From NCBI RefSeq assembly GCF_000526315.1, contig NZ_JAFV01000001.1, positions 930,001 through 994,000 on the forward strand: 64,000 nt of DNA, written 5' to 3'. This document shows positions 1 through 64,000 of this stretch, piece by piece. A program made the position numbers and the translations under genes. Each line of letters opens with the position of its first letter. Positions within the stretch are counted from its first letter, which is position 1. Below the pieces are notes generated by a model that was given only the letters and a program-made list of their open reading frames with translations, did no database searches and had not been told where the DNA came from. This stretch comes from Methylopila sp. 73B (GTDB lineage: Bacteria; Pseudomonadota; Alphaproteobacteria; Rhizobiales; Methylopilaceae).

Positions 1-319
1 CGCCGGCGTAGAGTCGCCCGTGCCCCGCCGCGAGGCTCCAGACCGAGGCGACCGGCGCTTCGCCGGCGGCGTAGGCGAGGCCGCGGCTCGAATGCGTCCA
101 GGTCGTCCCGCCGTCGGTCGAGCGCCAGACCGCCGGCCCGAACCAGGCGTTGCCGCCCGCGCCGTAGAGCGCGCCTGTGGCGGGATCGGCGATCACGTGG
201 TTGATCGGCCAAGTCTCGCAGTAGGGGCCGCGCAGGTCCCAGACCGCCCGCGACCCGTCGCTCTCCAAGATAAACGCGCCCTTCTTGGTGCCGAGCAGCA
301 CCTGAACCGTCTCCGTCAT
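1..319 (-). CDS. BNR/sialidase-type beta-propeller protein, N-terminal part (cut by window edge)
   Basis: The first about 106 residues of a leftward gene starting with ATG at 319 and running off the window. The start reads MTETVQVLLGTKKGAF, followed by WRSTDGGTTW, the Asp-box (S-x-D-x-G-x-x-W) typical of BNR/sialidase-like or WD40/YVTN-type beta-propellers. There is no signal peptide, so a cytoplasmic location is likely. The family is mostly of unknown function and often labelled exo-alpha-sialidase, but one Asp-box does not prove glycosidase activity. It lies 10 bp downstream of the VOC-family gene on the same strand, so co-transcription is plausible. Confidence 0.7.
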   Translation of the reverse strand, partial: MTETVQVLLGTKKGAFILESDGSRAVWDLRGPYCETWPINHVIADPATGALYGAGGNAWFGPAVWRSTDGGTTWTHSSRGLAYAAGEAPVASVWSLAAGHGRLYAG

Positions 320-329
320 CCGAGCCTCC

Positions 330-749
330 TCAGCCTTCCGGCTGCGTGTTGATCATCCACGCGACTCCGAACCGGTCGGCGACCATGCCGAAAGAGGGCG
401 AGAAGAAGGTGGGGCCGAGCGGCATCCGAACCTCGCCGCCCTCGCTCAGCGCCGCGAACCGGCGCTCCGCGTCCGCGGGGGTCGGGACGGTGAGCGACAG
501 CGCGACGCCCTCGAAGCGGGCGGCCTTGGCGCAGTAGCCGTCCGACATCATGACCATGCTGTCGCCGATCTTGAGGCAGGCGTGCATGACGTTCGCCTCC
601 GCGCCGGCGGGGATCGCGCCCGGCGGCAGAGGCTCCGGGCTATCGGAGAAGCGCATCAGCGCCACCCGCTCGGCGCCCAGGGCCTCCTCGTAGAACGCCA
701 TCGCCTCTTCACAGCGGCCTTCGTAGAACAGGTACGGCTGGATGTGCAT
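330..749 (-). CDS. VOC family (PhnB-like) protein
   Basis: A 139-residue protein starting MHIQPYLFYEGRCEEAMAFY, the hallmark N-terminus of PhnB-type proteins of the vicinal oxygen chelate (glyoxalase/bleomycin-resistance/dioxygenase) fold. The C-terminal FGMVADRFGVAWMIN is also typical. The length matches stand-alone PhnB-like proteins (130-150 aa). Members dimerise into metal-binding betaalphabetabetabeta modules, but the substrate of this subgroup is generally unknown and no phosphonate-use role is implied here. The open frame extends further upstream, but the ATG at 749 matches the family start. It is followed within 11 bp by the BNR-repeat gene. Confidence 0.85.
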   Translation of the reverse strand: MHIQPYLFYEGRCEEAMAFYEEALGAERVALMRFSDSPEPLPPGAIPAGAEANVMHACLKIGDSMVMMSDGYCAKAARFEGVALSLTVPTPADAERRFAALSEGGEVRMPLGPTFFSPSFGMVADRFGVAWMINTQPEG

Positions 750-889
750 CGCGCGTCCTCCCGAGACGTGGGCTCCGATGCCTCTAGGACGATGCGCCGG
801 CGCCGCCGCCGACACCGCGCGCGGGATTTTTCCAGGTTCCGCGCTGAGTCGGCCCGCGCAGCTCGCGGACAGGGGGCGGCGGCCGACGC

Positions 890-1117
890 TCAGTCCGCGC
901 GGGGAATGAGGCTGCTGATCAGCCGCCAGACCTCCTGGTGCTCCGGTCCGTCCCGGCCCAACGTCAGAAACACCCCGAGCCCCACGTCTCTCACGCTGCC
1001 GCCGGAGGCCTTGTTCGCGAGATGGCGGACGAAGACCTCGCCGCTGTCGTTGTCGCGGACGAGATGCCAGCTGTCGCCGGTCGAGCTTTCGTACAACTGC
1101 CTGGTGTCCAAGCTCAT
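890..1117 (-). CDS. small conserved hypothetical protein
   Basis: A 75-residue protein starting MSLDTRQLYESSTGDSWHLV and containing VRHLANKASGG. No catalytic motif, signal peptide or membrane segment is visible. The composition is balanced and typical of a real soluble protein. Small proteins of this look occur in Hyphomicrobiales, but I do not know a function. It is the last host gene before the left end of the integrated element. The 140 bp between it and the VOC gene probably hold that gene's promoter. The start at 1117 is the only Met that gives the full domain. Confidence 0.65.
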   Translation of the reverse strand: MSLDTRQLYESSTGDSWHLVRDNDSGEVFVRHLANKASGGSVRDVGLGVFLTLGRDGPEHQEVWRLISSLIPRAD

Positions 1118-1255
1118 GCGGCCCTCCTGTGCTGGGCGCGAGCATACAGGACCTGCGGCCTCCGGCGCGGACGTTCCCTCAGGAACGAAAACGCTTACGC
1201 AGACCGCGCCGCACGCGGGGGCCGACCAACATCGCCGATGTCGCTGGATTTGGAA

Positions 1256-1277
1256 AAGAGTGGCTGGGGGACCTGGA
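1256..1277. repeat. attL core (22-bp direct repeat)
   Basis: Identical to 19298-19319. It contains GGCTGGGGGACCTGGA, the last bases of the tRNA-Gln gene read on the opposite strand. The sequence beyond 1277 no longer matches the tRNA, so this is the partial copy left on the integrase side. Confidence 0.93.
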
Positions 1278-1333
1278 GTTTACGAATGATCGGCCGAGAG
1301 GCGAGAAGCACTAGAGAATGAGCGGTTTCATTG

Positions 1334-1371
1334 CGGTAGCAGAAGAATTTTGCTACTGTTAGATGCTACCG
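1334..1371. promoter_or_regulatory. Left cluster of putative integrase arm-type sites
   Basis: Three related octamers: CGGTAGCA at 1334-1341 (inverted TGCTACCG), TGCTACTG at 1351-1358 and TGCTACCG at 1364-1371. The same octamer recurs at 19215-19248, at a similar distance inside the right att core. This mirrored arrangement is what arm-type binding sites of a tyrosine integrase or its excisionase look like. The cluster also sits just upstream of the integrase start, so it could mediate autoregulation. Confidence 0.6.
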
Positions 1372-1397
1372 ATTGCCCTCGTTAAGGACTCCCAGCT

Positions 1398-3146
1398 TTG
1401 CCTCGATCCGCCAGCCCTGTCCGCCGCGAAGGTGGCCAGTATGCCCTTCGCATCAACATCCCCGTGGACCTTCAGCGGCACTACCCATCTAAGACCGGCA
1501 CGCCTCGGTCTCAGATTTGGGTGAGCCTCAAGACGACGGACCTCAAGCAGGCGAAGACGCTCGCGAACGGGGTCCGGTCGAAGTTCGATCGGGAGTTTGC
1601 CGCTAGACGCCGTGAAGTCACGCCTCTCGATGCCGTCGAGCTCCAGGGGATCGCGCATAGGACGTATGGGGCCGAGGAGCGCCTGGACGATCACTTCCGC
1701 CTTACTCCGCCGACCGAAGCGGACTTGAGCGCGATCTGGCGCGTGATCGAAAAGGAATACGGACCGGACAGCCTCGCCGCTCGCGGGATCATGCGCCTCG
1801 TCGAGGAGCGGGTCCAAAGCCCGACGCAGTATCGGCAGGAGCACGCGGCCGAGCTCGCGGCGGAGGTTGGACGTTATCTGACGCGGACCGTGGATGCGGA
1901 GGTGGCCGAGGTCGTTCGCGAGCTTGGCCTGGGCGCGGCGCCGGGAAGCGAGGATTGGAAGCGGATCGCTCATGCGCTCCAGCGCGGTAAGCTCGCGGCC
2001 TACAAGACGGCCGACGAGCGCGACGCCGGCGACTGGTCTGGCGAGGTCCGCGACCCAATGGTCAAGGCGCCGGCCGTGCAGCGCGCGAAGGCCGGGGAGG
2101 GGATCATGGACCTCTTCGCGCAGTATGAGGCCGAGAACCCCGACAACGTCCGTCCCGACACGCTGCGTCAGACGCGCGACGCCGTTCGGCTGTTCGTTGA
2201 GAGCCTGCCGCCGCGGTCGTCGGTGACGGCCATCAACAAGGCGGCGGTGCGCGAATGGAAGGCGCTCTTGATCAGGTTCCCCGTCCGCGCGGTCGACACG
2301 GTCGCGTTCAAGGGAATGGCGATCCGGGACGTGGTCGCTGAGAACGATCGGCTCGGAAAGCCGACGATCTCGAAGAAGACGATCAATCGCTACCTGTCAT
2401 CGCTCGGCGCGTTCTCGAACTGGCTTGTGGTGGTGCGGGGCCTCCTGGACGCCAACCCCGTTCGTGACCTCTACCTTAAGATCGACAAGAGCCGTGTGAC
2501 GACGCTGCCGTTCACTGTCGACCAGATGAAGGTGATCTTCTCCTCAGACGCCTTCACTGCGCCGGATGCGGTGCGGGATCACACCTTCTGGCTTCCCTTG
2601 GTGATGTTGTTCTCAGGTGCGCGGCCGGGTGAGCTCGCCCAGCTTGCGGTCGCGGATGTGCGCCAGATGCACGGCGTCAACGTGCTGCACATCACGACCG
2701 AGGGCGCGAAGGACAAGACGTTGAAGACCCGCGGCAGCGCCCGTGTGGTGCCGGTTCATCCGGAGCTCGTGCGGCTTGGCTTCCTGGAGCATGTCGAAGC
2801 GATGCGAGCCGCCGGCCAGGGCCGGGTGTTCCCGGAGGCGACGCGCAATGCGCGCGGCCAGTGGGTCGACAAGTTCTCGCGGGAGTTTCCGCGTCTGCTG
2901 GCGCGCCTGAAGGTGAAGGACGGTCGAGGCCTGTCGCTCTACAGCTACCGTCATACAGCCGCCGACGCTTTCCGCCGGGCTGGGTATGCCGACGAGGCGT
3001 TTGGGCCTCTCCTGGGCCATGCCAAGGCTTCCACGACCGGTCTCTATGGAACCGAGAGCCAGGGGACGATCGCGCAGCGTGCGGCGATGATTGACGCGAT
3101 TGCTTATGAGGGGCTCGACCTGTCGCATCTCTATCCGGCGCCGTAG
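1398..3146 (+). CDS. int: Tyrosine recombinase / phage integrase
   Basis: A 582-residue site-specific recombinase that would join attP to tRNA-Gln and excise the element. The N-terminal part (RINIPVDLQRHYPSK) resembles the DUF6538 arm-binding domain of proteobacterial integrases. A core-binding region lies around residues 230-360. The catalytic domain shows the first Arg in FSGARPGELAQL, the H-x-x-R box in YSYRHTAADAFR, and the second His and nucleophilic Tyr in LLGHAKASTTGLYG. TTG at 1398 is preceded by AAGGA at 1384-1388 with 9-nt spacing, which supports this start. It lies directly inside attL, transcribed into the element. Confidence 0.95.
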   Translation: MPRSASPVRREGGQYALRINIPVDLQRHYPSKTGTPRSQIWVSLKTTDLKQAKTLANGVRSKFDREFAARRREVTPLDAVELQGIAHRTYGAEERLDDHFRLTPPTEADLSAIWRVIEKEYGPDSLAARGIMRLVEERVQSPTQYRQEHAAELAAEVGRYLTRTVDAEVAEVVRELGLGAAPGSEDWKRIAHALQRGKLAAYKTADERDAGDWSGEVRDPMVKAPAVQRAKAGEGIMDLFAQYEAENPDNVRPDTLRQTRDAVRLFVESLPPRSSVTAINKAAVREWKALLIRFPVRAVDTVAFKGMAIRDVVAENDRLGKPTISKKTINRYLSSLGAFSNWLVVVRGLLDANPVRDLYLKIDKSRVTTLPFTVDQMKVIFSSDAFTAPDAVRDHTFWLPLVMLFSGARPGELAQLAVADVRQMHGVNVLHITTEGAKDKTLKTRGSARVVPVHPELVRLGFLEHVEAMRAAGQGRVFPEATRNARGQWVDKFSREFPRLLARLKVKDGRGLSLYSYRHTAADAFRRAGYADEAFGPLLGHAKASTTGLYGTESQGTIAQRAAMIDAIAYEGLDLSHLYPAP

Positions 3147-3240
3147 TCTTCTCCGCGGCGCAGCCGCGACGAGCGGAGCGTAGCGAGCGAGTACGACAAT
3201 GCGGGTCGAACTCCGGCTCGTGAGGGGGCGTAGCTAACAG

Positions 3241-3729
3241 ATGACAATCGGTTTGGTGATAGCTGGCGCTTTGCTCGGTTTCGTATACGGCCTTCTGAAA
3301 ATAGACGGCATTCAGCGTATCGTTGATAAAGGAAATCTGTGGAACGCAAAGAGGTTACGCTTACGCGCCGTTAAGTTGATCGATATCTTGCGAGGTCCCC
3401 GGTTTGTGGACATGATGAAAACATATCCTTGGTGGGATATTTCAGATCAAGTCTACGTAGGTCGACGGGTGATCACGCCGCTAACCATTCGTGCCGAGCA
3501 AACTAGCTTAAATATGGCGCGCATGGCCGCGAAAATGCCCACACAGCAAGTTTGGACGCAGCCCTATGGAAGATCTGAGATATTACGCAGTTACGATGAA
3601 GTGATATCTTGTCTGGAGGGTTACATCTCAGACCCTGAAAGATACGAGACTAAGCTCCGAACGGGTGCTGAAATATTATTCCTTTTTGCGATCTGCTTGA
3701 TCACTATTGCATTGGGGGTCACTGCGTAG
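3241..3729 (+). CDS. AT-rich prophage cargo, two-pass membrane protein of unknown function
   Basis: A 162-residue protein with a hydrophobic helix at each end: about residues 3-20 (GLVIAGALLGFVYGLL) and 144-160 (ILFLFAICLITIALGV). A soluble, fairly basic middle portion lies between. I do not recognise a family. By hand count the first 120 bases are about 47% G+C, clearly lower than the surrounding genes, which suggests separate acquisition. It sits between the integrase and the DpnI-like gene, where lysogenic-conversion genes are often found. A role in superinfection exclusion or defence is possible from position and topology only. It starts at ATG 3241. Confidence 0.7.
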   Translation: MTIGLVIAGALLGFVYGLLKIDGIQRIVDKGNLWNAKRLRLRAVKLIDILRGPRFVDMMKTYPWWDISDQVYVGRRVITPLTIRAEQTSLNMARMAAKMPTQQVWTQPYGRSEILRSYDEVISCLEGYISDPERYETKLRTGAEILFLFAICLITIALGVTA

Positions 3730-3752
3730 CGAAGTTAGTGAAAGCAGTTAGC

Positions 3753-4202
3753 TTAGATCAGCCTCACGAACGCGGCGCGCACGGCCCGCAGATCATAGTG
3801 AAATCCAGTCCAGCCGGCCCGTCGCGCTGTAGTGCTGAGGGGGTTCCTGGGCTTGAACATGGCCGGCGCCTGGAGGTCCGCGGACAGGTAGTAGATGGCG
3901 TGCGTGACGGGCTCGACGGTCGCCAGCACGAGGAACAGCGGGAAGTAGATCGCCGCCTCCATGCGCTCCCGCTGCGGACCCCATGCGGCGCCCATCACCT
4001 GCGCCGGCACGACCGAGATGTCTTTGACCGTGGCGGCCTTCACCTGGGCGAGGTAGCCGCAGAAGTCGCAGATCACGTCCGCGCACTTGAAGTTGGTCGG
4101 GAGCCGGACGAGGGTCCGCATGCGCTTGCAACGCGGACACGAGCACTGCTTGACGACGCGCTCTTCCCCGAATGCGCCTAAGTTCTGACGAGCGGTCGCC
4201 AT
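3753..4202 (-). CDS. DpnI-type catalytic domain protein (methyl-directed restriction nuclease-like)
   Basis: A 149-residue protein recognisable as the DpnI catalytic domain. A Cys cluster (CSCPRC, residues 20-25) and CDFCG (45-49) form the probable zinc site. The PD-(D/E)XK-like centre aligns as D42, Q53 and K55, with the same spacing as D53, E64 and K66 of DpnI, so the middle acidic residue is Gln here. TARRAGW (125-131) near the end is the other DpnI hallmark. DpnI (about 254 aa) also has a C-terminal winged-helix that reads GmATC; this protein ends before it. ATG at 4202 has AAGGG 5 nt upstream. DpnI cuts methylated GATC; whether this protein cuts, and what methylation it reads, is unknown. 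Probably a defence moron. Confidence 0.85.
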   Translation of the reverse strand: MATARQNLGAFGEERVVKQCSCPRCKRMRTLVRLPTNFKCADVICDFCGYLAQVKAATVKDISVVPAQVMGAAWGPQRERMEAAIYFPLFLVLATVEPVTHAIYYLSADLQAPAMFKPRNPLSTTARRAGWTGFHYDLRAVRAAFVRLI

Positions 4203-4281
4203 CCACACCCTTAACGGCTTCAGCCTCGAAAAAGTCTGAGACGCCCCGGAGCCTGTCGACTCGGAAGAGGAGGATACCGTG

Positions 4282-4461
4282 GTGAACACAACCAATAGCA
4301 AGCCCTCAGCGTCGGCGCGTTGGGCATCGAAATGCAGCATCGAAGGGTATGCGTGCGTGGTCTGTGGCAATGACCCGCTCTACGACGAACGCGACATTTT
4401 CTTCGAGACCGGATGCTGCGGCGCCCACGCTGCGCAGGCAGAGAAGGCGCTCGACGAGTAG
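4282..4461 (+). CDS. Small cysteine-rich protein, unknown function
   Basis: A 59-residue protein with Cys pairs in KCSIEGYACVVCGND and TGCCGAHA, suggesting a small zinc-binding fold. It has an unusually strong ribosome site, AGGAGG at 4268-4273. Two in-frame GTG codons follow at 4279 and 4282; the second has the better 8-nt spacing. It is divergent from the DpnI-like gene, separated by about 80 bp that must hold both promoters, and is closed by a perfect hairpin 10 bp after its stop. I do not recognise the family. The pairing with the nuclease may be functional (partner or regulator), but this is inference. Confidence 0.6.
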   Translation: MNTTNSKPSASARWASKCSIEGYACVVCGNDPLYDERDIFFETGCCGAHAAQAEKALDE

Positions 4462-4471
4462 GCAAACGAAA

Positions 4472-4495
4472 ATGGCCCCGCGGATGCGGGGCCAT
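4472..4495. terminator. Bidirectional hairpin terminator
   Basis: A perfect 10-bp stem, ATGGCCCCGC at 4472-4481 and GCGGGGCCAT at 4486-4495, with the loop GGAT. It lies between the converging small Cys-rich gene and the leftward operon. The T-tract is weak in both directions. Confidence 0.65.
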
Positions 4496-4524
4496 AGGTC
4501 GGTACGCCAATGCGGGTTGCCTTC

Positions 4525-4887
4525 TTAGGCGACGTCCCGATCGGCGCCGAGGCGGCCAGACTCAAACAGAAGCTCGGCGTGGGCGGCCTCGGGGCTGTCG
4601 AGCTCCTCGGGCGTCGCGTCCGGCAGGAAGGCCGTCCCGTCCATCTCGCCCAGGTCCACGGCCTGAGCGCTGCCCTCGACGGTGATAATCTTGCCGTCAT
4701 GACGGACGACATACCCGGCCGGATCCTTCTCCAGGATGGCCGGCTTGTCGTCGATATAGGTCAGGGCGCGGTCGATGCGCGGCTTGCCGTTAGACGGCTC
4801 CTCGGCGCGGATCTCGCCCTTGAGCTTGCCGTTCGCGACGTCGCGCCAAATCTCCTCAAAACGTTCGATCGTGATGCTGGTCGTCAT
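4525..4887 (-). CDS. Prophage hypothetical protein
   Basis: A 120-residue acidic soluble protein starting MTTSITIERFEEIWRDVANG. No recognised domain. It is the last gene of the leftward operon and ends just before the 4472-4495 hairpin. Its start lies 7 bp after the end of the long frame of the HUH-type gene, and AAGGA of that gene's last codons is 11 nt upstream and could serve as a loose ribosome site. The function is unknown. Confidence 0.6.
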   Translation of the reverse strand: MTTSITIERFEEIWRDVANGKLKGEIRAEEPSNGKPRIDRALTYIDDKPAILEKDPAGYVVRHDGKIITVEGSAQAVDLGEMDGTAFLPDATPEELDSPEAAHAELLFESGRLGADRDVA

Positions 4888-4894
4888 TGTTGAG

Positions 4895-6451
4895 CTAGTC
4901 CTTGCTGATGGCCCTGCGCGACGGGGCCGGTGATGGCGCGGGTGCGTGTTGACGGGCGTCGTGAAGGGGCGGCCCGGTCGCCCTGGAGAGCCCACTAGGC
5001 GGCCCGCGCGAGCTCGATGCGCCGGTCCCGGTCATGATCCTCAATGACGGCCTGGGCCATCCTGAACGCCATGGCGCCGGCCGCGTCCGCGAGTGCGATG
5101 CTGATGCGGTCCAGGTCCGCGCCGCCGGTGAGCGGGTCGGGCTCGGCGACGGCCGCGTCCAGCGCGTCGAGAACCTCATGGTGGTCCGGGAGGCCGGCGA
5201 GGCGAAGGACTGCGGCGCGGGCGTCGCGGGAGCCGGTGCCGGCGATGGCGGCGACCAAGCAGGCGTGACGGTCGTCGGCGAGATAGGTGAATGACATGAG
5301 GGGCGGCCCTGGTTCGGTGTTGACCAAGGGTTTGTGAGTCCGCCGACTCCGGTCGTCAAGCAGAAATGCGCCGTGCCAGCCAAATAGATTGAAGCATCAA
5401 TCAACTTTGATGGATGAGATGCCGCAACAGAGACTGACAATAATGTAAACTCGTCACGGAAAGCGGCATAGATTGCTTCGGATCGGCGCCGGACGTTGTT
5501 CGTAATCTTCAGCGCAGGGCCTGCGTAGCGCGAGGCAAGCCTGGAGGCGCCCAGGATGGCCCGGACGCCGGGCCGGCTCCAGAACGCGGCCTTCAGCATG
5601 TAGCTGGCCCAGCCGGCGTCGGGATTGGCGACCGCGCGAACCTGCCGAGCCGGCGCGTGGTAGTCGGCGCCCGCGGCAATCCTAAGGGAGGCCTTCATGG
5701 CGTCGAGCTCGTCGGCCGCGACCTGGACGACGCCATGGAGATGCAGCCGGCGATCATCGTGGACGTCGCGGCCGACGCGATCCTCCAGCACCAGCATGAA
5801 GCCGACGTCGGAACCAAGGACGCGGGCGACCCGCCGGCTGATCCAGTCCAGGGGCTTGGCCTGGGCGAGCGCCTGGGCCTCGACGGCGGCGCCGAGGTTC
5901 ACGGTGACGGCGTAGCAGGGGCCGGCTTCCACGATGGCGTAGAAAGCAGCGTCGGCCTTCATGGGCTCGCTGAGGTCGCGCCACGCCGCCGGGCGCCGGT
6001 GCTTGGTCGGGAAGGAAGCGAAGGACGTGAACCACGGCCGGAAGCTGGCGCGGGTCGTCCGGGTGGTCTTCTCGTCGATCTCTGGGAGAGGTGTGTCCAG
6101 GTCGATGAGGGAAAGGGTGTCCTCCCTCTTATAGACTGGACGACCCGGCTGGAGGGCCTGGAGGCGATCCTGGGCGAACCTATGAAAGGCTTGGGCGAAC
6201 GGGGCGTCCCGCATGGCCGAGACCGGGCGGGCTCGATTTACGGATCGGTCAACTTCGGATGCAGTGACGACCTTGCTGTCGACCTCGTCGAGGAGAGCGT
6301 TCAGGTCAACCTCAGGCTCCGGCTGAGCGTCCGCCACGAGGCGCGCGAGCACGGCCGCGGCCTGGGGCGACGAAAGGCGCGTCGGGTCGAGGCGCGCGAG
6401 GTCGGCATTGATCTTGTCGAGGATTGCCCTCGACGATCGGTAGGAAGACAC
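4895..6451 (-). CDS. HUH-type Rep-like endonuclease
   Basis: A GTG start at 6451 with AAAGGG 6 nt upstream opens a 518-codon frame. About the first 373 residues look like real protein and carry HUH Rep features: a beta-strand motif YAVTVN (180-185), HLHG (237-240, the His-hydrophobic-His metal site) and YMLK (284-287, the Y-x-x-K nicking motif). Such enzymes nick one strand to start rolling-circle replication, as GpA of phage P2 does. After about 5330 the frame stays open to 4895 but becomes Ser/Pro/Arg-rich and overlaps another ORF, so the true C-terminus may be near 5330 with a lost stop or frameshift. It follows the tape measure gene after a 211-bp gap in which I see only a T-rich tract. 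Confidence 0.65.
   Translation of the reverse strand: MSSYRSSRAILDKINADLARLDPTRLSSPQAAAVLARLVADAQPEPEVDLNALLDEVDSKVVTASEVDRSVNRARPVSAMRDAPFAQAFHRFAQDRLQALQPGRPVYKREDTLSLIDLDTPLPEIDEKTTRTTRASFRPWFTSFASFPTKHRRPAAWRDLSEPMKADAAFYAIVEAGPCYAVTVNLGAAVEAQALAQAKPLDWISRRVARVLGSDVGFMLVLEDRVGRDVHDDRRLHLHGVVQVAADELDAMKASLRIAAGADYHAPARQVRAVANPDAGWASYMLKAAFWSRPGVRAILGASRLASRYAGPALKITNNVRRRSEAIYAAFRDEFTLLSVSVAASHPSKLIDASIYLAGTAHFCLTTGVGGLTNPWSTPNQGRPSCHSPISPTTVTPAWSPPSPAPAPATPAPQSFASPASRTTMRFSTRWTRPSPSPTRSPAARTWTASASHSRTRPAPWRSGWPRPSLRIMTGTGASSSRGPPSGLSRATGPPLHDARQHAPAPSPAPSRRAISKD
4995..5297 (-). CDS. Prophage hypothetical protein overlapping the HUH gene frame
   Basis: A 100-residue protein starting MSFTYLADDRHACLVAAIAG, rich in Ala and Asp, without a recognised domain. 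A TTG at 5327 could extend it by 10 residues; neither start has a strong ribosome site. It occupies a different frame from the long HUH-type open frame that covers the same bases. The composition here is normal, whereas the other frame is Ser/Pro/Arg-rich in this stretch, which favours this as the real coding frame. Confidence 0.55.
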   Translation of the reverse strand: MSFTYLADDRHACLVAAIAGTGSRDARAAVLRLAGLPDHHEVLDALDAAVAEPDPLTGGADLDRISIALADAAGAMAFRMAQAVIEDHDRDRRIELARAA

Positions 6452-6662
6452 ACAGAGCCCTTTCAAGGCGCAAGAGATCGCGCCGGCCGAATGGCCGAAC
6501 GCTGGCGTCTGGGGTGACGGAGCCCGCGCTGTGTTCGCGCGGTGCCCCGTCTGTCGCTCTCTGTGTGTTCTGAAATTATGCCACGGGCCGGCGGGCATCG
6601 CCAACGTAAATCGGGCGTCGTGGCAGGTTTTTCTTTTCGTTTTTAGGTGTTTACGCCCGTCA

Positions 6663-9600
6663 TCAGCGTCCGCGGTTGAGCACGTTTCCGGGCCGGAGAG
6701 CAGCCTGAATTTCTCGTGCCGCCACGCCGCGCATGGTGTTCTCCATCTCGCGACTGATCTTCTTGGCGAGGTCGTCGTTCTGCTCCGGCGTGCCGGCCGA
6801 GCCGTTGACCGTGATTGGCGCCGAGATGCTGACCGTCTGGTTGCTCGTGCTGCCGCCCAGGGCCTCGGTGGCGGTCTGGAGCGCCGGCGGCACAAGCGCC
6901 GGGAGCGCGAGTCCGACGACGCCGCCCTGGTCGTAGCCGCGCTTGCCGCGCCGCATGGCCTCGACGGCCTCCACGCCGCCGTTGCGGGTGATGTCGGCCT
7001 GGGAAAACACGACCTCGCCGCGATGAACAACTCCGGCCGGCTCGTTCACGCCGCCGGCGCCGGTGTAGCCGCCGCCTGCGAAGCCGAGGAGTCCGGAAAG
7101 GCCCATGAAGAACCCGCCGCCGCCTCCAGCGCCGCCCATGCCTCCGAAAGCGCTGGCCCAAAGCTGGTTGATGACCATGTCGAGGAGCTTGTCGGCGATC
7201 TTGCCCAAGGCGTTCGAGAACGCCTCGCCGGCGCTGGCGCCCTGGAGGAGGTCCGAGACCATCCCCTTCGTCGCGTCGCGGCCGAGGTCGCTCAAGTCCT
7301 GGGCTGCCTGGGCAGTGCGGTCCGTCTGGTCCTTGGCGCGCTGGACGGTCTTCTCGGCCTGCACGCGGCGCTGGGCCGCCGCCACCTCAGCCGCGGCCTG
7401 GGCCTCGATGGCGGCGATGCGGGCCGGCGTCGCCTCGATGTCCTGATCCGCGAGCTTGCGGAGCTCCTCGCGGACGATGCGCGCCTGTTCGGCGGCGACG
7501 TCGAAGGCCTCCAGGCTGGACCGCGCGGCGTCGGTAACCTGGGCCTGCCGTTCGAGGGCCGCAGTCTCGGCGTTGATGTCCTCGACGCGGCGCGCGCCGT
7601 CGCGGCCCAGGTTGCGGTCGAAGTCGACGGCGGTGTCCCGCTGCTTGGCCTGGGGCGTCGCGGCGCCGGCGAAGGCGTCTGCCTCGGCGTTGCGCCGGCT
7701 CCGGTTCACGCCGGCATTATCGCCCGCGAGGCCGCGGATCGCCTTCTCGACGTCGGCGGTGGTGCCGCCGCTGCGGATGACGGCGGCGATGCGCTCGGGG
7801 AGCGAGCCGTAGTTGTAGGCGATCGAAGTGAGCGCGGCCTGCTGTTGCTCGCCCATGGCGGCCCAGCGATCCGCGCCGATGCTCTTGACGACGCCTTCCT
7901 GGAACTCGCCGATCCGGCGCTTCAGGTCGCGCGCGGCGTCGGCCATCGTGACGACGGTCTCGGCGGTGACGCGAGCGACCTTGCCATCCTCGCCCGTGGT
8001 CGTGTCGCTTCCGTAGCCGGTCCGCAGCGCGTTGACGTCCCAATAGGGCTTGGCGCGGAAGTCCTCGAACTTCGCGATCATGTCGAAGGCGTTGCCGGCG
8101 CCGCTGGCGTCGAACGTCTTCTCGGACGCCTTGCTCTCGTCCTGCGTCGCGACGATCTGCCGAGCGACCTCGCGCATGGACTCGCGGACGGCGTCGGTGA
8201 TCTTCACCCCGTTCGCCTGGAGGCCCTTCACGAGCTCGGACGTCTGGGCGTCGAGCCGCTTCTGATCGTCGGTCTTGCTGGCGTCGGCCATCGCCTGGGC
8301 GCCGGCTACGCCCGCAGAGGGAACGGTCCCGGCGGCGGTCATGCCGCGATCCAGGGTCGACGGGCCGCGCGGGGCGTCGGCGGACGTGGCGGACTTCGCC
8401 AGGGCCTTGTCCTGGGCCTCGCGGGTCTTCAGGGCCGCCGTGTATTCGGCCGCCGCCGCCTGGGCGTCGGCGAAGGCGGACGTCGCCTTGGGGAAGCGCT
8501 CGGCCAGCTTGTCGAGCTCGGCCCGGTAGGTCTCCAGGTCGATCTTGCCGTCCGTGAAGGACGCCGTGATCCTCCGGTATTCGTCGAGCGCCGGGTTCAC
8601 GATCTTCCCGCGGCCCACCTGGGCCGTCTGCGGGAGCGGCATGTCGCGGAGCTCGCGATATTTGCCGGAGATCAGGGCCGAGGTGTCGGCGATCTTCACC
8701 TTGATCTCGGCGCCGGTGAGCTTCGCGAGCTCGTCGGCGACGCGCTTCACCTGATCCGCCGTCGAGTCCGCAGAGAGACCGAGCGCCTTCATGTTATCGC
8801 TGGCGCGCATGGCGGCCTCGGCCGCGCCATTGGTGCGGGTCGCGAAGTAAAGAGCCGCCGCAGCGCCAGCGCCGAGGAGCGCGCCAATCGGGCCGGCCGC
8901 AGCGCCGAGGCCCGCGAGGGCGCCAGTGAGGCCGGTGAGGGTCGCCGCGCCGCGAAGCGCCACGAGGGCCGCGATGGTGCTGCGGATGGCCACGCCGGCG
9001 TTGCCGAGGGCCAGAATCATGCCGCCGATCGCGCGGCCGACGAGGGCCGCGGCGAGGACGCCGGCGACCTTCAGGGCGACGTCTGCGGTGGCGTCGAAGT
9101 TGTCGGCCAGGGCGTTGAGGCCAGCCTTCAAGCGGCCGGTCGCGCCCAGGGACTCGTCGGACTGGCCGACGTAGCGCGTGAGCGCGTTCGTGACGCGGGT
9201 TGCGGAACCCTCCAGCGTCGGGAGCGCCGCCGCCGCCATCTTCTCGACGACGGGGAGCCCCTTGAGGAAGCCGTCGAAGAATTGGCGGTTCGAGATTGCG
9301 CCGTCGTTCACGAGGGTCTTGAGCTTGGAGACCGAGCCGCCCGCGGCGTCGATCCCGGCCGCGACCGCCATCAGGATCGGGCGTGCGCCCTCATTGATGC
9401 TGTTGAATTCCTCGGCCTGGACACGAGCCGAGCCGAGAAGCTGGCCGAGCTGCTGAAGCGCGCCGGACGCGGCGCCCGATGAGGTGCCGGCGGCCTTCAG
9501 TGCGGTCGCGACGCCACCGGAGAACTTGATGAGGTCGCGTTCGGAGGCGCCGAGCTCGGCGGACGCCTGGGCCGCCTTGCCGTAGAGGTCCGTCAACGCG

Positions 9601-10013
9601 CCGATCGGGGCGCTGTTCGCCTGGGCGGCGTTGAACAGGCTGTCGAGCACGCGCTGGAGGTTCGCGCCCTCCAGGCCCGCGACCGAGAGGCTGTTCTTGG
9701 CCTTGGTCCAATCGTCGGCGAGCTTCGCGCCCTCGGACGCCAGCGCCGCCGCAGAGAAGCCGCCCAGGGTCACGCCGAGGGTGATCGGCTTCATGCCAAG
9801 GCCGATGCGTGAGAGGTTCGCGTTCGCCTTCGCCGCCATGGCCGAAGTGTCGCCCTCGATGCGGCGCCGGGCGTTCGCCATGCGGTTCTCGATGCCGCCG
9901 GCCTGCCGCTGGATCGTGGCGTTGGCCTTCGCGAGGCCCTTCTCCAGCTTGTCGGTGCGCGCCTCCAGGGAGGCGACGAGGACGCGAGGTCCCTTGTTCG
10001 AGGTCATGCTCAT
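6663..10013 (-). CDS. Tail tape measure protein with internal GH24 lysozyme domain
   Basis: A 1,116-residue tape measure. The N-terminal coiled-coil (LEARTDKLEKGLAKANATI) is followed by the conserved TMP region (about residues 100-250) and hydrophobic Gly/Ala stretches at about 310-400. The C-terminus ends in AGGGYTGAGGVNEPAGVVHR, typical of tape measures. A phage lysozyme domain sits at about 640-780, with IAKFEDF, YWDVNALRTGYG and the triad E650, D659, T665 spaced exactly as E11-D20-T26 of T4 lysozyme. It would set tail length and open peptidoglycan during DNA entry. ATG at 10013 overlaps the terminase stop (ATGA). No tail-tip genes follow, which is unusual. Confidence 0.93.
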   Translation of the reverse strand: MSMTSNKGPRVLVASLEARTDKLEKGLAKANATIQRQAGGIENRMANARRRIEGDTSAMAAKANANLSRIGLGMKPITLGVTLGGFSAAALASEGAKLADDWTKAKNSLSVAGLEGANLQRVLDSLFNAAQANSAPIGALTDLYGKAAQASAELGASERDLIKFSGGVATALKAAGTSSGAASGALQQLGQLLGSARVQAEEFNSINEGARPILMAVAAGIDAAGGSVSKLKTLVNDGAISNRQFFDGFLKGLPVVEKMAAAALPTLEGSATRVTNALTRYVGQSDESLGATGRLKAGLNALADNFDATADVALKVAGVLAAALVGRAIGGMILALGNAGVAIRSTIAALVALRGAATLTGLTGALAGLGAAAGPIGALLGAGAAAALYFATRTNGAAEAAMRASDNMKALGLSADSTADQVKRVADELAKLTGAEIKVKIADTSALISGKYRELRDMPLPQTAQVGRGKIVNPALDEYRRITASFTDGKIDLETYRAELDKLAERFPKATSAFADAQAAAAEYTAALKTREAQDKALAKSATSADAPRGPSTLDRGMTAAGTVPSAGVAGAQAMADASKTDDQKRLDAQTSELVKGLQANGVKITDAVRESMREVARQIVATQDESKASEKTFDASGAGNAFDMIAKFEDFRAKPYWDVNALRTGYGSDTTTGEDGKVARVTAETVVTMADAARDLKRRIGEFQEGVVKSIGADRWAAMGEQQQAALTSIAYNYGSLPERIAAVIRSGGTTADVEKAIRGLAGDNAGVNRSRRNAEADAFAGAATPQAKQRDTAVDFDRNLGRDGARRVEDINAETAALERQAQVTDAARSSLEAFDVAAEQARIVREELRKLADQDIEATPARIAAIEAQAAAEVAAAQRRVQAEKTVQRAKDQTDRTAQAAQDLSDLGRDATKGMVSDLLQGASAGEAFSNALGKIADKLLDMVINQLWASAFGGMGGAGGGGGFFMGLSGLLGFAGGGYTGAGGVNEPAGVVHRGEVVFSQADITRNGGVEAVEAMRRGKRGYDQGGVVGLALPALVPPALQTATEALGGSTSNQTVSISAPITVNGSAGTPEQNDDLAKKISREMENTMRGVAAREIQAALRPGNVLNRGR

Positions 10014-11635
10014 GCTGCGAAGTCCCACTCGTGATGAAGCACGAGCGGGCCGTCCGGGCGCTTGGTCTCGTCTTCGTAAATGCTCTTGCCGTCTTCGCCG
10101 TTCGCGCAGCGGTGGACGGCCATCGTCATGGCGACGGCTCCATCAATGCAGGCGTGGCGGGATGGCTTGCGGAACCGGACCATGTGGCCCAGCGGGTTGG
10201 TCTCGACCTCGATGTTGCCGAGGTTCCAGTCGAGGATCGGGTGGCCGGGATGCCGGAGCTTGCGGCCATTGATGAGGCGCTCGGCCGTGGCAATCGCCGG
10301 CATCATGGTGAGCGCGCCCTGTCGGAACGCGATCACCGGGAGGCCTTCGTCTGAAAGCCGGCCCATGAGGCCGTGCGAGAGCGCGGGATCGAACGCGATC
10401 TCGGCGACGTCATAGCGGTCGCAAAGGTTGCGGATCGCCGCCTCGATCACGTTGAGGTCGACGACCTCGCCCGGTGTCGGGGTCAGAAGGTTTTCGGCGG
10501 CCCAACGGACGTAAGGGACGCCCGAAACCTCCTCCCGACGCCCCAGAGCTTCTGCGGGGCAGAAGAAAAATGGCCGTACATACACTCCCCCTTCAACTTC
10601 AGGATCACGCCACGCCATGACGATGGACGTGAGGTCGCCAGAAGCCGAGAGGTCGACGCCAAGCCAGACGGGGCCGGCCGGCTCGCCGAGGTTGTCGTTC
10701 GCGGCTGCGTTCCACGTCGCCATTTCGACGAAGGGCGACGTGGCGCGGTCCAGCCAGATGTTGAGACGGTCGTTCTGAAAGCGGATGCGGCAATCCGGGC
10801 GGGTCTCGGCTTCGCGCGCCTCCTGCCGCATGGCCTCCAGGTTTGGATAAGGCGGCGTGCAGGCAAGGCCTGGATTGACGACGTGCCAAACCCGTTCGTC
10901 GCGCCAATCATCGCCGGGAAGCGTTTCGAAAATGACCGGGAGTGACCGGGGCTCGCTATCAGGGTCGTCCGTGATCCTGCGCGCGGCGCTGAAGATGTCG
11001 TGCGCGAGATTGCCCTCGCCGGTGCCGGCTTGACTAATGACGACGCCGAGCGTCTCGGAGGTCTTGCCGAGGCCCGTGACGAGCGTGTCGTAAAGCCGCC
11101 GGTCGCGCCATGCGTGGACTTCGTCGAATAAGACGAACTTGCTCGTCAGGCCATTGGCGGTCGCGGCGTCGGCGCTGATCGCCTCAAGCGTCGCTTGGCT
11201 CTTCCGGTGCGTGATCTTGTTCTGGCTATCCCGGACCTTCACGTGCTTATCGAGGCGGCGGTCGGCCATGACGAAGCCCTGGGCCTCGCGAAAGGGGATC
11301 TTCGACTGCTTTCGATTACAGGCCGCGAGATGCACTTGGCCGAAGGGGATACGCTCCGGCCCGATGGTGTGCAGCATCGCGAGTCCGGCGCCGAGGCCGG
11401 TCTTTCGCGCGCCGCGCGGGATCATGGCGTAGACGCGCGTATATTTGCGCGTTCCGTCGTGCCAGCGCGGCCCGTAGATCATGCGGACAAGCCGCTCCTG
11501 CCAGGGATCAAGCTGGAACGGCTTGCCAGTGCCAGCGTGCGTTAGGGCGCGCAGGAACCGGACGGCGCGCTCGCCGTGGCCGAGCGGGTCGTCGATCGGG
11601 GAGCCGTCGAACAGCCATTCGGGACGCCGCGCCAT
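10010..11635 (-). CDS. terL: Phage terminase large subunit
   Basis: A 541-residue packaging motor. The ATPase domain has a variant Walker A, MIPRGARKTGL (about residue 71), and a Walker B, FVLFDEVHAW (about residue 167). The RNase H-like nuclease domain begins at GVDLSASGD and closes with ACIDGAVAM, giving the acidic residues that cut concatemers. It belongs to the HK97/Terminase_1-type family and is of full length. It overlaps the small subunit (TAATG). In most siphophages it precedes portal; here it lies near the end of the operon, just before the tape measure. Confidence 0.95.
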   Translation of the reverse strand: MARRPEWLFDGSPIDDPLGHGERAVRFLRALTHAGTGKPFQLDPWQERLVRMIYGPRWHDGTRKYTRVYAMIPRGARKTGLGAGLAMLHTIGPERIPFGQVHLAACNRKQSKIPFREAQGFVMADRRLDKHVKVRDSQNKITHRKSQATLEAISADAATANGLTSKFVLFDEVHAWRDRRLYDTLVTGLGKTSETLGVVISQAGTGEGNLAHDIFSAARRITDDPDSEPRSLPVIFETLPGDDWRDERVWHVVNPGLACTPPYPNLEAMRQEAREAETRPDCRIRFQNDRLNIWLDRATSPFVEMATWNAAANDNLGEPAGPVWLGVDLSASGDLTSIVMAWRDPEVEGGVYVRPFFFCPAEALGRREEVSGVPYVRWAAENLLTPTPGEVVDLNVIEAAIRNLCDRYDVAEIAFDPALSHGLMGRLSDEGLPVIAFRQGALTMMPAIATAERLINGRKLRHPGHPILDWNLGNIEVETNPLGHMVRFRKPSRHACIDGAVAMTMAVHRCANGEDGKSIYEDETKRPDGPLVLHHEWDFAA

Positions 11636-12039
11636 TAGAGAATGCCCAGGTCTGCAAGGTCGGCGTCATTTTCGCCGCCCGACGCGACGAAGCGCGAGCC
11701 GGCGGCGGGGCTGGCGTAGAGCTCGGCGGCGTAGCGAAGCGCGGTCTTGCTCGCGGCGTCCTGGAGCCGCACGAGCCGCGACACGTCGCCGGCCGCCGCT
11801 GCGGTCGCCTGGATCGCGCGCTCGAACTCGCGCACGCGGCCGAGGTGGACGACGTAGTTCTCCAGCAACGGAAGATGCACGGGCGCAAAGGATCCGGACG
11901 CGATGACGTGCGGGGCGACGCGCTTCCACTCGGCACGCGCCTCCGGGGTCAGGTGTGCGGGAGCCTTTGGGGTGCGGATAATCGCGCCCTTCGCGGCCCT
12001 AGGCGTCGGCTTGCGTCCGGCCCGGTGACGGCTAGGCAT
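11635..12039 (-). CDS. terS: Phage terminase small subunit (P27 family)
   Basis: A 134-residue protein with a basic N-terminus (MPSRHRAGRKPTPRAAKG), the LTPEARAEWKRVAPHV helix and a C-terminal helical region typical of P27-family small terminases, which bind phage DNA and load it on TerL. ATG at 12039 has GAAGG 6 nt upstream and overlaps the upstream gene by 8 bp. A GTG at 12060 is possible but less likely. Confidence 0.88.
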   Translation of the reverse strand: MPSRHRAGRKPTPRAAKGAIIRTPKAPAHLTPEARAEWKRVAPHVIASGSFAPVHLPLLENYVVHLGRVREFERAIQATAAAAGDVSRLVRLQDAASKTALRYAAELYASPAAGSRFVASGGENDADLADLGIL

Positions 12040-12358
12040 CGGGGGCCTTCGTGGTGGCACGGATTTCGAGGCCGCGGCGCCGGCCGATCTCGACCACGCC
12101 GAGGATGCCGTAGCTGCGGCCGGCGTGGCGGACGCGGTCGGTCTGGCGCACGCCCTCAGTCCAGCGGATGCGGAACAGGATGGTCTCGGCGGCGGCCGTG
12201 CCGGCGCCGGTGAGGAACTCGTCGGCGTCGGCCGTGACGACCTGGGCGCGCATGGTGGCGACCGTCGCCCAGGCGTCGGTCGGGACGCCCATGTCGTCGA
12301 TCGACGCGACGCCGGCGCGCTCGATGGTGATCTGGTGGTCCAGCTTTCCCGCCCTCAT
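12032..12358 (-). CDS. Head closure / head-tail adaptor protein
   Basis: A 108-residue protein starting MRAGKLDHQITIERAG, the standard beginning of phage head-tail joining proteins (SPP1 gp16-like, Phage_H_T_join). DAWATVATMRAQVV and the C-terminal RGLEIRATTK fit the small beta-barrel fold that plugs the connector under the portal. ATGA overlap with the upstream DUF3168 gene. Confidence 0.85.
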   Translation of the reverse strand: MRAGKLDHQITIERAGVASIDDMGVPTDAWATVATMRAQVVTADADEFLTGAGTAAAETILFRIRWTEGVRQTDRVRHAGRSYGILGVVEIGRRRGLEIRATTKAPDA

Positions 12359-12771
12359 GCGCGCGGCTCCTCGACCAGGACGCCCAGATAAAGGGTGGCG
12401 TGGCCGCGCTCGCCGTCGGGGTCGCGGCTGAAAACGACGCGCTCGACTTCCTGGTCCAGGACGCGAAGGCCGTCGCCGAGCACCAGCGGGGCGCGCAGCG
12501 CGGCGTCCACGTCGCCGGCGATGAGCTTGGCGTTGGCGGTTCCGCCGGTCTTGGTCCAGACGTCCAGCTTCATCAGCACGCGGACGTGCTGGCGGGCGAG
12601 CGTCATGTTCTCGCGCAGCGCCGTGCCTTCGCCGATCTGGACGCAAGGGAACGTCTCAGGCCGTGCGTGGGCGTCCACGATCTGCGCGGCCGGGACTGCC
12701 GCGACGACCGCGGCCGTGGCGATGAGGCGGGCGCGGAGGGCGCGCTGGAGGGCGACGGGGGCGAACGTCAT
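12355..12771 (-). CDS. DUF3168 tail-terminator-like protein
   Basis: A 138-residue protein. LQRALRARLIATAAVVAAVP and QHVRVLMKLDVWTKTGG followed by AKLIAGDVDAALRAP are characteristic of DUF3168 proteins, which act at the head-tail joint or tail terminus. It lies in its usual place beside the HK97 gp10-like gene and overlaps it (ATGA). Confidence 0.85.
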   Translation of the reverse strand: MTFAPVALQRALRARLIATAAVVAAVPAAQIVDAHARPETFPCVQIGEGTALRENMTLARQHVRVLMKLDVWTKTGGTANAKLIAGDVDAALRAPLVLGDGLRVLDQEVERVVFSRDPDGERGHATLYLGVLVEEPRA

Positions 12772-13145
12772 CCCGCGAAGTCCTTCAAGGCCCGGTTCAT
12801 GGCGCGGTGGATCTGGCCTTCGCGGCGCTTGCGGAGGAGACGGAACGCCGGCCAGAAAAACGGCTCGGCGTCCGCGGTCGGGGTGCCGAACTCGACAAAG
12901 GTCGGGTAGTCGACGGCCGCGCCGCCGGCGACGACCGTGCGAGAGAGCTCGTCGGGGCCGGCCTCGACGCGGATGCTGGTCTCCAGGTCTCCAGTCTCGC
13001 CCTCGGGGGCGAGCGCCTTGGCGCCGGACGCCATCTCGTCGGCCGCCTTGTCGAGCGCCTTCGCGACCTCGGCCTTTACCTGGGCCGGAATGGTCTTAAG
13101 GAGGTCGCGGCGGATGGCGTCGAGCGCCGCCTTGTTCGAGCTCAC
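12768..13145 (-). CDS. HK97 gp10-family tail completion protein
   Basis: A 125-residue protein with a helical N-terminus, then DLETSIRV and VDYPTFVEFGTPTADAEPFFWPAF, the diagnostic motif of HK97 gp10-like neck and tail-completion proteins. It probably joins the tail tube to the connector. It overlaps the gene upstream by 4 bp, showing translational coupling. Confidence 0.9.
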   Translation of the reverse strand: MSSNKAALDAIRRDLLKTIPAQVKAEVAKALDKAADEMASGAKALAPEGETGDLETSIRVEAGPDELSRTVVAGGAAVDYPTFVEFGTPTADAEPFFWPAFRLLRKRREGQIHRAMNRALKDFAG

Positions 13146-13429
13146 GCGGCCGTCTCCGGCCAGCGGTGCGGCGCGATCAACTGCCAGAAGCCCAACGGAA
13201 GCTGGCGAAGGTCGACGCCGGCGACGGTGTCCTCACGGTGCTCATAGAACGACCCGACAAGAAGCCGGACGGCCTGCTTGATGCTGGCCGGTGATGCAGC
13301 CGTGATAGGCCCGACAAACTGCGACGTGAACTCCTCGGCGGCCTCGATGTAGTCGCCCAGGATCTCGTCGTCGGACGTGCCGGTGATGTTGAGGTGCGCC
13401 TTCACATTGGCGACGGTGATGGCGCTCAC
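13142..13429 (-). CDS. gp6-like head-tail connector protein
   Basis: A 95-residue protein starting MSAITVANVKAHLNITGTSD, with DEILGDYIEAAEEFTSQFVG and AVRLLVGSFYEHRED. This is the all-helical pattern of HK97 gp6-type connectors that form a ring under the portal. GTG at 13429 overlaps the upstream stop (GTGA). The longer upstream frame lies inside the HTH gene and is not used. Confidence 0.88.
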   Translation of the reverse strand: MSAITVANVKAHLNITGTSDDEILGDYIEAAEEFTSQFVGPITAASPASIKQAVRLLVGSFYEHREDTVAGVDLRQLPLGFWQLIAPHRWPETAA

Positions 13430-14100
13430 TGAAAAAATCCCAATTCGGCGGAAGTTTGCGCGGCGGGGAGCGCGCCGGTCCCGGCGATGACGGCCTGGGC
13501 GCGACCCACCCCCCGGTCCCTTTGACGCGGAAGCTCGGCCTGCGATGCGATCGCGCGAGCCATGGGCCATCCCTGCTGAAGGCGGGCGCGGAAGGTGTGA
13601 TAGGGGACGCCTGCTTGCGCGGCCCACTCGCGAACGGTGAGTGACTTGCCTGCGAAATCGATGCGCTTGCCTACCGGCGTCGAAACCGCACGGTATGCGT
13701 CCCAGCCGTTGCGAAGACGCATGACGATTGTTTGTCGCGCGATACCGCTGCGGATCGACCACTCGTCCAACGTGAGCCTGATACCCATCGTCTCCACGTA
13801 GGTGGGCGGCCGGTAGTTCGGGCGCCGTCGAATGATCGTCCGGCGGTTCGGAAGGGTCGGCTTGGTGGGCTTGGTATCCAAGTTGCCGACGCGAGGGGCG
13901 AGAAGACGTGTGACATTACGGCGGACGCGGTCCGGCTCCATGCCGGCCCTGATGCATGCCTCGTCGAAGCCTTCACCATCGAACAGGAAGCGACGGGAAC
14001 GAGCCCGATCTGCCGCCGGGATAGTGCGGTCGGTCGCCTTCAGAAGCATGGTCCAAAGACGGTCGGTAAAGGCGCGGCGGAACCCATAGGCGGAGGTCAT
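13426..14100 (-). CDS. Putative DNA-binding protein with tandem HTH-like repeats
   Basis: A 224-residue basic protein. Two clear repeats, LTLDEWSIRSGIARQTIVMR and LTVREWAAQAGVPYHTFRAR, each followed by a L-x-x-GW segment, look like the small helix-turn-helix modules seen at the ends of phage HNH and regulator proteins. The N-terminal third (MTSAYGFRRAFTDRL) has no clear family. It overlaps both neighbours by 4 bp, so it is made together with structural proteins, an unusual place for a regulator. It might guide packaging or control late expression. That is inference; the function is unknown. Confidence 0.65.
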   Translation of the reverse strand: MTSAYGFRRAFTDRLWTMLLKATDRTIPAADRARSRRFLFDGEGFDEACIRAGMEPDRVRRNVTRLLAPRVGNLDTKPTKPTLPNRRTIIRRRPNYRPPTYVETMGIRLTLDEWSIRSGIARQTIVMRLRNGWDAYRAVSTPVGKRIDFAGKSLTVREWAAQAGVPYHTFRARLQQGWPMARAIASQAELPRQRDRGVGRAQAVIAGTGALPAAQTSAELGFFQ

Positions 14101-14453
14101 GATGCGAGGCCGAAATCCTGCTCGATGGTGAGCGTGATGGTCTGGCGGTCGGCCTCGTCGAACGTGCGCTTCCACTTCTTGCAGGTGACGCGGATCGGGG
14201 TGGCTTCGCCGGGCGGGGTGTAGAGGAAGGCTTCCACGCCGCCGCGGGCTTGAAGGAAGGTGCGGATGGCGGCGGACTCGGCGGCTGTGAGGAGCTCGAA
14301 CTTGAGCTCCCAGCTTTCGCGGATGTGGTTCAGGCCGGCTGCGCTGCGCTGCGTATAGCCGTCGCCGAACTCGGCCTCGAACAGCTTGATCTTCGGCTCG
14401 GCGGACGCTCCGACGCTGGGCGCCTTGGGCGGGGTGAACGTGGCGAGCGCCAT
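14097..14453 (-). CDS. Minor tail protein (lambda GpM-like)
   Basis: A 118-residue protein with EAEFGDGYTQRSAAGLNHIR, FLQARGGVEAFLYTPPGE and VTCKKWKRTF, matching the Phage_min_tail (GpM) family. In lambda, gpM helps attach the tail-tip complex to the tape measure. Here it is the only recognisable tail-tip-side protein; partners such as GpL, GpK, GpI or GpJ are not seen. ATGA-type overlap with the HNH gene. Confidence 0.9.
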   Translation of the reverse strand: MALATFTPPKAPSVGASAEPKIKLFEAEFGDGYTQRSAAGLNHIRESWELKFELLTAAESAAIRTFLQARGGVEAFLYTPPGEATPIRVTCKKWKRTFDEADRQTITLTIEQDFGLAS

Positions 14454-14818
14454 CAGGCGAGCTCCTCGCGGATGCGGGCGCGGTGTTCCTCGCGCTGCTT
14501 GTGGCCGTCGTGACAGGGCTTGCAGAGGGACTGCCAGTTGCTCCGGTTCCAAAAGCGCCAGCGGTTGCCCTTGTGAGGGATGACGTGGTCGACGACGGAC
14601 GCGAGAGCGCCGCAGCGCCGACACGTCGGGTTGACCTGGAGGAACAGGTCGCGCTCGCGCTGCCACTCGGCGGTGTAGCCGCGGGCGCGGGCCGAGGGCC
14701 GGTTCTGGTCGTGGCGGGCCTTGCGGGCGCGATCGGTGAGGATCTGGCACGCGCAACGGGAGCCGGACGGAACGACGGCGCCGCAGTGACAGAAGCGGGC
14801 GGGACGGCGGGGCATCAT
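14453..14818 (-). CDS. HNH endonuclease
   Basis: A 121-residue HNH nuclease. The core is CRRCGALASVVDHVIPHKG, then NRSNWQSLCKPCHDGHK, with the zinc Cys pairs and the H-N-H residues all present. An extra N-terminal Cys cluster (CHCGAVVPSGSRCACQ) is common in phage members. Phage HNH proteins usually sit beside terminase and assist DNA cleavage during packaging; here it is about 2.4 kb upstream of TerS, in the tail gene block. It starts at ATG 14818, overlapping the stop of the 50-aa gene. Confidence 0.92.
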   Translation of the reverse strand: MMPRRPARFCHCGAVVPSGSRCACQILTDRARKARHDQNRPSARARGYTAEWQRERDLFLQVNPTCRRCGALASVVDHVIPHKGNRWRFWNRSNWQSLCKPCHDGHKQREEHRARIREELA

Positions 14819-14967
14819 TCAGCCCCGTCGAAAGAGGACGCGACCTTGCAGCCTTGAACCCATGAGAAACGCCGCTGAGGCGCATGGAGCCGGGCAGGCT
14901 GCTTTTCGTTGTTCGGCCGGTCGCGAGCCGTCAGAAAGGGGCTCCAATTCGAGAAAGGGGTGCGCAT
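14815..14967 (-). CDS. Small prophage protein, 50 aa, unknown
   Basis: It starts MRTPFSNWSPFLTARDRPNN. It is included because its ATG overlaps the stop of the tail chaperone gene (ATGA) and its stop overlaps the HNH start, exactly like the other genes of this tightly coupled operon. No domain is recognised; a second tail-assembly chaperone piece is conceivable from its position. Confidence 0.5.
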   Translation of the reverse strand: MRTPFSNWSPFLTARDRPNNEKQPARLHAPQRRFSWVQGCKVASSFDGAE

Positions 14968-15566
14968 CAGGCGGCCTCGACGCGGGTCGTCCATCGGCTC
15001 GCGAGGTCGCGCCACTTGTCGTCCAGGGACCGGGTGTCGGGCTTCTTCGGGGCGCCGCCGCGCTGTGCGTTGGTCCAGGCGACAAGGCCACGCCGGGCCG
15101 CCATGATCTCGGCGGGTGTGGCGTTCCAGGCGGTGTCGGGGCTCCAGCCGAGCCACCCTGTTGCGACCTCGAAGAGGTCGACGAGGTGCGCGGCGAAGCC
15201 GTCGCGCCGAGTACCGCTACGCGGGTCGCCTTCGGCGTCTGTTTGATCGTTTTGTTCGGCGGTGATGTCGACGCCGGCTAAGGCGTAGACGTGCGCCACA
15301 AGCGCGGGAATGAGGTGATCGACGCCCGCATAAAGACCATGCGGGGCGCCGAGGCTTTCGATGAAGGACGGGACGTCCGACCATGTCGACGAGTGCTCGC
15401 GCAGCACGTCGGCGATGGCGAAGAGGTCGCCGTCCTGGATCTTGGAAACGAGAACGGCGAGGCCCTCGTGACGGCGCTCAAGGCGGAGGGCAGCACGAAG
15501 GGTCGGCCGGAGCGTGATGCGCTCCAATCCGATCTTGATGGTGATCTCCTCCGCCGCGAGCTTCAT
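14967..15566 (-). CDS. Tail assembly chaperone-like protein
   Basis: A 199-residue protein encoded directly after the tail tube. The N-terminal half (EITIKIGLERITLRPTLRAA) resembles the GTA-type tail chaperone fold. The C-terminal half has WLGWSPDTAWNATPAEIMAA, a motif of phage tail assembly chaperones and GTA gp10-associated proteins. Such proteins hold the tape measure while tube subunits assemble. The order tube then chaperone is standard, although the tape measure is here far downstream. Confidence 0.75.
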   Translation of the reverse strand: MKLAAEEITIKIGLERITLRPTLRAALRLERRHEGLAVLVSKIQDGDLFAIADVLREHSSTWSDVPSFIESLGAPHGLYAGVDHLIPALVAHVYALAGVDITAEQNDQTDAEGDPRSGTRRDGFAAHLVDLFEVATGWLGWSPDTAWNATPAEIMAARRGLVAWTNAQRGGAPKKPDTRSLDDKWRDLASRWTTRVEAA

Positions 15567-15568
15567 GG

Positions 15569-16048
15569 TCAGGTGGCCGAAGGCGCGACTTCGATGATGT
15601 CGCCCACGATCTCGCAGGTGAACGTCTGCTCGACCATCGAGTCCTGCTCGCCCGTCTTCACGGGCGCGGCGTAGACCGACACGGGAAGATAAAAAAGCGT
15701 GCCGGTCGGGCTCGCGCCGGTGGCCGGCTTGTCGCCGAGCTCGAGCTTAAGAAAGACCGGGACGTCGGACTTGGCCGCTGTGCGGAGCGCGATCTGGCCG
15801 GCGTCGACGGTGTCGCGAACGCAAGTCACCTCGAAGGGGCCGGCGTCAACCGAGCCCTTGAACTTCTGCACGCGGCGCGTGCCGAGAACCTTGGCCTCGA
15901 TCTTGTTGTAGGTGTCGCCGAAGTCGCCGATGTTCGAGACGCCGCCGACCGCGGACCACGACAGGGCCTTATAGGCGACCGCCGTTGCGGGGAGGGTGGC
16001 GGAGGTCGCGACCGAGAGGACGGTCAGCGTATTCTGAATGCTAGCCAT
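15569..16048 (-). CDS. Major tail tube protein
   Basis: A 159-residue protein with a beta-rich pattern, YKALSWSAVGGVSNIGDFGD and KFKGSVDAGPFEVTCVRDTV, typical of lambda gpV-like siphophage tail tube proteins in alphaproteobacterial prophages. It would form stacked hexamers around the tape measure. ATG at 16048; two bases separate its stop from the chaperone gene. Confidence 0.85.
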   Translation of the reverse strand: MASIQNTLTVLSVATSATLPATAVAYKALSWSAVGGVSNIGDFGDTYNKIEAKVLGTRRVQKFKGSVDAGPFEVTCVRDTVDAGQIALRTAAKSDVPVFLKLELGDKPATGASPTGTLFYLPVSVYAAPVKTGEQDSMVEQTFTCEIVGDIIEVAPSAT

Positions 16049-16063
16049 GTTCTGAGCGCCTCC

Positions 16064-17608
16064 TTACGACGCCTTGAGCTTGATCTTGATGAGGGGCTCG
16101 GCGAGCGTGATCCGGCCGCCGACGCGCCGACGCGCGAGGAGGTTGATGATCCCGTTCTTCCAGCCGGTGAGGCGGTCGTATTCGGCCTCGAACCCGACGC
16201 GATCGAGGATCGTGTAGGAGCTCGCAAAGTCGCCGAAGATGATCGGCGAAGCGCCGGCGGTCGGGTTCGGCATATCGACCGCTTCCAGGACCGGGCGGCC
16301 GAGGATGGTCGACGGCTGGCCGCCGGCGAGGTTGCCGTTCTGCCAAATCAGGTTGCCGTCGCCGTCGCGAAGCTTGCGGACGACCGCCATCGTGGCCCGG
16401 TTCATGAGCCAATGGCCGCGCGCCGCGTAGGCGCTCGGGATGCTGTAGAACGCATCAATGAGGTCGTCGGTCGCCAACGTGGTCGCGGCGGTCGTGCGCG
16501 TGGCGACGTCGGCGGAGGTCATGACGCCTTCGGCCTGAGTGGTGCCGTTGCCGTTGACGAACCACGAGGCTTCGAGCTTGCCGAACTGCGTCGCGACGTG
16601 ATTGCCCAGCCAGGACGCGAGGTCGAACGCGGCGTCCTCATACATGACGCGCGAGACCGGCACGATCACGGCCATCTCGAACGGCTTGGCGTCGATGAGC
16701 TCGAACGTTGGTTCGGACTCGGCGGCGGCGCCGAGCTCGGTGCGGGAGGCCGGGACGACCTTGCTCACGAGACGGGGGAACTGCACGAGCGGGCCGCTCA
16801 TGGTGATCGCCGAGGCGATGGAGCGGATCGGCGAGAACTCGGTGATCTTTTCGATCACGGTCGCGCTGAACGTCGGGGGCGCCAGAACGCCGCCGGTGCT
16901 CGGAGCGCCGACAGCGAGGGTCTTAAGTTCGGTCGCGTCGCCGGTGTGGAGATAGACGTTGAACGCCTTGGTCTCCAGGGCGGCATCGGACTGTCCGGCG
17001 GCCGGAGCGGGGCGGGCGGCCTTCTTCTCCAGGTCGGCGAGACGCGCGGCAAACCCGCCGAGCGACTTCACCTCGTCGGCGACGCCGGCGATCTTGGTTT
17101 CCAGCGCCGAGATGTCGGGCGCCGCGTTCTGGTCTTCCACGGTTAGTTCCTTTTGATGCGCCGCGTGATCTGCGGACTTGAGGGACGTCACGCGGGCGCC
17201 GGCGTGAGCCGGAAAGGTGACGATTGAGACCTCGGCCAGATTGAGGGCTGAGATGGTCCGGCCGCCGGTTGTGCGACGGGCGAAATTCTTGATGGCGAAG
17301 CCGATTGAGACGCCGTTCATCGCGCCGGACTTGATGAGCGCGTGAGCTTCCTTGGCGCGGGCGACGGTCTCGACGAGAAGCCGGCCCTTCACGACGAGGC
17401 CCTGGGCGGTCTCGACGACACTTTCCCAGACGCCGATGGGCTCGCGCTGGTCGTGCATCCACAGGATCGGGAGCGGCCCGGCGGCGGTCGCGAACGCGCC
17501 CTTGGTGATGATGTCGCCGGTCTGGTCCGGCTCGTCGAAGATCCACGCGGTCGCGGTGATCGCGCCGGTGTCGTCGAGCGTGAACGCGGCCTTGGTCTCA
17601 AGCTGCAT
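16064..17608 (-). CDS. Fused prohead protease and major capsid protein
   Basis: A 514-residue fusion. Residues about 1-150 are an HK97-family prohead protease: AWIFDEPDQTGDIITKGAF, ILWMHDQREPIG (catalytic His) and MNGVSIGF (catalytic Ser). A linker or delta-like coiled-coil (about 160-205: ISALETKIAGVADEVKSLGG) follows, then an HK97-fold capsid protein (STGGVLAPPTFSATVIEKI, DLASWLGNHVATQFGKLEAS, AYAARGHWLMNRATMAVV). Many phages split these into two genes. The fusion means one translation product supplies protease, scaffold and shell in fixed ratio, with self-release required. It overlaps the preceding gene by 11 bp. Confidence 0.93.
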   Translation of the reverse strand: MQLETKAAFTLDDTGAITATAWIFDEPDQTGDIITKGAFATAAGPLPILWMHDQREPIGVWESVVETAQGLVVKGRLLVETVARAKEAHALIKSGAMNGVSIGFAIKNFARRTTGGRTISALNLAEVSIVTFPAHAGARVTSLKSADHAAHQKELTVEDQNAAPDISALETKIAGVADEVKSLGGFAARLADLEKKAARPAPAAGQSDAALETKAFNVYLHTGDATELKTLAVGAPSTGGVLAPPTFSATVIEKITEFSPIRSIASAITMSGPLVQFPRLVSKVVPASRTELGAAAESEPTFELIDAKPFEMAVIVPVSRVMYEDAAFDLASWLGNHVATQFGKLEASWFVNGNGTTQAEGVMTSADVATRTTAATTLATDDLIDAFYSIPSAYAARGHWLMNRATMAVVRKLRDGDGNLIWQNGNLAGGQPSTILGRPVLEAVDMPNPTAGASPIIFGDFASSYTILDRVGFEAEYDRLTGWKNGIINLLARRRVGGRITLAEPLIKIKLKAS

Positions 17609-17924
17609 CGGTCGCGCCCTGGTCCGGCGTGCCGAGCATGGCGGCCATCATGATGTCGCTGGCGAGCGCGTAGAGCTCGCCGAAGGGGATTGCGCCCGCG
17701 TAGGCCTCGACGAGCTCTTGGGCGCGCTTCGGGGTCTCGCCGCCTCCGATGAGGCCCAGGCGGACGGTCTCGCGGACTTCGGTCGTGGTGGCGTCGCTGG
17801 CGAACATGCGGCGGGCGGTTCCCCACGCGCCGGCCCCGACGAGGCGCTCGAACTCGACGAGGAGCGCCGGGGTCAAGGCGAAGGTGCGCTCGGCGTCGCC
17901 GAAGAACGCAGCGTGCGGGCTCAC
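17598..17924 (-). CDS. GTA gp10-like tail assembly chaperone (TAC_11 type)
   Basis: A 108-residue protein starting MSPHAAFFGDAERTFALTPA, then TTEVRETVRLGLIGGG and LVEAYAGAIPFGELYALASD. This resembles the gene transfer agent gp10 / Phage_TAC_11 family. In the Rhodobacter GTA the gene follows the tail protein; here it is between portal and capsid, far from the tube gene. GTG at 17924 overlaps the portal stop (GTGA). With the second chaperone at 14967-15566 the element seems to have two TAC-type proteins. Confidence 0.72.
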   Translation of the reverse strand: MSPHAAFFGDAERTFALTPALLVEFERLVGAGAWGTARRMFASDATTTEVRETVRLGLIGGGETPKRAQELVEAYAGAIPFGELYALASDIMMAAMLGTPDQGATDAA

Positions 17925-19153
17925 TGGCCGGCCTCCTGCACGCCGGTGGCGCCGTTGGACTGCGTGAAGGGGCTGGCGAGCGTGTCGCCGTCCGGCCGGG
18001 CCGGGAGATTTTCGCGGGTGCGCACTTCGTTGGCGGTCATGACGCCCGCGGCGCGGAGGCCCTGGTAGATCTTGGCGCGGGCCTCGCTGTCGCCCTGGAG
18101 GAGGCCGTCCAGCACGAAGTCGACGACGTGCGTCCGGCGCTCGTCGGGAGCGAGGAGCACGCGCGCGTAGGCGTCGCGCCACTGGCCAAGCCAATGGGCG
18201 AGCGTGAAGATCGCGAACTGTGTGCGGAGCTCCTCGGCGTTCTTGAACGTGGCCGAGGAGAGGTCGCCGAGGAGCGTCGGCGGGCAGTTGAAGGCGCGCG
18301 CGATCTCGACGACCTCGAACGAGCGGTTCTCAATGAACTGCTGGTCCGTGGACGTAAGCTCGTGGACGACGGGCTTCATGCCCTCTTCCCAGACGACGAG
18401 TCCGCCGCTGTTCTCGCCGCTGTGTTCACCAGCGCGAAAGTTCGCGAGCCGTGCGGCGGCCTTTTCAGAGAGATGCCCAGGTGCGGTGATGGAGGCCGAA
18501 GGCCGGAAACCCTTACGAAGCTGGCGACCGAAATGGCGCTCCATCGATAAAGAGATGGCGATGGCTTCGCGGGCCGCTGTGATGGGTGCGAGGCCCTTCA
18601 CGCCGTCGAGGGACGGTGCGGAGATGCGAAGAACGTCCTGGTGCGCGTAGACGGTCGCGCCGCCCTGGTGGCGATAGCGGTAGGCCGGCGCGCCGGTGTT
18701 GAGCGTCAGGATATCGACGGCGCGCGGGTCGAGCCGGATGAGCTCCAGGGGCGAGTCGTCGCCGCGGCGGGTGACGAGCGCGAAGCCGTCGCCGTGAAGG
18801 AGTGCGTCGCTGGTGATCTGGCGCCGGAGCTCGCCGGCGGAGGTCCAGTCGTTGGCCTCGTCGTGGGCGAGGCGGTAAGCGTCATGGTCGGGGGCCGGCT
18901 GCTTGCCGTCGTCGGCGCGCTCATAGACCTTGACCGGCAGATTTCCAATAGTCGTCGAGATGAGCGTGACCGCGGCCTTGACCGCCGGGACACGCATGGC
19001 ACTCTCGGGCGTGACGGAAGGTCCGGCTTCAGTAATGGGCGCGGAAAAAAGGTCGGCCCACTGTCCCGCTGCCGCTGCTACGGACGGGACAGGGGCCGAC
19101 TTGACTTCGGGAGCACGCCCGAAGAACTGAGAAAGACGAATTGAAATCGACAA
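17921..19153 (-). CDS. HK97-family phage portal protein
   Basis: A 410-residue portal with SAMRVPAVKAAVTLISTTIG, LRRQITSDALLHGDGFALV, GVKGLAPITAAREAI and RAFNCPPTLLGDLSSATFKN, all standard for HK97-type portals; the length is normal. The dodecamer forms the DNA gate of the capsid. The best start is TTG at 19153, with only a weak GGAA upstream. It is the first gene of the leftward operon and lies 150 bp from the tRNA-Gln 3' end, which is transcribed in the same direction. Confidence 0.95.
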   Translation of the reverse strand: MSISIRLSQFFGRAPEVKSAPVPSVAAAAGQWADLFSAPITEAGPSVTPESAMRVPAVKAAVTLISTTIGNLPVKVYERADDGKQPAPDHDAYRLAHDEANDWTSAGELRRQITSDALLHGDGFALVTRRGDDSPLELIRLDPRAVDILTLNTGAPAYRYRHQGGATVYAHQDVLRISAPSLDGVKGLAPITAAREAIAISLSMERHFGRQLRKGFRPSASITAPGHLSEKAAARLANFRAGEHSGENSGGLVVWEEGMKPVVHELTSTDQQFIENRSFEVVEIARAFNCPPTLLGDLSSATFKNAEELRTQFAIFTLAHWLGQWRDAYARVLLAPDERRTHVVDFVLDGLLQGDSEARAKIYQGLRAAGVMTANEVRTRENLPARPDGDTLASPFTQSNGATGVQEAGQ

Positions 19154-19214
19154 ATCGGGGTTCCGAAAGCTGGATACCCCATTATTTTACTTGACGGGAG
19201 GCCGGTGGCCAAAC

Positions 19215-19248
19215 TGCTACCGTCGCACGCTACCTAATATTGCTACCG
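19215..19248. promoter_or_regulatory. Right cluster of putative integrase arm-type sites
   Basis: TGCTACCG at 19215-19222 and again at 19241-19248, with a weaker CGCTACCT at 19228-19235 between. It matches the left cluster at 1334-1371. It lies 50-83 bp inside the right att core and upstream of the portal gene. Confidence 0.6.
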
Positions 19249-19297
19249 TTCGCCCCGCAGGCGAAGGTTGCAAATCCAAGAGAATGAAGGGTTTCAG

Positions 19298-19319
19298 AAG
19301 AGTGGCTGGGGGACCTGGA
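19298..19319. repeat. attR core (22-bp direct repeat)
   Basis: A perfect match to 1256-1277. Positions 19303-19319 are the 3' end of the tRNA-Gln gene including CCA, so integration keeps the tRNA intact on this side. Confidence 0.93.
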
Positions 19320-19376
19320 TTCGAACCAGGACTGACCGAGTCAGAGTCGGTAGTTCTACCGTTAAACTATCCCCCA
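19303..19376 (-). tRNA. tRNA-Gln (anticodon CTG)
   Basis: A 74-nt gene on the minus strand. The acceptor stem TGGGGGA pairs with TCCCCCA, followed by G and an encoded CCA. The anticodon arm is ACCGA-CTCTGAC-TCGGT, giving CTG, which reads CAG (Gln). The T arm contains GGTTCGAATCC. Its 3' end is the attachment site of the integrated element, and its transcription points into the element's portal operon; no strong terminator is visible between them. Confidence 0.96.
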
Positions 19377-19556
19377 CCGTGCGGTCCGCCGCCGAGGCGC
19401 GGGCGCTGCGAGGCCCCTGGTAGGAGGGCGTCGCCGTGGTGCGCCCCCTTTAGCGGGTTCGGGCGGGGCGGGCAAGGGGTTCGCGCCGGAAAGGACTTCG
19501 GCGCGAGAAAGGGCTTCGGCGCGCGACCTGCGCGTCAGTCCGCCGGTCGAAACGAA

Positions 19557-19590
19557 AAGCCCCGGCGGGCGCGAACGCCGGCCGGGGCTT
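19557..19590 (-). terminator. Rho-independent terminator of the lactate permease gene
   Basis: Stem AAGCCCCGGC (19557-19566) with GCCGGGGCTT (19581-19590). On the minus strand it is followed by TTTTCGTTT. It lies 29 bp after the permease stop. Confidence 0.85.
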
Positions 19591-19618
19591 CGGGGGGCGA
19601 GACGCCGTCGGTCGCGCC

Positions 19619-21310
<1,692 letters not shown>

Positions 21311-21596
21311 AAGCCGTGGCTCCCCCTTAGGTTCGCGGGCGGTCGCGGGCGCGCCGGCCGTCGTTCTTCACATTTGCGTGGAGGAGGGTACCCGAGTCTG
21401 CTGGACGGCCGATCAGGAAGGCTTGCGCCGCGACCTAGACTTTCGGCGGATCTCCGCGGCCCGACGGCCGGTCGAGGGCTCGCCTTGCGGGGCGGCGATC
21501 GACTGCTATGCTTGGGATCAACGAGGGTGCTCAACAGCGGCCACGACTCGCCCGGGGCGTCGCTCCAGGCTGGAGGCGGCCCGAAGGACGGATTTG

Positions 21597-22682
21597 GTGG
21601 CCGAGCAGGTCGCGTCGCTCGGCGGCGCAGAACGAACGACCGGGCGGCCGACGGCGGTGGACGAGGCCGTCAGGCCGGCGACGCCAGTCTACGCCGCGCT
21701 CGATCTCGGCACGAACAACTGCCGCCTCCTGGTGGCGCGTCCCGACCGCGACGGCGGGTTTCGCGTGGTGGACAGCTTCTCGCGCATCGTGCGCCTCGGG
21801 GAGGGGCTCGCCCACACCGGCCGGCTCTGCGACGAGGCGATCACCCGCGCCGTCTCCGCGCTCGGCGTCTGCCGGGACAAGATGGCCGCCCGCGGGGTCT
21901 CCCGCGCCCGCCTGATCACGACCGAGGCCTGCCGCCAGGCGGACAACGGCGAGACGTTCCTGAAGCGGGTGCGCGACGAGACCGGGCTCGATCTCGAGAT
22001 CATCGACCGGGCGACCGAGGCGCGCCTCGCGGCGGCCGGCTGCGCCTCGCTCGCGGACCCCGCCGCCGGCGGCGTCATCCTGTTCGACATCGGCGGCGGC
22101 TCGTCCGAGGTGGTCTGGCTCGAGCGCAAGCGCGGCGGCGGGCCCGGCGCTTTGGCGATGCGGGCCTGGGTGTCGCTGCCGGTGGGCGTCGTCACGCTGG
22201 CCGAGCGCTACGGCGGCGTGAAGGTTACGACGGAGGTGTTCGAAAACATGGTGGGCGAGGTCGGACGCTTGCTCGAGGCCTTCCCCGAGCGCGAGACGCT
22301 GGCGGCCTCGCTCAGCGACGTGCACCTGCTCGGCACCTCCGGCACCGTCACCACGATCGCCGGCGTGCATCTCGGCCTGCCGCGCTACGAGCGGCGGCTG
22401 GTCGACGGGCAATGGATGGCGTCGACCGACGTCACCCGCGTCGTCGAATCGCTGCGGGAGATGTCCTACGACCAGCGCTGCCAGAACCCCTGCATCGGGC
22501 CGGACCGCGCGGACCTCGTGCTCGCGGGCTGCGCGGTGCTGGAAGGCATCCGGCGCGCCTTCCCCGTGGCGCGGCTGCGCGTTGCCGATCGGGGCTTGAG
22601 AGAAGGAATCCTCGTGGAGCTGATGCGCGAAGACGGCGTCTGGCGCCGTCGCGGCTCTCGCCGGCGGGGACGCCGCGGATGA
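21597..22682 (+). CDS. Ppx/GppA-family phosphatase (exopolyphosphatase-like)
   Basis: A 361-residue ASKHA-fold phosphatase. It contains [18 protein letters not shown] (phosphate 1), [14 protein letters not shown] (phosphate 2) and [16 protein letters not shown]. Ppx/GppA enzymes hydrolyse polyphosphate or pppGpp; the short form without the C-terminal HD domain is common in alphaproteobacteria. GTG at 21597 has AAGGA 8 nt upstream and is preferred over the longer open frame. The gene overlaps rlmE (ATGA), a pairing often kept in Hyphomicrobiales. Confidence 0.92.
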
Positions 22683-23500
22683 GCGTGGCGGGCAAGGGCG
22701 GCGGCAAGGGCGGCAAGAGCGGTTCGGGCAAAAGCGGGGCCGGTAAGACCGGAAGCGGCGCCAAGGGCGGGGCCGGCAAGGCGGGGCCCGGCGCCGGCGG
22801 CGGCGGCGCCCGCAGCATGGGGGTGCGCGTCCACACCGCGCGCAAGCGCAGCCACGCCTCCACCCTGTGGCTCGACCGCCAGCTGAACGACCCCTACGTC
22901 CAGGCGGCGAAGCGCGACGGCTACCGCTCCCGCGCGGCGTTCAAGCTGCTTGAGATCGACGACCGCCACCGCTTGCTGAAGCCGGGCCAGAAGATCGTCG
23001 ATCTCGGCGCGGCGCCGGGCGGCTGGAGCCAGATCGCCGCGACCCGAATCGGCGCGGCCGAGGGGCGGGGCAAGATCGTCGCGATAGACCTGCTGGAGAT
23101 GGAGCCGGTCCCGGGCGTCGACTTCATGGTGCTCGACTTCCTCGACGACGCCGCGCCGGAGATCTTGAAGGAGCGGCTCGGCGGCAAGGCCGACGTCGTC
23201 CTGTCCGACATGGCGGCGAACACCGTCGGCCACCAGCGCACAGATCACCTGCGGATCATCGGCCTCGTCGAAGCTGCGGCGGCCTTTGCGAGCGAAATCC
23301 TGGCCCCCGGCGGCGCCTTTCTCGCGAAGGTGTTCCAGGGCGGCACCGAGGGCGAGTTGCTGGCCGCGCTGAAGCGCGATTTCACCAAGGTGCAGCACGT
23401 CAAGCCGCCGGCGAGCCGCAAGGACTCGTCGGAGCTCTATGTCATGGCCACCGGTTTTCGCGGGCGAAGCCAGGCGGAGACGTCCACGGCGGAGGACTGA
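22679..23500 (+). CDS. rlmE: 23S rRNA (uridine-2'-O)-methyltransferase RlmE (FtsJ/RrmJ)
   Basis: A 273-residue protein. After a low-complexity Gly/Lys/Ser tail (about residues 1-45) comes the FtsJ fold: [35 protein letters not shown] (SAM site), [30 protein letters not shown] and [11 protein letters not shown]. These give the K-D-K-E catalytic tetrad. It 2'-O-methylates U2552 (E. coli numbering) in the A-loop, a late step in 50S assembly. Its start overlaps the Ppx stop by 4 bp. Confidence 0.95.
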
Positions 23501-23536
23501 ACGGCCCTCCGCCGCCGAGCTTTCCGGCCGTGCGGC

Positions 23537-24076
23537 TTACTTGACCGGCGCGCAGGCGACCCGGGCGCCCGCGCCGCCGATCGGCTGGGAGATGTGGTCG
23601 TCCTTCTCGGCGTGGATGATGAAGGCGCTGCCGTCGGCGTCCTTCAGTTCGTCGAGCTTGATCAGGCCGGTGAAGAGCGCGGCCTGGGCGGAGCCGTCCG
23701 ACAGCACGATCAGGTTGGGCAGGTCGCCGGGCTCAGGTCCGTTCGGGTTGAGCAGGCCGTGCTTGCCCTCGGCGTGGCCGGCGTGGGAGCCGGACTTCTT
23801 GTATTCGCCGACGTCGGAGCAATCGGCGGTGGCGTGGAAGTGCATGCCGTGCTTTCCCGCGGTCAGGCTGCCGGCGGCGATCTCGACGTCCATCAGCACG
23901 CCCATCGGCGCGGCGGTCAGGCTGAGGTCGCCGATCTTCTTGCCGTCCTTGCCCTGGATCTCGTAGGTCTCGGCCTTCGGCGCCTCGGCCTTTGGCGTCT
24001 CCGGCGTCTGCGCGAGCGCGGCGAGCGGCGCGACGGCGAGCGCTCCGGCGAGCAGCATGGAGAGAGGACGGATCAT
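23537..24076 (-). CDS. sodC: Periplasmic Cu-Zn superoxide dismutase
   Basis: A 179-residue protein with a Sec signal peptide (MIRPLSMLLAGALAVAPLAALAQ) and a spacer rich in Pro/Lys. The SOD domain has GMHFHATADCSD (Cu ligands), SHAGHAEGKHG (Zn ligands), AFIIHAEKDDH and GGAGARVACA with the disulfide Cys. It removes superoxide in the periplasm. It converges with rlmE across 36 bp. Confidence 0.95.
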   Translation of the reverse strand: MIRPLSMLLAGALAVAPLAALAQTPETPKAEAPKAETYEIQGKDGKKIGDLSLTAAPMGVLMDVEIAAGSLTAGKHGMHFHATADCSDVGEYKKSGSHAGHAEGKHGLLNPNGPEPGDLPNLIVLSDGSAQAALFTGLIKLDELKDADGSAFIIHAEKDDHISQPIGGAGARVACAPVK

Positions 24077-24203
24077 CGGTGGCCTCCTGTCAGCGTAGAG
24101 CGTTACGGCGCCATGGTCGGCGCCCGTCTCGCACGGCCAATCCCCCGGGCGCCGCATTGGTTCCGTCCCGAGCGGCCCGCGGCGTTCCCAGAGGCGTGAG
24201 CCG

Positions 24204-25118
24204 GTGACGGCGTCTAGCCTGCCGCGGCGCGCGGCGACGCTCGGCGCCGCGTTCGAGTGCGCGGGCGAGGGCATCCACACCGGCGTCCGTTCCGAGGTGC
24301 GCGTCACGCCGGCCGCGGCCGGCCGGGGAATCGTCTTCCGCCGCGCCGTGGGATCGGGCGTCGCGGAGATTCCCGCGCTCTGGACCAACCGTCGCTCCCG
24401 GCCGCTGTGCACCGCGCTCCAGGTGGGCGAGGGGCCCCTGGTGCGCACCGTGGAGCATCTGCTCGCGGCGCTGACCGCGATGCGGATCGACGACGCCGTC
24501 GTGGAGATCGCGGGCGAGGAGCTGCCGATTTTCGACGGCAGCGCGGCGCCGTGGTGCGCGATGATCCGCACGGCGGGCCGCGTCGAGCACGACGCGCCCC
24601 GGCGCTACCTGCGGGTGCTGAAGCCGGTCGAACACGTCAACGGCATGCGGCGGCTCAGGATCGAGCCGGCCGACGCGCATCTGCTGTCCGTCCACATCGA
24701 GCTCAACCACTTCGGGCCGCTGGACTGGTCCGGGCCGGTGACGCCGGAGAGCTTCGAGGGCGAGCTCGCGCCGTCCCGCAGCTTCGGCCGGGTCACCTGG
24801 ACGATCCCGGCGAAGATCCGCGGGCTCTGGCCGTTCGGCGAGCCGCTGCTGCGCGGCGCCACCACGAAGAACACCGCGGCGCTCTGGAAGAACACCGCGA
24901 TCGGCGGCCTGCGCATGCCGGACGAACCGGTGCGCCACCGCGCGCTCGACCTCGTCGGCGACCTCGCGCTCGCGGGCCTCCCCCTGCTCGGGCGCGTGAC
25001 GGCCGCGCACCCCGGCCACGAGCACAACTACGCGCTGCTCGCGGCGCTGATGAGCGACCCGACGGCCTGGGACGTGGCGACGCTCGACGAGGACGGGACG
25101 CCCCGGGCGTCGGCCTGA
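24204..25118 (+). CDS. LpxC-like UDP-3-O-acyl-GlcNAc deacetylase homologue
   Basis: A 304-residue LpxC-family zinc hydrolase. GEGIHTG, TVEHLLAAL (catalytic Glu84 and zinc His85), ELPIFDGSAAPW, PVRHRALDLVGDLALAG (zinc His and Asp) and the late GHEHN His are all present. The middle segment GATTKNTAALWKNTAIGGLR deviates from the usual dNAVVLDD-type stretch. It is not in a division cluster, where canonical lpxC usually sits, so it may be a second copy. Its start is GTG at 24204. Catalysis seems intact; substrate identity is uncertain. Confidence 0.85.
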   Translation: MTASSLPRRAATLGAAFECAGEGIHTGVRSEVRVTPAAAGRGIVFRRAVGSGVAEIPALWTNRRSRPLCTALQVGEGPLVRTVEHLLAALTAMRIDDAVVEIAGEELPIFDGSAAPWCAMIRTAGRVEHDAPRRYLRVLKPVEHVNGMRRLRIEPADAHLLSVHIELNHFGPLDWSGPVTPESFEGELAPSRSFGRVTWTIPAKIRGLWPFGEPLLRGATTKNTAALWKNTAIGGLRMPDEPVRHRALDLVGDLALAGLPLLGRVTAAHPGHEHNYALLAALMSDPTAWDVATLDEDGTPRASA

Positions 25119-25122
25119 GCGT

Positions 25123-26571
25123 TCAGCCGCGGTCGCGCGCCGCGGAGACCGGATCGGGGGCGGGCGGGCGGTGGCCGGAGACCTCGTCGCCGGCGTCGCG
25201 CGACAGCCTGGCGAAGACGAGCGCCGCCGTCGCCGAGACGAGGCCGATCAGCAGGAAGGCCGCGGGGAAGTCGGCCGCCGCGAGCTCATGGCCGCCCCGC
25301 CAGGCCATCGCGCCTTCGAGCGCCATCGCGCCGGAGGTCACGCCGAAGGACAGCGACACCTGCTGCGCGACGCTCGTCAGGCTGGTGGCCCGGCTCATGC
25401 GCGCCTGGTCGATGTCGGCGTAGCCCAGCGCGTTGACTCCGGTGAACTCCAGCGACCGGAAGAAGCCGCCGACCAGCAGCGCGGCGAGCATCACCAGCGT
25501 CGGGGTCGTCGGCGTGAACAGCGCGGGCGCTGTCATGAAGGTCGCCGCGATGAGCGCGTTCGCGGTCAGCGTCGCCCGGAAGCCGAAGCGCTGCAGGATC
25601 GGCTTCGCCGCGAACTTCATGAACAGCGCGCCGAGCGCCGAGGCGAAGGTCAGGAGTCCGGATTCGAACGCGGTGAGGCCGAAGCCGATCTGCAGCATCA
25701 GCGGCAGCAGGAAGGGCGCGGCGCCGATGCCGATGCGGAACAGCGAACCTCCGAGGATCGCGATCCGGAAGGTAGGGATGCGGAACAGCTCGAGGTCGAG
25801 GATCGGGTGTTCGGCACGCCGAGCGTGGACCACGTAAGCCGTCAGCGAAGCGCAGCCGGCGAGAAAGATCGCGACCACCAGCGGCTTCGGCAGCACGTCG
25901 AGGCCGAGCGTGGTCGAGCCGGTCACGAAGGCGGCGAGCCCGAAGCCCGACAGCGCGAAGCCGAGCGCGTCGAACGGCGTGCGCTCCTCCGCCTTCATGT
26001 CCGGGATGTAGAGCGTGGCGAGCACCAGGCCGATCGCGGCGATCGGGAGGTTGATCCAGAAGATCCAGCGCCAAGAGAAATAGGTCGTGATGAAGCCGCC
26101 GACGGGCGGGCCGACGACCGGGCCGATCAGGGCCGGGATGGTCAGCCACGCGAGCGAGCCGACGAGCTCGGACTTTGGAACGGTGCGCAGAATCACCAGC
26201 CGTCCGACCGGCACCATCATCGCGCCGCCGAGCCCCTGCACGATCCGCGAGCTCACGATCTCGGCCATCGAACTCGACAGCCCGGCCAGCGCCGAGCCGA
26301 GCGCGAACACCGCGATGGCCGTCCGGAACACGAGCCGAGCGCCCAGCCGATCCGCCAGCCAGCCCGAGACCGGGATGAACACCGCGAGGCTCAGCAGGTA
26401 GGAGGTCAGCGCGAGCTTCAGGTCGATCGGGCTCTCGTTCAGTTCGCGCGCGATCACGGGCAGCGCGGTCGCAAGCACCGTCGAGTCGAGGTTCTCCATG
26501 AACAGCGCGCAGGCCACGATCAGGGGCACGAGGATGCGGCTGGGAATGGCGGCGGGGGCGCGGGGCTGCAT
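25123..26571 (-). CDS. MFS transporter, DHA2 (14-TM) drug exporter family
   Basis: A 482-residue membrane protein. MENLDSTVLATALPVIAREL is the DHA2 motif D1; GWLADRLGARLVFRTAIAVF is motif A; LGGAMMVPVGRLVILRTVPK and GPVVGPPVGGFITTYFSWRW is motif C. About 13-14 hydrophobic helices. These proteins export hydrophobic compounds with proton antiport (EmrB-like), but no EmrA partner is adjacent. ATG at 26571 is chosen because it immediately precedes the first helix; the longer frame reads through a low-complexity region. Divergent from guaB. Confidence 0.92.
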   Translation of the reverse strand: MQPRAPAAIPSRILVPLIVACALFMENLDSTVLATALPVIARELNESPIDLKLALTSYLLSLAVFIPVSGWLADRLGARLVFRTAIAVFALGSALAGLSSSMAEIVSSRIVQGLGGAMMVPVGRLVILRTVPKSELVGSLAWLTIPALIGPVVGPPVGGFITTYFSWRWIFWINLPIAAIGLVLATLYIPDMKAEERTPFDALGFALSGFGLAAFVTGSTTLGLDVLPKPLVVAIFLAGCASLTAYVVHARRAEHPILDLELFRIPTFRIAILGGSLFRIGIGAAPFLLPLMLQIGFGLTAFESGLLTFASALGALFMKFAAKPILQRFGFRATLTANALIAATFMTAPALFTPTTPTLVMLAALLVGGFFRSLEFTGVNALGYADIDQARMSRATSLTSVAQQVSLSFGVTSGAMALEGAMAWRGGHELAAADFPAAFLLIGLVSATAALVFARLSRDAGDEVSGHRPPAPDPVSAARDRG

Positions 26572-26618
26572 GGGATCGCTCTGGAAGCGGCCGCCGGGCG
26601 GCGACCGCGCGCCCTTGA

Positions 26619-28331
<1,713 letters not shown>

Positions 28332-28366
28332 TCTCAGGTCGTCCAAAGCTGACCGGAGACGTGGGG

Positions 28367-28600
28367 ATGGCTGACATCACGATCACGAACGTCGACGACG
28401 CGGCCGTCCAGAAGATGCTGGAGCATGCGGCGCGGACGGATCGAACGCTTGATGCGGTCGCGCGGGACGTTCTGCTGAAGGCGTTGCACGCTGCGCCTTC
28501 CGAACGCGTGGCGGCGGCCGATCGCGTGCGGGCGATGACGCCAGCGGCGCTCCGCACCGACGCCACCGAGATGGTGCGCGAGGATCGCGACAGGCGATGA
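28367..28600 (+). CDS. FitA/VapB-type antitoxin
   Basis: A 77-residue protein, MADITITNVDDAAVQKMLEH, with the ribbon-helix-helix pattern of FitA-like antitoxins: short beta-strand ITITNVDD, then helices ending VARDVLLKAL. It would neutralise the adjacent PIN toxin and repress the pair. ATG at 28367 has GGAGA 7 nt upstream. It overlaps the toxin start by ATGA. Confidence 0.85.
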   Translation: MADITITNVDDAAVQKMLEHAARTDRTLDAVARDVLLKALHAAPSERVAAADRVRAMTPAALRTDATEMVREDRDRR

Positions 28601-29016
28601 GCCTCGTCGACGCGAGCGTCGTGGTCAAATGGTATGTCGACGAAGTCCGAAGCGCGGAGGCGAGGCGTCTTTTGGCTGCCGACGATTTGCTAGCCGCCCC
28701 CGCGCATGTCGAAGCCGAGGTTGGTCAGGTGCTTCGCCGACGTGTCCAGTCTCACGAAATATCCATCGCGCAAGCGCTCGCCGCCGTGGAGCTCTTGCAA
28801 GACACCCTCGTTTTGATCCCGATTTCCGGGCTGATGCCGGCGGCGATCGAAATGGCCTGCGGAGCTGGGGTTTCCGTCTACGATTCGCTTTATGTCGCCG
28901 CCGCGCTGGCGTGGGGGGCGCCGCTTGCGACCGACGACGGCAAGCTGATCGCTTCGATTGAGCGATCGCCCTTCGGGGGCCGCGTCGCCTTTCATCCGCT
29001 AAACGCCTTCGGGTGA
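28597..29016 (+). CDS. vapC: VapC-type PIN-domain toxin
   Basis: A 139-residue PIN ribonuclease. The acidic residues lie in LVDASVVVKWYVDE (Asp5), HVEAEVGQVL (Glu), VYDSLYVAAAL (Asp) and LATDDGKL (Asp). VapC toxins cut tRNA or rRNA when the antitoxin is lost. It is coupled by a 4-bp overlap to the antitoxin gene, between guaB and the MAPEG gene. A chromosomal role such as growth control is inferred only. Confidence 0.92.
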   Translation: MSLVDASVVVKWYVDEVRSAEARRLLAADDLLAAPAHVEAEVGQVLRRRVQSHEISIAQALAAVELLQDTLVLIPISGLMPAAIEMACGAGVSVYDSLYVAAALAWGAPLATDDGKLIASIERSPFGGRVAFHPLNAFG

Positions 29017-29023
29017 CGCATCC

Positions 29024-29443
29024 ATGACCATCCAAGCCATCCTCGCGCCCCTGTTCGCGCAGGCGCTCCTCACCTTTGGGCTTCTGCTCTGGATGGCGCA
29101 GACGCGGTTCGCGGCCGCGCGGGCCGGGCAGGTGACGCCCTCCAAGGGCTCCCCGCGCACCTTCGGCTGGCCGGAAAAGGCGCAGAAGGTCGCGGACAGC
29201 TATCACAACCAGCTCGAGCTGCCGGTCTTCTTCTACATCCTCGTCATCCTCGCCCTGATCACGAAGGAAGCCGACCTTCTGTTCGTCGCGATGTCCTGGG
29301 TCTTCGTCGTCTCGCGCTACGCGCACGCCTACGTCCACACCGGCCGGAACGCGCTGATGACGCGCTTCCGCTGCTACCTCGTCGGCGCGCTCGTCCTGCT
29401 CGCCATGTGGGCGATCTTCGCCATCCGCATTCTGGCTTCCTGA
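29024..29443 (+). CDS. MAPEG family membrane protein
   Basis: A 139-residue integral membrane protein with four hydrophobic helices. AQKVADSYHNQLELPVFFYI and SRYAHAYVHTGRN are the E-x-P and R-x-x-H-x-x-V-H-T-x-x-N motifs of bacterial MAPEG (membrane-associated eicosanoid/glutathione metabolism) proteins. The bacterial role is generally unknown. Only 3 bp precede the rsmB-like gene, so the two form an operon. Confidence 0.88.
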   Translation: MTIQAILAPLFAQALLTFGLLLWMAQTRFAAARAGQVTPSKGSPRTFGWPEKAQKVADSYHNQLELPVFFYILVILALITKEADLLFVAMSWVFVVSRYAHAYVHTGRNALMTRFRCYLVGALVLLAMWAIFAIRILAS

Positions 29444-29445
29444 CC

Positions 29446-30738
29446 ATGACCCCCGCCGCCCACGCCGCCGCCGCGATCGACGTCCTCGCCGACATCGAGA
29501 CGCGCCATCGCCCCGTCGCCTCCGCGCTGAAGGACTGGGGCTCGGCCCACCGCTTCGCGGGCTCCGGCGACCGGGCGCGCATCGCGAGCCTCGTCTACGA
29601 CGCGCTGCGCCGCCGCTCGTCGCTCGCCTGGCGCATGGGGGCGGAGACGCCGCGGGCGCTGATTCTCGGCGCGCTCGCCTTCGTGCGTCAGACGTCTGTC
29701 GACGACCTCGCCGCGGCCTTCGCGGCGAGCCCCCACGCGCCGGAGCCGCCGACCGACGCCGAGCGCGCCGCGATCGCCGCCGCGACGCTCGACGGCGCGC
29801 CGGCCCATGTGCGCGGCGACTATCCCGAGTGGCTCGACGCCGGCTTCGCCCGCACCTTCGGCGACGAGCGGGCGGAGGAGGGGGCGGCCCTGGCCGAGCG
29901 CGCCCCGCTCGACCTCCGCGTCAACGCCATCAAGGGCGATCGGGACAAGGCGGAACGCGCGCTTGCGCACTGGAAGGCCGCGCCGACGCCGCTGTCGCCC
30001 TTCGGCCTGCGCGTGCCGCTGACCGACGACGGCCGCGGCCCGCCGGTGCAGTCGGAGCCCGCGCACCTGAAGGGCCTTGTGGAGGTTCAGGATGAGGGCT
30101 CGCAGCTCGCGGCGCTGGTCGCGGGCGCGGCGCCGGGCATGCAGGTGGTCGATTTCTGCGCCGGCGCCGGCGGCAAGACGCTCGCGCTGGCCGCGACCAT
30201 GGACAACCGCGGCCAGGTCTACGCCCACGACAACGACGTCCGCCGCCTCAAGCCCCTGCACGAACGGGCGGAGCGGGCGGGCGTCCGCAACATGCAGGTG
30301 CGCGCTCCGCGCGGCGACGCGGACGTGCTGGCCGACCTAGCCGGCCGCGCCGACCTCGTGCTGGTCGACGCGCCCTGCACCGGCGCCGGCACCTGGCGCC
30401 GCAATCCGGACGCCAAGTGGCGGCTGAAGCCCGCGGCGCTCGAGGCGCGAGTGGCCGAGCAGGACGCCGTGCTGGCCGCCGCCGCGGCGCTGGTGAAGCC
30501 GGGCGGCCGCCTCGTCTACGTCACCTGTTCGGTGCTGGCGGAAGAAAACGAGGACCGGCTCGCAGCCTTTCGGGCGCGGTTTCCCGCGTTCCGTCCGGTC
30601 CCCGCCGTCGAGGCCGCGGTCTCGGCCGGACTGCCGGCGCTCGGGGCGTTCGCGACCGCCGGCGGCGACGCCCTGCTGCTCGGTCCCCGGCGTTCCGGCA
30701 CCGACGGCTTTTTCGTCGCCGTGCTGACGCGGGGTTGA
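29446..30738 (+). CDS. RsmB/NOP-family RNA cytosine-C5 methyltransferase
   Basis: A 430-residue protein. The N-terminal NusB-like RNA-binding part (SAHRFAGSGDRARIASLVYD) is followed by the Rossmann methyltransferase with QVVDFCAGAGGKTLALA (SAM), VLVDAPCTGAGTWRRNPDAK (Pro-Cys) and VYVTCSVLAEENE (Thr-Cys nucleophile). The family makes m5C in rRNA, for example C967 of 16S by RsmB. ATG at 29446 lies 3 bp after the MAPEG gene stop. Confidence 0.92.
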   Translation: MTPAAHAAAAIDVLADIETRHRPVASALKDWGSAHRFAGSGDRARIASLVYDALRRRSSLAWRMGAETPRALILGALAFVRQTSVDDLAAAFAASPHAPEPPTDAERAAIAAATLDGAPAHVRGDYPEWLDAGFARTFGDERAEEGAALAERAPLDLRVNAIKGDRDKAERALAHWKAAPTPLSPFGLRVPLTDDGRGPPVQSEPAHLKGLVEVQDEGSQLAALVAGAAPGMQVVDFCAGAGGKTLALAATMDNRGQVYAHDNDVRRLKPLHERAERAGVRNMQVRAPRGDADVLADLAGRADLVLVDAPCTGAGTWRRNPDAKWRLKPAALEARVAEQDAVLAAAAALVKPGGRLVYVTCSVLAEENEDRLAAFRARFPAFRPVPAVEAAVSAGLPALGAFATAGGDALLLGPRRSGTDGFFVAVLTRG

Positions 30739-30813
30739 CCGGTTTACGCGTCGATCCATCTCCGCTAGATGACGCCGGCCGCGGCTGGCCGTCAGCAGGG
30801 GCAGGTGGAGACC

Positions 30814-31047
30814 ATGCGGACTATGAGCAACGTGCTGAAGATCTTCGCCCTGCTGATCCTCGCGGCGGGCGGATATTTCGCGTGGTACGCCGCTTACGCG
30901 CCGAACCCCAACGACCAGATCGGCGTCGCCCTCACGCGCTGGATGCCGGCGCCCATCCGCGAGTGGGGCTGCGGCAAGCTCAACGAGCGGTTCCCGAACC
31001 AGGCGCCGACGGAATGCAGCGCCGCGGCGCAGAGCACGTCGATCTGA
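30814..31047 (+). CDS. Small single-pass membrane or exported protein
   Basis: A 77-residue protein, MRTMSNVLKIFALLILAAGG, with one N-terminal hydrophobic helix, then LTRWMPAPIREWGCGKLNER and a second Cys near the end. The helix may be a signal anchor; two Cys could form a disulfide in the periplasm. ATG at 30814 follows GGTGGAG; a longer upstream frame exists but lacks a clear ribosome site. No family is recognised. It lies between the methyltransferase gene and guaA. Confidence 0.65.
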   Translation: MRTMSNVLKIFALLILAAGGYFAWYAAYAPNPNDQIGVALTRWMPAPIREWGCGKLNERFPNQAPTECSAAAQSTSI

Positions 31048-31124
31048 CGAGCTGCGCGTAAATTTCGCGGGCGGCATTCCGCCTGCGCCGTTGCCGCCGT
31101 TGAGGCGGCGATGTAGTCAAGCGC

Positions 31125-32687
31125 ATGATCGCAGACCCCTCCCACGACCGCATCCTCATCATCGACTTCGGGTCGCAGGTGACGCAGCTCATCGCGCGCC
31201 GCGTGCGCGAGACCGGCGTCTATTGCGAGATCGTCCCGTTCAACACCGCCGCCGAGGTCTTCCCGACCTTCGGCGCCAAGGGCGTGATCCTGTCCGGCGG
31301 CCCGGCGTCGGTAGCCGACATGGGCACGCCGCGCGCGCCGCAGGCGGTGTTCGAAAGCGGACTGCCGGTGCTCGGCATCTGCTACGGGCAGATGACCATG
31401 GCGGAGCAGCTCGGCGGCGTCGTCGAGAGCGGGCACCATCGTGAGTTCGGGCGCGCCGATCTCAACGTGGTTGCGCCGTCCAAGCTCTTCACCGGCGTCT
31501 GGGAGGCCGAGAGCCGCAACCAGGTGTGGATGAGCCACGGCGACCGCATCACGCAGATGCCGCAGGGCTTCCGGATCGTGGGCGTGTCGGAGAACGCCCC
31601 GTTCGCGGCGATCGCGGACGAATCCCGGCACTACTACGGCCTGATGTTCCACCCCGAGGTGGTCCATACGCCCGAGGGCGGCAAGCTGCTTGCGAACTTC
31701 GTGCGCGACATCTGCGGCTGCGTCGGCGACTGGTCGATGGCGGCCTATCGCGAGGAGGCGATCGCCAAGATCCGCGAGCAGGTCGGGGACGGCCGTGTGA
31801 TCTGCGGCCTCTCCGGCGGCGTCGACTCCGCCGTCGCGGCCGTCCTGATCCATGAGGCGATCGGCGACCAGCTCACCTGCGTGTTCGTCGACCACGGCCT
31901 GATGCGCAAGGCCGAGGCGGAGGAGGTCGTGAACCTGTTCCGCGGGCACTACAACATCCCGCTCGTGCATGTGGACGCCGGCGACACCTTCCTGTCGGCG
32001 CTCGAGGGCGAGCACGACCCCGAGACCAAGCGCAAGACCATCGGCCGGCTGTTCGTCGAGGTGTTCGAGGCGGAGGCCAAGAAGATCGGCGGCGCCGAGT
32101 TCCTGGCCCAGGGCACGCTCTATCCCGACGTCATCGAGAGCGTCTCGTTCTCCGGCGGCCCGTCCGTCACGATCAAGTCGCACCACAATGTCGGCGGGCT
32201 GCCCGAGCGCATGAACATGCAGCTCGTCGAGCCGCTGCGCGAGCTGTTCAAGGACGAGGTCCGCGCGCTCGGGAGGGAGCTCGGCCTGCCCGACGCCTTC
32301 GTCGGCCGCCACCCATTCCCAGGCCCGGGCCTCGCCATCCGCTGCCCCGGCGACATCACCCGCGAGAAGCTCGACATCCTGCGCGAGGCCGACGCGATCT
32401 ATCTCGACGAGATCCGCAAGGCGGGGCTCTACGACAAGATCTGGCAGGCCTTCGCGGTGCTGCTGCCGGTGAAGACCGTCGGCGTGATGGGCGACGGCCG
32501 CACCTACGAATACGTGTTGGCGCTGCGGGCGGTGACCTCCGTCGACGGCATGACGGCGGACTTCTACCCTTACGACATGAACTTCCTCGGCCGCGCCGCG
32601 ACCCGGATCATCAACGAGGTCCGCGGCGTCAACCGCGTCGTCTACGACGTCACCTCGAAGCCGCCCGGCACGATCGAGTGGGAGTGA
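31125..32687 (+). CDS. guaA: GMP synthase (glutamine-hydrolysing)
   Basis: A 520-residue enzyme, XMP plus glutamine and ATP to GMP. The class I amidotransferase domain (1-200) has [10 protein letters not shown] (nucleophile Cys) and [13 protein letters not shown] (His, Glu). The ATP-pyrophosphatase domain has the PP-loop [14 protein letters not shown]. The C-terminal dimerisation domain ends PPGTIEWE, the canonical terminus. Works with guaB upstream. Confidence 0.98.
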
Positions 32688-32821
32688 CGCCGGACGGCGA
32701 AACGCCAAGCGGCTCAAGCGTCTTCCGGAACCACATCGCCGCGGCGTGCGTTCACGCAGTGGTGAGGGGTTAGAAGGGCCGAGCGTTCCAGCGGCGGCCC
32801 CGCTCAGGGAGGTGCTCCGCT

Positions 32822-32971
32822 ATGCTTTGGACCATTATCGCGGTTCTCTTCGTTCTCTGGATCCTCGGCTTCGGCGTGTTCCATGTCGCCGGCGGTCTGA
32901 TCCATCTTCTGCTCGTCGTCGCAGCCGTCGTTCTGGTGCTGCAGCTGATCAACGGGCGCCGCACGATCTGA
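32822..32971 (+). CDS. lmo0937-family small membrane protein
   Basis: A 49-residue protein, MLWTIIAVLFVLWILGFGVF, with two hydrophobic helices split by HVAGG and a short basic tail (INGRRTI). This is the widespread lmo0937 (DUF5670-like) pattern. The function is unknown. It sits in the gap between guaA and the YffB-like gene. Confidence 0.85.
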   Translation: MLWTIIAVLFVLWILGFGVFHVAGGLIHLLLVVAAVVLVLQLINGRRTI

Positions 32972-33010
32972 CGGGCGGTCGCAGGGCCGTCCCTGTCGAA
33001 AGGGAAGGCC

Positions 33011-33367
33011 ATGACGATGGCGGTCACGCTCTACGGCATCAAGGCCTGTGACACGATGAAAAAGGCGCGCGCTTGGCTTGAGGCCGAGGGCGCGCCTTTT
33101 CACTTTCACGACTACAAGACCGCCGGCGCTCCGCGCGCGAAACTCGAAGCCTGGGCGGCGGAGGTCGGCTGGGAGACGCTGCTCAACCGGGCCGGCACGA
33201 CGTTCCGCGGGCTGCCGGACGCGGACAAGCAGGGGCTCGACGAGACCAGGGCCCTCGCGCTGATGGAGGCGAAGCCCTCGCTCATCAAGCGGCCGGTGCT
33301 CGAGGGCGCGGGCAGGCTGCTGGTGGGCTTCAAGCCCGAGACCTACGCCGCGGCGCTCAAGCGCTGA
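33011..33367 (+). CDS. ArsC/Spx-like reductase family protein (YffB type)
   Basis: A 118-residue thioredoxin-fold protein. LYGIKACDTMKKARAWLE has the single N-terminal Cys of YffB. LIKRPVLEGAGRLLVGFKPE is the conserved ArsC/Spx end. It lacks the second and third Cys of true arsenate reductases, so glutathione-dependent thiol reduction is more likely than arsenate reduction. An ATG at 33017 is an alternative start. Codons near residues 17-30 form a terminator-like hairpin. Its stop overlaps the convergent YbaK gene by 11 bp. Confidence 0.88.
   Translation: MTMAVTLYGIKACDTMKKARAWLEAEGAPFHFHDYKTAGAPRAKLEAWAAEVGWETLLNRAGTTFRGLPDADKQGLDETRALALMEAKPSLIKRPVLEGAGRLLVGFKPETYAAALKR
33060..33100. repeat. 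Terminator-like inverted repeat inside the YffB gene
   Basis: A perfect 11-bp stem, AAAAGGCGCGC at 33060-33070 and GCGCGCCTTTT at 33090-33100, with a 19-nt loop and A and T tails, entirely within coding sequence. Confidence 0.6.
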
Positions 33368-33830
33368 CCGGCAGCTCCGACACGTCGACCCAGTCGGCGT
33401 CGACGATCTCCGCCATGCGCTCCGGCGCGATGGCGAGCGAGCTCCGCGGCGAGCCAGCGGCGGGGATCACGGTTCCATAAGCCTTCAGCGACACGTCGCA
33501 GTAGACCGGCAGCGGCGTGGCGAGCCCGAACGGGCAGACGCCCCCGACGGGGTGGCCTGTCAACGCCGCGACCTCCTCGACCCCCAGCATCCGCGGCTTC
33601 CCGCCGAACGCCGCCTTGGCCTTCTTGTTGTCGAGCCGCGCGTCGCCGCGGGTCACGACCAGAAGCACGCGCTCGCCGACCCGGAGCGACAGGGTCTTCG
33701 CGATCTGCCCTGGCGCGCAGCCGTGCGCGGCGGCCGCCTTCGGCACGGTCGCCGTGCTGACGTCGTGCTCGACGACGGCGATGTCGGGCGCATGCTCGGC
33801 GATGAACGCGCGGACGCTGTCGAGGCTCAC
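33357..33830 (-). CDS. YbaK/EbsC-type aminoacyl-tRNA deacylase
   Basis: A 157-residue protein with SLDSVRAFIAEHAPDIAVVE, GQIAKTLSLRVGERVLLVVT, LDNKKAKAAFGGKPRMLGVE and HPVGGVCPFGL. The invariant Lys and the GGVCPFG loop define the YbaK/ProX editing superfamily, which hydrolyses mischarged Cys-tRNA(Pro) or similar. GTG at 33830 matches the family start; the longer frame has a basic leader that is probably not coding. Confidence 0.9.
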   Translation of the reverse strand: MSLDSVRAFIAEHAPDIAVVEHDVSTATVPKAAAAHGCAPGQIAKTLSLRVGERVLLVVTRGDARLDNKKAKAAFGGKPRMLGVEEVAALTGHPVGGVCPFGLATPLPVYCDVSLKAYGTVIPAAGSPRSSLAIAPERMAEIVDADWVDVSELPVSA

Positions 33831-33893
33831 GGGGCGACGCTCCGGGTGACGGGGAGGGGCGACCCTAGCCGATCCGCCACGTCGCGCCACCCG

Positions 33894-34316
33894 TCAGCGG
33901 ACGATGACCACCCTTGCGTTCCCCAGCCCGCGGGCGCGCACCATCGCATAGAAGATCGCCGCGTTCTTCGGGTGCAGGCGGACGCAGCCGTGGCTTGCAG
34001 GCCGTCCGAGCGAGCGCACGTAGCCGGTCGCATGAATAGCGTAGCCGCCGTAGAAGAACACCGAGTGCGGCATCGGGGACATGTCGTACTTGCGCGAGCG
34101 CCACATCCGCTCGGTCCGGATCGGCCGCCAGCTGCCGATTGGGGTGACGAAGCCGCGACGGGCGGTCGAGACCGGCCAGGAATAGGCGAGCGCGCCGTCG
34201 ACGGTCACGTCGATCCGCTGCTGCGAGAGGCTGACCCGGGCGACCACAGAGGCCTGCGCCGGCGCGCACATGAAAGCAGCCGCGACGGCGACCGCGGCGA
34301 ACAACGTCCTGACCAT
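33894..34316 (-). CDS. L,D-transpeptidase (YkuD domain), secreted
   Basis: A 140-residue protein: signal peptide MVRTLFAAVAVAAAFMCAPA, then a compact YkuD domain (SQQRIDVTVDGALAYSWPVS, TPIGSWRP, GYAIHATGYVRSLGRPASHG) with SHGCVRLHPKNAA holding the catalytic His and Cys. It would make 3-3 peptidoglycan crosslinks or attach proteins to peptidoglycan in the periplasm. It is among the smallest of its family, with no extra binding domain. Divergent from the NnrU gene. Confidence 0.93.
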   Translation of the reverse strand: MVRTLFAAVAVAAAFMCAPAQASVVARVSLSQQRIDVTVDGALAYSWPVSTARRGFVTPIGSWRPIRTERMWRSRKYDMSPMPHSVFFYGGYAIHATGYVRSLGRPASHGCVRLHPKNAAIFYAMVRARGLGNARVVIVR

Positions 34317-34453
34317 GACAGCCCACCCCGAAAATGCGCCGCAACCTGCGGTTCTGAGACTGTGGCGTAAATGAGGCGACCTGTCGAATCGGGTCGGTAG
34401 CGTCGGGCGGCTGACGCCGGTAGGTTCGACCCGTTCCAAACAGGTGGGCGGCG

Positions 34454-35023
34454 ATGGCGATTCTGGTGCTCGGGTTGGCGCTCTTTCTTGGAACGCATCT
34501 TTTCACGCGGGCGCGGGGGCCGCGCGCCGCCCTCATCGCCCGGCTCGGCGAGACCGGCTACAAGGGCCTCTACTCCCTGGCGTCCGCCGTGGGGCTCGCG
34601 GCGATCATCTACGGCTACGGCCATGCGCCCTTCGTCGCGCTCTGGACCCCGCCGGGCTGGACGCGCCACATCCCGATCACGCTGATGTGGCCGGCGTTCG
34701 TTCTGCTGGTCGCGGCCTATCTGCCGGGCAAGATCCGGGCGCGCGCCAAGCATCCCATGCTTGCAGCCGTGAAGCTCTGGGCCTTCTCCCATCTCTGCGC
34801 CAACGGCGACCTCGCCAGCGTTCTGCTGTTCGGCGGCTTCCTCGCCTACGGCGTGATCGACCGCATCCTGCTGAAGCGCCACGAACGCGCGCATGGCGCC
34901 CCGGCGCGCCCGGGGTCGTGGCAGAACGACGTGTTGGCCTTGGCGCTTGGCACGGTGCTCTACGCGCTGTTCGGGGCCTTCCTCCACGCCATCCTGATCG
35001 GCGTGCCCGCTTTCAACCTGTAG
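34454..35023 (+). CDS. NnrU family membrane protein
   Basis: A 189-residue protein with about six hydrophobic helices. FLGTHLFTRARGPRAALIAR, GYGHAPFVALWTPPGW, AKHPMLAAVKLWAFSHLCANGD and GVIDRILLKRH are typical NnrU motifs. NnrU is linked to nitrite/nitric oxide respiration in some alphaproteobacteria and resembles the isoprenoid methyltransferase-like membrane fold. No denitrification genes are seen here, so the role is open. Confidence 0.9.
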   Translation: MAILVLGLALFLGTHLFTRARGPRAALIARLGETGYKGLYSLASAVGLAAIIYGYGHAPFVALWTPPGWTRHIPITLMWPAFVLLVAAYLPGKIRARAKHPMLAAVKLWAFSHLCANGDLASVLLFGGFLAYGVIDRILLKRHERAHGAPARPGSWQNDVLALALGTVLYALFGAFLHAILIGVPAFNL

Positions 35024-35146
35024 GGGCCGCCGCGCAAAGCGTTTGCCGCCGCGAGGGCGCGCCGCTATGGTGCGCGCCGCGCCGGGGGCGGCTTCGCCCC
35101 GCGGCCGCGCGTGCGTTTCCAAGACGTCAGGATTGCGTAAGGCCAG

Positions 35147-35821
35147 ATGACCGACATTTTCCATGAGGTCCAGGACGACCTCCGCCGCGAGCGCATGAAG
35201 GCGCTGTGGGATCGGTTCGGATGGCTGGTCGTCTCCGTCGCGGTGCTGATTGTCGTCGGCGTCGGCGGGTGGCGCGGCTACGAGTATTACCAGGGCCAGC
35301 AAGCCCAGGCCGCCGGAGACCGTTACCAGGCGGCGAGCCGGCTTGCGGCCGACGGCAAGACCGACGAGGCGCGCGCCGCCTTCGCGAGCCTCGCGGCCGA
35401 AGGCCCGAAGGGGTATCAGGCTCTCGCCCGGTTGCGCGAGGCCGATGTCGCGACGATGAAGGATCCGGCCGGCGCCCTCAAGATCTATGAAGGCGTGGCG
35501 AACGACGGTGGGGTCGATTCGCTGCTGCGCGACGCCGCGCGTGTGCGCGGCGCCTACATCGCCGTCGATCACGCCGCAGCCGCCGACGTGCGCCGGCTGG
35601 TCGAGCCGCTTGCGGTCGACGCCAGCCCGTGGCGCCATACCGCGCGCGAACTGATCGGGCTCGCGGCCTACAAGGCGAACGACGCCGTTGAGGCCCGCCG
35701 CCAGTTCGAGGCGATCGTGGCCGACGCCGAGGCGCCGGCCGGCGCGCGGCAGCGCGCCGACCTGATGCTCGCTGTGCTGCCGCCGGCCCCGCCGGCGCCC
35801 GCTGCCAAGGCTGCCAAGTAA
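35147..35821 (+). CDS. YfgM-like TPR membrane protein
   Basis: A 224-residue protein. A short cytoplasmic start (MTDIFHEVQDDLRRERMKAL) is followed by one membrane helix (about residues 25-45) and a periplasmic TPR_21-type helical repeat domain. It matches E. coli YfgM, which works with PpiD at the Sec translocon. The order YfgM-like, lipoprotein, der mirrors the conserved yfgM-bamB-der cluster. Confidence 0.88.
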   Translation: MTDIFHEVQDDLRRERMKALWDRFGWLVVSVAVLIVVGVGGWRGYEYYQGQQAQAAGDRYQAASRLAADGKTDEARAAFASLAAEGPKGYQALARLREADVATMKDPAGALKIYEGVANDGGVDSLLRDAARVRGAYIAVDHAAAADVRRLVEPLAVDASPWRHTARELIGLAAYKANDAVEARRQFEAIVADAEAPAGARQRADLMLAVLPPAPPAPAAKAAK

Positions 35822-35886
35822 AGTTCGTCGAGTGATGCTCCGGCCGGGGGACCACCGCCGGCCCGTTCAAGGGGGATGCCGCTTCC

Positions 35887-36111
35887 GTGACCGACCGTTC
35901 GAAACTCCTTCTGCGCCTGGCCGTCGTGGCGGCGCTCGCCGGCTCCGCCGCCGGTTGCGACACGCTCTCCAACATGAACCCCTTCGGCGAGAAGAAGACC
36001 CCGCTGGCCGGCGAGCGTCGCCCCGTTCCCCAGGTCGCGCCGAACCCGCCGGACACCGTGCCGCAGCCGCTGTCGGCGCTGCCGCTGACCCCCGTCGCCT
36101 CGCTCGCCTGA
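35887..36111 (+). CDS. Small lipoprotein at the bamB position (propeller missing)
   Basis: A 74-residue protein. Signal peptide with lipobox LAGSAAGC, then DTLSNMNPFGEKKTPLAGER and a Pro-rich end. It lies between yfgM-like and der, where bamB normally is, and the lipobox followed by a charged LAGER-type stretch resembles the start of alphaproteobacterial BamB. The eight-bladed PQQ-like beta-propeller that makes up BamB is absent, and only 80 bp remain before der. It could be a deletion remnant or an independent lipoprotein. It starts at GTG 35887, with a distant ribosome site. Confidence 0.7.
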   Translation: MTDRSKLLLRLAVVAALAGSAAGCDTLSNMNPFGEKKTPLAGERRPVPQVAPNPPDTVPQPLSALPLTPVASLA

Positions 36112-36191
36112 CCGCCTGACGGCCGCCTCTCGGCCGCCGGCGCGGATCAGGCGCCGGATCTGGGGTCTCCACCCAAGAAGGCCGCCGTCAC

Positions 36192-37559
36192 GTGACATAT
36201 GCTTCATCGCCCCTGCGTCCCCTGCCGGTCGTCGCCGTCGTCGGGCGGCCGAACGTCGGCAAGTCCACGCTGTTCAACCGGCTCGTCGGCAAGCGCCTCG
36301 CGCTCGTCGACGACCGGCCGGGGGTCACGCGCGATCGTCGCGAGGGCGAAGGCCGCCTCGGCGACCTGACGTTCCGCATCGTCGACACCGCGGGCCTTGA
36401 GAACGCCGCGGAGGGGTCGCTCGAGGCGCGCATGCGGGCGCAGACCGAAGCGGCGATCGCGGAAGCCGACATCATCTTGTTCATGGTGGACGCCCGCGCC
36501 GGCGTGACCGCGGACGACGAACGTTTCGCCGACGTCGTCCGCCGCGCCATGCGCCCCGTCATCTTGCTCGCCAACAAGGCCGAAGGCCGGGCGGGCGTGG
36601 ACGGCGCTTACGACTCCTACCGCCTCGGTCTCGGCGACCCGCTGCCGGTCTCGGCCGAACACGCGGAGGGCCTCGGCGACCTCTACGACGCGCTCGCGGC
36701 CTTGATGCCGGAGCCTGACGACGAGGACGAGGAGGCGGAAGGCGAGGGCGCGCCGCTGCGCATCGCCATCGTCGGCCGCCCCAACGCCGGCAAGTCCACG
36801 CTGGTGAACCGCCTCGTCGGCTCCGAACGCATGCTGACCGGCCCGGAGGCCGGCATCACCCGCGACTCGGTCTCGATCGACTGGGAGTGGCGCGGCCGCC
36901 GCGTACGGCTGGTCGACACCGCGGGCCTGCGCCGGAAGGCTCGGGTGATCGACAAGCTCGAGAAGCTCTCGGTCGCGGACGCGATCCGCTCGATCAAGTT
37001 CGCCGAGGTCGTCGTCGTGCTGCTCGACGCCACGATCCCGTTCGAGAAGCAGGACCTGTCGATCGCCGACCTCGTCACGCGCGAGGGACGGGCGCTCGTC
37101 ATCGGCCTGAACAAGTGGGACCTCGTCGAGAACCGCAACGAGCAGCTGAAGGCCCATGGCGAGTCGCTCGAGCGCCTGCTGCCGCAGGTGAAGGGCGTGC
37201 CGCTCGTGCCGCTCGCGGGCCAGACCGGCGAGGGCGTGGACCGGCTGATGACGGCGATCATCAAGACTCACGAAGTCTGGAACCGTCGCGTCTCGACCGC
37301 CGCGCTCAACCGCTGGCTCGAAGAGGTGCTCGAACGGCATCCGCCGCCCGCGGTCGCCGGCAAGCGCATCAAGCTGCGCTACGCCACCCAGCCCAAGGCG
37401 CGGCCGCCGTACTTCGTCATCTTCGGCACCCGCACGGAAGAGCTGCCGGACTCTTACGTCCGCTACCTCACCAACGGCCTGCGGGAGACCTTCGACCTGC
37501 CGGGCGTGCCGATCCGCGTGACGTTCCGCCAGCCGGACAATCCGTACGACAAGAAGTGA
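36192..37559 (+). CDS. der: Ribosome biogenesis GTPase Der (EngA)
   Basis: A 455-residue protein with two GTPase domains in tandem: [20 protein letters not shown] with DTAGLENA, and [20 protein letters not shown] with [11 protein letters not shown] and NKWD, then the C-terminal KH-like domain ([20 protein letters not shown]). It acts in 50S subunit maturation. An acidic linker ([12 protein letters not shown]) separates the G domains. It starts at GTG 36192. Confidence 0.97.
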
Positions 37560-37566
37560 GCCGTCG

Positions 37567-38796
37567 GTGTCGAAGCGTACGCGTTCGGAACAGTTTCAGC
37601 GCGCGCTGCGGCCGATAACGGAGTTCGTCGAGCGGCGCCGCGTGGCGGCGCCGTCACGGGCCAGCGTCGATCGTCCGGGTCTTCGCGCTGCGGCGTTCGG
37701 CTTCTCCACCTACAACATCGGCGACGACGTCCAGTCCTACGCCGCGCTCGCCCGCCTGCCGCGGCTTGACGCGCTGATCGCGCGCGACCGCATGGCGATC
37801 GAGGCGCTCGACGGTCCTCATCTCGCGATCTTCAATTCGTGGTTCAAGCAGGGGCAGGACTACCGCCTGCCGCATCGCTCCATCGAGCCGGAGCTGTTCG
37901 GGTTCGCCCTGGGCGCGGACAAGCTGCTCGCGAGCGCGTGGGGGGCTTGGCTCGCGGCGCGGGGGCCCGTGGGGGCGCGGGACGCGGACAGCGTCGGGCT
38001 GCTGCGATCCGCCGGCGTCGCCGCGGACTGGGCCGGCTGCCTCACCCTGTTCATCGGAAAGGGGCTCGCGCCGGTTCCGGCGTCGGCGCGGCGGGGCGTG
38101 CTGATCGTCGACCTGCCGCAGGAGGCGATCGACGCCCACGTGCCGGCGGAGGTGCGCGACGGCGCCGAGATCATCAGCAACTTCCTTCCCGCCTTGACCC
38201 AACCCGATCCGTTGATGCGGTTCGCAACGCTGGCGCGTCTGCTCGAACGGCTGCGGACGGCGGAGCTCGTCATCACCCGCCGGCTGCACATCGCGTTGCC
38301 CTGCGTGGGCTTCGGAACGCCGGTCGTGGCGCTGCCGCACAGCGGCATCAGCAACGCCCGCCGCCGATTTTCCGGCTTCGACGGCTTCCTGCCGACGGTG
38401 TTCCTCGATGACGCGCCGGGGCTGGCCGCGTTCGACTGGTCGGCTCTCGGACCGTCACGCATTCCGGCCTCGCTCGCGCAGTCCGAAGACGCCTTGGAGG
38501 ACCGCCTCGCCGCGCGTTTCGGCGCGAGGGCGCCGGCTCTGGTCGCGCCGCTCTACGACGGCGCGCCGTTGACGCTCCGCAACCCCGGGCTCGGCGCGGA
38601 GCCTATGACGGTGACGCTCTCCATGCGCGGCCTGCGCCGCGACTGCCGTCCGACGTGGTGGTCGACCGAGAGGATCGAGCTGGACTTGCCGTGGTTCTCC
38701 GGCGTCGAACGCTTCATGCTCGACGTGTCGGTGACGGCGCGGCGAACCCGCACCTCGACGCGGGTCGGCGCGCTTCCGGACCTGCTCCTGCGCTGA
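37567..38796 (+). CDS. Polysaccharide pyruvyl transferase family protein
   Basis: A 409-residue protein with AAFGFSTYNIGDDVQSYAAL near the N-terminus and AELVITRRLHIALPCVGFGT, GTPVVALPHSG and NARRRFSGFDGFLP later, matching the PS_pyruv_trans (CsaB/WcaK-like) family that adds ketal pyruvate to surface sugars. The Rossmann-like folds and R-x-L-H-x-A-L-P motif are clear; the acceptor is unknown. No glycosyltransferases are adjacent. It starts 7 bp after der (GTG 37567). Confidence 0.82.
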   Translation: MSKRTRSEQFQRALRPITEFVERRRVAAPSRASVDRPGLRAAAFGFSTYNIGDDVQSYAALARLPRLDALIARDRMAIEALDGPHLAIFNSWFKQGQDYRLPHRSIEPELFGFALGADKLLASAWGAWLAARGPVGARDADSVGLLRSAGVAADWAGCLTLFIGKGLAPVPASARRGVLIVDLPQEAIDAHVPAEVRDGAEIISNFLPALTQPDPLMRFATLARLLERLRTAELVITRRLHIALPCVGFGTPVVALPHSGISNARRRFSGFDGFLPTVFLDDAPGLAAFDWSALGPSRIPASLAQSEDALEDRLAARFGARAPALVAPLYDGAPLTLRNPGLGAEPMTVTLSMRGLRRDCRPTWWSTERIELDLPWFSGVERFMLDVSVTARRTRTSTRVGALPDLLLR

Positions 38797-38823
38797 GCGC
38801 GTCCTAGCCGATCGGCGCAGTGG

Positions 38824-39789
38824 TCAGATCAGGCCGGCGTCGCGGTAGAGCGCTGTGACCCGGTCGCGCTCCTTTTCCAGGAACGCGGCGTAGGCTTCGC
38901 GCTTCAGGTGCAGCGGCAGCCAATGGCGGCGCCCGAGGGCTTCGGCCCAGGTCGAGGTCTCCATCAGCAGGGCGACCGCTTCGGCGATCTGGCCGACGAG
39001 GCTTGGATCCATGGTGTTCGGGGCGCCCAGGCCGCGCCAGTCCATCAGCTCCAGGTCGACGCCGCCGTCCCGGAAGGTCGGCGCGTCGAAGCCGTCGACG
39101 CGGGCGCCCGCCGAAATCGCGAGCGCGCGCACCGAGCCGCCCTTGAGCTGCTGGGCGTAGGCCGGAACCCCGCCCGCGACCGCGGCGATCGCGCCGGTCA
39201 TCAGCGCGCGGAACATCTCGCCGGGCTCGTCGATCGCGATGTAGCGCAGCGCCTTCGGGTCGAGCTGGTAGGCGCGCGCGAGCGACAGGCAGAGCATGTG
39301 GCTCGCGCTGCCGAGCTCCCGGCCGGCAAGCAAAACCTGCGACGGATCGCTGCGCAGCTTGGCCGCCAGGTCGCCGAGCGTCTGCAGCGGCGATCGCTCG
39401 GGCACCAGCAGCACGAGGTGCTCGCCGCAGATCCGCTGCACGGGGACGGTGTCGTCGAGCGTGAGCGCGCGCTTGGCGAGGATGCTGGCCCCGAGCGTGC
39501 CGAGGCTGGTGGCCAGCAGCAGGGGCTTGGTCTTGGGCGCGTTGACGAAACGCTCGAGCCCGGTGAAGCCGCCCTGGCCCGGCGCGTTGGTGACCGCGGC
39601 GGTGACGGCGCCGCTCATCTGGTTCAGGCCCTCGGCCAGCGCGCGCGCGACCTGGTCTAGACTGTCGCCGAGCGCGGCCGGGGCGATGATCTCGAGGTTG
39701 AGCGCCGCGTGGGCCGGGCGGGGCAGCGCGCCCGCCGCAAGGAGCCCCGCGATGGCGCGGCAGGCCGTGCGGCGATCTGGAGCGAGCAT
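38824..39789 (-). CDS. Bug/TctC-family solute-binding protein
   Basis: A 321-residue periplasmic protein. A Tat/Sec-like signal (MLAPDRRTACRAIAGLLAAG, ending AHA) is followed by a tripartite tricarboxylate transporter receptor fold (SLDQVARALAEGLNQMSG, APGQGGFTGLERFVNA). Bug proteins bind carboxylates. No TctA/TctB genes are next to it, as is common for orphan Bug proteins. The sequence is more divergent than the second Bug protein at 61.3 kb. Confidence 0.82.
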   Translation of the reverse strand: MLAPDRRTACRAIAGLLAAGALPRPAHAALNLEIIAPAALGDSLDQVARALAEGLNQMSGAVTAAVTNAPGQGGFTGLERFVNAPKTKPLLLATSLGTLGASILAKRALTLDDTVPVQRICGEHLVLLVPERSPLQTLGDLAAKLRSDPSQVLLAGRELGSASHMLCLSLARAYQLDPKALRYIAIDEPGEMFRALMTGAIAAVAGGVPAYAQQLKGGSVRALAISAGARVDGFDAPTFRDGGVDLELMDWRGLGAPNTMDPSLVGQIAEAVALLMETSTWAEALGRRHWLPLHLKREAYAAFLEKERDRVTALYRDAGLI

Positions 39790-39885
39790 GGGGAGGCCTT
39801 GGTGCGCATGCGGCCCGCGCGACAGCGCGGGAGGGGCTCTGGTTCTCGCGCCCCGACGCTTCGCGTCAAGGGCGCGCGGCCGGGG

Positions 39886-40632
39886 TCAGTCCATCCGGGC
39901 CTGGATCTCGCGGCCGAGCGTGAAGGCCAGCTGCTCCAGGATCACCGGGCTCTCGCAGACATAGGTCAGGGCCTGCGAGCGCTCGTCGTAGATCCGGGTG
40001 TCCCAGTCGCGCGCCTGCTCCTTCTGCTGGAACTCGGGCGAGTTCTGCGTCGCCATGTCCTTGCGCTCGGAGGCGAGCTTGAGGCTCTCCTGCTTGATCT
40101 TCTCCGAGAGCGTGCGCTGCTTGCGGGCGTAGCGCTCGATGCCGGTCAGGATGGCGGAGCGCGTCGTGTTGAGCTCCTCGAAGGCGCCGGCGAACAGCAA
40201 AGTCAGCTTGGCGTTCTTCTCCGCCCCCGCGTCCTTCGCGAACTTGTCGATCGCCGCCGCGGCCTCCTCTGGCTTGGTGCGGCGGGCGACGATGACCGGC
40301 ACGAGGTCGGCCACGGCCTCGTCCTGCCGCCAGGTCTCGAGCGCCTGCTCGAGCGGGGCGCCGCTCCACATCTGGCCGTAGCTCAGCGCGCCGACCTTCG
40401 GCTGGATGCACGGCCAGTCCGGATCGGCGGCGGCGCGGCGGTCGCCGCCGGGCTGAGCGGCGCGCGGAGTCGGCGCGGGCAGCGGCGTCTTGGGGCCGTC
40501 GGCCGCCGCGGGGGCGGCGGAGGGGGCCTGCGCCCCTTGCGCGAAGGCCTGCGGGGCGAGGCTCGCGCCTGCGAGCAGCGCCGCGAGCGCCGCGAGCGTC
40601 GCGGCGGTCAGGCGGCGAAGCGGAGTGGTCAT
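39886..40632 (-). CDS. Secreted hypothetical protein near PQQ-associated ABC genes
   Basis: A 248-residue protein with signal peptide (LAALAALLAGASLAPQAFAQ), an Ala/Pro linker, then a mostly helical domain starting DWPCIQPKVGALSYGQMWSG and ending with SPVILEQLAFTLGREIQARM. Two Cys are probably disulfide-bonded. No enzyme motif. It lies 104 bp downstream of the ABC permease gene on the same strand and may belong to the PQQ-associated operon. A periplasmic accessory role is inferred from location only. Confidence 0.7.
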   Translation of the reverse strand: MTTPLRRLTAATLAALAALLAGASLAPQAFAQGAQAPSAAPAAADGPKTPLPAPTPRAAQPGGDRRAAADPDWPCIQPKVGALSYGQMWSGAPLEQALETWRQDEAVADLVPVIVARRTKPEEAAAAIDKFAKDAGAEKNAKLTLLFAGAFEELNTTRSAILTGIERYARKQRTLSEKIKQESLKLASERKDMATQNSPEFQQKEQARDWDTRIYDERSQALTYVCESPVILEQLAFTLGREIQARMD

Positions 40633-40736
40633 CGGTCGTCTCCCGAAGCGTCCGGCGGTTCGGCGAGCGCGCGACGCGCCCTCTCCGCCGTCTCGTTCTG
40701 TGCGGAACTTAAGCGCGAAACCGCGCGCCGCCAGCC

Positions 40737-41612
40737 TCATTTGGCCGCATCCGGCCCGCCGCGGCGGCCGGTCAGCCCGGCGGAGGGGTCGTAGGCGTAG
40801 ATCGCGGCGAGCAGGCAGGCCGCGCCGAACCCTGAGACGACCGCGAGCGAGGTCGACTCGACCTGCCCGTAGAGCGCGAAGCGGATCAGCTCGACCGCGT
40901 GGGTGAAGGGATTGTAGCTGCAGATGTGCCAGAGCAGCACGTTCGCCTGCTGGATCCGCCACAGCGGATAGAGCGCGGAGGAGGCGAAGAACATCGGGAA
41001 TATCACGAAGTTCATCACGCTCGCGAAGTTCTCGAGCTGCTTGAAGATCGACGACATCGCGAGCCCCATCGCGCCGAGCATCAGCCCGCTCAGGATCAGC
41101 GCCGGCAGCACGGTGAGGTAGCCCCACAGGCTGTCCGGCTGCACCTCCCAGAAGTAGGCGACGGCGAGGAACGCATAGGCCTGCAGCAGCGAGACCGCCA
41201 CGCCGGCGACGAGCTTGGACACCAGCAGGAACCAGCGCGGGTAGGGGCTCACCAGCAGGATGCGCATGGCGCCGACCTCGCGGTCGTAGACCATGGAGAG
41301 CGACGACTGCAGCCCGTTAAACAGCTGGATCATCGCGATCAGCCCGGGCGCGATGTAGACCTCGTAAAGCACGTAGGTCTCGTAGGGCGGGATGATCGAC
41401 ACGCCCAACGTGGCGCGAAAGCCGGCCGCGAAGATGAACAGCCACACTAGCGGCCGCACCAGCGCCGAGAGGAAACGGCCGCGCTGGTGGACGAAGCGCA
41501 GGCTCTCGCGCCAGACGATGCCGCCCATGCAGACGAGGTAGCCGCCGAAGGTCACGTCTCGTGCGGGCAGAGGTTCGCTCAAAGCGGCGGGGGCGCGGTC
41601 GACGAGGCTCAT
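40737..41612 (-). CDS. ABC transporter permease, PQQ-dependent-alcohol-catabolism associated (PedC type)
   Basis: A 291-residue ABC-2-type permease with six hydrophobic helices. FLSALVRPLVWLFIFAAGFR and MVYDREVGAMRILLVSPYPR are typical of the PedC-like family found beside quinoprotein alcohol dehydrogenase systems. It forms an exporter with the ATPase encoded upstream (4-bp overlap). The transported compound is not known. Confidence 0.85.
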   Translation of the reverse strand: MSLVDRAPAALSEPLPARDVTFGGYLVCMGGIVWRESLRFVHQRGRFLSALVRPLVWLFIFAAGFRATLGVSIIPPYETYVLYEVYIAPGLIAMIQLFNGLQSSLSMVYDREVGAMRILLVSPYPRWFLLVSKLVAGVAVSLLQAYAFLAVAYFWEVQPDSLWGYLTVLPALILSGLMLGAMGLAMSSIFKQLENFASVMNFVIFPMFFASSALYPLWRIQQANVLLWHICSYNPFTHAVELIRFALYGQVESTSLAVVSGFGAACLLAAIYAYDPSAGLTGRRGGPDAAK

Positions 41613-42406
41613 GCCGCTGCGTCCGTCTTGTGTGCGGCGGCCTTGTCCCGCCGGTCGGTTTCGGCCACGGCGGCCATGAAGGCGGTCCCGACGTCCTCGC
41701 TGCCGCCTCGGGCGCGCAGGTCGTCGACCCGGCCCTCAAGCAGCACGCGGCCCTTGTGCAGCACCACGACCCGGTCCGCGGCCTCGATCTCGTCCACGAG
41801 ATGGGTCGCCCACAGCACGCCGATGCCGTCGTCGTCGATCAGGCGTCGCACCTCGTCGAGGATCGCCCGCCGCGAGCCGATGTCGAGGCCGACCGTGGGC
41901 TCGTCGAGCAGCAGCAGGCCTGGCCCGTGCAGCAGCGCGCGCGCGATCTCGACCCGGCGCATCTGGCCGCCGGAGAGCGCCCGGACCTTCTCCTTCGCGC
42001 GCGCCGCGAGCCCCACCCGCTCGAGAACGGCGAGGCTGCGTCGTCGGGCCTCCGACCGGCCGATGCCGTGCAGCGCCGCGTGGTAGAGCAGGTTCTGCAG
42101 GACGCTCAGCTCCAGATCGAGCGTGCGCGACTGGAACACGACGCCGAGCCGCGACAGCGCGCGGGTCGGCTGCTGGCGAACGTCATGGCCCAGCACCGCG
42201 ATCGCGCCGCTGCGGTTCTCGTAGAGCCGAGTGATGAGCGAGAACAGCGTGGTCTTGCCCGCGCCGTTCAGCCCCAGCAGGGCGGTGAAGACGCCGGAGG
42301 GCGCGGTGAGGCTGACGTCGTCCAGCGCCTTTTTCGCGCCGAAGGCGTGGGTGACCCCGGAGACGCGCAGCGCCTCCGCGCGCGTCTCGACTGCGATTTT
42401 GCTCAT
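41609..42406 (-). CDS. ABC transporter ATP-binding protein, PQQ-associated
   Basis: A 265-residue ATPase: Walker A GLNGAGKTTL, Q-loop VVFQSR, signature LSGGQMRRVEIARAL, Walker B LLLLDEPTVGLD, switch His in WATHLVDE. The sequence and neighbours fit the subfamily encoded with PQQ-dependent alcohol oxidation genes. It overlaps the permease (ATGA) and is transcribed with it. The gap upstream of it (42407-42733) holds a cruciform repeat. Confidence 0.9.
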   Translation of the reverse strand: MSKIAVETRAEALRVSGVTHAFGAKKALDDVSLTAPSGVFTALLGLNGAGKTTLFSLITRLYENRSGAIAVLGHDVRQQPTRALSRLGVVFQSRTLDLELSVLQNLLYHAALHGIGRSEARRRSLAVLERVGLAARAKEKVRALSGGQMRRVEIARALLHGPGLLLLDEPTVGLDIGSRRAILDEVRRLIDDDGIGVLWATHLVDEIEAADRVVVLHKGRVLLEGRVDDLRARGGSEDVGTAFMAAVAETDRRDKAAAHKTDAAA

Positions 42407-42593
42407 GCCGTATCCGCTTAGCCGTTCGGGTGTTCAGGCCGTCGGTCCGGCGGGCTCGTGGCCCGCGGGCTGGCGGAGGTTATGGCGCCCGGCTCTCGCA
42501 GGAAAACCGGGCGAAGGGATGATAGGTCTCGAGGACGCCGCCGCCTGCCTCGTGCGCTCGCCCAGCAGGCGGTCGAACTTTGCAGGAACAAGG

Positions 42594-42714
42594 TGCGTGC
42601 TTCGAGACGCCGACCTGCGGTCGGCTCCTCAGCATGAGGAGGGTCTTGCTTCTGAAATCCCCAACCTCCTTATGCTGAGGAGCCCGCCTTTCGGCGGGCG
42701 TCTCGAAGCACGCA
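42594..42714. repeat. Palindromic, REP-like cruciform repeat (121 bp)
   Basis: The outer arms TGCGTGCTTCGAGACGCC (42594-42611) and its exact complement at 42697-42714 enclose inner arms at 42623-42642 and 42665-42684 that pair with one mismatch (GGCTCCTCAGCATGAGGAGG). Side hairpins GCCGACC-TGC-GGTCGGC and CCCGCC-TTTC-GGCGGG fill the joints. The CTCCTCAGCATGAGG/TTCGAGACGC theme is a common dispersed palindrome in Hyphomicrobiales genomes. It occupies most of the 327-bp gap between the ABC ATPase and the beta-propeller gene. Confidence 0.85.
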
Positions 42715-42733
42715 CTCCCTTCGCCGCCGCGCC

Positions 42734-43741
42734 TCAGGGAACCGCGACGGCGCCCCAGGGCGAACGGCCGACGGTGACCGACTTCGACACCTTGTCCGAC
42801 GCCACGTCGACGATCGAGATGTCGTTGGAGTTCCCGTTGGTCGTGTAGAGCCGCGATTCGTCGGGCGAGAAGGCGAGCTGCCACACGCGCTGGCCGACCA
42901 GCAGGTACTTCTTGACCGCGAAGGTCTCCGTGTCGACCACCGCGACGCGGTTGGCGGGTCCAAGCGCGACGAAGGCGGTCTTGCCGTCCTTCGTGATCTT
43001 GACGCCCACCGGCTGGATCGCCTCGGCGGTCACGCCGGGGATCTCGAAAGTGATCTTCTTCAGGATCTGGTGCGTCCCGGGGTCGATCACCGAGACGGTG
43101 CCGCCCACCTCGGCCGAGACCCAGACCTGCTTGTTGTCGGACCGGAATTCGGCGACGCGCGGCCGGCTGTCGACCACGACGTTCTCGACGATCTGGTTGG
43201 TCGCCGTGTCGATGAAGTGGGCCATGCTGGTCGTTTCGGACGTGTTCACCAGCACCTTGCCGTCGGGGCTGATCCCCATGCCCTCCGGCTCCACGCCCAC
43301 GGGCACCTCGGCGAGCTTCTGGCCCGTGTTCACGTCGACGATCGTGACCATGTTGTCGTCTTCGTTGGCGATGTAGAGCGGGTTGCCCGAGGGGTGCAGC
43401 ACGAACAGCTCCGGGTCGGGTCCGGAGGGCAGGGTCTTCACCAGCTTGTGGGTCGCGCTGTCGTAGACCTCGACGCGGTTGTCGTCGCTCGTGCAGACGT
43501 AGATCAGCTTCCCGTCCGGGCTTGCGGTGATGCCGCGCGGCCGGCGGCCGGTCTTGATCGTCTCCACCACCTTCAGCGTCGCGCCGTCGACCACCGACAT
43601 GGTGTGGTCGCGCTCGTTGCTGACGAAGATCTTCTCGGCCGACGCCGGGCCTGCGAAGGCGAGAAGGGCCGCGGCGGCGGCGCCGGCGGACAGGAGCCGG
43701 GCGGTTCGGGAAGGCCTGCGGGGCGGCGCGTCGGTCGTCAT
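42734..43741 (-). CDS. PQQ-catabolism-associated YVTN beta-propeller protein
   Basis: A 335-residue periplasmic protein: signal peptide ending GPASA, then seven-bladed propeller repeats (IFVSNERDHTMSVVDGATLK, YVCTSDDNRVEVYDSATHKL, YIANEDDNMVTIVDVNTGQK). It matches the YVTN family regularly encoded with the PQQ-linked ABC transporter in alcohol oxidisers. It may chaperone or sense a periplasmic quinoprotein; the function is not established. Confidence 0.88.
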   Translation of the reverse strand: MTTDAPPRRPSRTARLLSAGAAAAALLAFAGPASAEKIFVSNERDHTMSVVDGATLKVVETIKTGRRPRGITASPDGKLIYVCTSDDNRVEVYDSATHKLVKTLPSGPDPELFVLHPSGNPLYIANEDDNMVTIVDVNTGQKLAEVPVGVEPEGMGISPDGKVLVNTSETTSMAHFIDTATNQIVENVVVDSRPRVAEFRSDNKQVWVSAEVGGTVSVIDPGTHQILKKITFEIPGVTAEAIQPVGVKITKDGKTAFVALGPANRVAVVDTETFAVKKYLLVGQRVWQLAFSPDESRLYTTNGNSNDISIVDVASDKVSKSVTVGRSPWGAVAVP

Positions 43742-43817
43742 GAGGTCTCTCCGGGAGAGGGCGCGCGGTCCGTGCGGCCTGCGCTTCGTGTTCTGGGGCG
43801 TTTCGATCGGTGATCGA

Positions 43818-45092
43818 TCAGGGCTTGGGCATGCGGCAGGTCGTTTCCGGCCGGTCGTAGCCCATGGTGTCGAGCAGGTTGGTCTGGTGCAGGAAGCCCT
43901 CCTGCGGCGAAACCGAGACGAGAGCCGCCGGCTGGGCCAGCAGAATGGGCTGCCGCAGCTGGTTGTCCCAGTCGCGGTAGCTGAAGGACTGCCCCTTGAA
44001 GCCGGCGAGTTCGAAGGTCGGCCCGAAGATGAACTCGCGGAGCTTCTTCGGATCGTTGGTCTTGGTGCGGGTCGCGGATTCGCCGATGGTGCGCATGGCG
44101 AGCCACATCTGGAAATCGAGCGGGCGCATCACGCGCTTCGACTGTTTGTAGAACCGGTTCTGCAGCTGCGAGGCGCCCCAGTTCTCGAGCGTCGCGTGCC
44201 AGGTGGTCGGCGTCAGGCCGGCCGTGCCCGCGGTCGGCCGCGGGTCCCAGGTGCGCCAGCCGATCAACTCGCCGAACTCGCCCAGTTCGTCGGCGATCAT
44301 CGCCACGTCGTAGGCGACGTTCTGCGTGAACACCGGCACGTCGTTCTGCGCGCTCACGCGGGCGTCGGGTCCGAAGTTCCAGGTCCGCTCCTCGACGATC
44401 TTGGCGCCGAACTTCTTCGCGGAGCGCCGGATGTCGGCCGCGTACTTCCGGTCCTCCTCGCGACGTCCGGTAAGGAGCAGCCAGTTGTTCCAGCGCTTCC
44501 AGACGAGGTACTGAGCGAGGGCGTCGGTCAGCATCGCGCGGTTCGGCGCGGTGTGGAGCACGTTCGACCGGCAGTCCTTGCCCCGAAGCTCGTCGTCCTG
44601 CGCGCCGGCGTTGAACAGGATGACGTCCCTGTCCTTGACCGCGTCGGACATCTTGAGAAGCTGATCCGCCGGCACCGCGAGCACGATGAAGGTCGCGCCT
44701 TGGTCCAGCAGCCGGTTGAACGCCGGCATCGGGTCCTCGCCGAACGGGACGAGTTCCTCGACGAGCTGAAAGTCCTGCTTCAGGAAGCGGCCGGTGGTAT
44801 TGTTGTCGACGATCCCGAGACGCGCGCCCGCGATGCCGTCGTCCTCGGGGGGAAGCGTCGCGATCGTGTCCCACCACGGCGGCGGTGTTGGAAACTGCCG
44901 AAGCACGCCAAACTTGAAGGGCATGGGCGCGACGGCGGGTTTCGCGGCGGGGGCGGGGGCTGAGGGGGCCGGCGTCGCGGCGGGAGCCTGGGCGGAGGCG
45001 GAGGGCGCGACGAGGCTCAGCCCGAGCGCGACGACCAGCGCGCGCGCAGCGACGCTCCGCCGGCGGGCGACCGCGGCCTTCGACAGGACCAT
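43818..45092 (-). CDS. PQQ-associated ABC transporter substrate-binding protein
   Basis: A 424-residue periplasmic binding protein with signal peptide (LVVALGLSLVAPSASAQ), Ala/Pro linker, and a type I binding fold with RLGIVDNNTTGRFLKQDFQL and NVLHTAPNRAMLTDALAQYL. It resembles the branched-chain-type receptors of the PQQ/alcohol ABC cluster. ATG at 45092 follows GGAGG at 8-nt spacing. It is the first gene of the leftward set, divergent from a second ABC system. Confidence 0.85.
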   Translation of the reverse strand: MVLSKAAVARRRSVAARALVVALGLSLVAPSASAQAPAATPAPSAPAPAAKPAVAPMPFKFGVLRQFPTPPPWWDTIATLPPEDDGIAGARLGIVDNNTTGRFLKQDFQLVEELVPFGEDPMPAFNRLLDQGATFIVLAVPADQLLKMSDAVKDRDVILFNAGAQDDELRGKDCRSNVLHTAPNRAMLTDALAQYLVWKRWNNWLLLTGRREEDRKYAADIRRSAKKFGAKIVEERTWNFGPDARVSAQNDVPVFTQNVAYDVAMIADELGEFGELIGWRTWDPRPTAGTAGLTPTTWHATLENWGASQLQNRFYKQSKRVMRPLDFQMWLAMRTIGESATRTKTNDPKKLREFIFGPTFELAGFKGQSFSYRDWDNQLRQPILLAQPAALVSVSPQEGFLHQTNLLDTMGYDRPETTCRMPKP

Positions 45093-45440
45093 GCACGAAC
45101 CTCCCTGCGGGCGGTTGATCCGCCGCTTCGTTAGACCGACCGTCTCGCGACGCGATACGCGTTCAGCGCCTGAGCTAGATCGCAACCGGGAACAATTCCA
45201 CCTGTCCATCCGTAGGAACGCAATATATAAGAAAATAATAAGCTATGACGTTTGCTTGATTAACCTGCATGAGGTTGCAACTCTATCCTAAGCTCCAATA
45301 CCCAGCGTCGACCGGCTCTGTCGTAATCCGGCGAATGCTGAACAAACAGAACAGCGCCGCCGAAGCGGCGGCATAGGGAAACCAACAATGCGATTCGTGT
45401 CCTCGACGGCCCCGGCCGTCGCCTGCGCAGGGGTCGCGGC
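45093..45440. promoter_or_regulatory. Divergent control region between two ABC transporter operons
   Basis: About 350 bp without a convincing gene. The centre (about 45210-45290) is AT-rich for this genome, for example CAATATATAAGAAAATAATA, and must hold promoters for both directions. A GC-rich hairpin, GCCGCCGAAGCGGCGGC (45356-45372), lies in the leader of the rightward gene. No known riboswitch was recognised. Confidence 0.5.
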
Positions 45441-46448
45441 GTGACGAACGGCCACATGTCTGCGCTCACCCGGCGTGGCGCCTTGCTCGGCGCCGGCGCT
45501 CTCGGCGTCGCGCTCGGAGCAGGGCTCGGTTCCGCCCGAGCCGCCCGGCCGCTGCGTCTCGCCACCTTGAAGTTTGGCACCGTCAACTGGCTGCTCGACA
45601 CGGTCGCCGCCGAAGGGCTCGACGTCCGCGAGGGCGTGACGCTGCAGCGGACCCAACTTGCCTCCACCCAGGCGCTCACCGTGGCGCTGCAGGCGAACGA
45701 CGCCGACCTCGTGGTCAGCGACTGGACCTGGGCGATGCGCCGGCGCACGGACGGCGAGAGGGTGCAGTTCGCGCCCTATTCCAGCGCTCTGGGGGCGCTC
45801 GTCGTCGGCAAGGACTCCAAGATCAACGCGCTCGCCGATCTGAAGGGCAAGAAGCTCGGCGTCGCCGGCGGCCCGCTCGACAAGAGCTGGCTGCTGCTGC
45901 GGGCCCGCGCCCACGACCTCGTCGGCGGCGACATCGCCACCATGCTGGAGCCGGTGTTCGGCGCGCCGCCTCTGCTGTCCGAACAGCTGCGGCTCGGCCG
46001 CATCGACGCCGTGCTGACCTACTGGCAGTTCGCCGCCCGGCTCGACGCGGAGGGGTTCCGCAAGCTGACGGACGTCACCCAACTGATGGGCGAGCTCGGG
46101 GTCACGCCGCCGCCGCCGCTCGTCGGCTTCGTCTGGCGCGAGGAGCTGGCGAACACCGAACCCAAGGCGCTCTCCGCCTTCTTCCGCGCGGTGGACGCCG
46201 CGAACCAGATCCTGAAGTCCTCGGACGCCGCCTGGGACCGGCTGAAGCCCGCCATGCAGGTGAGCTCGGACGCCGAGTTCACGCGCCTGCGGGAGTACTT
46301 CCGCGCCGGCGTGCCCGGCCCCTGGACCGAGGCGCAGCTCGCCTCGTCGAAGAAGCTCTACGAACTGCTGGCGGATCTCGGCGGCGCGGACGTGGTCGGC
46401 GCCAATCCGCGCTTCGACCCCGCGCTGTTCTGGTCGCCGAAAGCGTAA
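45441..46448 (+). CDS. SsuA/TauA-like ABC substrate-binding protein
   Basis: A 335-residue periplasmic protein with a twin-arginine-like leader (LTRRGALLGAGALGVALGAG). Its NMT1/SsuA-type fold contains LKFGTVNWLLDTVAAEGLDV, TQALTVALQANDADLVVSDW and DLKGKKLGVAGGPLDKSWLL. Such receptors bind sulfonates, nitrate, thiamine precursors or similar; which one is unclear. GTG at 45441 is chosen; ATG at 45456 is also possible. First gene of an operon with permease and ATPase. Confidence 0.88.
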   Translation: MTNGHMSALTRRGALLGAGALGVALGAGLGSARAARPLRLATLKFGTVNWLLDTVAAEGLDVREGVTLQRTQLASTQALTVALQANDADLVVSDWTWAMRRRTDGERVQFAPYSSALGALVVGKDSKINALADLKGKKLGVAGGPLDKSWLLLRARAHDLVGGDIATMLEPVFGAPPLLSEQLRLGRIDAVLTYWQFAARLDAEGFRKLTDVTQLMGELGVTPPPPLVGFVWREELANTEPKALSAFFRAVDAANQILKSSDAAWDRLKPAMQVSSDAEFTRLREYFRAGVPGPWTEAQLASSKKLYELLADLGGADVVGANPRFDPALFWSPKA

Positions 46449-46458
46449 GGGGCGGTCC

Positions 46459-47208
46459 TTGGCCTTTGCAGGACGGCTTGGTTGGTCGGCGCTGTCGCTC
46501 GGCGTCTTCGTCGCGCTCTGGTGGATCGTGGCGCTCGTCGTCGACAGCCGCCTGCTGCCGGACCCGCCGACGGTGGTCCGGGCGCTGGTCGTCGCGGCGG
46601 AAACCGGCGAGCTCATCTTCAACCTGCTGATCACGCTCGCCCGCGTCGCGGCGAGCTTCGCGATCGCCATGCTGATCGGCTCGGCGCTGGGCATCCTGCT
46701 CGGCCTGTCGCGCACCGCCGACCGGCTGCTCAGCCCCTGGGTGGTGCTGTTCCTGAACCTGCCGGCGCTGGTCATCATCATCCTGGCCTACGTCTGGTTC
46801 GGCCTGAACGAGTCCGCCGCCATTCTCGCGGTCGCGATCAACAAGATCCCGAACGTCGCGGTGACCCTGCGGGAGGGGGCGGTGGCGCTGAGCCGGGATC
46901 TGGCTGAGATGGCCCGGATCTACCGCTTCGGCCGCTGGAAGACGCTCCGCCACGTCATCCTCCCGCAGCTTGCGCCGTTCTTCGCCGCGGCCGCGCGGTC
47001 CGGCCTCGCGCTGGTCTGGAAGATCGTGCTGGTGGTGGAGCTTCTGGGGCGCCCGAACGGCGTCGGCTTCGAGCTGCAGAGCTCGTTTCAGCTGTTCGAC
47101 GTGGCGACCATCCTCGCCTACGCGCTCGCCTTCGGGATGATCGTCCAGGCCATCGAACTCGGGCTGATCCAGCCCTGGGAGCGGGCCGCCAACAGGTGGC
47201 GCCGATGA
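46459..47208 (+). CDS. SsuC-like ABC transporter permease
   Basis: A 249-residue inner-membrane permease with about six helices and the EAA-type loop around LREGAVALSRDLAEMARIYR and FGRWKTLRHVILPQLAPFFA. WKIVLVVELLGRPNGVGFEL is typical of SsuC/TauC. TTG at 46459 follows AAGGGG. It overlaps the ATPase gene (ATGA). Confidence 0.9.
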   Translation: MAFAGRLGWSALSLGVFVALWWIVALVVDSRLLPDPPTVVRALVVAAETGELIFNLLITLARVAASFAIAMLIGSALGILLGLSRTADRLLSPWVVLFLNLPALVIIILAYVWFGLNESAAILAVAINKIPNVAVTLREGAVALSRDLAEMARIYRFGRWKTLRHVILPQLAPFFAAAARSGLALVWKIVLVVELLGRPNGVGFELQSSFQLFDVATILAYALAFGMIVQAIELGLIQPWERAANRWRR

Positions 47209-47936
47209 CCGCCGTCTCGATCGACATCGCCGCCAAGACCTTTCCGGCCGCGGGCGGCGCGCCCGCGCGGCCGCTCTATGCGGACTTCGCGCTGGAGGTG
47301 GCGGACCGGTCGTTCACCGCGCTGCTCGGTCCCTCGGGCCTCGGCAAGACGACCCTGCTGAACCTCATCGCCGGCGTCGACCGCGATTTCGACGGGCGCG
47401 TGGCCTTCTCCCGCGAGAAGCCTCGGATCGGGTACGCGTTTCAGAGCCCGCGGCTGCTGCCGTGGCGGACCGTGCTCGAGAACGTTACCCTCCCGTTACC
47501 CAAAACGGCTGCATCGTTAACCCGCGCGCTCGGGTTGTTGACCGAGATGGGCCTGGGCGACGCTGCCGACGTCTACCCCGAACGCCTCTCGCTCGGCATG
47601 CAGCGCCGCGTCGCGCTCGCCCGCGCCTTCGCGCTCGAGCCCGACCTGCTGCTGATGGACGAGCCCTTCGTCTCCCTCGACGAGGCCAACGCCGACCGGC
47701 TGCGCGACCTGCTCGCGGAGCTGATCGCGCGGCGTCCGACGACGGTGCTGTTCGTGACCCACGACAGCCGGGAAGCCATCCGCTTGGCCGATCGGCTGGT
47801 GGTGCTGGCCGGTCCGCCCGTCCGGATCGAGCAGGACATCGCGGTGACCCTGACGCCCGAACAGCGGACCATGTCAGGCGAGATCGACCGGTTTCGTGAG
47901 GCGGCGCTGGGACTTACCCGCGGCGCGGTGGCGTGA
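47205..47936 (+). CDS. SsuB-like ABC transporter ATP-binding protein
   Basis: A 243-residue ATPase: Walker A GPSGLGKTTLL, Q-loop YAFQSPRLLPWRTVLENV, a signature altered to LSLGMQRRVALARAF, Walker B LLLMDEPFVSLD, and HDSREAIRLADR. It completes the SsuABC-like importer. The signature motif LSLGM differs from the usual LSGGM/LSGGQ at its third position. Confidence 0.9.
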   Translation: MTAVSIDIAAKTFPAAGGAPARPLYADFALEVADRSFTALLGPSGLGKTTLLNLIAGVDRDFDGRVAFSREKPRIGYAFQSPRLLPWRTVLENVTLPLPKTAASLTRALGLLTEMGLGDAADVYPERLSLGMQRRVALARAFALEPDLLLMDEPFVSLDEANADRLRDLLAELIARRPTTVLFVTHDSREAIRLADRLVVLAGPPVRIEQDIAVTLTPEQRTMSGEIDRFREAALGLTRGAVA

Positions 47937-47942
47937 CCCCCG

Positions 47943-48722
47943 TCAGAACGCCCCCGGAAATCCGCCGCCGTCGATCAGGATGTTCTGCCCGGTGACGTAG
48001 CCGGCCTGGGCGGAGCAGAGGTAGGCGCAGAGCTGGCCGAACTCCTCAGGCTGGCCGAAACGCTTGGCCGGATTGCCGCCGCGGCGCTTGTCGGCGACCT
48101 CCTCCGGCGTGACGCCCAGCAGCTTCGCCTCCGTCGGAAAGCCCCCGCGCAGGCGGTCGGTGTCGAACATCCCCGGCAGGATGCCGTTGATGGTCACGTT
48201 GCGGTGCGCGACCGTCCGCGCCACGCCGGCGATGAAGGCGGTGAGACCGGCGCGAGCGCCGCTCGAGAGGTCGAGGCCCACGATCGGCGCCTTCACCGAG
48301 GCCGAGGTGATGTTGACGATGCGGCCGAAACCGCGCTCCGCCATGCCGTCGATCACCTGCTGGATCAGCTCGATCGGCGTCACCATGTTCGCCACCACGC
48401 CCTTCAGCAGGGCCTCGCGGTCGAGCTCGCGGAAGTCCTTGCGGGGCGGACCGGCGTTGTTGTTGACGAGGATGTCGGGGTTCGGGGCGGCAGCGAGCAG
48501 GGCGGCCTGGCCTTCCCGGGTCGCCACGTCGCCGACCACCGGAATGATCTCGGCCCCGGTCGCGTCGCGGATTTCGGCCGCGGTCTTTTCCAGCGACGCG
48601 CCGTCGCGGCCGTTGATCACCACGGTGCAACCCTCGGCGGCGAGCGCCGTCGCGCAGGCGCGGCCGAGGCCCTTGCTTGATGCGCAGACGATGGCGGTGC
48701 GGCCGGCGATGCCGAGATCCAT
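47943..48722 (-). CDS. SDR family oxidoreductase with altered active site
   Basis: A 259-residue Rossmann protein. ASSKGLGRACATALAAEG (NAD(P) loop), ILVNNNAGPPRKDF and VNITSASVK are present. Counting from the catalytic Ser, the usual Tyr is Ser and the usual Lys is Arg (DLSSGARAGLTAF). This is a known but unusual SDR subgroup; the reaction is unclear, perhaps 3-oxoacyl reduction or no oxidoreduction at all. Convergent with the ABC operon. Confidence 0.88.
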   Translation of the reverse strand: MDLGIAGRTAIVCASSKGLGRACATALAAEGCTVVINGRDGASLEKTAAEIRDATGAEIIPVVGDVATREGQAALLAAAPNPDILVNNNAGPPRKDFRELDREALLKGVVANMVTPIELIQQVIDGMAERGFGRIVNITSASVKAPIVGLDLSSGARAGLTAFIAGVARTVAHRNVTINGILPGMFDTDRLRGGFPTEAKLLGVTPEEVADKRRGGNPAKRFGQPEEFGQLCAYLCSAQAGYVTGQNILIDGGGFPGAF

Positions 48723-48989
48723 GGGGAGCTCCTGATGCTGACGGTGCGGCGCGCCTGGGCGCCGCTCGACGTGACAGCGGACCTAGGTCACCGTGACGCT
48801 TGCGTAAAGCGTCGTCGATCGCTCGCTACGGAGCCATGCTTCATGCGGGCGCCGGCCGCGCTTTGAAGTTTTCGCAAATGCGATCGATTTAGTGTAAGCG
48901 CTTGCGACCCGCCGGGACGCCCGGCGCGCAAGCCTGTCCGCCATGGCCGACGCCTTGGCGGAACGCACGATCCGAAAGGCCTTCAGCCC

Positions 48990-49898
48990 GTGTCGATTGA
49001 CCGCCAGTCCCATCTCAAGCGGCTCGAGGACGAGAGCATCCACATCATGCGCGAGGTCGCGGCCGAGTTCCGCAACCCGGTGATGCTCTACTCGATCGGC
49101 AAGGACTCCTCGGTGATGCTTCATCTCGCGATGAAGGCGTTCTATCCGTCGAAGCCGCCGTTTCCGCTGCTGCACGTCGACACGACCTGGAAATTCCGGG
49201 AGATGATCGCGTTCCGGGATGAGACCGCGCAGCGCCTCGGCCTGGAGCTGATCACCTGGACGAACGCAGACGGCAAGGCGCAGAACGTCAATCCGTTCGA
49301 CCACGGCTCGTCCTACTACACCCATGTCATGAAGACCGAGGCCCTGAAGCAGGCTCTAACGCACTACGGCTTCGACGCGGCCTTCGGCGGCGCCCGGCGC
49401 GACGAGGAGAAGTCGCGGGCCAAGGAGCGGGTGTTTTCCTTCCGCACCGAGACCCACGGCTGGGACCCGAAGAACCAGCGGCCGGAGCTCTGGCGGCTCT
49501 ACAACGCCCGCATTCACAAAGGCGAGTCGATCCGGGTGTTTCCGCTCTCCAATTGGACCGAGCTCGACATCTGGCAGTACATCCTCGCGGAGAAGATCCC
49601 GATCGTTCCGCTCTATTTCGCGGCGAAGCGGCCTGTGGTCGAGCGCGACGGCATGCTGATCATGAAGGACGACGACCGCCTTGTCCTCAAGGACGGCGAA
49701 GCCCTGGAGGATCGTCTGGTGCGTTTCCGGACGCTCGGCTGCTACCCGCTCACCGGCGCGCTGGAGTCGGACGCCGCCACGCTGCCGGAGATCGTGCGCG
49801 AGATGCTGATCGCGCGCACCTCGGAGCGCTCGGGACGGCTGATCGACCACGACGAGTCCGCCTCGATGGAGAAGAAGAAGAGGGAAGGGTACTTCTGA
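48990..49898 (+). CDS. cysD: Sulfate adenylyltransferase subunit 2
   Basis: A 302-residue PAPS-reductase-fold protein with [20 protein letters not shown] (PP-loop), [30 protein letters not shown] and [14 protein letters not shown]. With CysN it makes APS from sulfate and ATP. GTG start at 48990. It overlaps cysNC by one base. The 267-bp region upstream (48723-48989) holds the promoter; I see no other gene there. Confidence 0.97.
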
Positions 49899-51805
49899 TG
49901 GCCGAACTCGCGATCGCCGAGAAGGCCGAAGCCTTCGTCGGCTACCTCGCCGCGCAGGAGCGCAAGGGCCTGCTGCGCTTCCTCACCTGCGGCAGCGTCG
50001 ACGACGGCAAGTCCACCCTGATCGGACGCCTGCTCTACGACACCAAGCTGATCTTCGAAGACCAGCTTGCGGCGCTCGAACGGGACAGCCGGCGGCACGG
50101 CACGACCGGCGAGGACATCGATCTTGCGCTTCTCGTCGACGGCCTGGAGGCCGAGCGCGAGCAGGGCATCACGATCGACGTCGCCTACCGCTTTTTCACC
50201 ACCGACAAGCGCAAGTTCATCGTGGCGGACACGCCCGGCCACGAGCAGTACACCCGCAATATGGCGACAGGCGCCTCCACGGCGGACGTCGCGGTGCTGC
50301 TGGTCGACGCCCGCCACGGCGTCGCGGTGCAGACCCGCCGCCACGCCTTCATCGCCTCGCTGCTCGGCATCCGCCACGCGGTGCTCGCCGTCAACAAGAT
50401 CGACCTCGTCGACTTCGACGAGGATCGGTTCGAGGAGATCCGCGCCGAGTTCGAGAGCTTCGCCGAGGGGCTGAAGTTCGAGACGCTGGTCTCGATCCCG
50501 CTGTCGGCGCGCTACGGCCACAACGTGCTGACCCGCTCCGAGGCCATGCCCTGGTACGAGGGGCCAACGCTCGTCGAGCATCTGGAGACCGTCCAGATCG
50601 AGGACCGGCTCAGCCATGAGCCCTTCCGCATGGCGGTGCAGTGGGTCAACCGGCCGGACCTGAATTTCCGCGGCTTCTCCGGCACGATCGCGAGCGGCGT
50701 GGTTCGCGTCGGCGACGCGGTGGCCTCCGCGGTTTCCGGGCGGACCTCGACCGTGGCCCGGATCGTCACCATGGACGGCGACCTGCCAGACGCTGGAGCG
50801 GGCGACGCGGTGACGCTGACGCTGGCCGACGAGATCGACGTCTCGCGCGGCGACCTGCTGTCGGCGGTGGACGCCCGGCCGGATGTCGCCGACCAGTTCT
50901 CCGCCCACCTCGTCTGGATGAGCGACGCTCCGCTGTTTCCGGGCCGGCCCTATCTGGTCAAAATCGGCGCGAAGTCGATCACGGCGAGCGTCACGGAGAT
51001 CAAGCACAAGATCGACGTGAACAGCTTCGAGCACCTCGCGGCGAAGGAGCTTCGCCTCAACGAGATCGGCGTCGTCAACGTCTCGCTGGCGGCGCCGGTC
51101 GCGTTCGACCCCTACGAGCAGAACCGCGACACCGGCGCCTTCATCATCATCGACCGGCAGACGAATGCCACGGTCGGCGCTGGCATGATCGATTTCGCCC
51201 TGCGCCGGGCGACCAACATCCACTGGCAGGCGCTCGACGTCGACAAGGCGTCGCGCGCCGCGCTGAAGGGGCAGAAGCCGGCGATCCTATGGTTCACCGG
51301 CCTGTCCGGGGCGGGCAAGTCGACCGTCGCCAATCTTGTGGAAAAGCGGCTCCACGCCATGGGCCGGCACACGTATGTGCTCGACGGCGACAACGTCCGC
51401 CACGGCCTCAACCGCGACCTCGGCTTCACCGACGCGGACCGCGTGGAAAACATCCGCCGCGTGGCGGAAGCGGCCAAGCTGTTCGTCGACGCCGGCCTCA
51501 TCGTGCTCGTGTCGTTCATCTCTCCGTTCCGCGCCGAACGCCGGATGGCCCGGGATCTCGTCGGAGTCGACGAGTTCCTGGAGGTCTTTGTCGACACGCC
51601 GATCGACGTCTGCCGCACGCGCGATCCTAAGGGTCTCTACGCCAAGGCCGACGCCGGCCAGATCAAGAACTTCACCGGCGTGGACAGCGCCTACGAGACC
51701 CCCGAGCATCCCGAGAGCCATCTCGACACCGTCGCGGCGACGCCGGAGCAGATGGCGGACGAGGTGATCGGGCAATTGAAGGCGAGGGGGTTGATCGAGG
51801 TCTGA
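49898..51805 (+). CDS. cysNC: Bifunctional sulfate adenylyltransferase subunit 1 / APS kinase
   Basis: A 635-residue fusion. The CysN GTPase part (1-about 445) has [37 protein letters not shown] and NKID. The CysC part (about 450-635) has [36 protein letters not shown] and [12 protein letters not shown]. It makes APS and phosphorylates it to PAPS. The fusion is typical of rhizobia-like alphaproteobacteria (NodQ architecture). Followed by a strong terminator. Confidence 0.97.
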
Positions 51806-51915
51806 TCGCGCGCGCCAGACGACCCCCACGCCTTTGGGGGTTGGTAGCTGATCCCCTCGAAACGCGTTTCGGAGATTTGGGCGGGACGACGAGGACTGAG
51901 CAAGGCAGCGCGCAC

Positions 51916-51951
51916 AAAAAAGGCGCCGCTCTAATAAGCGGCGCCTTTTTT
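51916..51951. terminator. Strong bidirectional terminator after cysNC
   Basis: A perfect stem with AGGCGCCGCT (51921-51930) and AGCGGCGCCT (51937-51946), extended by A5 and T5 tracts, and a 6-nt loop. It serves cysNC and the convergent small ORF at 51965-52102. Confidence 0.92.
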
Positions 51952-51964
51952 AGACGACCAAAGA

Positions 51965-52102
51965 TCAGCGCGAAGCCGACGAGCTCTCGGTGCGTTCTTC
52001 TTTCTGCAGCGCGTCGGCGATCAACGATCTGAGGGTGATGATCCGACGGCTGGGACGTTCGTCGTTCGGCCTAGTCTCTTTGTCGTGCGTCTTTCGTTTC
52101 AT
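51965..52102 (-). CDS. Small basic protein, 45 aa, unknown
   Basis: It starts MKRKTHDKETRPNDERPSRR, with the middle ITLRSLIADALQKEE. It is supported by AAGGG at 7-nt spacing upstream of the ATG and a strong terminator 14 bp after its stop. The charged composition suggests a nucleic-acid or protein-binding peptide. No family is recognised. Confidence 0.5.
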   Translation of the reverse strand: MKRKTHDKETRPNDERPSRRIITLRSLIADALQKEERTESSSASR

Positions 52103-52183
52103 CTGCCCGCCCTTATCCCTCTCCGTTGCTACAACAACGCGTGCCGGGCGTTAAGGTTTCAGGCGAAGATCAGGCGCGCAACC

Positions 52184-52498
52184 TCACCATTCGTCGTCCC
52201 GGTCGGCTTCCTTGCAGGTGTAGCCGATGAAACAGTCGGGCTGATCGGACGCGCGGACCCAGGCGGCTTCCGTCACTTCAGTCGCCTGACAGAAGCGGCC
52301 GTCGCGAACGAAGCGGTCGTAGGTGCGCGGACCTGTGCTGATGACCGCGGCGCCCGAACGCTCGAGCAGCGCCTCCAGTCGCGCGCAGGACAGCGACGGC
52401 GCATAGGGACGTCCCTGCGCTGCGGCGGGAAGTGCGACGCCCACGGCCGTCATCAGGGCGAAGGCTCGGACAAGGCGATGGGCTGAGCGAGCAGTCAT
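52184..52498 (-). CDS. Small secreted Cys-containing protein
   Basis: A 104-residue protein: signal peptide (LVRAFALMTAVGVALPAAAQ), then SCARLEALLERSGAAVISTG and FVRDGRFCQATEVTEAAWVR, ending with GYTCKEADRDDEW. Four Cys in the mature part, probably two disulfides. This compact pattern occurs in hypothetical periplasmic proteins of Hyphomicrobiales; the function is unknown. It lies 44 bp downstream of cobF on the same strand. Confidence 0.75.
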   Translation of the reverse strand: MTARSAHRLVRAFALMTAVGVALPAAAQGRPYAPSLSCARLEALLERSGAAVISTGPRTYDRFVRDGRFCQATEVTEAAWVRASDQPDCFIGYTCKEADRDDEW

Positions 52499-52542
52499 AA
52501 GCCCCCAACGTTCTCGGAGCGGCGGAGTTTCCTCGGCCCAAA

Positions 52543-53310
52543 TCAGCTTTTCGGTCCGTCGCGGCGCAGAAGGTACGAATCCATGATCCACCCATTGGCC
52601 TCGCGCGCCTCGGCGCGGCGGCGGACGATTTCCCCTGCGACGTCCTTTAGCCGGCCGGAGATCAGGATCTCGTCCGGCGTGCCGACATAGGCGCCCCAGA
52701 AAATCTCGAAGGCGTCGCTTTCGGCGAGCGCCTCGTAGGCGTTTTCGGCGTCGAGCATCACCACCACGCTGTCGGCCTCCGCCGAGAGGCCCGCGGCGAG
52801 CCGGCGGCCGGTGGTGATCTCCACGGGCGAGCCGATCCGGTTCAGCGTGGTGCGGTGCTTCGCCACCAGCGCCTGGATGCTGCTGATCCCGGGGATGACC
52901 TCCCACGCGATGTCGTGTCGCCCACTGTCGGCGATCGCGCCGACGATCCGGATCGTGCTGTCGTAGAGCGAGGGATCGCCCCAAACGAGAAAGCCGCCGC
53001 ATTCGCCGTCCGCGAGTTCGCCGATCAGCCGCTCGAACACGTCCTGCTTGCGGGCGTTGAGATCCTGCACCTGCCCGGCGTAATCGCCGTCGCGATCGCG
53101 CTCGGGACTGGCGGCCTCGACGAAACGGTAGGGCCGCTCGGTGAGGTGCTGGCGGCAGATCTCCTTGCGCAGCGCGATAAGCTTGTCCTTTGCGGGACCC
53201 TTGTCCATCAGGAAGACCGCGTCGATCTGGTTCAGCGCCTTGACGGCTTGGAGGGTCAGGTGGTCCGGGTCGCCCGCGCCGATCCCGATGATCTTGATCG
53301 TCTTCGCCAC
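52543..53310 (-). CDS. cobF: Precorrin-6A synthase (deacetylating)
   Basis: A 255-residue SAM-dependent tetrapyrrole methylase. IKIIGIGAGDPDHLTLQAVK opens it, GGFLVWGDPSLYDSTIRIVG is the SAM loop, WEVIPGISSIQALVAKHRTT follows, and NGWIMDSYLLRRDG ends it. CobF acts only in the aerobic cobalamin route, methylating C1 with loss of acetate. It is isolated from other cob genes here. Confidence 0.93.
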   Translation of the reverse strand: MAKTIKIIGIGAGDPDHLTLQAVKALNQIDAVFLMDKGPAKDKLIALRKEICRQHLTERPYRFVEAASPERDRDGDYAGQVQDLNARKQDVFERLIGELADGECGGFLVWGDPSLYDSTIRIVGAIADSGRHDIAWEVIPGISSIQALVAKHRTTLNRIGSPVEITTGRRLAAGLSAEADSVVVMLDAENAYEALAESDAFEIFWGAYVGTPDEILISGRLKDVAGEIVRRRAEAREANGWIMDSYLLRRDGPKS

Positions 53311-53412
53311 CGCGTCCTCCAGTCCTCGTCGACGCCGCCTCTTAGCAGCCCCGGAGACCGGAGAGAACGCGACGTGTCGCCGAGCAAGGGGCAGGTCGCG
53401 GCGCCGCCGCGG

Positions 53413-53862
53413 TCAGATCTGATAGACGAAGCTCGTCATGCCGTCGCCGCCGAGGTCGCGCATCTCGGCGAGGGTGCGATGGTCGAGCACGCCGGCGATC
53501 GCTTCACGCACCTCCAGCATCATCATTCGCACCTCGCAGCGCCCGATGTCCTCACAGTCCTGGCACGGCGAGAAGGCGGAGCGGCTGGCGCAGGGTATCG
53601 GCGCGAGCGGCCCGTCGAGCACGCGGATGATCTCGCCGACGGTGATGCCCTCGGCATGTTGCGCGAGCATGTAGCCGCCGGATTTCCCCTTCTTGCTGTT
53701 TAGGAGGCCGGCGTTGCGCAACTCGCCGAGAATGGCGTCGAGGAATTTCTTCGGAATGCCGTTTCGCTCCGCGATCTCGGCGACGAAGGTGGAGCGGCCC
53801 GGCGGCAGGCCCGCCAGATCCACCATCGCCTTGAGACCATACTTGGCCTTCTTGGTCAGCAT
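53413..53862 (-). CDS. Rrf2 family transcriptional regulator
   Basis: A 149-residue regulator. The winged helix (KKAKYGLKAMVDLAGLPPGR, NGIPKKFLDAILGELRNAGL, GKSGGYML) is followed by a Cys cluster, CASRSAFSPCQDCEDIGRCE, that could hold an Fe-S cluster as in IscR/NsrR, though it has more Cys than CymR. The close cysDNC genes make a sulfur-metabolism role plausible (inference). Confidence 0.9.
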   Translation of the reverse strand: MLTKKAKYGLKAMVDLAGLPPGRSTFVAEIAERNGIPKKFLDAILGELRNAGLLNSKKGKSGGYMLAQHAEGITVGEIIRVLDGPLAPIPCASRSAFSPCQDCEDIGRCEVRMMMLEVREAIAGVLDHRTLAEMRDLGGDGMTSFVYQI

Positions 53863-54055
53863 CGGAGCGCGCTCGATCGGTCGGGCAGGTCACAGGACAG
53901 GTCAGGCATAATCACTCGATGGAATAAATAGACATTATCGGCAAGAGAGCGGAACGAGCCGCGCCGAACGACCCTCGCGCCGGTTGTGGCGCTGGCCTTT
54001 GGGCCGCCACGCGCTAGCTCGACCTGACCGCCCACAAGCATGACTGGAGCGATCG

Positions 54056-54757
54056 ATGAAGCCGCATGTCACCTGCCTGATGTTGACCTCGCTCGACGGA
54101 CGGCTCGGCTCCGGGCGCTCCGGCGAGGGCGCCGAGGCGGAGATCAAGGCGCGCGGCCGCGCCTTCGAGGCGGCGCATGACGAACTCGGGGGCGACGGGT
54201 GGATCATCGGCCGCGTCACCGCTCAGGAGATGTCGAAGGCCAAGCCGCACCCGCCCGCGGCGCCCGGACGGCCCGTGCGTCCGGTGCACGTCGCCCGCCG
54301 CGACGCCGCGGCCTACGGGATCATCCTCGACCCCGCCGGCAAGGTGCATTTCGAGGCCGGCGACATCGGCGGCGACCATGTGATCGTGTTGCTCGCCGGC
54401 GACGTCGCCGACGCCCATCTCGCGGAACTCGCGGCGGACGGCGTGTCCTACGTCGTTTCGGGCGGCCCTGAGATCGATCTCGCCGCCGCGCTCGAGGTGC
54501 TGGCCCGCGAGTTCGAAGTGAAGCGCCTGCTGCTGGAGGGCGGCGGCGGGGTCAACGGCGCCTTCCTCAAGGCCGGCGTCGTGGACGAGGTGGTCGTGCT
54601 GGTGTGGCCGTCGATCAACGGCGTCACCGGCGAGCGGGCGATCTTCGAAGCGGGCGAGGAGGGGCTCGCCAACAGTCTCTCGCTCGAACTGACCAGCTTC
54701 GAGGCGCGCAACGGCGTGGTCTGGCTGCGCTACGCGGTCTCGCCCCGGACGCGCTGA
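54056..54757 (+). CDS. RibD C-terminal / dihydrofolate reductase-fold protein
   Basis: A 233-residue protein with MKPHVTCLMLTSLDGRLGSG, HDELGGDGWIIGRVTAQEM, SYVVSGGPEIDLAAALEVLA and RLLLEGGGGVNGAFLKAGVV. These are the RibD_C reductase motifs with the NADPH-binding GGG. It lacks a deaminase domain, so it is a stand-alone reductase; a role in riboflavin or related pathways is possible, but the substrate is unknown. Confidence 0.88.
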   Translation: MKPHVTCLMLTSLDGRLGSGRSGEGAEAEIKARGRAFEAAHDELGGDGWIIGRVTAQEMSKAKPHPPAAPGRPVRPVHVARRDAAAYGIILDPAGKVHFEAGDIGGDHVIVLLAGDVADAHLAELAADGVSYVVSGGPEIDLAAALEVLAREFEVKRLLLEGGGGVNGAFLKAGVVDEVVVLVWPSINGVTGERAIFEAGEEGLANSLSLELTSFEARNGVVWLRYAVSPRTR

Positions 54758-54766
54758 GAGCGGTCC

Positions 54767-56029
54767 TCAACCGTAGATGGGGAAAGCGCGGCAGAGCGTG
54801 CGCACCTCGTCCCGGATCGCGGCGAGGGCCGCCGCGTCTGACCGGGCCGTGACGGCGGCGACGATCCAGTCGCCGATGCGGCGGAACTCGTCGACGCCGA
54901 AGCCGCGCGTCGTTCCCGCGTTGCTGGAGAGCCGTAAGCCCGACGGCGCCTCGGCCGGCCGCGGATCGAACGGAATCAGGTTCTTGTTGGCGGCGAGGCC
55001 AGCGCTCTCCAGCGCCTTCGCGGCCACGCCGCCGTCGATGCCCTGGTTCACGAGATCGACCAAAACCATGCTGGTGTCGGTCCCGCCGCCGACGAGGCGT
55101 ACGTCGGCCGCGGCCAGCGTGTCGGCCAGCGCGCGTGCGTTGGCGACGGCCGACACGTTGTAGGCTTTGAATTCGGGCCGCAGCGCCTCGCCGAAACAGG
55201 CGGCCTTGCCGGCGACGACGTGGAGCATCACCGAGCCCTGCACGCCGGGGAAGATGCCGTAGTTGATGCGGTCGGACAGCGCCTCGTCGTTCCAGAGCGC
55301 CATCGCCCCGCGCGCCCCGCGCAGGGACTTGTTGGTGGTGGACGTCACGACGTGGGCGTGCGGGAAGGGATCGGGATAGACGCCCGCCGCGACCAGCCCC
55401 GCGAAATGGGCCATGTCGACCATGAGCCAGGCCCCGACCTCGTCCGCGATCGCTCGGAAGCCGGCGAAGTCCAGCGTCCAGGCGTAGGCGGAGCCGCCGG
55501 CGACGATGATCTTCGGTCGATGTTCGAGCGCGAGCGCCCGGACCTCGTCGAGATCGACGCGCTCGGTCTCGCGGCTCACGCCATAATGGACGACGCGGTA
55601 GTCGCGCCCGCTCAGCGTCGCCGGGTGGCCGTGGCTGATGTGGCCGCCAGCGGATGTCTTCATCGACAGGATGACGTCGCCGATCGCGAGCAGGCCGAGA
55701 AACACACCGTTGTTGGCGTTGGAGCCGGAATGGGCCTGCACGTTGGCGCAACGGCAGCCGAACAGGCGTTTCACCCTGTCCAACGCCAGCGCCTCGACGG
55801 CGTCCGCAAACTCCGCTCCGCCGTAGTAGCGGGCGAAGGCGACGCCCTCGACGGTCTTATTGGTCATGACCGAACCCTGCGCCTCCAGCACCAGTCGGGA
55901 GACGAGGTTCTCGGAGGCGATCAGCTCGATCCCGTCCTGCTGGCGTTCAAGTTCGCCCCGCAACGCCGCGGCGAGCGCCGGATCGGCTTCGAGCCCTTCG
56001 GTGAAATAGCCGTCGTGGAGCACGGACAT
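54767..56029 (-). CDS. Divergent serine hydroxymethyltransferase-family PLP enzyme
   Basis: A 420-residue fold type I PLP enzyme clearly related to GlyA (IELIASENLVSRLVLEAQGS, SGSNANNGVFLGLL, RLSSNAGTTRGFG). The PLP lysine is in TSTTNKSLRGARGA (K234), where canonical enzymes have THKT: the preceding His is Asn233. The substrate loop YAEGYPGKRYYGG is here TVEGVAFARYYGG, losing the first Tyr and GYPGK. This is probably not the housekeeping GlyA; aldolase, racemase or another alpha-carbon chemistry is possible. ATG at 56029 follows CGGAGG. Confidence 0.88.
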   Translation of the reverse strand: MSVLHDGYFTEGLEADPALAAALRGELERQQDGIELIASENLVSRLVLEAQGSVMTNKTVEGVAFARYYGGAEFADAVEALALDRVKRLFGCRCANVQAHSGSNANNGVFLGLLAIGDVILSMKTSAGGHISHGHPATLSGRDYRVVHYGVSRETERVDLDEVRALALEHRPKIIVAGGSAYAWTLDFAGFRAIADEVGAWLMVDMAHFAGLVAAGVYPDPFPHAHVVTSTTNKSLRGARGAMALWNDEALSDRINYGIFPGVQGSVMLHVVAGKAACFGEALRPEFKAYNVSAVANARALADTLAAADVRLVGGGTDTSMVLVDLVNQGIDGGVAAKALESAGLAANKNLIPFDPRPAEAPSGLRLSSNAGTTRGFGVDEFRRIGDWIVAAVTARSDAAALAAIRDEVRTLCRAFPIYG

Positions 56030-56159
56030 GACGATCGAACCTCCGAAGCCGTCGCGTTGCGGCGAGTCGCTCGCGGCGACGGATTGCGCCAAGTCATCGG
56101 GGCTTCGGAGGTCGGTCGCAACCCTCCACGGCGCCGTCATGGGCCGCGGAGGCAGGAGA

Positions 56160-56978
56160 TCAGGCGAGGAAGGCCGCCAGATCCGCGTTGAAGCGGTCGC
56201 GCTCGGTGTAGGTCAGGGCGTGCGGCGCGCCGTCATACTCGATGTAGGTCGCCGAGGGCACGAGCTTCGCGGCCTCCTGCCCTGAGATCTTCGCCGGCAC
56301 GGTCTCATCGCCGGAGCCGTGGATGATCAGCGTGGGGACGGTGAAGGTCGCCATGTCGGCGCGGAAATCGGTCTCCGAGAAGGCGCGCACGCAATCGATG
56401 GTGGCCTTAGGCGACGCCTGGAGCGCGAGCCCCTGCGCCCACTGCAGGATGTCCGACGACACCGAGAAGTTGAGCAGTCCTGCGCCGAAGAACTGCTTGC
56501 CGAAGCCCGCGAGGAAGTGCGGCCGGTCCTTCTTCAGGTCGTCGACGAAGCCGTCGAACAGCGACTTGTCGGCGCCGTTGGGGTGCTCGTCGGTCTTGAG
56601 CATAAAGGGCGTCACCGCCGCCACAAGAGCGACCTTGGAGATGCGGTCCGCGCCATAGCGCGCGAGGTAGCGCGCGATTTCGCCGCCGCCCATGGAAAAG
56701 CCGACCAGGGCGGCGTCGTTCAGGTCCAGTCCGTCAAGCAGCGCCTTCAGGTCGGCCGCGAAGGTATCGTAGTCGTAGCCGCTCCACGGCTGGTCCGACC
56801 GGCCGAATCCGCGGCGGTCATAGGCGATGACGCGGAACCCGTTTTCCGCGAGGAAGGACGCGTTGTACTCCCACATGTCAGCGTTCAGCGGCCAACCGTG
56901 TATCAGCACGATCGGCTTGCCGACGCCCCAGTCGTTGTAGAAAAGGCGGACTTTGTCGAGGGTCTCGATGTAAGGCAT
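56160..56978 (-). CDS. Alpha/beta hydrolase (non-haem chloroperoxidase/esterase type)
   Basis: A 272-residue hydrolase: oxyanion stretch IVLIHGWPLNADMWEYNASF, YDRRGFGRSDQPW, nucleophile elbow GFSMGGGE (Ser), acid in HGSGDETVP (Asp) and His in GAPHALTYTERDRF. Cofactor-free haloperoxidase/esterase-like family. ATG at 56978 is preceded by AAAGGAG. The natural substrate is unknown. Confidence 0.93.
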   Translation of the reverse strand: MPYIETLDKVRLFYNDWGVGKPIVLIHGWPLNADMWEYNASFLAENGFRVIAYDRRGFGRSDQPWSGYDYDTFAADLKALLDGLDLNDAALVGFSMGGGEIARYLARYGADRISKVALVAAVTPFMLKTDEHPNGADKSLFDGFVDDLKKDRPHFLAGFGKQFFGAGLLNFSVSSDILQWAQGLALQASPKATIDCVRAFSETDFRADMATFTVPTLIIHGSGDETVPAKISGQEAAKLVPSATYIEYDGAPHALTYTERDRFNADLAAFLA

Positions 56979-57067
56979 GCACTCTCCTTTGAGTTGTGGG
57001 CTCAACGGGAGAAGCCGCCAGTGGTTCCTTGCGGCGCCGCGGGTGCGCTTTGCTCGACGCCAGGACG

Positions 57068-57757
57068 TCAGGCTCGGCGCAGGCGATGCATCCGCAACGG
57101 CTGGCGCAGGGTCGCGCCAAGAGCCGTGGGCTCCGAAAGCTCAGCGAACAGCCGCTCGACCTCGCCGCGGGCCGCGGGCAGGGCGCTTCGGCGGGCCGGA
57201 TCGACCGCGACCAGACGCTCCAGGAACTGCTCGACGTCGCGAAACGGCTCCACGCGCTCGAACTCCTCAACGGATTCCAAGACCAGCGGCCCGCCGTCGG
57301 CGCTGGCTTCGTCCAGCGCCGCCTGCGCGGCGGCGCGGATCGCGGTCTCGTCCTCCAGCGGCCGCATGGCGTCGAAGAACGTGCCTTCGGCGAGCGGCTC
57401 CACGATCACGATCGGCGCGTCTGGCGTGGCGACGCGGGCGATCTCGGCGAGCGCGGCGGCGAGGCTCTCGCGCGGCACGTGGTGCAGGCTGTTCAGCATC
57501 ACCACGCCGTCGAAGCTGGCGTCGGGGAACGGCAGAGCTTCGGCGCCCGCCTGTTCGACGCGCAGGTCGGGCGCCGCCTGGCGCGCGGCGGCGACAGCGG
57601 CGCCATCAGGATCGACGGCGATCATACGCGCGCCCTGACGGGCAAGCGCCGCGGACAGCCTGCCGTGTCCGCAACCGACGTCGAGGATCCCGCGCCCCGC
57701 GACGGGACCAAGCGCGGCGAGGATTTCCGCCGCCGTGTCAGCCGCGCGGCGCGCCAC
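57068..57757 (-). CDS. Class I SAM-dependent methyltransferase
   Basis: A 229-residue protein with GILDVGCGHGRLSAALARQG (SAM motif I), ALPFPDASFDGVVMLNSLHH and TPDAPIVIVEPLAEG, a UbiE/Methyltransf_11-like fold. The C-terminal part is helical. GTG start at 57757, 3 bp from the CoA-transferase stop, so co-transcribed with it. The substrate is unknown. Confidence 0.85.
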   Translation of the reverse strand: MARRAADTAAEILAALGPVAGRGILDVGCGHGRLSAALARQGARMIAVDPDGAAVAAARQAAPDLRVEQAGAEALPFPDASFDGVVMLNSLHHVPRESLAAALAEIARVATPDAPIVIVEPLAEGTFFDAMRPLEDETAIRAAAQAALDEASADGGPLVLESVEEFERVEPFRDVEQFLERLVAVDPARRSALPAARGEVERLFAELSEPTALGATLRQPLRMHRLRRA

Positions 57758-57760
57758 CAG

Positions 57761-58897
57761 TCAGGCCTCGGCTGGCGCAAGCGCCGCCGCGACTTCCGCC
57801 CGGATGGCGGCGGTGTGCTCGCCGAGCTCCGGCGGGCGCGCGCAGGTGGTGGCGGCGGTGAGCGGGGAGGTCGGGAGGTCGAAGGTCTCGCCCGAGGCCA
57901 AGGTCGCCGTCATCCGGGTAAGGGCGGGATGGGCGGCCATGTCCCGCACGTCGGAGACCTTGGCCCAGGCGAGCTGGTGCGCCTCAAGACACTCGATCAT
58001 CGCGGCGCGGGTGGCGGGGCCGAAGGTCTCCTGGATGATGGCGGCCAGCGCGTCGCGGTTCTCGACCCGCAGGGGATTGTCGGCGAAACGCGGATCGGCC
58101 ACGAGGTCGGGCCGGCCCAGCGCACCTTCGCAGAAGCGGACCCATTCCGCCGGGCTCTGCACCACGATGACGACGCCGCCGTCCACGCAGTCGGCCACGT
58201 GATAGGGGAAGATCGACGCGTGGCTGAGGCCGGTGCGCGGCGTGATGCGGCCCTGGTGCTCGTAGTGCAGAAACGGCACCGCCATCCATTCGGCCATGGA
58301 GTCGAACATCGCGATCTCGATCGCTTTGCCGCGGCCGGTGCGCTCGCGTTCGTAGAGCGCTTGGAGCACCGCGGCGTGGGCGTTCATCCCTGTGCCGATG
58401 TCCGCGATGGAGACGCCGACCTTCACCGCCTCTTCCGGCGTTCCGGTGACGCTGCAGATGCCGCTCTCGGCCTGCACCAGCATGTCGTAGGCGCGCAGGC
58501 CCCGCGCCGGCGTCGATTGGCGGTAGCCCACGATATCGAGCGCGATCAGGCGGGGATGGCGCGCGACGAGATCCTTGGCGCCGAGGCCCAGCCGCACGCT
58601 CGCGCCCGGCGCAAGGTTCTGCACGAACACGTCGGCCTTCGCGACCAGCGCATGGGCCAGCGCGAGGTCGTCCGTGGACTTCAGGTCGAGCGCGGCGCTC
58701 TCCTTGCCGCGGTTGAGCCAGGCGAAATACGCGCTGATCCCCTTCACGCTGCGGTCGTAGTGCCGCGCCGTGTCGCCCTCGATCCGCTCCAGCTTGATCA
58801 CCCGCGCCCCAGCGTCGGCGAGCCGCATCGTGCACGTCGGAGCGGCCACCGCCTGCTCGAGCGCGACGACGAGCAGGCCTTCGAGCGGACGGGTCAT
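57761..58897 (-). CDS. CaiB/BaiF family CoA transferase
   Basis: A 378-residue class III CoA transferase: MTRPLEGLLVVALEQAVAAP, GARVIKLERIEGDTARHYDR, NRGKESAALDLKS, the catalytic Asp in LRAYDMLVQAESGICSVTGT and GTGMNAHAAVLQALYERERT. It activates a carboxylic acid as CoA ester. It lies 11 bp after the acyl-CoA dehydrogenase gene. Confidence 0.93.
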   Translation of the reverse strand: MTRPLEGLLVVALEQAVAAPTCTMRLADAGARVIKLERIEGDTARHYDRSVKGISAYFAWLNRGKESAALDLKSTDDLALAHALVAKADVFVQNLAPGASVRLGLGAKDLVARHPRLIALDIVGYRQSTPARGLRAYDMLVQAESGICSVTGTPEEAVKVGVSIADIGTGMNAHAAVLQALYERERTGRGKAIEIAMFDSMAEWMAVPFLHYEHQGRITPRTGLSHASIFPYHVADCVDGGVVIVVQSPAEWVRFCEGALGRPDLVADPRFADNPLRVENRDALAAIIQETFGPATRAAMIECLEAHQLAWAKVSDVRDMAAHPALTRMTATLASGETFDLPTSPLTAATTCARPPELGEHTAAIRAEVAAALAPAEA

Positions 58898-58908
58898 GGA
58901 ATGAGCCT

Positions 58909-60072
58909 TCAGTAGGAGCGCGGAAGGCCGAGGACGTGCTCGGCGATGTAAGACAGCACGAGGTTCGTCGAGATAGGCGCCACTTGGTAGAGGCGCGTCT
59001 CCCGGAACTTGCGTTCCACGTCGTACTCCTCGGCGAAGGCGAAGCCGCCATGGGTCTGGACGCAGGCGTTCGCGGCCTCCCAGGAGGCGTCGGCGGCCAG
59101 CATCTTCGCCATGTTCGCCTCGGGCCCGCAATCCAGCCCGGCTTCGAACTTTTCGGCGGCCTCGCGCACCATCAGCTCGGCCGCGCGCATGGCGGCGTAG
59201 GCCTTGGCGATCGGGAATTGGACGCCCTGGTTCTGGCCGATCGGCCGTCCGAACACGCTGCGCTCGCGGGCGTAGGCCGTCGCCTTCTGAATGAACCACT
59301 TGGCGTCGCCGACGCATTCGGAGGCGATCAGGATGCGCTCGGCGTTCATGCCGGAGAGAATGTAGCGGAAACCCTTGCCCTCCTCGCCGACGAGGTTCTC
59401 GGCCGGCACGCGGACGTCGTCGAAGAACACCTCGGTGGTGGCGTGGTTCATCATCGTCCGGATCGGCCGGATGGTCATGCCGGTTTTCAAAGCTTCCGCC
59501 ATGTCCACCACGAACACCGACAGCCCGTCGGTGCGCTTCGCCGCCTGCTCCTTCGGCGTGGTGCGCGCGAGCAGCAGCATCAGGTCGGAGTGCTCGGCGC
59601 GGCTGGTCCAGATCTTCTGTCCGTTGACGACGTAGTGGTCGCCGTCGCGGCGGGCGAAGGTCTTGATCGAGGAGGTGTCGGTGCCGCTGGTCGGCTCCGT
59701 CACGCCGAACGCCTGCAGGCGAAGCGCGCCGGAGGCGATCGCGGGCAGGTACCTGGCCTTCTGCGCGTCGCTCCCGTGCCGAAGCAGCGCGCCCATGATG
59801 TACATCTGGGCGTGGCAGGCCGCGCCGTTGCAGCCCTGGAGCTGGATCTCCTCCAGCACGGCGGCGGCGGCCGATAGCGGCAGCCCGACGCCGCCGTACT
59901 GCTCCGGAATGAGCACGGAGAGATAGCCCGCCGCGGTCAGCGCCTCGACGAACGCGGAGGGGTAGGTCATCTCGCGATCGAGGTCGCGCCAATACGCGCC
60001 CGGAAACTGCGCGCAGAGCTTGGCGACGCTCTCGCGGATCTCCGCATAGGTCTCGCGCGCGGCTGTCGTCAT
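58909..60072 (-). CDS. Acyl-CoA dehydrogenase
   Basis: A 387-residue flavoprotein: FGVTEPTSGTDTSSIKTFAR, YVVNGQKIWTSRAEHSDLML, RSVFGRPIGQNQGVQFPIAK and CVQTHGGFAFAEEYDVERKF. Catalytic base position: Glu of FAEEYDVER-type C-terminal loop is plausible. It probably oxidises the CoA ester formed by the adjacent CoA transferase. Confidence 0.93.
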   Translation of the reverse strand: MTTAARETYAEIRESVAKLCAQFPGAYWRDLDREMTYPSAFVEALTAAGYLSVLIPEQYGGVGLPLSAAAAVLEEIQLQGCNGAACHAQMYIMGALLRHGSDAQKARYLPAIASGALRLQAFGVTEPTSGTDTSSIKTFARRDGDHYVVNGQKIWTSRAEHSDLMLLLARTTPKEQAAKRTDGLSVFVVDMAEALKTGMTIRPIRTMMNHATTEVFFDDVRVPAENLVGEEGKGFRYILSGMNAERILIASECVGDAKWFIQKATAYARERSVFGRPIGQNQGVQFPIAKAYAAMRAAELMVREAAEKFEAGLDCGPEANMAKMLAADASWEAANACVQTHGGFAFAEEYDVERKFRETRLYQVAPISTNLVLSYIAEHVLGLPRSY

Positions 60073-60172
60073 GGCATGTGGCTCCCTGATGCCGGGAAGC
60101 GTTAGCGGCGCGGAGCCGTGCCCACAAATAGCAATCGTGGCTTTGAGGTATCGCCTTCTGATCTAGCTCGCG

Positions 60173-61111
60173 TCACGCTCTATCCGGCGCGAGCTTGTGG
60201 CCGAGCCAGACGCCGCGTCCGACGAGGTCGGCTGCGATCTCCATGAAGGCGTCGCCGACGAAGCGGGCGGCGGGGCTGACGGGACGGTCCGCGGGAAACG
60301 CCAGCACGACGCGGCGGGTGGGGGCGGGATCCACGAGCGGCGCGGCGGATAGCTCGCCGCGCTCGACCTGCGCGTAGATCGGCGCAAGCGGGAGGATGGT
60401 GGGGCCGAAGCCGCCGCGCACCAGCGCGATCATGCCGCCGAACGAGTCCGCCTCGACGCTGGCCGTGAGCACGATCCCGGCCTTGCGCGCGCAGTCTTCG
60501 ACGATGGCCCGCAGGCCGTGGCGCGGGCTCGGCAGCACCAGGTCGCGCCCGGCGAGGCTCGCGAAGGCGACCGCTTCGCTCCGGTCCAGCCCTTCCGCGC
60601 CTGCGCCGACCAGCAGCAGGCTTTCGGTCATCACCGGGCGGATGCGCAGCGAGCGCATGGGCTGCGGATCGTAGGAGATGCCGATGTCGACCTCTCCGCG
60701 CTGCAGCCAATCCAGCACATGCCCGGAGAAGGCGGACGCGAAGCGGATGGCGAGCTGGGGATGCTCGCGTTTCACTCGGGTCGCGAGGGGAACCGTCGCG
60801 ATCTCGGCGACCGTGGATGTCATGCCGATCGTGACCGCGCCGCGGTAGGACGAGCCGCCTCCCGAGGTCGTGGCGCGGATGGCGTCGAGTTCGGCCATGA
60901 TGCGGGTGGCGTGGGCCAGCACGTCGCGCCCGACGTCGGTGATCTGCATGCCGCGGCCGTGGCGTTCGAACAGCGGCTGGCCGATCTCCTGCTCCAGCAT
61001 GCGGATCTGGCGGCTGAGCGCGGGTTGGGCGATGCGCAGCCGGTCGGCGGCCTTGCTCAGGCTGCCGAGCTCGGCCACGTGGATCAACGTCTTGAGCTGA
61101 TGGACGTCCAT
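60173..61111 (-). CDS. LysR family transcriptional regulator
   Basis: A 312-residue regulator. The winged HTH MDVHQLKTLIHVAELGSLSK ... RLRIAQPALSRQIRMLEQEI is followed by a periplasmic-binding-like effector domain. It is divergent from the Bug receptor gene (147-bp gap with probable operator) and upstream of the acyl-CoA dehydrogenase/CoA transferase genes, so it probably controls both sides. Confidence 0.95.
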   Translation of the reverse strand: MDVHQLKTLIHVAELGSLSKAADRLRIAQPALSRQIRMLEQEIGQPLFERHGRGMQITDVGRDVLAHATRIMAELDAIRATTSGGGSSYRGAVTIGMTSTVAEIATVPLATRVKREHPQLAIRFASAFSGHVLDWLQRGEVDIGISYDPQPMRSLRIRPVMTESLLLVGAGAEGLDRSEAVAFASLAGRDLVLPSPRHGLRAIVEDCARKAGIVLTASVEADSFGGMIALVRGGFGPTILPLAPIYAQVERGELSAAPLVDPAPTRRVVLAFPADRPVSPAARFVGDAFMEIAADLVGRGVWLGHKLAPDRA

Positions 61112-61257
61112 GCCTCGAGACCTATCGCCGAATGCTAAAGCTGAGTTCGCGATATAACATTTCTCGATGGTCGCGCCCTCCGCTACCTCTTGAGATCGAG
61201 GCGCCGCTCGACCGGCGTCCGTGACAGGTCCGAAACAGGACCGATGGGAGGATGGGA

Positions 61258-62235
61258 ATGGTCTTCAGGCGCCTCGCCGCTGCGGCGGCCCTCGCTTTCG
61301 TTTCGACAGTCGCGCCGGTGTCGGCGCAGGATTTCCCCAAGGGCCCCGTCACGATGCTGGTGCCGTTCGCAGCGGGCGGACCTACTGACGTGGTCGCTCG
61401 GCTCGTCGCGCGGGTGATGGAGAAGGAGCTCGGACAGCCGGTGCTGGTCGAAAACGCGACGGGGGCCGGCGGCACGCTGGCGTCCGGCCGGCTCGCCCGC
61501 GCGACGCCCGACGGGCAGACGATCCTCCTGCACCACATGGGCATCACCACCAGCGCCACGCTTTACCGCAAGCTCGCCTACGACCCTAAGACCTCCTTCG
61601 GCTTCGTCGGCCAAGTCACGACCGTGCCGATGCTGCTGGTGAGCCGGCCGAACTTCGAGCCCGCCGACTTCAAGGCGCTGCTCGCCTACATCAAGGACAA
61701 CAAGGACAAGGTCTCGCTCGCGAACGCGGGCCCCGGCGCCGTCAGCCACATCTGCGGCATGCTGTTCATGCAGCTGACGGGCGTGAAGCTGACGACCGTG
61801 CCCTACAAGGGGACCGGCCCGGCGATGACCGACACCATGGGCGGCCAGGTCGACCTGCTGTGCGACCAGACCACCGGCGCGACCGGGCCTGTGAAGACCC
61901 ACAAGGTGAAGGCCTACGCCACCGCGACCGCCGAGCGCATCCCCGTGCTGCCGGACGTGCCGACCGCCGCCGAACTCGGCCTGAAGGGCTTCGAGGTCGG
62001 CGTCTGGCACGGCATGTACGTGCCCGCCGGCACGCCCGCGCCGGTGGTCGACAAGCTCAACGCGGCTCTGAAGGCCGCGCTCCACGATCCGGAGACCGTG
62101 AGGCGCTTCGCCGAACTCGGCACGGCGCCGGTGTCCGACGCGGAAGCGACGCCCGAGGGGCTGAAGGCGAAGTATTTCGCCGAGATCGATCGCTGGGCGC
62201 CGATCATCAGGGCCGCCGGCGAATACGCCGACTGA
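61258..62235 (+). CDS. Bug/TctC-family tripartite tricarboxylate transporter receptor
   Basis: A 325-residue periplasmic protein: signal peptide (LAAAAALAFVSTVAPVSAQ), then GPVTMLVPFAAGGPTDVVAR, ENATGAGGTLASGRLARATP and VPYKGTGPAMTDTMGGQVDL, the standard Bug motifs. ATG at 61258 is 6 nt after GGGAGG. It probably binds the carboxylate consumed by the adjacent CoA-ester enzymes. No TctAB membrane genes nearby. Confidence 0.93.
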   Translation: MVFRRLAAAAALAFVSTVAPVSAQDFPKGPVTMLVPFAAGGPTDVVARLVARVMEKELGQPVLVENATGAGGTLASGRLARATPDGQTILLHHMGITTSATLYRKLAYDPKTSFGFVGQVTTVPMLLVSRPNFEPADFKALLAYIKDNKDKVSLANAGPGAVSHICGMLFMQLTGVKLTTVPYKGTGPAMTDTMGGQVDLLCDQTTGATGPVKTHKVKAYATATAERIPVLPDVPTAAELGLKGFEVGVWHGMYVPAGTPAPVVDKLNAALKAALHDPETVRRFAELGTAPVSDAEATPEGLKAKYFAEIDRWAPIIRAAGEYAD

Positions 62236-62300
62236 CCGTCCTTGCCAGGCGGCCCGCGCCCTATCGCGGCGCGGGCGCGACACCCGGAGAGCCGCCCCCC

Positions 62301-62828
62301 ATGACCGACAGCCTTCCCGCCTACAAGATCGTCGGCGAGCGCCGCTTCCGCGAGACCTCCGGTCTCTACTTCGAGGATTTCGAACCGGGCGACATCTACG
62401 AGCATCGGCCCGGCCGGACCTTGCTCGACGTGGACAACGTGTGGTTCACGCTGCTGACCATGAACACGCAGCAGGTCCACTTCGACGCCGCCTACGCCGA
62501 CAAGACCGAGTGGAGGAAGCTGCTGGTCGACTCCACCTTCACGCTGGCGCTGCTCACCGGCATGAGCGTGCGCACGGTGAGCGCGAAGGTGGTCGCCAAT
62601 CTCGGCTGGGACAAGGTCAAGGCGACGGCGCCGGTGTTCGCCGGCGACACGCTCTACGCCGAAAGCACGGTGCTCTCAAAACGCGAATCCAAAAGCCGGC
62701 CGCATCAGGGCATCGTGACGGTGCTCACCCGCGGCGTGAACCAGGACGGCGCGGAGGTGATGAGCTTCGAGCGGACCATGCTGGTCTACCGCCGCGGCCA
62801 GTCGCCGGAAGAGGCCGCGAACTACTGA
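62301..62828 (+). CDS. MaoC family dehydratase
   Basis: A 175-residue hot-dog-fold enzyme: SGLYFEDFEPGDIYEHRPGR, LTMNTQQVHFDAAYA (hydratase motif with His), NLGWDKVKATAPVFAGDTLY. It would hydrate or dehydrate a 2-enoyl-CoA in the same pathway as the acyl-CoA dehydrogenase. It lies 65 bp after the Bug gene. Confidence 0.92.
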   Translation: MTDSLPAYKIVGERRFRETSGLYFEDFEPGDIYEHRPGRTLLDVDNVWFTLLTMNTQQVHFDAAYADKTEWRKLLVDSTFTLALLTGMSVRTVSAKVVANLGWDKVKATAPVFAGDTLYAESTVLSKRESKSRPHQGIVTVLTRGVNQDGAEVMSFERTMLVYRRGQSPEEAANY

Positions 62829-62969
62829 AGCTTCCGCCTTGCAAGGTTGTCCGAGCTAGGGAGCTTGGATGGAGATCGATCGGGTTTCGTCAGGCGCGGC
62901 CGCGCTCAAGCAAACTTTCTTCGAGGCAGGGCGTTGGGGTGATCCGGGGGCGATCAACCGGAGACTTGC

Positions 62970-63404
62970 ATGAGCGACCTGACGATCACCGACCTCGCGG
63001 AAAAGATGCGCGACATCGATTTCGCGATGCTCTTCACCACGACCGACAACGGCGCGCTTGCAGGCCGTCCGATGAGCAACAACCGCGACGTCGACTACGC
63101 CGGCGACTCTTTCTACTTCACCTTCGAACAGTCGCGGACGGTGTCCGACGTGGAGCGCGATCCGAAGGTCTCGCTGTCGTTCCAAGGGTCCAAAGGGCTT
63201 TTGGGCAAGCCGCCCCTCTTCGTCTCCGTGCAAGGCGTCGCCGAGCTGATCCGGGACAAGAGCGCGTTCGAAGCGCATTGGACCAAGGATCTTGATCGCT
63301 GGTTCCCGAACGGCGTCGACACGCCGGGCGTCGTCCTGATCAAGGTGCGCGCCGAGCGCATTCATTACTGGAACGGCGAAGAGGCGGGCGAAATCCGCCC
63401 CTGA
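62970..63404 (+). CDS. Pyridoxamine 5'-phosphate oxidase-family (general stress) protein
   Basis: A 144-residue split-barrel flavin-fold protein with DIDFAMLFTTTDNGALAGRP, FYFTFEQSRTVSDVERDPKV and VSVQGVAELIRDKSAFEAHW, ending IHYWNGEE. It matches the GSP26-like PPOX subgroup, which binds FMN or FAD and is linked to stress responses. No PNPOx activity is implied. Confidence 0.9.
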   Translation: MSDLTITDLAEKMRDIDFAMLFTTTDNGALAGRPMSNNRDVDYAGDSFYFTFEQSRTVSDVERDPKVSLSFQGSKGLLGKPPLFVSVQGVAELIRDKSAFEAHWTKDLDRWFPNGVDTPGVVLIKVRAERIHYWNGEEAGEIRP

Positions 63405-63442
63405 CGCCAGCTTCGCCCGCGCTCGCGCGGCGCACGAATTGA

Positions 63443-63474
63443 AGGAGCGTCGACCCCTTGGGACCGACGCTCCT
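63443..63474. terminator. Hairpin between convergent PPOX and msrA genes
   Basis: Stem AGGAGCGTCG (63443-63452) with CGACGCTCCT (63465-63474), 12-nt loop. A T-tract is not obvious, so termination strength is uncertain. Confidence 0.55.
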
Positions 63475-63483
63475 CGCCGCGCC

Positions 63484-64000
63484 TTAGCTTGCCCGCCGGA
63501 CCTCGTCACGGGTCGGCAGCCGCCAGTTGGGGCGGATATAGTGGCAGGTGTAGCCGTTGGGGAAACGCTCGAGATAGTCCTGGTGCTCGGGTTCGGCCTC
63601 CCAGAACGGGCCGGCCGCCGCGACCTCGGTGACGACTTTCCCCGGCCAGAGCCCGGACGCGTTGACGTCGGCGATCGTCTCCTCAGCGATCTCGCGTTGG
63701 ACGTCGTCCACATAGAAGATCGCCGACCGGTAGCCGAGGCCGCGGTCGTTGCCCTGGCGGTTCAGGGTCGTGGGGTCGTGGATCTGGAAGAAGAATTCGA
63801 GCATCCGCCGGAAGCTCGTGATCTCGGGGTCGAAGGTGATCTCGATCGCTTCGGCGTGGGTGCCGTGGTGGCGATAGGTGGCGTTCGGCACGTCGCCGCC
63901 GCTGTAGCCCACCCGGGTCGAGACCACGCCGGGCTGTTTCCGGATCAGGTCCTGCATGCCCCAGAAGCACCCGCCGGCCAGAACCGCGCGTTCGGTGGTC
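63484..64000 (-). CDS. msrA: Peptide methionine sulfoxide reductase A (start beyond window)
   Basis: The last about 172 residues of Msr[21 protein letters not shown] with the catalytic Cys in [57 protein letters not shown]. It reduces methionine-S-sulfoxide. Only the N-terminal few residues are cut off by the window edge. It ends [18 protein letters not shown], lacking the extra C-terminal Cys pair seen in some MsrA. Confidence 0.95.

What the first reader, a model, noticed from the sequence alone, without database searches (positions are those of the whole stretch)
1256..19319. Compact tRNA-Gln element with scrambled particle genes and no visible tip, lysis or repressor genes
Seen: a leftward operon in the order portal, GTA-type chaperone, protease-capsid fusion, tube, chaperone, HNH, GpM-like, HTH, gp6, gp10-like, DUF3168, head closure, TerS, TerL, tape measure. 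Known: HK97-like phages put TerS/TerL before portal and follow the tape measure with tip and fibre genes. Here terminase is next to the tape measure, tail and head modules are interleaved, and only GpM hints at a tip. Inference: a satellite that borrows a helper's tip and lysis, a domesticated particle, or a deletion product.
Basis: partly seen in the sequence, partly recalled or inferred. Interest (0 to 1): 0.7.

Follow-up and report, generated by a model that had tools for sequence, protein, structure and literature searches.

The report
Satellites lacking only the tail tip
An 18-kilobase mobile element in a bacterium, one of a large family with the same gene order, encodes a phage head and most of a tail but no recognisable host-binding tip, and its tail-ruler protein ends in a piece that matches phages with a full tip, which suggests that it builds its own particle and borrows only the tip from another phage.

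Summary
The element is an 18.04-kb insertion between a 22-bp repeat at the 3' end of tRNA-Gln; a relative has the empty site. The order is not scrambled: 95 non-redundant elements (window included) share the gene set, and 85 of the 88 with a tape measure keep the core order by script. Members occur in Hyphomicrobiales and Rhodobacterales, one as a 17.5-kb circular plasmid. Nineteen distinct repeat-bounded relatives span 15.9-18.9 kb; behind the tape measure they hold no gene over 403 aa except integrases. A deletion product is thus unlikely. The last ~60 residues of the tape measure are 55-60% identical to those of four 115-118-kb Rhizobium phages; in the two examined, lambda-type M-L-K-I-J tip genes follow, and only this stretch and gpM match the window. 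In 22 host genomes or records this C-terminus occurs only at the elements, and gpL was not found. Best reading: a satellite that makes head, neck, tube, tape measure and gpM, and docks on the tip of an incoming helper. Known capsid-forming satellites take the whole tail, so this is a new variant. Induction, packaging and tip capture are inferred; nothing was tested in the laboratory.

The parts
1256..1277 (.). left attachment repeat (attL), 22 bp
   Evidence: exact repeat of 19298-19319; joined flanks found uninterrupted in G235
1398..3146 (+). tyrosine integrase, 582 aa (start codon uncertain)
   Evidence: PF00589, DUF6538, phrog_1
3241..3729 (+). 162-aa protein of unknown function; hydrophobic ends by eye
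   Evidence: no family in PHROGs, Pfam or PADLOC
3753..4340 (-). DpnI / methyl-directed type II endonuclease-like cargo, 195 aa
   Evidence: PF06044 1.1e-13; PADLOC mREase_II 3.6e-6
4525..4887 (-). 120-aa protein, unknown
   Evidence: no family
4995..5297 (-). u2, small protein; a blast cluster of 27 genes in 27 loci behind the tape measure
   Evidence: clustered; sequences
5405..6451 (-). HUH-type Rep; frame stays open past the conserved domain, so the true 3' end is uncertain
6663..10013 (-). tape measure protein, 1116 aa, TMP_3 plus internal Phage_lysozyme domain
6663..6854 (-). tape measure C-terminus (last ~63 residues): predicted tip-docking segment
   Evidence: 55-60% identical to four Rhizobium phage tape measures, E to 3e-19; motif in 65 of 80 complete family tape measures
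10010..11635 (-). terminase large subunit
   Evidence: phrog_9 9e-121
11635..12060 (-). terminase small subunit
   Evidence: PF05119, phrog_83
12032..12358 (-). head closure/completion protein
   Evidence: PF05521, phrog_25
12355..12771 (-). tail terminator (gp17, DUF3168 type)
   Evidence: PF11367, phrog_176
12768..13145 (-). HK97 gp10-like tail completion/neck protein
   Evidence: PF04883, phrog_5
13142..13429 (-). gp6-like head-tail adaptor
   Evidence: PF05135, phrog_40
13426..14100 (-). HNH/HTH-like protein of unknown role
   Evidence: phrog_3377, phrog_1065
14097..14453 (-). gpM-like distal tail ring protein
   Evidence: PF05939 3e-25; 44% and 48% identical to gpM of RHEph10 and V1VFA-S
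14453..14818 (-). HNH endonuclease
   Evidence: PF01844, phrog_2323
14967..15566 (-). tail assembly chaperone (tentative)
   Evidence: phrog_7493 (no named function); PF09550 4.5e-4, below cut-off
15569..16048 (-). tail tube protein
   Evidence: phrog_158; no Pfam match
16064..17608 (-). prohead protease - major capsid fusion
   Evidence: PF04586 and PF05065
17598..17924 (-). GTA-gp10 / TAC_11-type protein
   Evidence: PF11836 1.5e-18
17921..19153 (-). portal protein
   Evidence: PF04860 1.3e-83
19298..19319 (.). right attachment repeat (attR) at the tRNA-Gln 3' end
19303..19376 (-). tRNA-Gln(CTG), the integration target
   Evidence: ARAGORN

Best explanation
It is an integrative phage satellite that makes almost a whole siphophage particle of its own (capsid, packaging motor, neck, tail terminator, tube, chaperones, tape measure and gpM ring) but no recognisable tail tip and no recognised lysis genes. 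Proposed course: a helper phage, most likely one that enters from outside, triggers excision; the HUH Rep replicates the circle by rolling circle; the satellite's TerS/TerL/HNH package its ~17-18-kb genome into its own heads; the C-terminus of its tape measure, with its gpM ring, docks on the helper's hub (lambda-type gpL, gpI, gpJ) and its own tube polymerises on that base. The particle then carries the helper's receptor-binding tip and leaves by helper lysis. Shown: anatomy, attachment sites, empty site, conserved order, no tip gene found, and the tape-measure/gpM match to tip-bearing phages. Inferred: induction, replication mode, packaging, tip capture, lysis by the helper.
For: Core order kept in 85 of 88 non-redundant elements with a tape measure (95 clusters from 122 loci among 280 sources). 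19 distinct repeat-bounded relatives (20 loci of 60 examined) span 15.9-18.9 kb and hold no gene over 403 aa behind TMP except integrases; Paracoccus marcusii plasmid, a complete 17,494-bp circle. Of 55 genes scanned, nearly all from behind TMP, the structural hits are one gpM and one TAC_11; 8 of the 18 PHROGs matched have no named function. Window TMP last ~60 aa 55-60% identical to V1VFA-S, RHEph10, RHph_Y2_11, RHph_N1_15; of 21 window proteins only TMP and gpM hit the fetched RHEph10 and V1VFA-S regions, where M-L-K-I-J-type genes follow TMP (Pfam for RHEph10). 64 of 117 family TMP genes or pieces match these two at both C-termini. In 397 genomes of the order the C-term profile gave 17 matches: 14 at elements, one contig-end fragment, two phages with M-L-K-I-J (one weak, 2e-8). 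In lambda gpM bridges tube and gpL/gpJ and the TMP C-term sits in the tip on gpI (PMC10721106, passages); TP901-1 lacking 30 C-terminal TMP residues shows heads only (PMC5099701, passages).
Against: No laboratory evidence of induction, particles or helper. The phages with the best C-terminus match come from Rhizobium, not this genus. gpL was found in none of 13 genomes of the genus and none of 22 host genomes or records, so no cognate helper is seen beside an element. gpM was labelled in only 22 of 122 loci and Rep in 16 of 122. 15 of 80 complete tape measures lack the motif, so other tips or decayed copies exist; the 52 rows of the conservation profile were chosen by that motif, which inflates it. 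The C-terminus is not shown to be exclusive to one tip: 25 Vibrio phage records are among the matches, those listed mostly over the whole stretch at about 35% (tip type not examined), and Mesorhizobium phage vB_MseS-P1 and Rhodobacter phage RcapNL, annotated with other kinds of genes behind TMP, match neighbouring tape-measure parts. Pfam recognised only 1 of 5 tip-region genes of a resident prophage, so an unknown small tip protein cannot be excluded by family search. For 58 of 122 loci no gene behind the tape measure was examined.
Confidence: 0.62

Rival explanations
1. A complete miniature siphophage whose tip is made by an unrecognised element protein (for example gpM, u2, the 146-aa family or the tape measure itself), needing no helper for its particle.
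For: The head-neck-tube-tape-measure set is otherwise complete; u2 and a 146-aa family recur behind the tape measure in 27 and 21 loci; Pfam saw only 1 of 5 tip-region genes of a resident prophage.
Against: In 19 distinct repeat-bounded relatives no gene behind TMP other than integrases exceeds 403 aa, and among the first five same-strand genes behind TMP in 48 loci only a Tn3 transposase does; the 146-aa family starts with a ribbon-helix-helix-like stretch (by eye) and stands on the other strand in 5 of 21; the tape-measure C-terminus matches phages with a full M-L-K-I-J tip; no recognised lysis genes.
Confidence: 0.14
2. The tip comes from a resident source in the host chromosome (a prophage or the alphaproteobacterial GTA), not from an incoming phage.
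For: G000 has two siphoprophages with what look like full tip cassettes; three of nine hosts of the second tail-bearing type have a second place with that type's C-terminus (not followed up).
Against: Resident tape measures in G000 end differently from the element's; the element's C-terminus type occurs only at elements in 22 host genomes or records, and gpL was found in none.
Confidence: 0.1
3. A deletion derivative or decaying prophage.
For: The closest relative (G312, same genus) is a relic with a cut TerL and no tape measure.
Against: The same content and order in 85 of 88 non-redundant elements with a tape measure; nearly constant size between repeats; dN/dS below 1 in every gene compared in two pairs.
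Confidence: 0.03
4. A domesticated particle or GTA that packages host DNA.
For: It shares GTA-type parts (TAC_11 protein, HK97-type capsid), and its named relatives are Alphaproteobacteria.
Against: Integrase, attachment repeats at several tRNA sites, an empty site in a relative, a plasmid form, Rep. The published Bartonella GTA gene list has another make-up (PMC3610622, passages).
Confidence: 0.05

Closest known systems
Capsid-forming PICIs (cf-PICI)
   Same: own portal/protease/capsid/connectors, TerS, TerL and HNH; described as dependent only on the helper for tails (PMC10690885 introduction, passages; original paper, Alqurainy et al. 2023, seen only as a citation). 39 non-redundant clusters in my set have neither tube nor tape measure labelled; two of these (L077, L078) are ordinary prophages of G000, many of the rest look like cf-PICIs.
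   Different: here tail tube, chaperones, terminator, tape measure and gpM are also encoded, so only the tip would be taken; the window has a HUH Rep, where PICIs usually have a primase (recalled)
cf-PISP satellite-plasmids of Vibrio
   Same: small circular satellite with own capsid genes and maintenance as a plasmid (PMC13230959, passages), like the 17.5-kb Paracoccus circle
   Different: those are described as lacking tail genes
MulchRoom/MiniFlayer satellite phages of Streptomyces
   Same: satellites that carry their own capsid and packaging genes, with virulent helpers (PMC10690885, passages)
   Different: key replication genes absent there; MulchRoom's tail is thought helper-encoded, MiniFlayer uses short fibres to ride on the helper
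Rhizobium phages RHEph10 and V1VFA-S
   Same: tape-measure C-terminus and gpM
   Different: 115-118-kb phages with M-L-K-I-J-type tip genes; no other window protein matched the fetched 24-kb regions
RcGTA and relatives
   Same: TAC_11 protein (GTA gp10 family) and HK97-type capsid
   Different: GTAs are host-domesticated and transfer host DNA (recalled; also PMC3610622 introduction, passages); this is an integrative element with its own integrase

Membership tests
capsid-forming PICI | small integrated island with integrase and att repeats (size range recalled) | tested here: met
capsid-forming PICI | own capsid, protease, portal, connectors, TerS, TerL, HNH | tested here: met
capsid-forming PICI | no tail genes; whole tail from the helper | tested here: not met
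   tube, terminator, tape measure and gpM present
capsid-forming PICI | AlpA/Stl-type regulator (partly recalled) | tested here: inconclusive
   phrog_66 excisionase/regulator in 4 of 135 genes scanned behind the tape measures; none matched in the window element
capsid-forming PICI | helper-dependent induction and chimeric particles | not testable with these tools
   needs a helper and particle analysis
temperate siphophage (complete prophage) | tip/hub genes behind the tape measure | tested here: not met
   positive control in RHEph10, Pfam matches for M, L, J and, below the cut-off, I
temperate siphophage (complete prophage) | lysis genes and repressor | tested here: inconclusive
   no family match, but short divergent holins or regulators could be missed; a lysozyme domain lies inside the tape measure
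gene transfer agent | no integrase, fixed vertically inherited locus | tested here: not met
   integrase, att repeats, several tRNA sites, plasmid form
gene transfer agent | packages random host DNA | not testable with these tools
   needs sequencing of packaged DNA
HUH Rep (rolling-circle initiators) | invariant HxH and catalytic Tyr | tested here: met
   H237, H239, Y284 invariant in 11 rows; PF23343 6e-4 for one relative, below cut-off
HUH Rep (rolling-circle initiators) | HUH fold | tested here: inconclusive

The most novel reading that the evidence does not exclude
A large class of satellites in Alphaproteobacteria parasitises only the tail tip. The element builds head and tail tube itself, and the last ~60 residues of its tape measure (with gpM) act as the docking code for the hub of a given phage lineage; a second tail-bearing type has another C-terminus, one example of which matches another phage (RHph_X3_2). 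Receptor choice would thus be taken whole from the helper while everything else is the satellite's own, and some 'incomplete prophages' of these bacteria would be intact satellites.
Probability: 0.5. Interest if true: 0.86.

Novelty: new variant of a known kind. Interest (0 to 1): 0.76.

Why it matters
Known satellites take whole capsids or whole tails. A family cut at the ring between tube and tip would show that phage particles can be shared at a third, finer joint, and would point to the sequence that decides the match: the end of the tape measure. That makes an old question, what joins a tube to a given tip, testable with natural pairs. It could also give a rule for predicting helpers from sequence, and it warns that short 'incomplete' prophages in Hyphomicrobiales (667 of 1165 prophages in non-animal-associated genera were called incomplete in PMC11080155, passages) may include intact satellites.

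Tried and rejected
Deletion product: not supported. Resident helper in the same genome: the two siphoprophages of G000 have other tape-measure ends and a shared tip cassette. Whole-TerL comparison with phages: best listed identity 33%, no near phage relative. TAC_11 against phages: two weak Rhizobium matches. Glacial satellite phage-plasmids (PMC4490671, passages): mainly replication genes, not this. Bartonella GTA (PMC3610622, passages): other gene set. PMC11409702 (RcGTA origin): a word search for satellite, tail tip and tape measure found none. Foldseek for Rep gave no significant hit. The first PHROGs/Pfam scans of 135 genes behind TMP listed only 25 of 100 and of 80 families, so they were repeated on 55 genes, for which all families are listed. 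Those 55 were made from 56 cluster representatives (u2, 146-aa and Rep clusters set aside): five left out (three of the pMPOP02 transposon region, two of L051), four added (window 4995-5297, window 3241-3729 on the other strand, two of the 146-aa family); Rep relatives were scanned. Three exceptions to the core order: in L089 and L177 the tblastn TerL match lies at 10001-11578 and 10001-11575, between gp17 and TMP, so the script's labels seem at fault; in L155 a stray capsid label lies upstream. TerL tree poorly resolved; the portal tree puts the window in a set of 11 tail-bearing rows (99/98). Gene calls in fetched loci come from my own simple caller trained on the window; short or AT-rich genes may be missed, and L089 and L177 were left out of the behind-TMP counts. 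Some of the 17-20-bp repeats could be chance. Novelty searches; no satellite with tube and tape measure but no tip was seen in those listings; subscription papers and bioRxiv are not covered.
Full report
WHAT IS THERE. The window lies in a 4.38-Mb genome of two contigs (G000). The element is the stretch between a 22-bp exact repeat at 1256-1277 and 19298-19319, the second copy overlapping the 3' end of tRNA-Gln 19303-19376. The flanks joined without the element match one uninterrupted place in another genome of the genus (G235, 93% identity, query 1-453 of 510), so the ends are right and the site exists empty. Inside lie an integrase and a 162-aa gene pointing right and one long leftward run of genes. 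Two things were added: a Rep behind the tape measure with an invariant HxH and Tyr, and a DpnI/methyl-directed endonuclease-like gene at the end of the run. The tape measure carries an internal lysozyme domain.

THE ORDER IS A FAMILY TRAIT. TerL relatives occur in 29 of 397 genomes of the order at E <= 1e-60. Of 280 sources, 122 hold portal, TerL and the TAC_11 protein; clustered at 97% portal identity these are 95 elements, the window included. Of the 88 with both TerL and tape measure, 85 keep portal < capsid < gp6 < head closure < TerL < tape measure by script; the other three look like labelling faults (see Tried and rejected). Named hosts include Propylenella, Kaistia, Rhodopseudomonas, Phyllobacterium, Devosia, Ruegeria and Pararhizobium, S. 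meliloti and Paracoccus marcusii, where it is a complete 17,494-bp circle with an annotated replication initiation protein. The window genome itself has a second copy at about 3.126-3.140 Mb.

SIZE AND ENDS. For 20 of 60 loci examined, 19 distinct elements, a direct repeat of 17-49 bp was found around the element; the spans are 15,887-18,888 bp, and the window's is 18,042. Most of the repeats read like tRNA 3' ends (by eye; several equal the window's tRNA-Gln site). Between these repeats the largest gene behind the tape measure, integrases apart, is 403 aa (a Rep), and the largest between the repeat and the portal, integrases apart, is 199 aa. That leaves no room for the usual hub genes (861 aa in the resident prophages; 1439 aa in RHEph10).

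NO TIP FOUND. 64 of the 122 loci (54 clusters) have called genes behind the tape measure and were examined; the other 58 were not, most of them because the locus ends there. Among the first five same-strand genes in 48 loci (126 genes) the longest are 403, 398, 398 and 386 aa, apart from a 992-aa Tn3 transposase in pMPOP02. A scan of 55 genes found DNA methylase, Vsr, DpnI, HTH_17, transglutaminase-like, two DUFs, one gpM and one TAC_11, but no named tip or lysis family; 8 of the 18 PHROGs matched have no named function. Control: the same Pfam search of RHEph10 matched gpM, gpL and gpJ, gpI just below its cut-off, and a Prok-JAB domain in the K position; but of five tip-region genes in a resident prophage of G000 it saw one, so the size argument matters more than the family argument.

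THE TAPE-MEASURE END POINTS TO A TIP THAT IS NOT THERE. Of 80 complete tape measures in the family (some redundant), 65 end in an [R/K]PG-type motif, and in the 52 non-redundant ones the C-terminal columns are among the best conserved of the protein (mean pairwise identity 0.36 in the last 60 columns against 0.26 overall; rows chosen by the motif, which inflates this). The window's last ~60 residues are 55-60% identical to those of Rhizobium phages V1VFA-S, RHEph10, RHph_Y2_11 and RHph_N1_15 (E to 3e-19). Against the 24-kb structural regions fetched from V1VFA-S and RHEph10, only two of the window's 21 proteins match at E <= 0.01: the tape-measure C-terminus (59% over 64 aa to RHEph10; 47% over 101 aa to V1VFA-S) and gpM (44% and 48%). 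In RHEph10 the tape measure is followed by M, L, a K-like protein, I and J, and V1VFA-S has the same layout by annotation. 64 of 117 family tape-measure genes or pieces match these two phages within 25 residues of both C-termini. Conversely, a profile of this C-terminus in 397 genomes of the order gave 17 matches in 16 genomes: 14 at elements, one fragment at a contig end (G245, perhaps the rest of that genome's element), and two phages: a 109,453-bp contig with a 95-bp end overlap in G250, with M next to the tape measure and L, K, I, J at the other contig end, and a prophage in G342 with M, L, K, I, J, whose match is weak (2e-8) and lacks the RPG motif. Against exclusiveness: 25 Vibrio phage records are among the matches, those listed mostly over the whole stretch at about 35% (their tips were not examined), and vB_MseS-P1 and RcapNL, annotated with other genes behind their tape measures, match neighbouring parts of it.

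WHERE THE CUT FALLS. In lambda the gpM ring joins the tube to the gpL/gpJ ring, and the tape-measure C-terminus sits inside the tip on gpI (PMC10721106, passages). In TP901-1 removal of 30 C-terminal tape-measure residues leaves only heads to be seen, and about 60 C-terminal residues are needed (PMC5099701, passages). The window element thus owns the parts from the gpM ring upward and lacks L, I, J (and K). gpM itself was labelled in 22 of 122 loci, mostly between HNH or chaperone and gp6, in some behind the tape measure; the others may take gpM too.

WHO THE HELPER IS. In 22 host genomes or records the C-terminus profile gives 23 matches, all at elements by position (two in G000), and Phage_tail_L gives none; in the genus 0 of 13. 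G000's two siphoprophages end their tape measures differently. I infer a helper that comes from outside, of the M-L-K-I-J type; virulence of the helper is a guess.

A GRADED SERIES. Of 77 further clusters without the TAC_11 label, 39 have neither tube nor tape measure labelled; two of these are G000's ordinary prophages, and many others look like capsid-forming PICIs (not checked one by one). 28 have tube and tape measure in a second arrangement, with no gene over 291 aa in the same-strand run of up to six genes behind it in one representative each, some of these runs being empty. The second type's tape-measure end differs; that of one member (L096) matches RHph_X3_2 (40% over 98% of 90 residues, E 1e-12). 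Three of nine of its hosts hold a second place with that end (not followed up).

SELECTION. Between the window and its relic relative, and between the second G000 copy and G142's element, every gene compared has dN/dS below 1 (0.26-0.72 and 0.11-0.76). The estimates are rough, some are high, and some genes look recombined.

WHAT IS KNOWN. cf-PICIs are described as encoding capsid and packaging and depending only on the helper for tails (PMC10690885, passages); cf-PISP plasmids of Vibrio likewise lack tail genes (PMC13230959, passages). I found no satellite with its own tube and tape measure but no tip in the listings. By that description this is not a cf-PICI, because the absence of tail genes is not met; it would work like one, one joint further down.

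LIMITS. All is sequence evidence. Replication by HUH Rep rests on motifs and a weak fold match. Regulation is unknown.

Noticed in passing
L076 (G000:C1:3934501-3954500): A further terminase-bearing element at a tRNA-Ala: HNH-TerL-two genes-capsid-protease-portal-int, capsid-only in the labels and with another order; looks like another satellite.
   Followed up: no
L330/L077/L328 and L326/L078/L327 (G000): Two siphoprophages share a tip cassette of nearly equal gene lengths (210-196-135-861-126-125-857/872 aa) and a tape-measure C-terminal part (70% over 279 aa), while their head genes differ: exchange of a tip cassette.
   Followed up: partly
L361, L365-L369 (G250:C37): A 109,453-bp contig with a 95-bp end overlap, a RHEph10-like phage genome, sits in a bacterial genome assembly.
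   Followed up: partly
L071 (G312); L246 gave the same values: Relic of the closest relative: portal to TerS called as open frames, TerL cut to 299 aa, no tape measure or integrase labelled nearby.
   Followed up: partly
L079:8780-10204 (G034): A 474-aa relative of the element's Rep with no terminase labelled in its 20-kb locus; perhaps another mobile element.
   Followed up: no
window:4895-6451 (-): The Rep frame has no stop for about 170-180 codons beyond the conserved domain and runs in another frame across u2; either a long tail or a lost stop.
   Followed up: no
L085:13635-16352: The S. meliloti element's tape measure is annotated as a D-alanyl-D-alanine carboxypeptidase and flagged as a vanY resistance gene at 30.7% identity: probably a peptidoglycan hydrolase domain in a tape measure, so the resistance label is probably false.
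   Followed up: no
L170:15953-17110; L082:9356-14180: Cargo in relatives: a C5 cytosine methylase, and in pMPOP02 a Tn3-family transposase with a recombinase and a MarR regulator.
   Followed up: no
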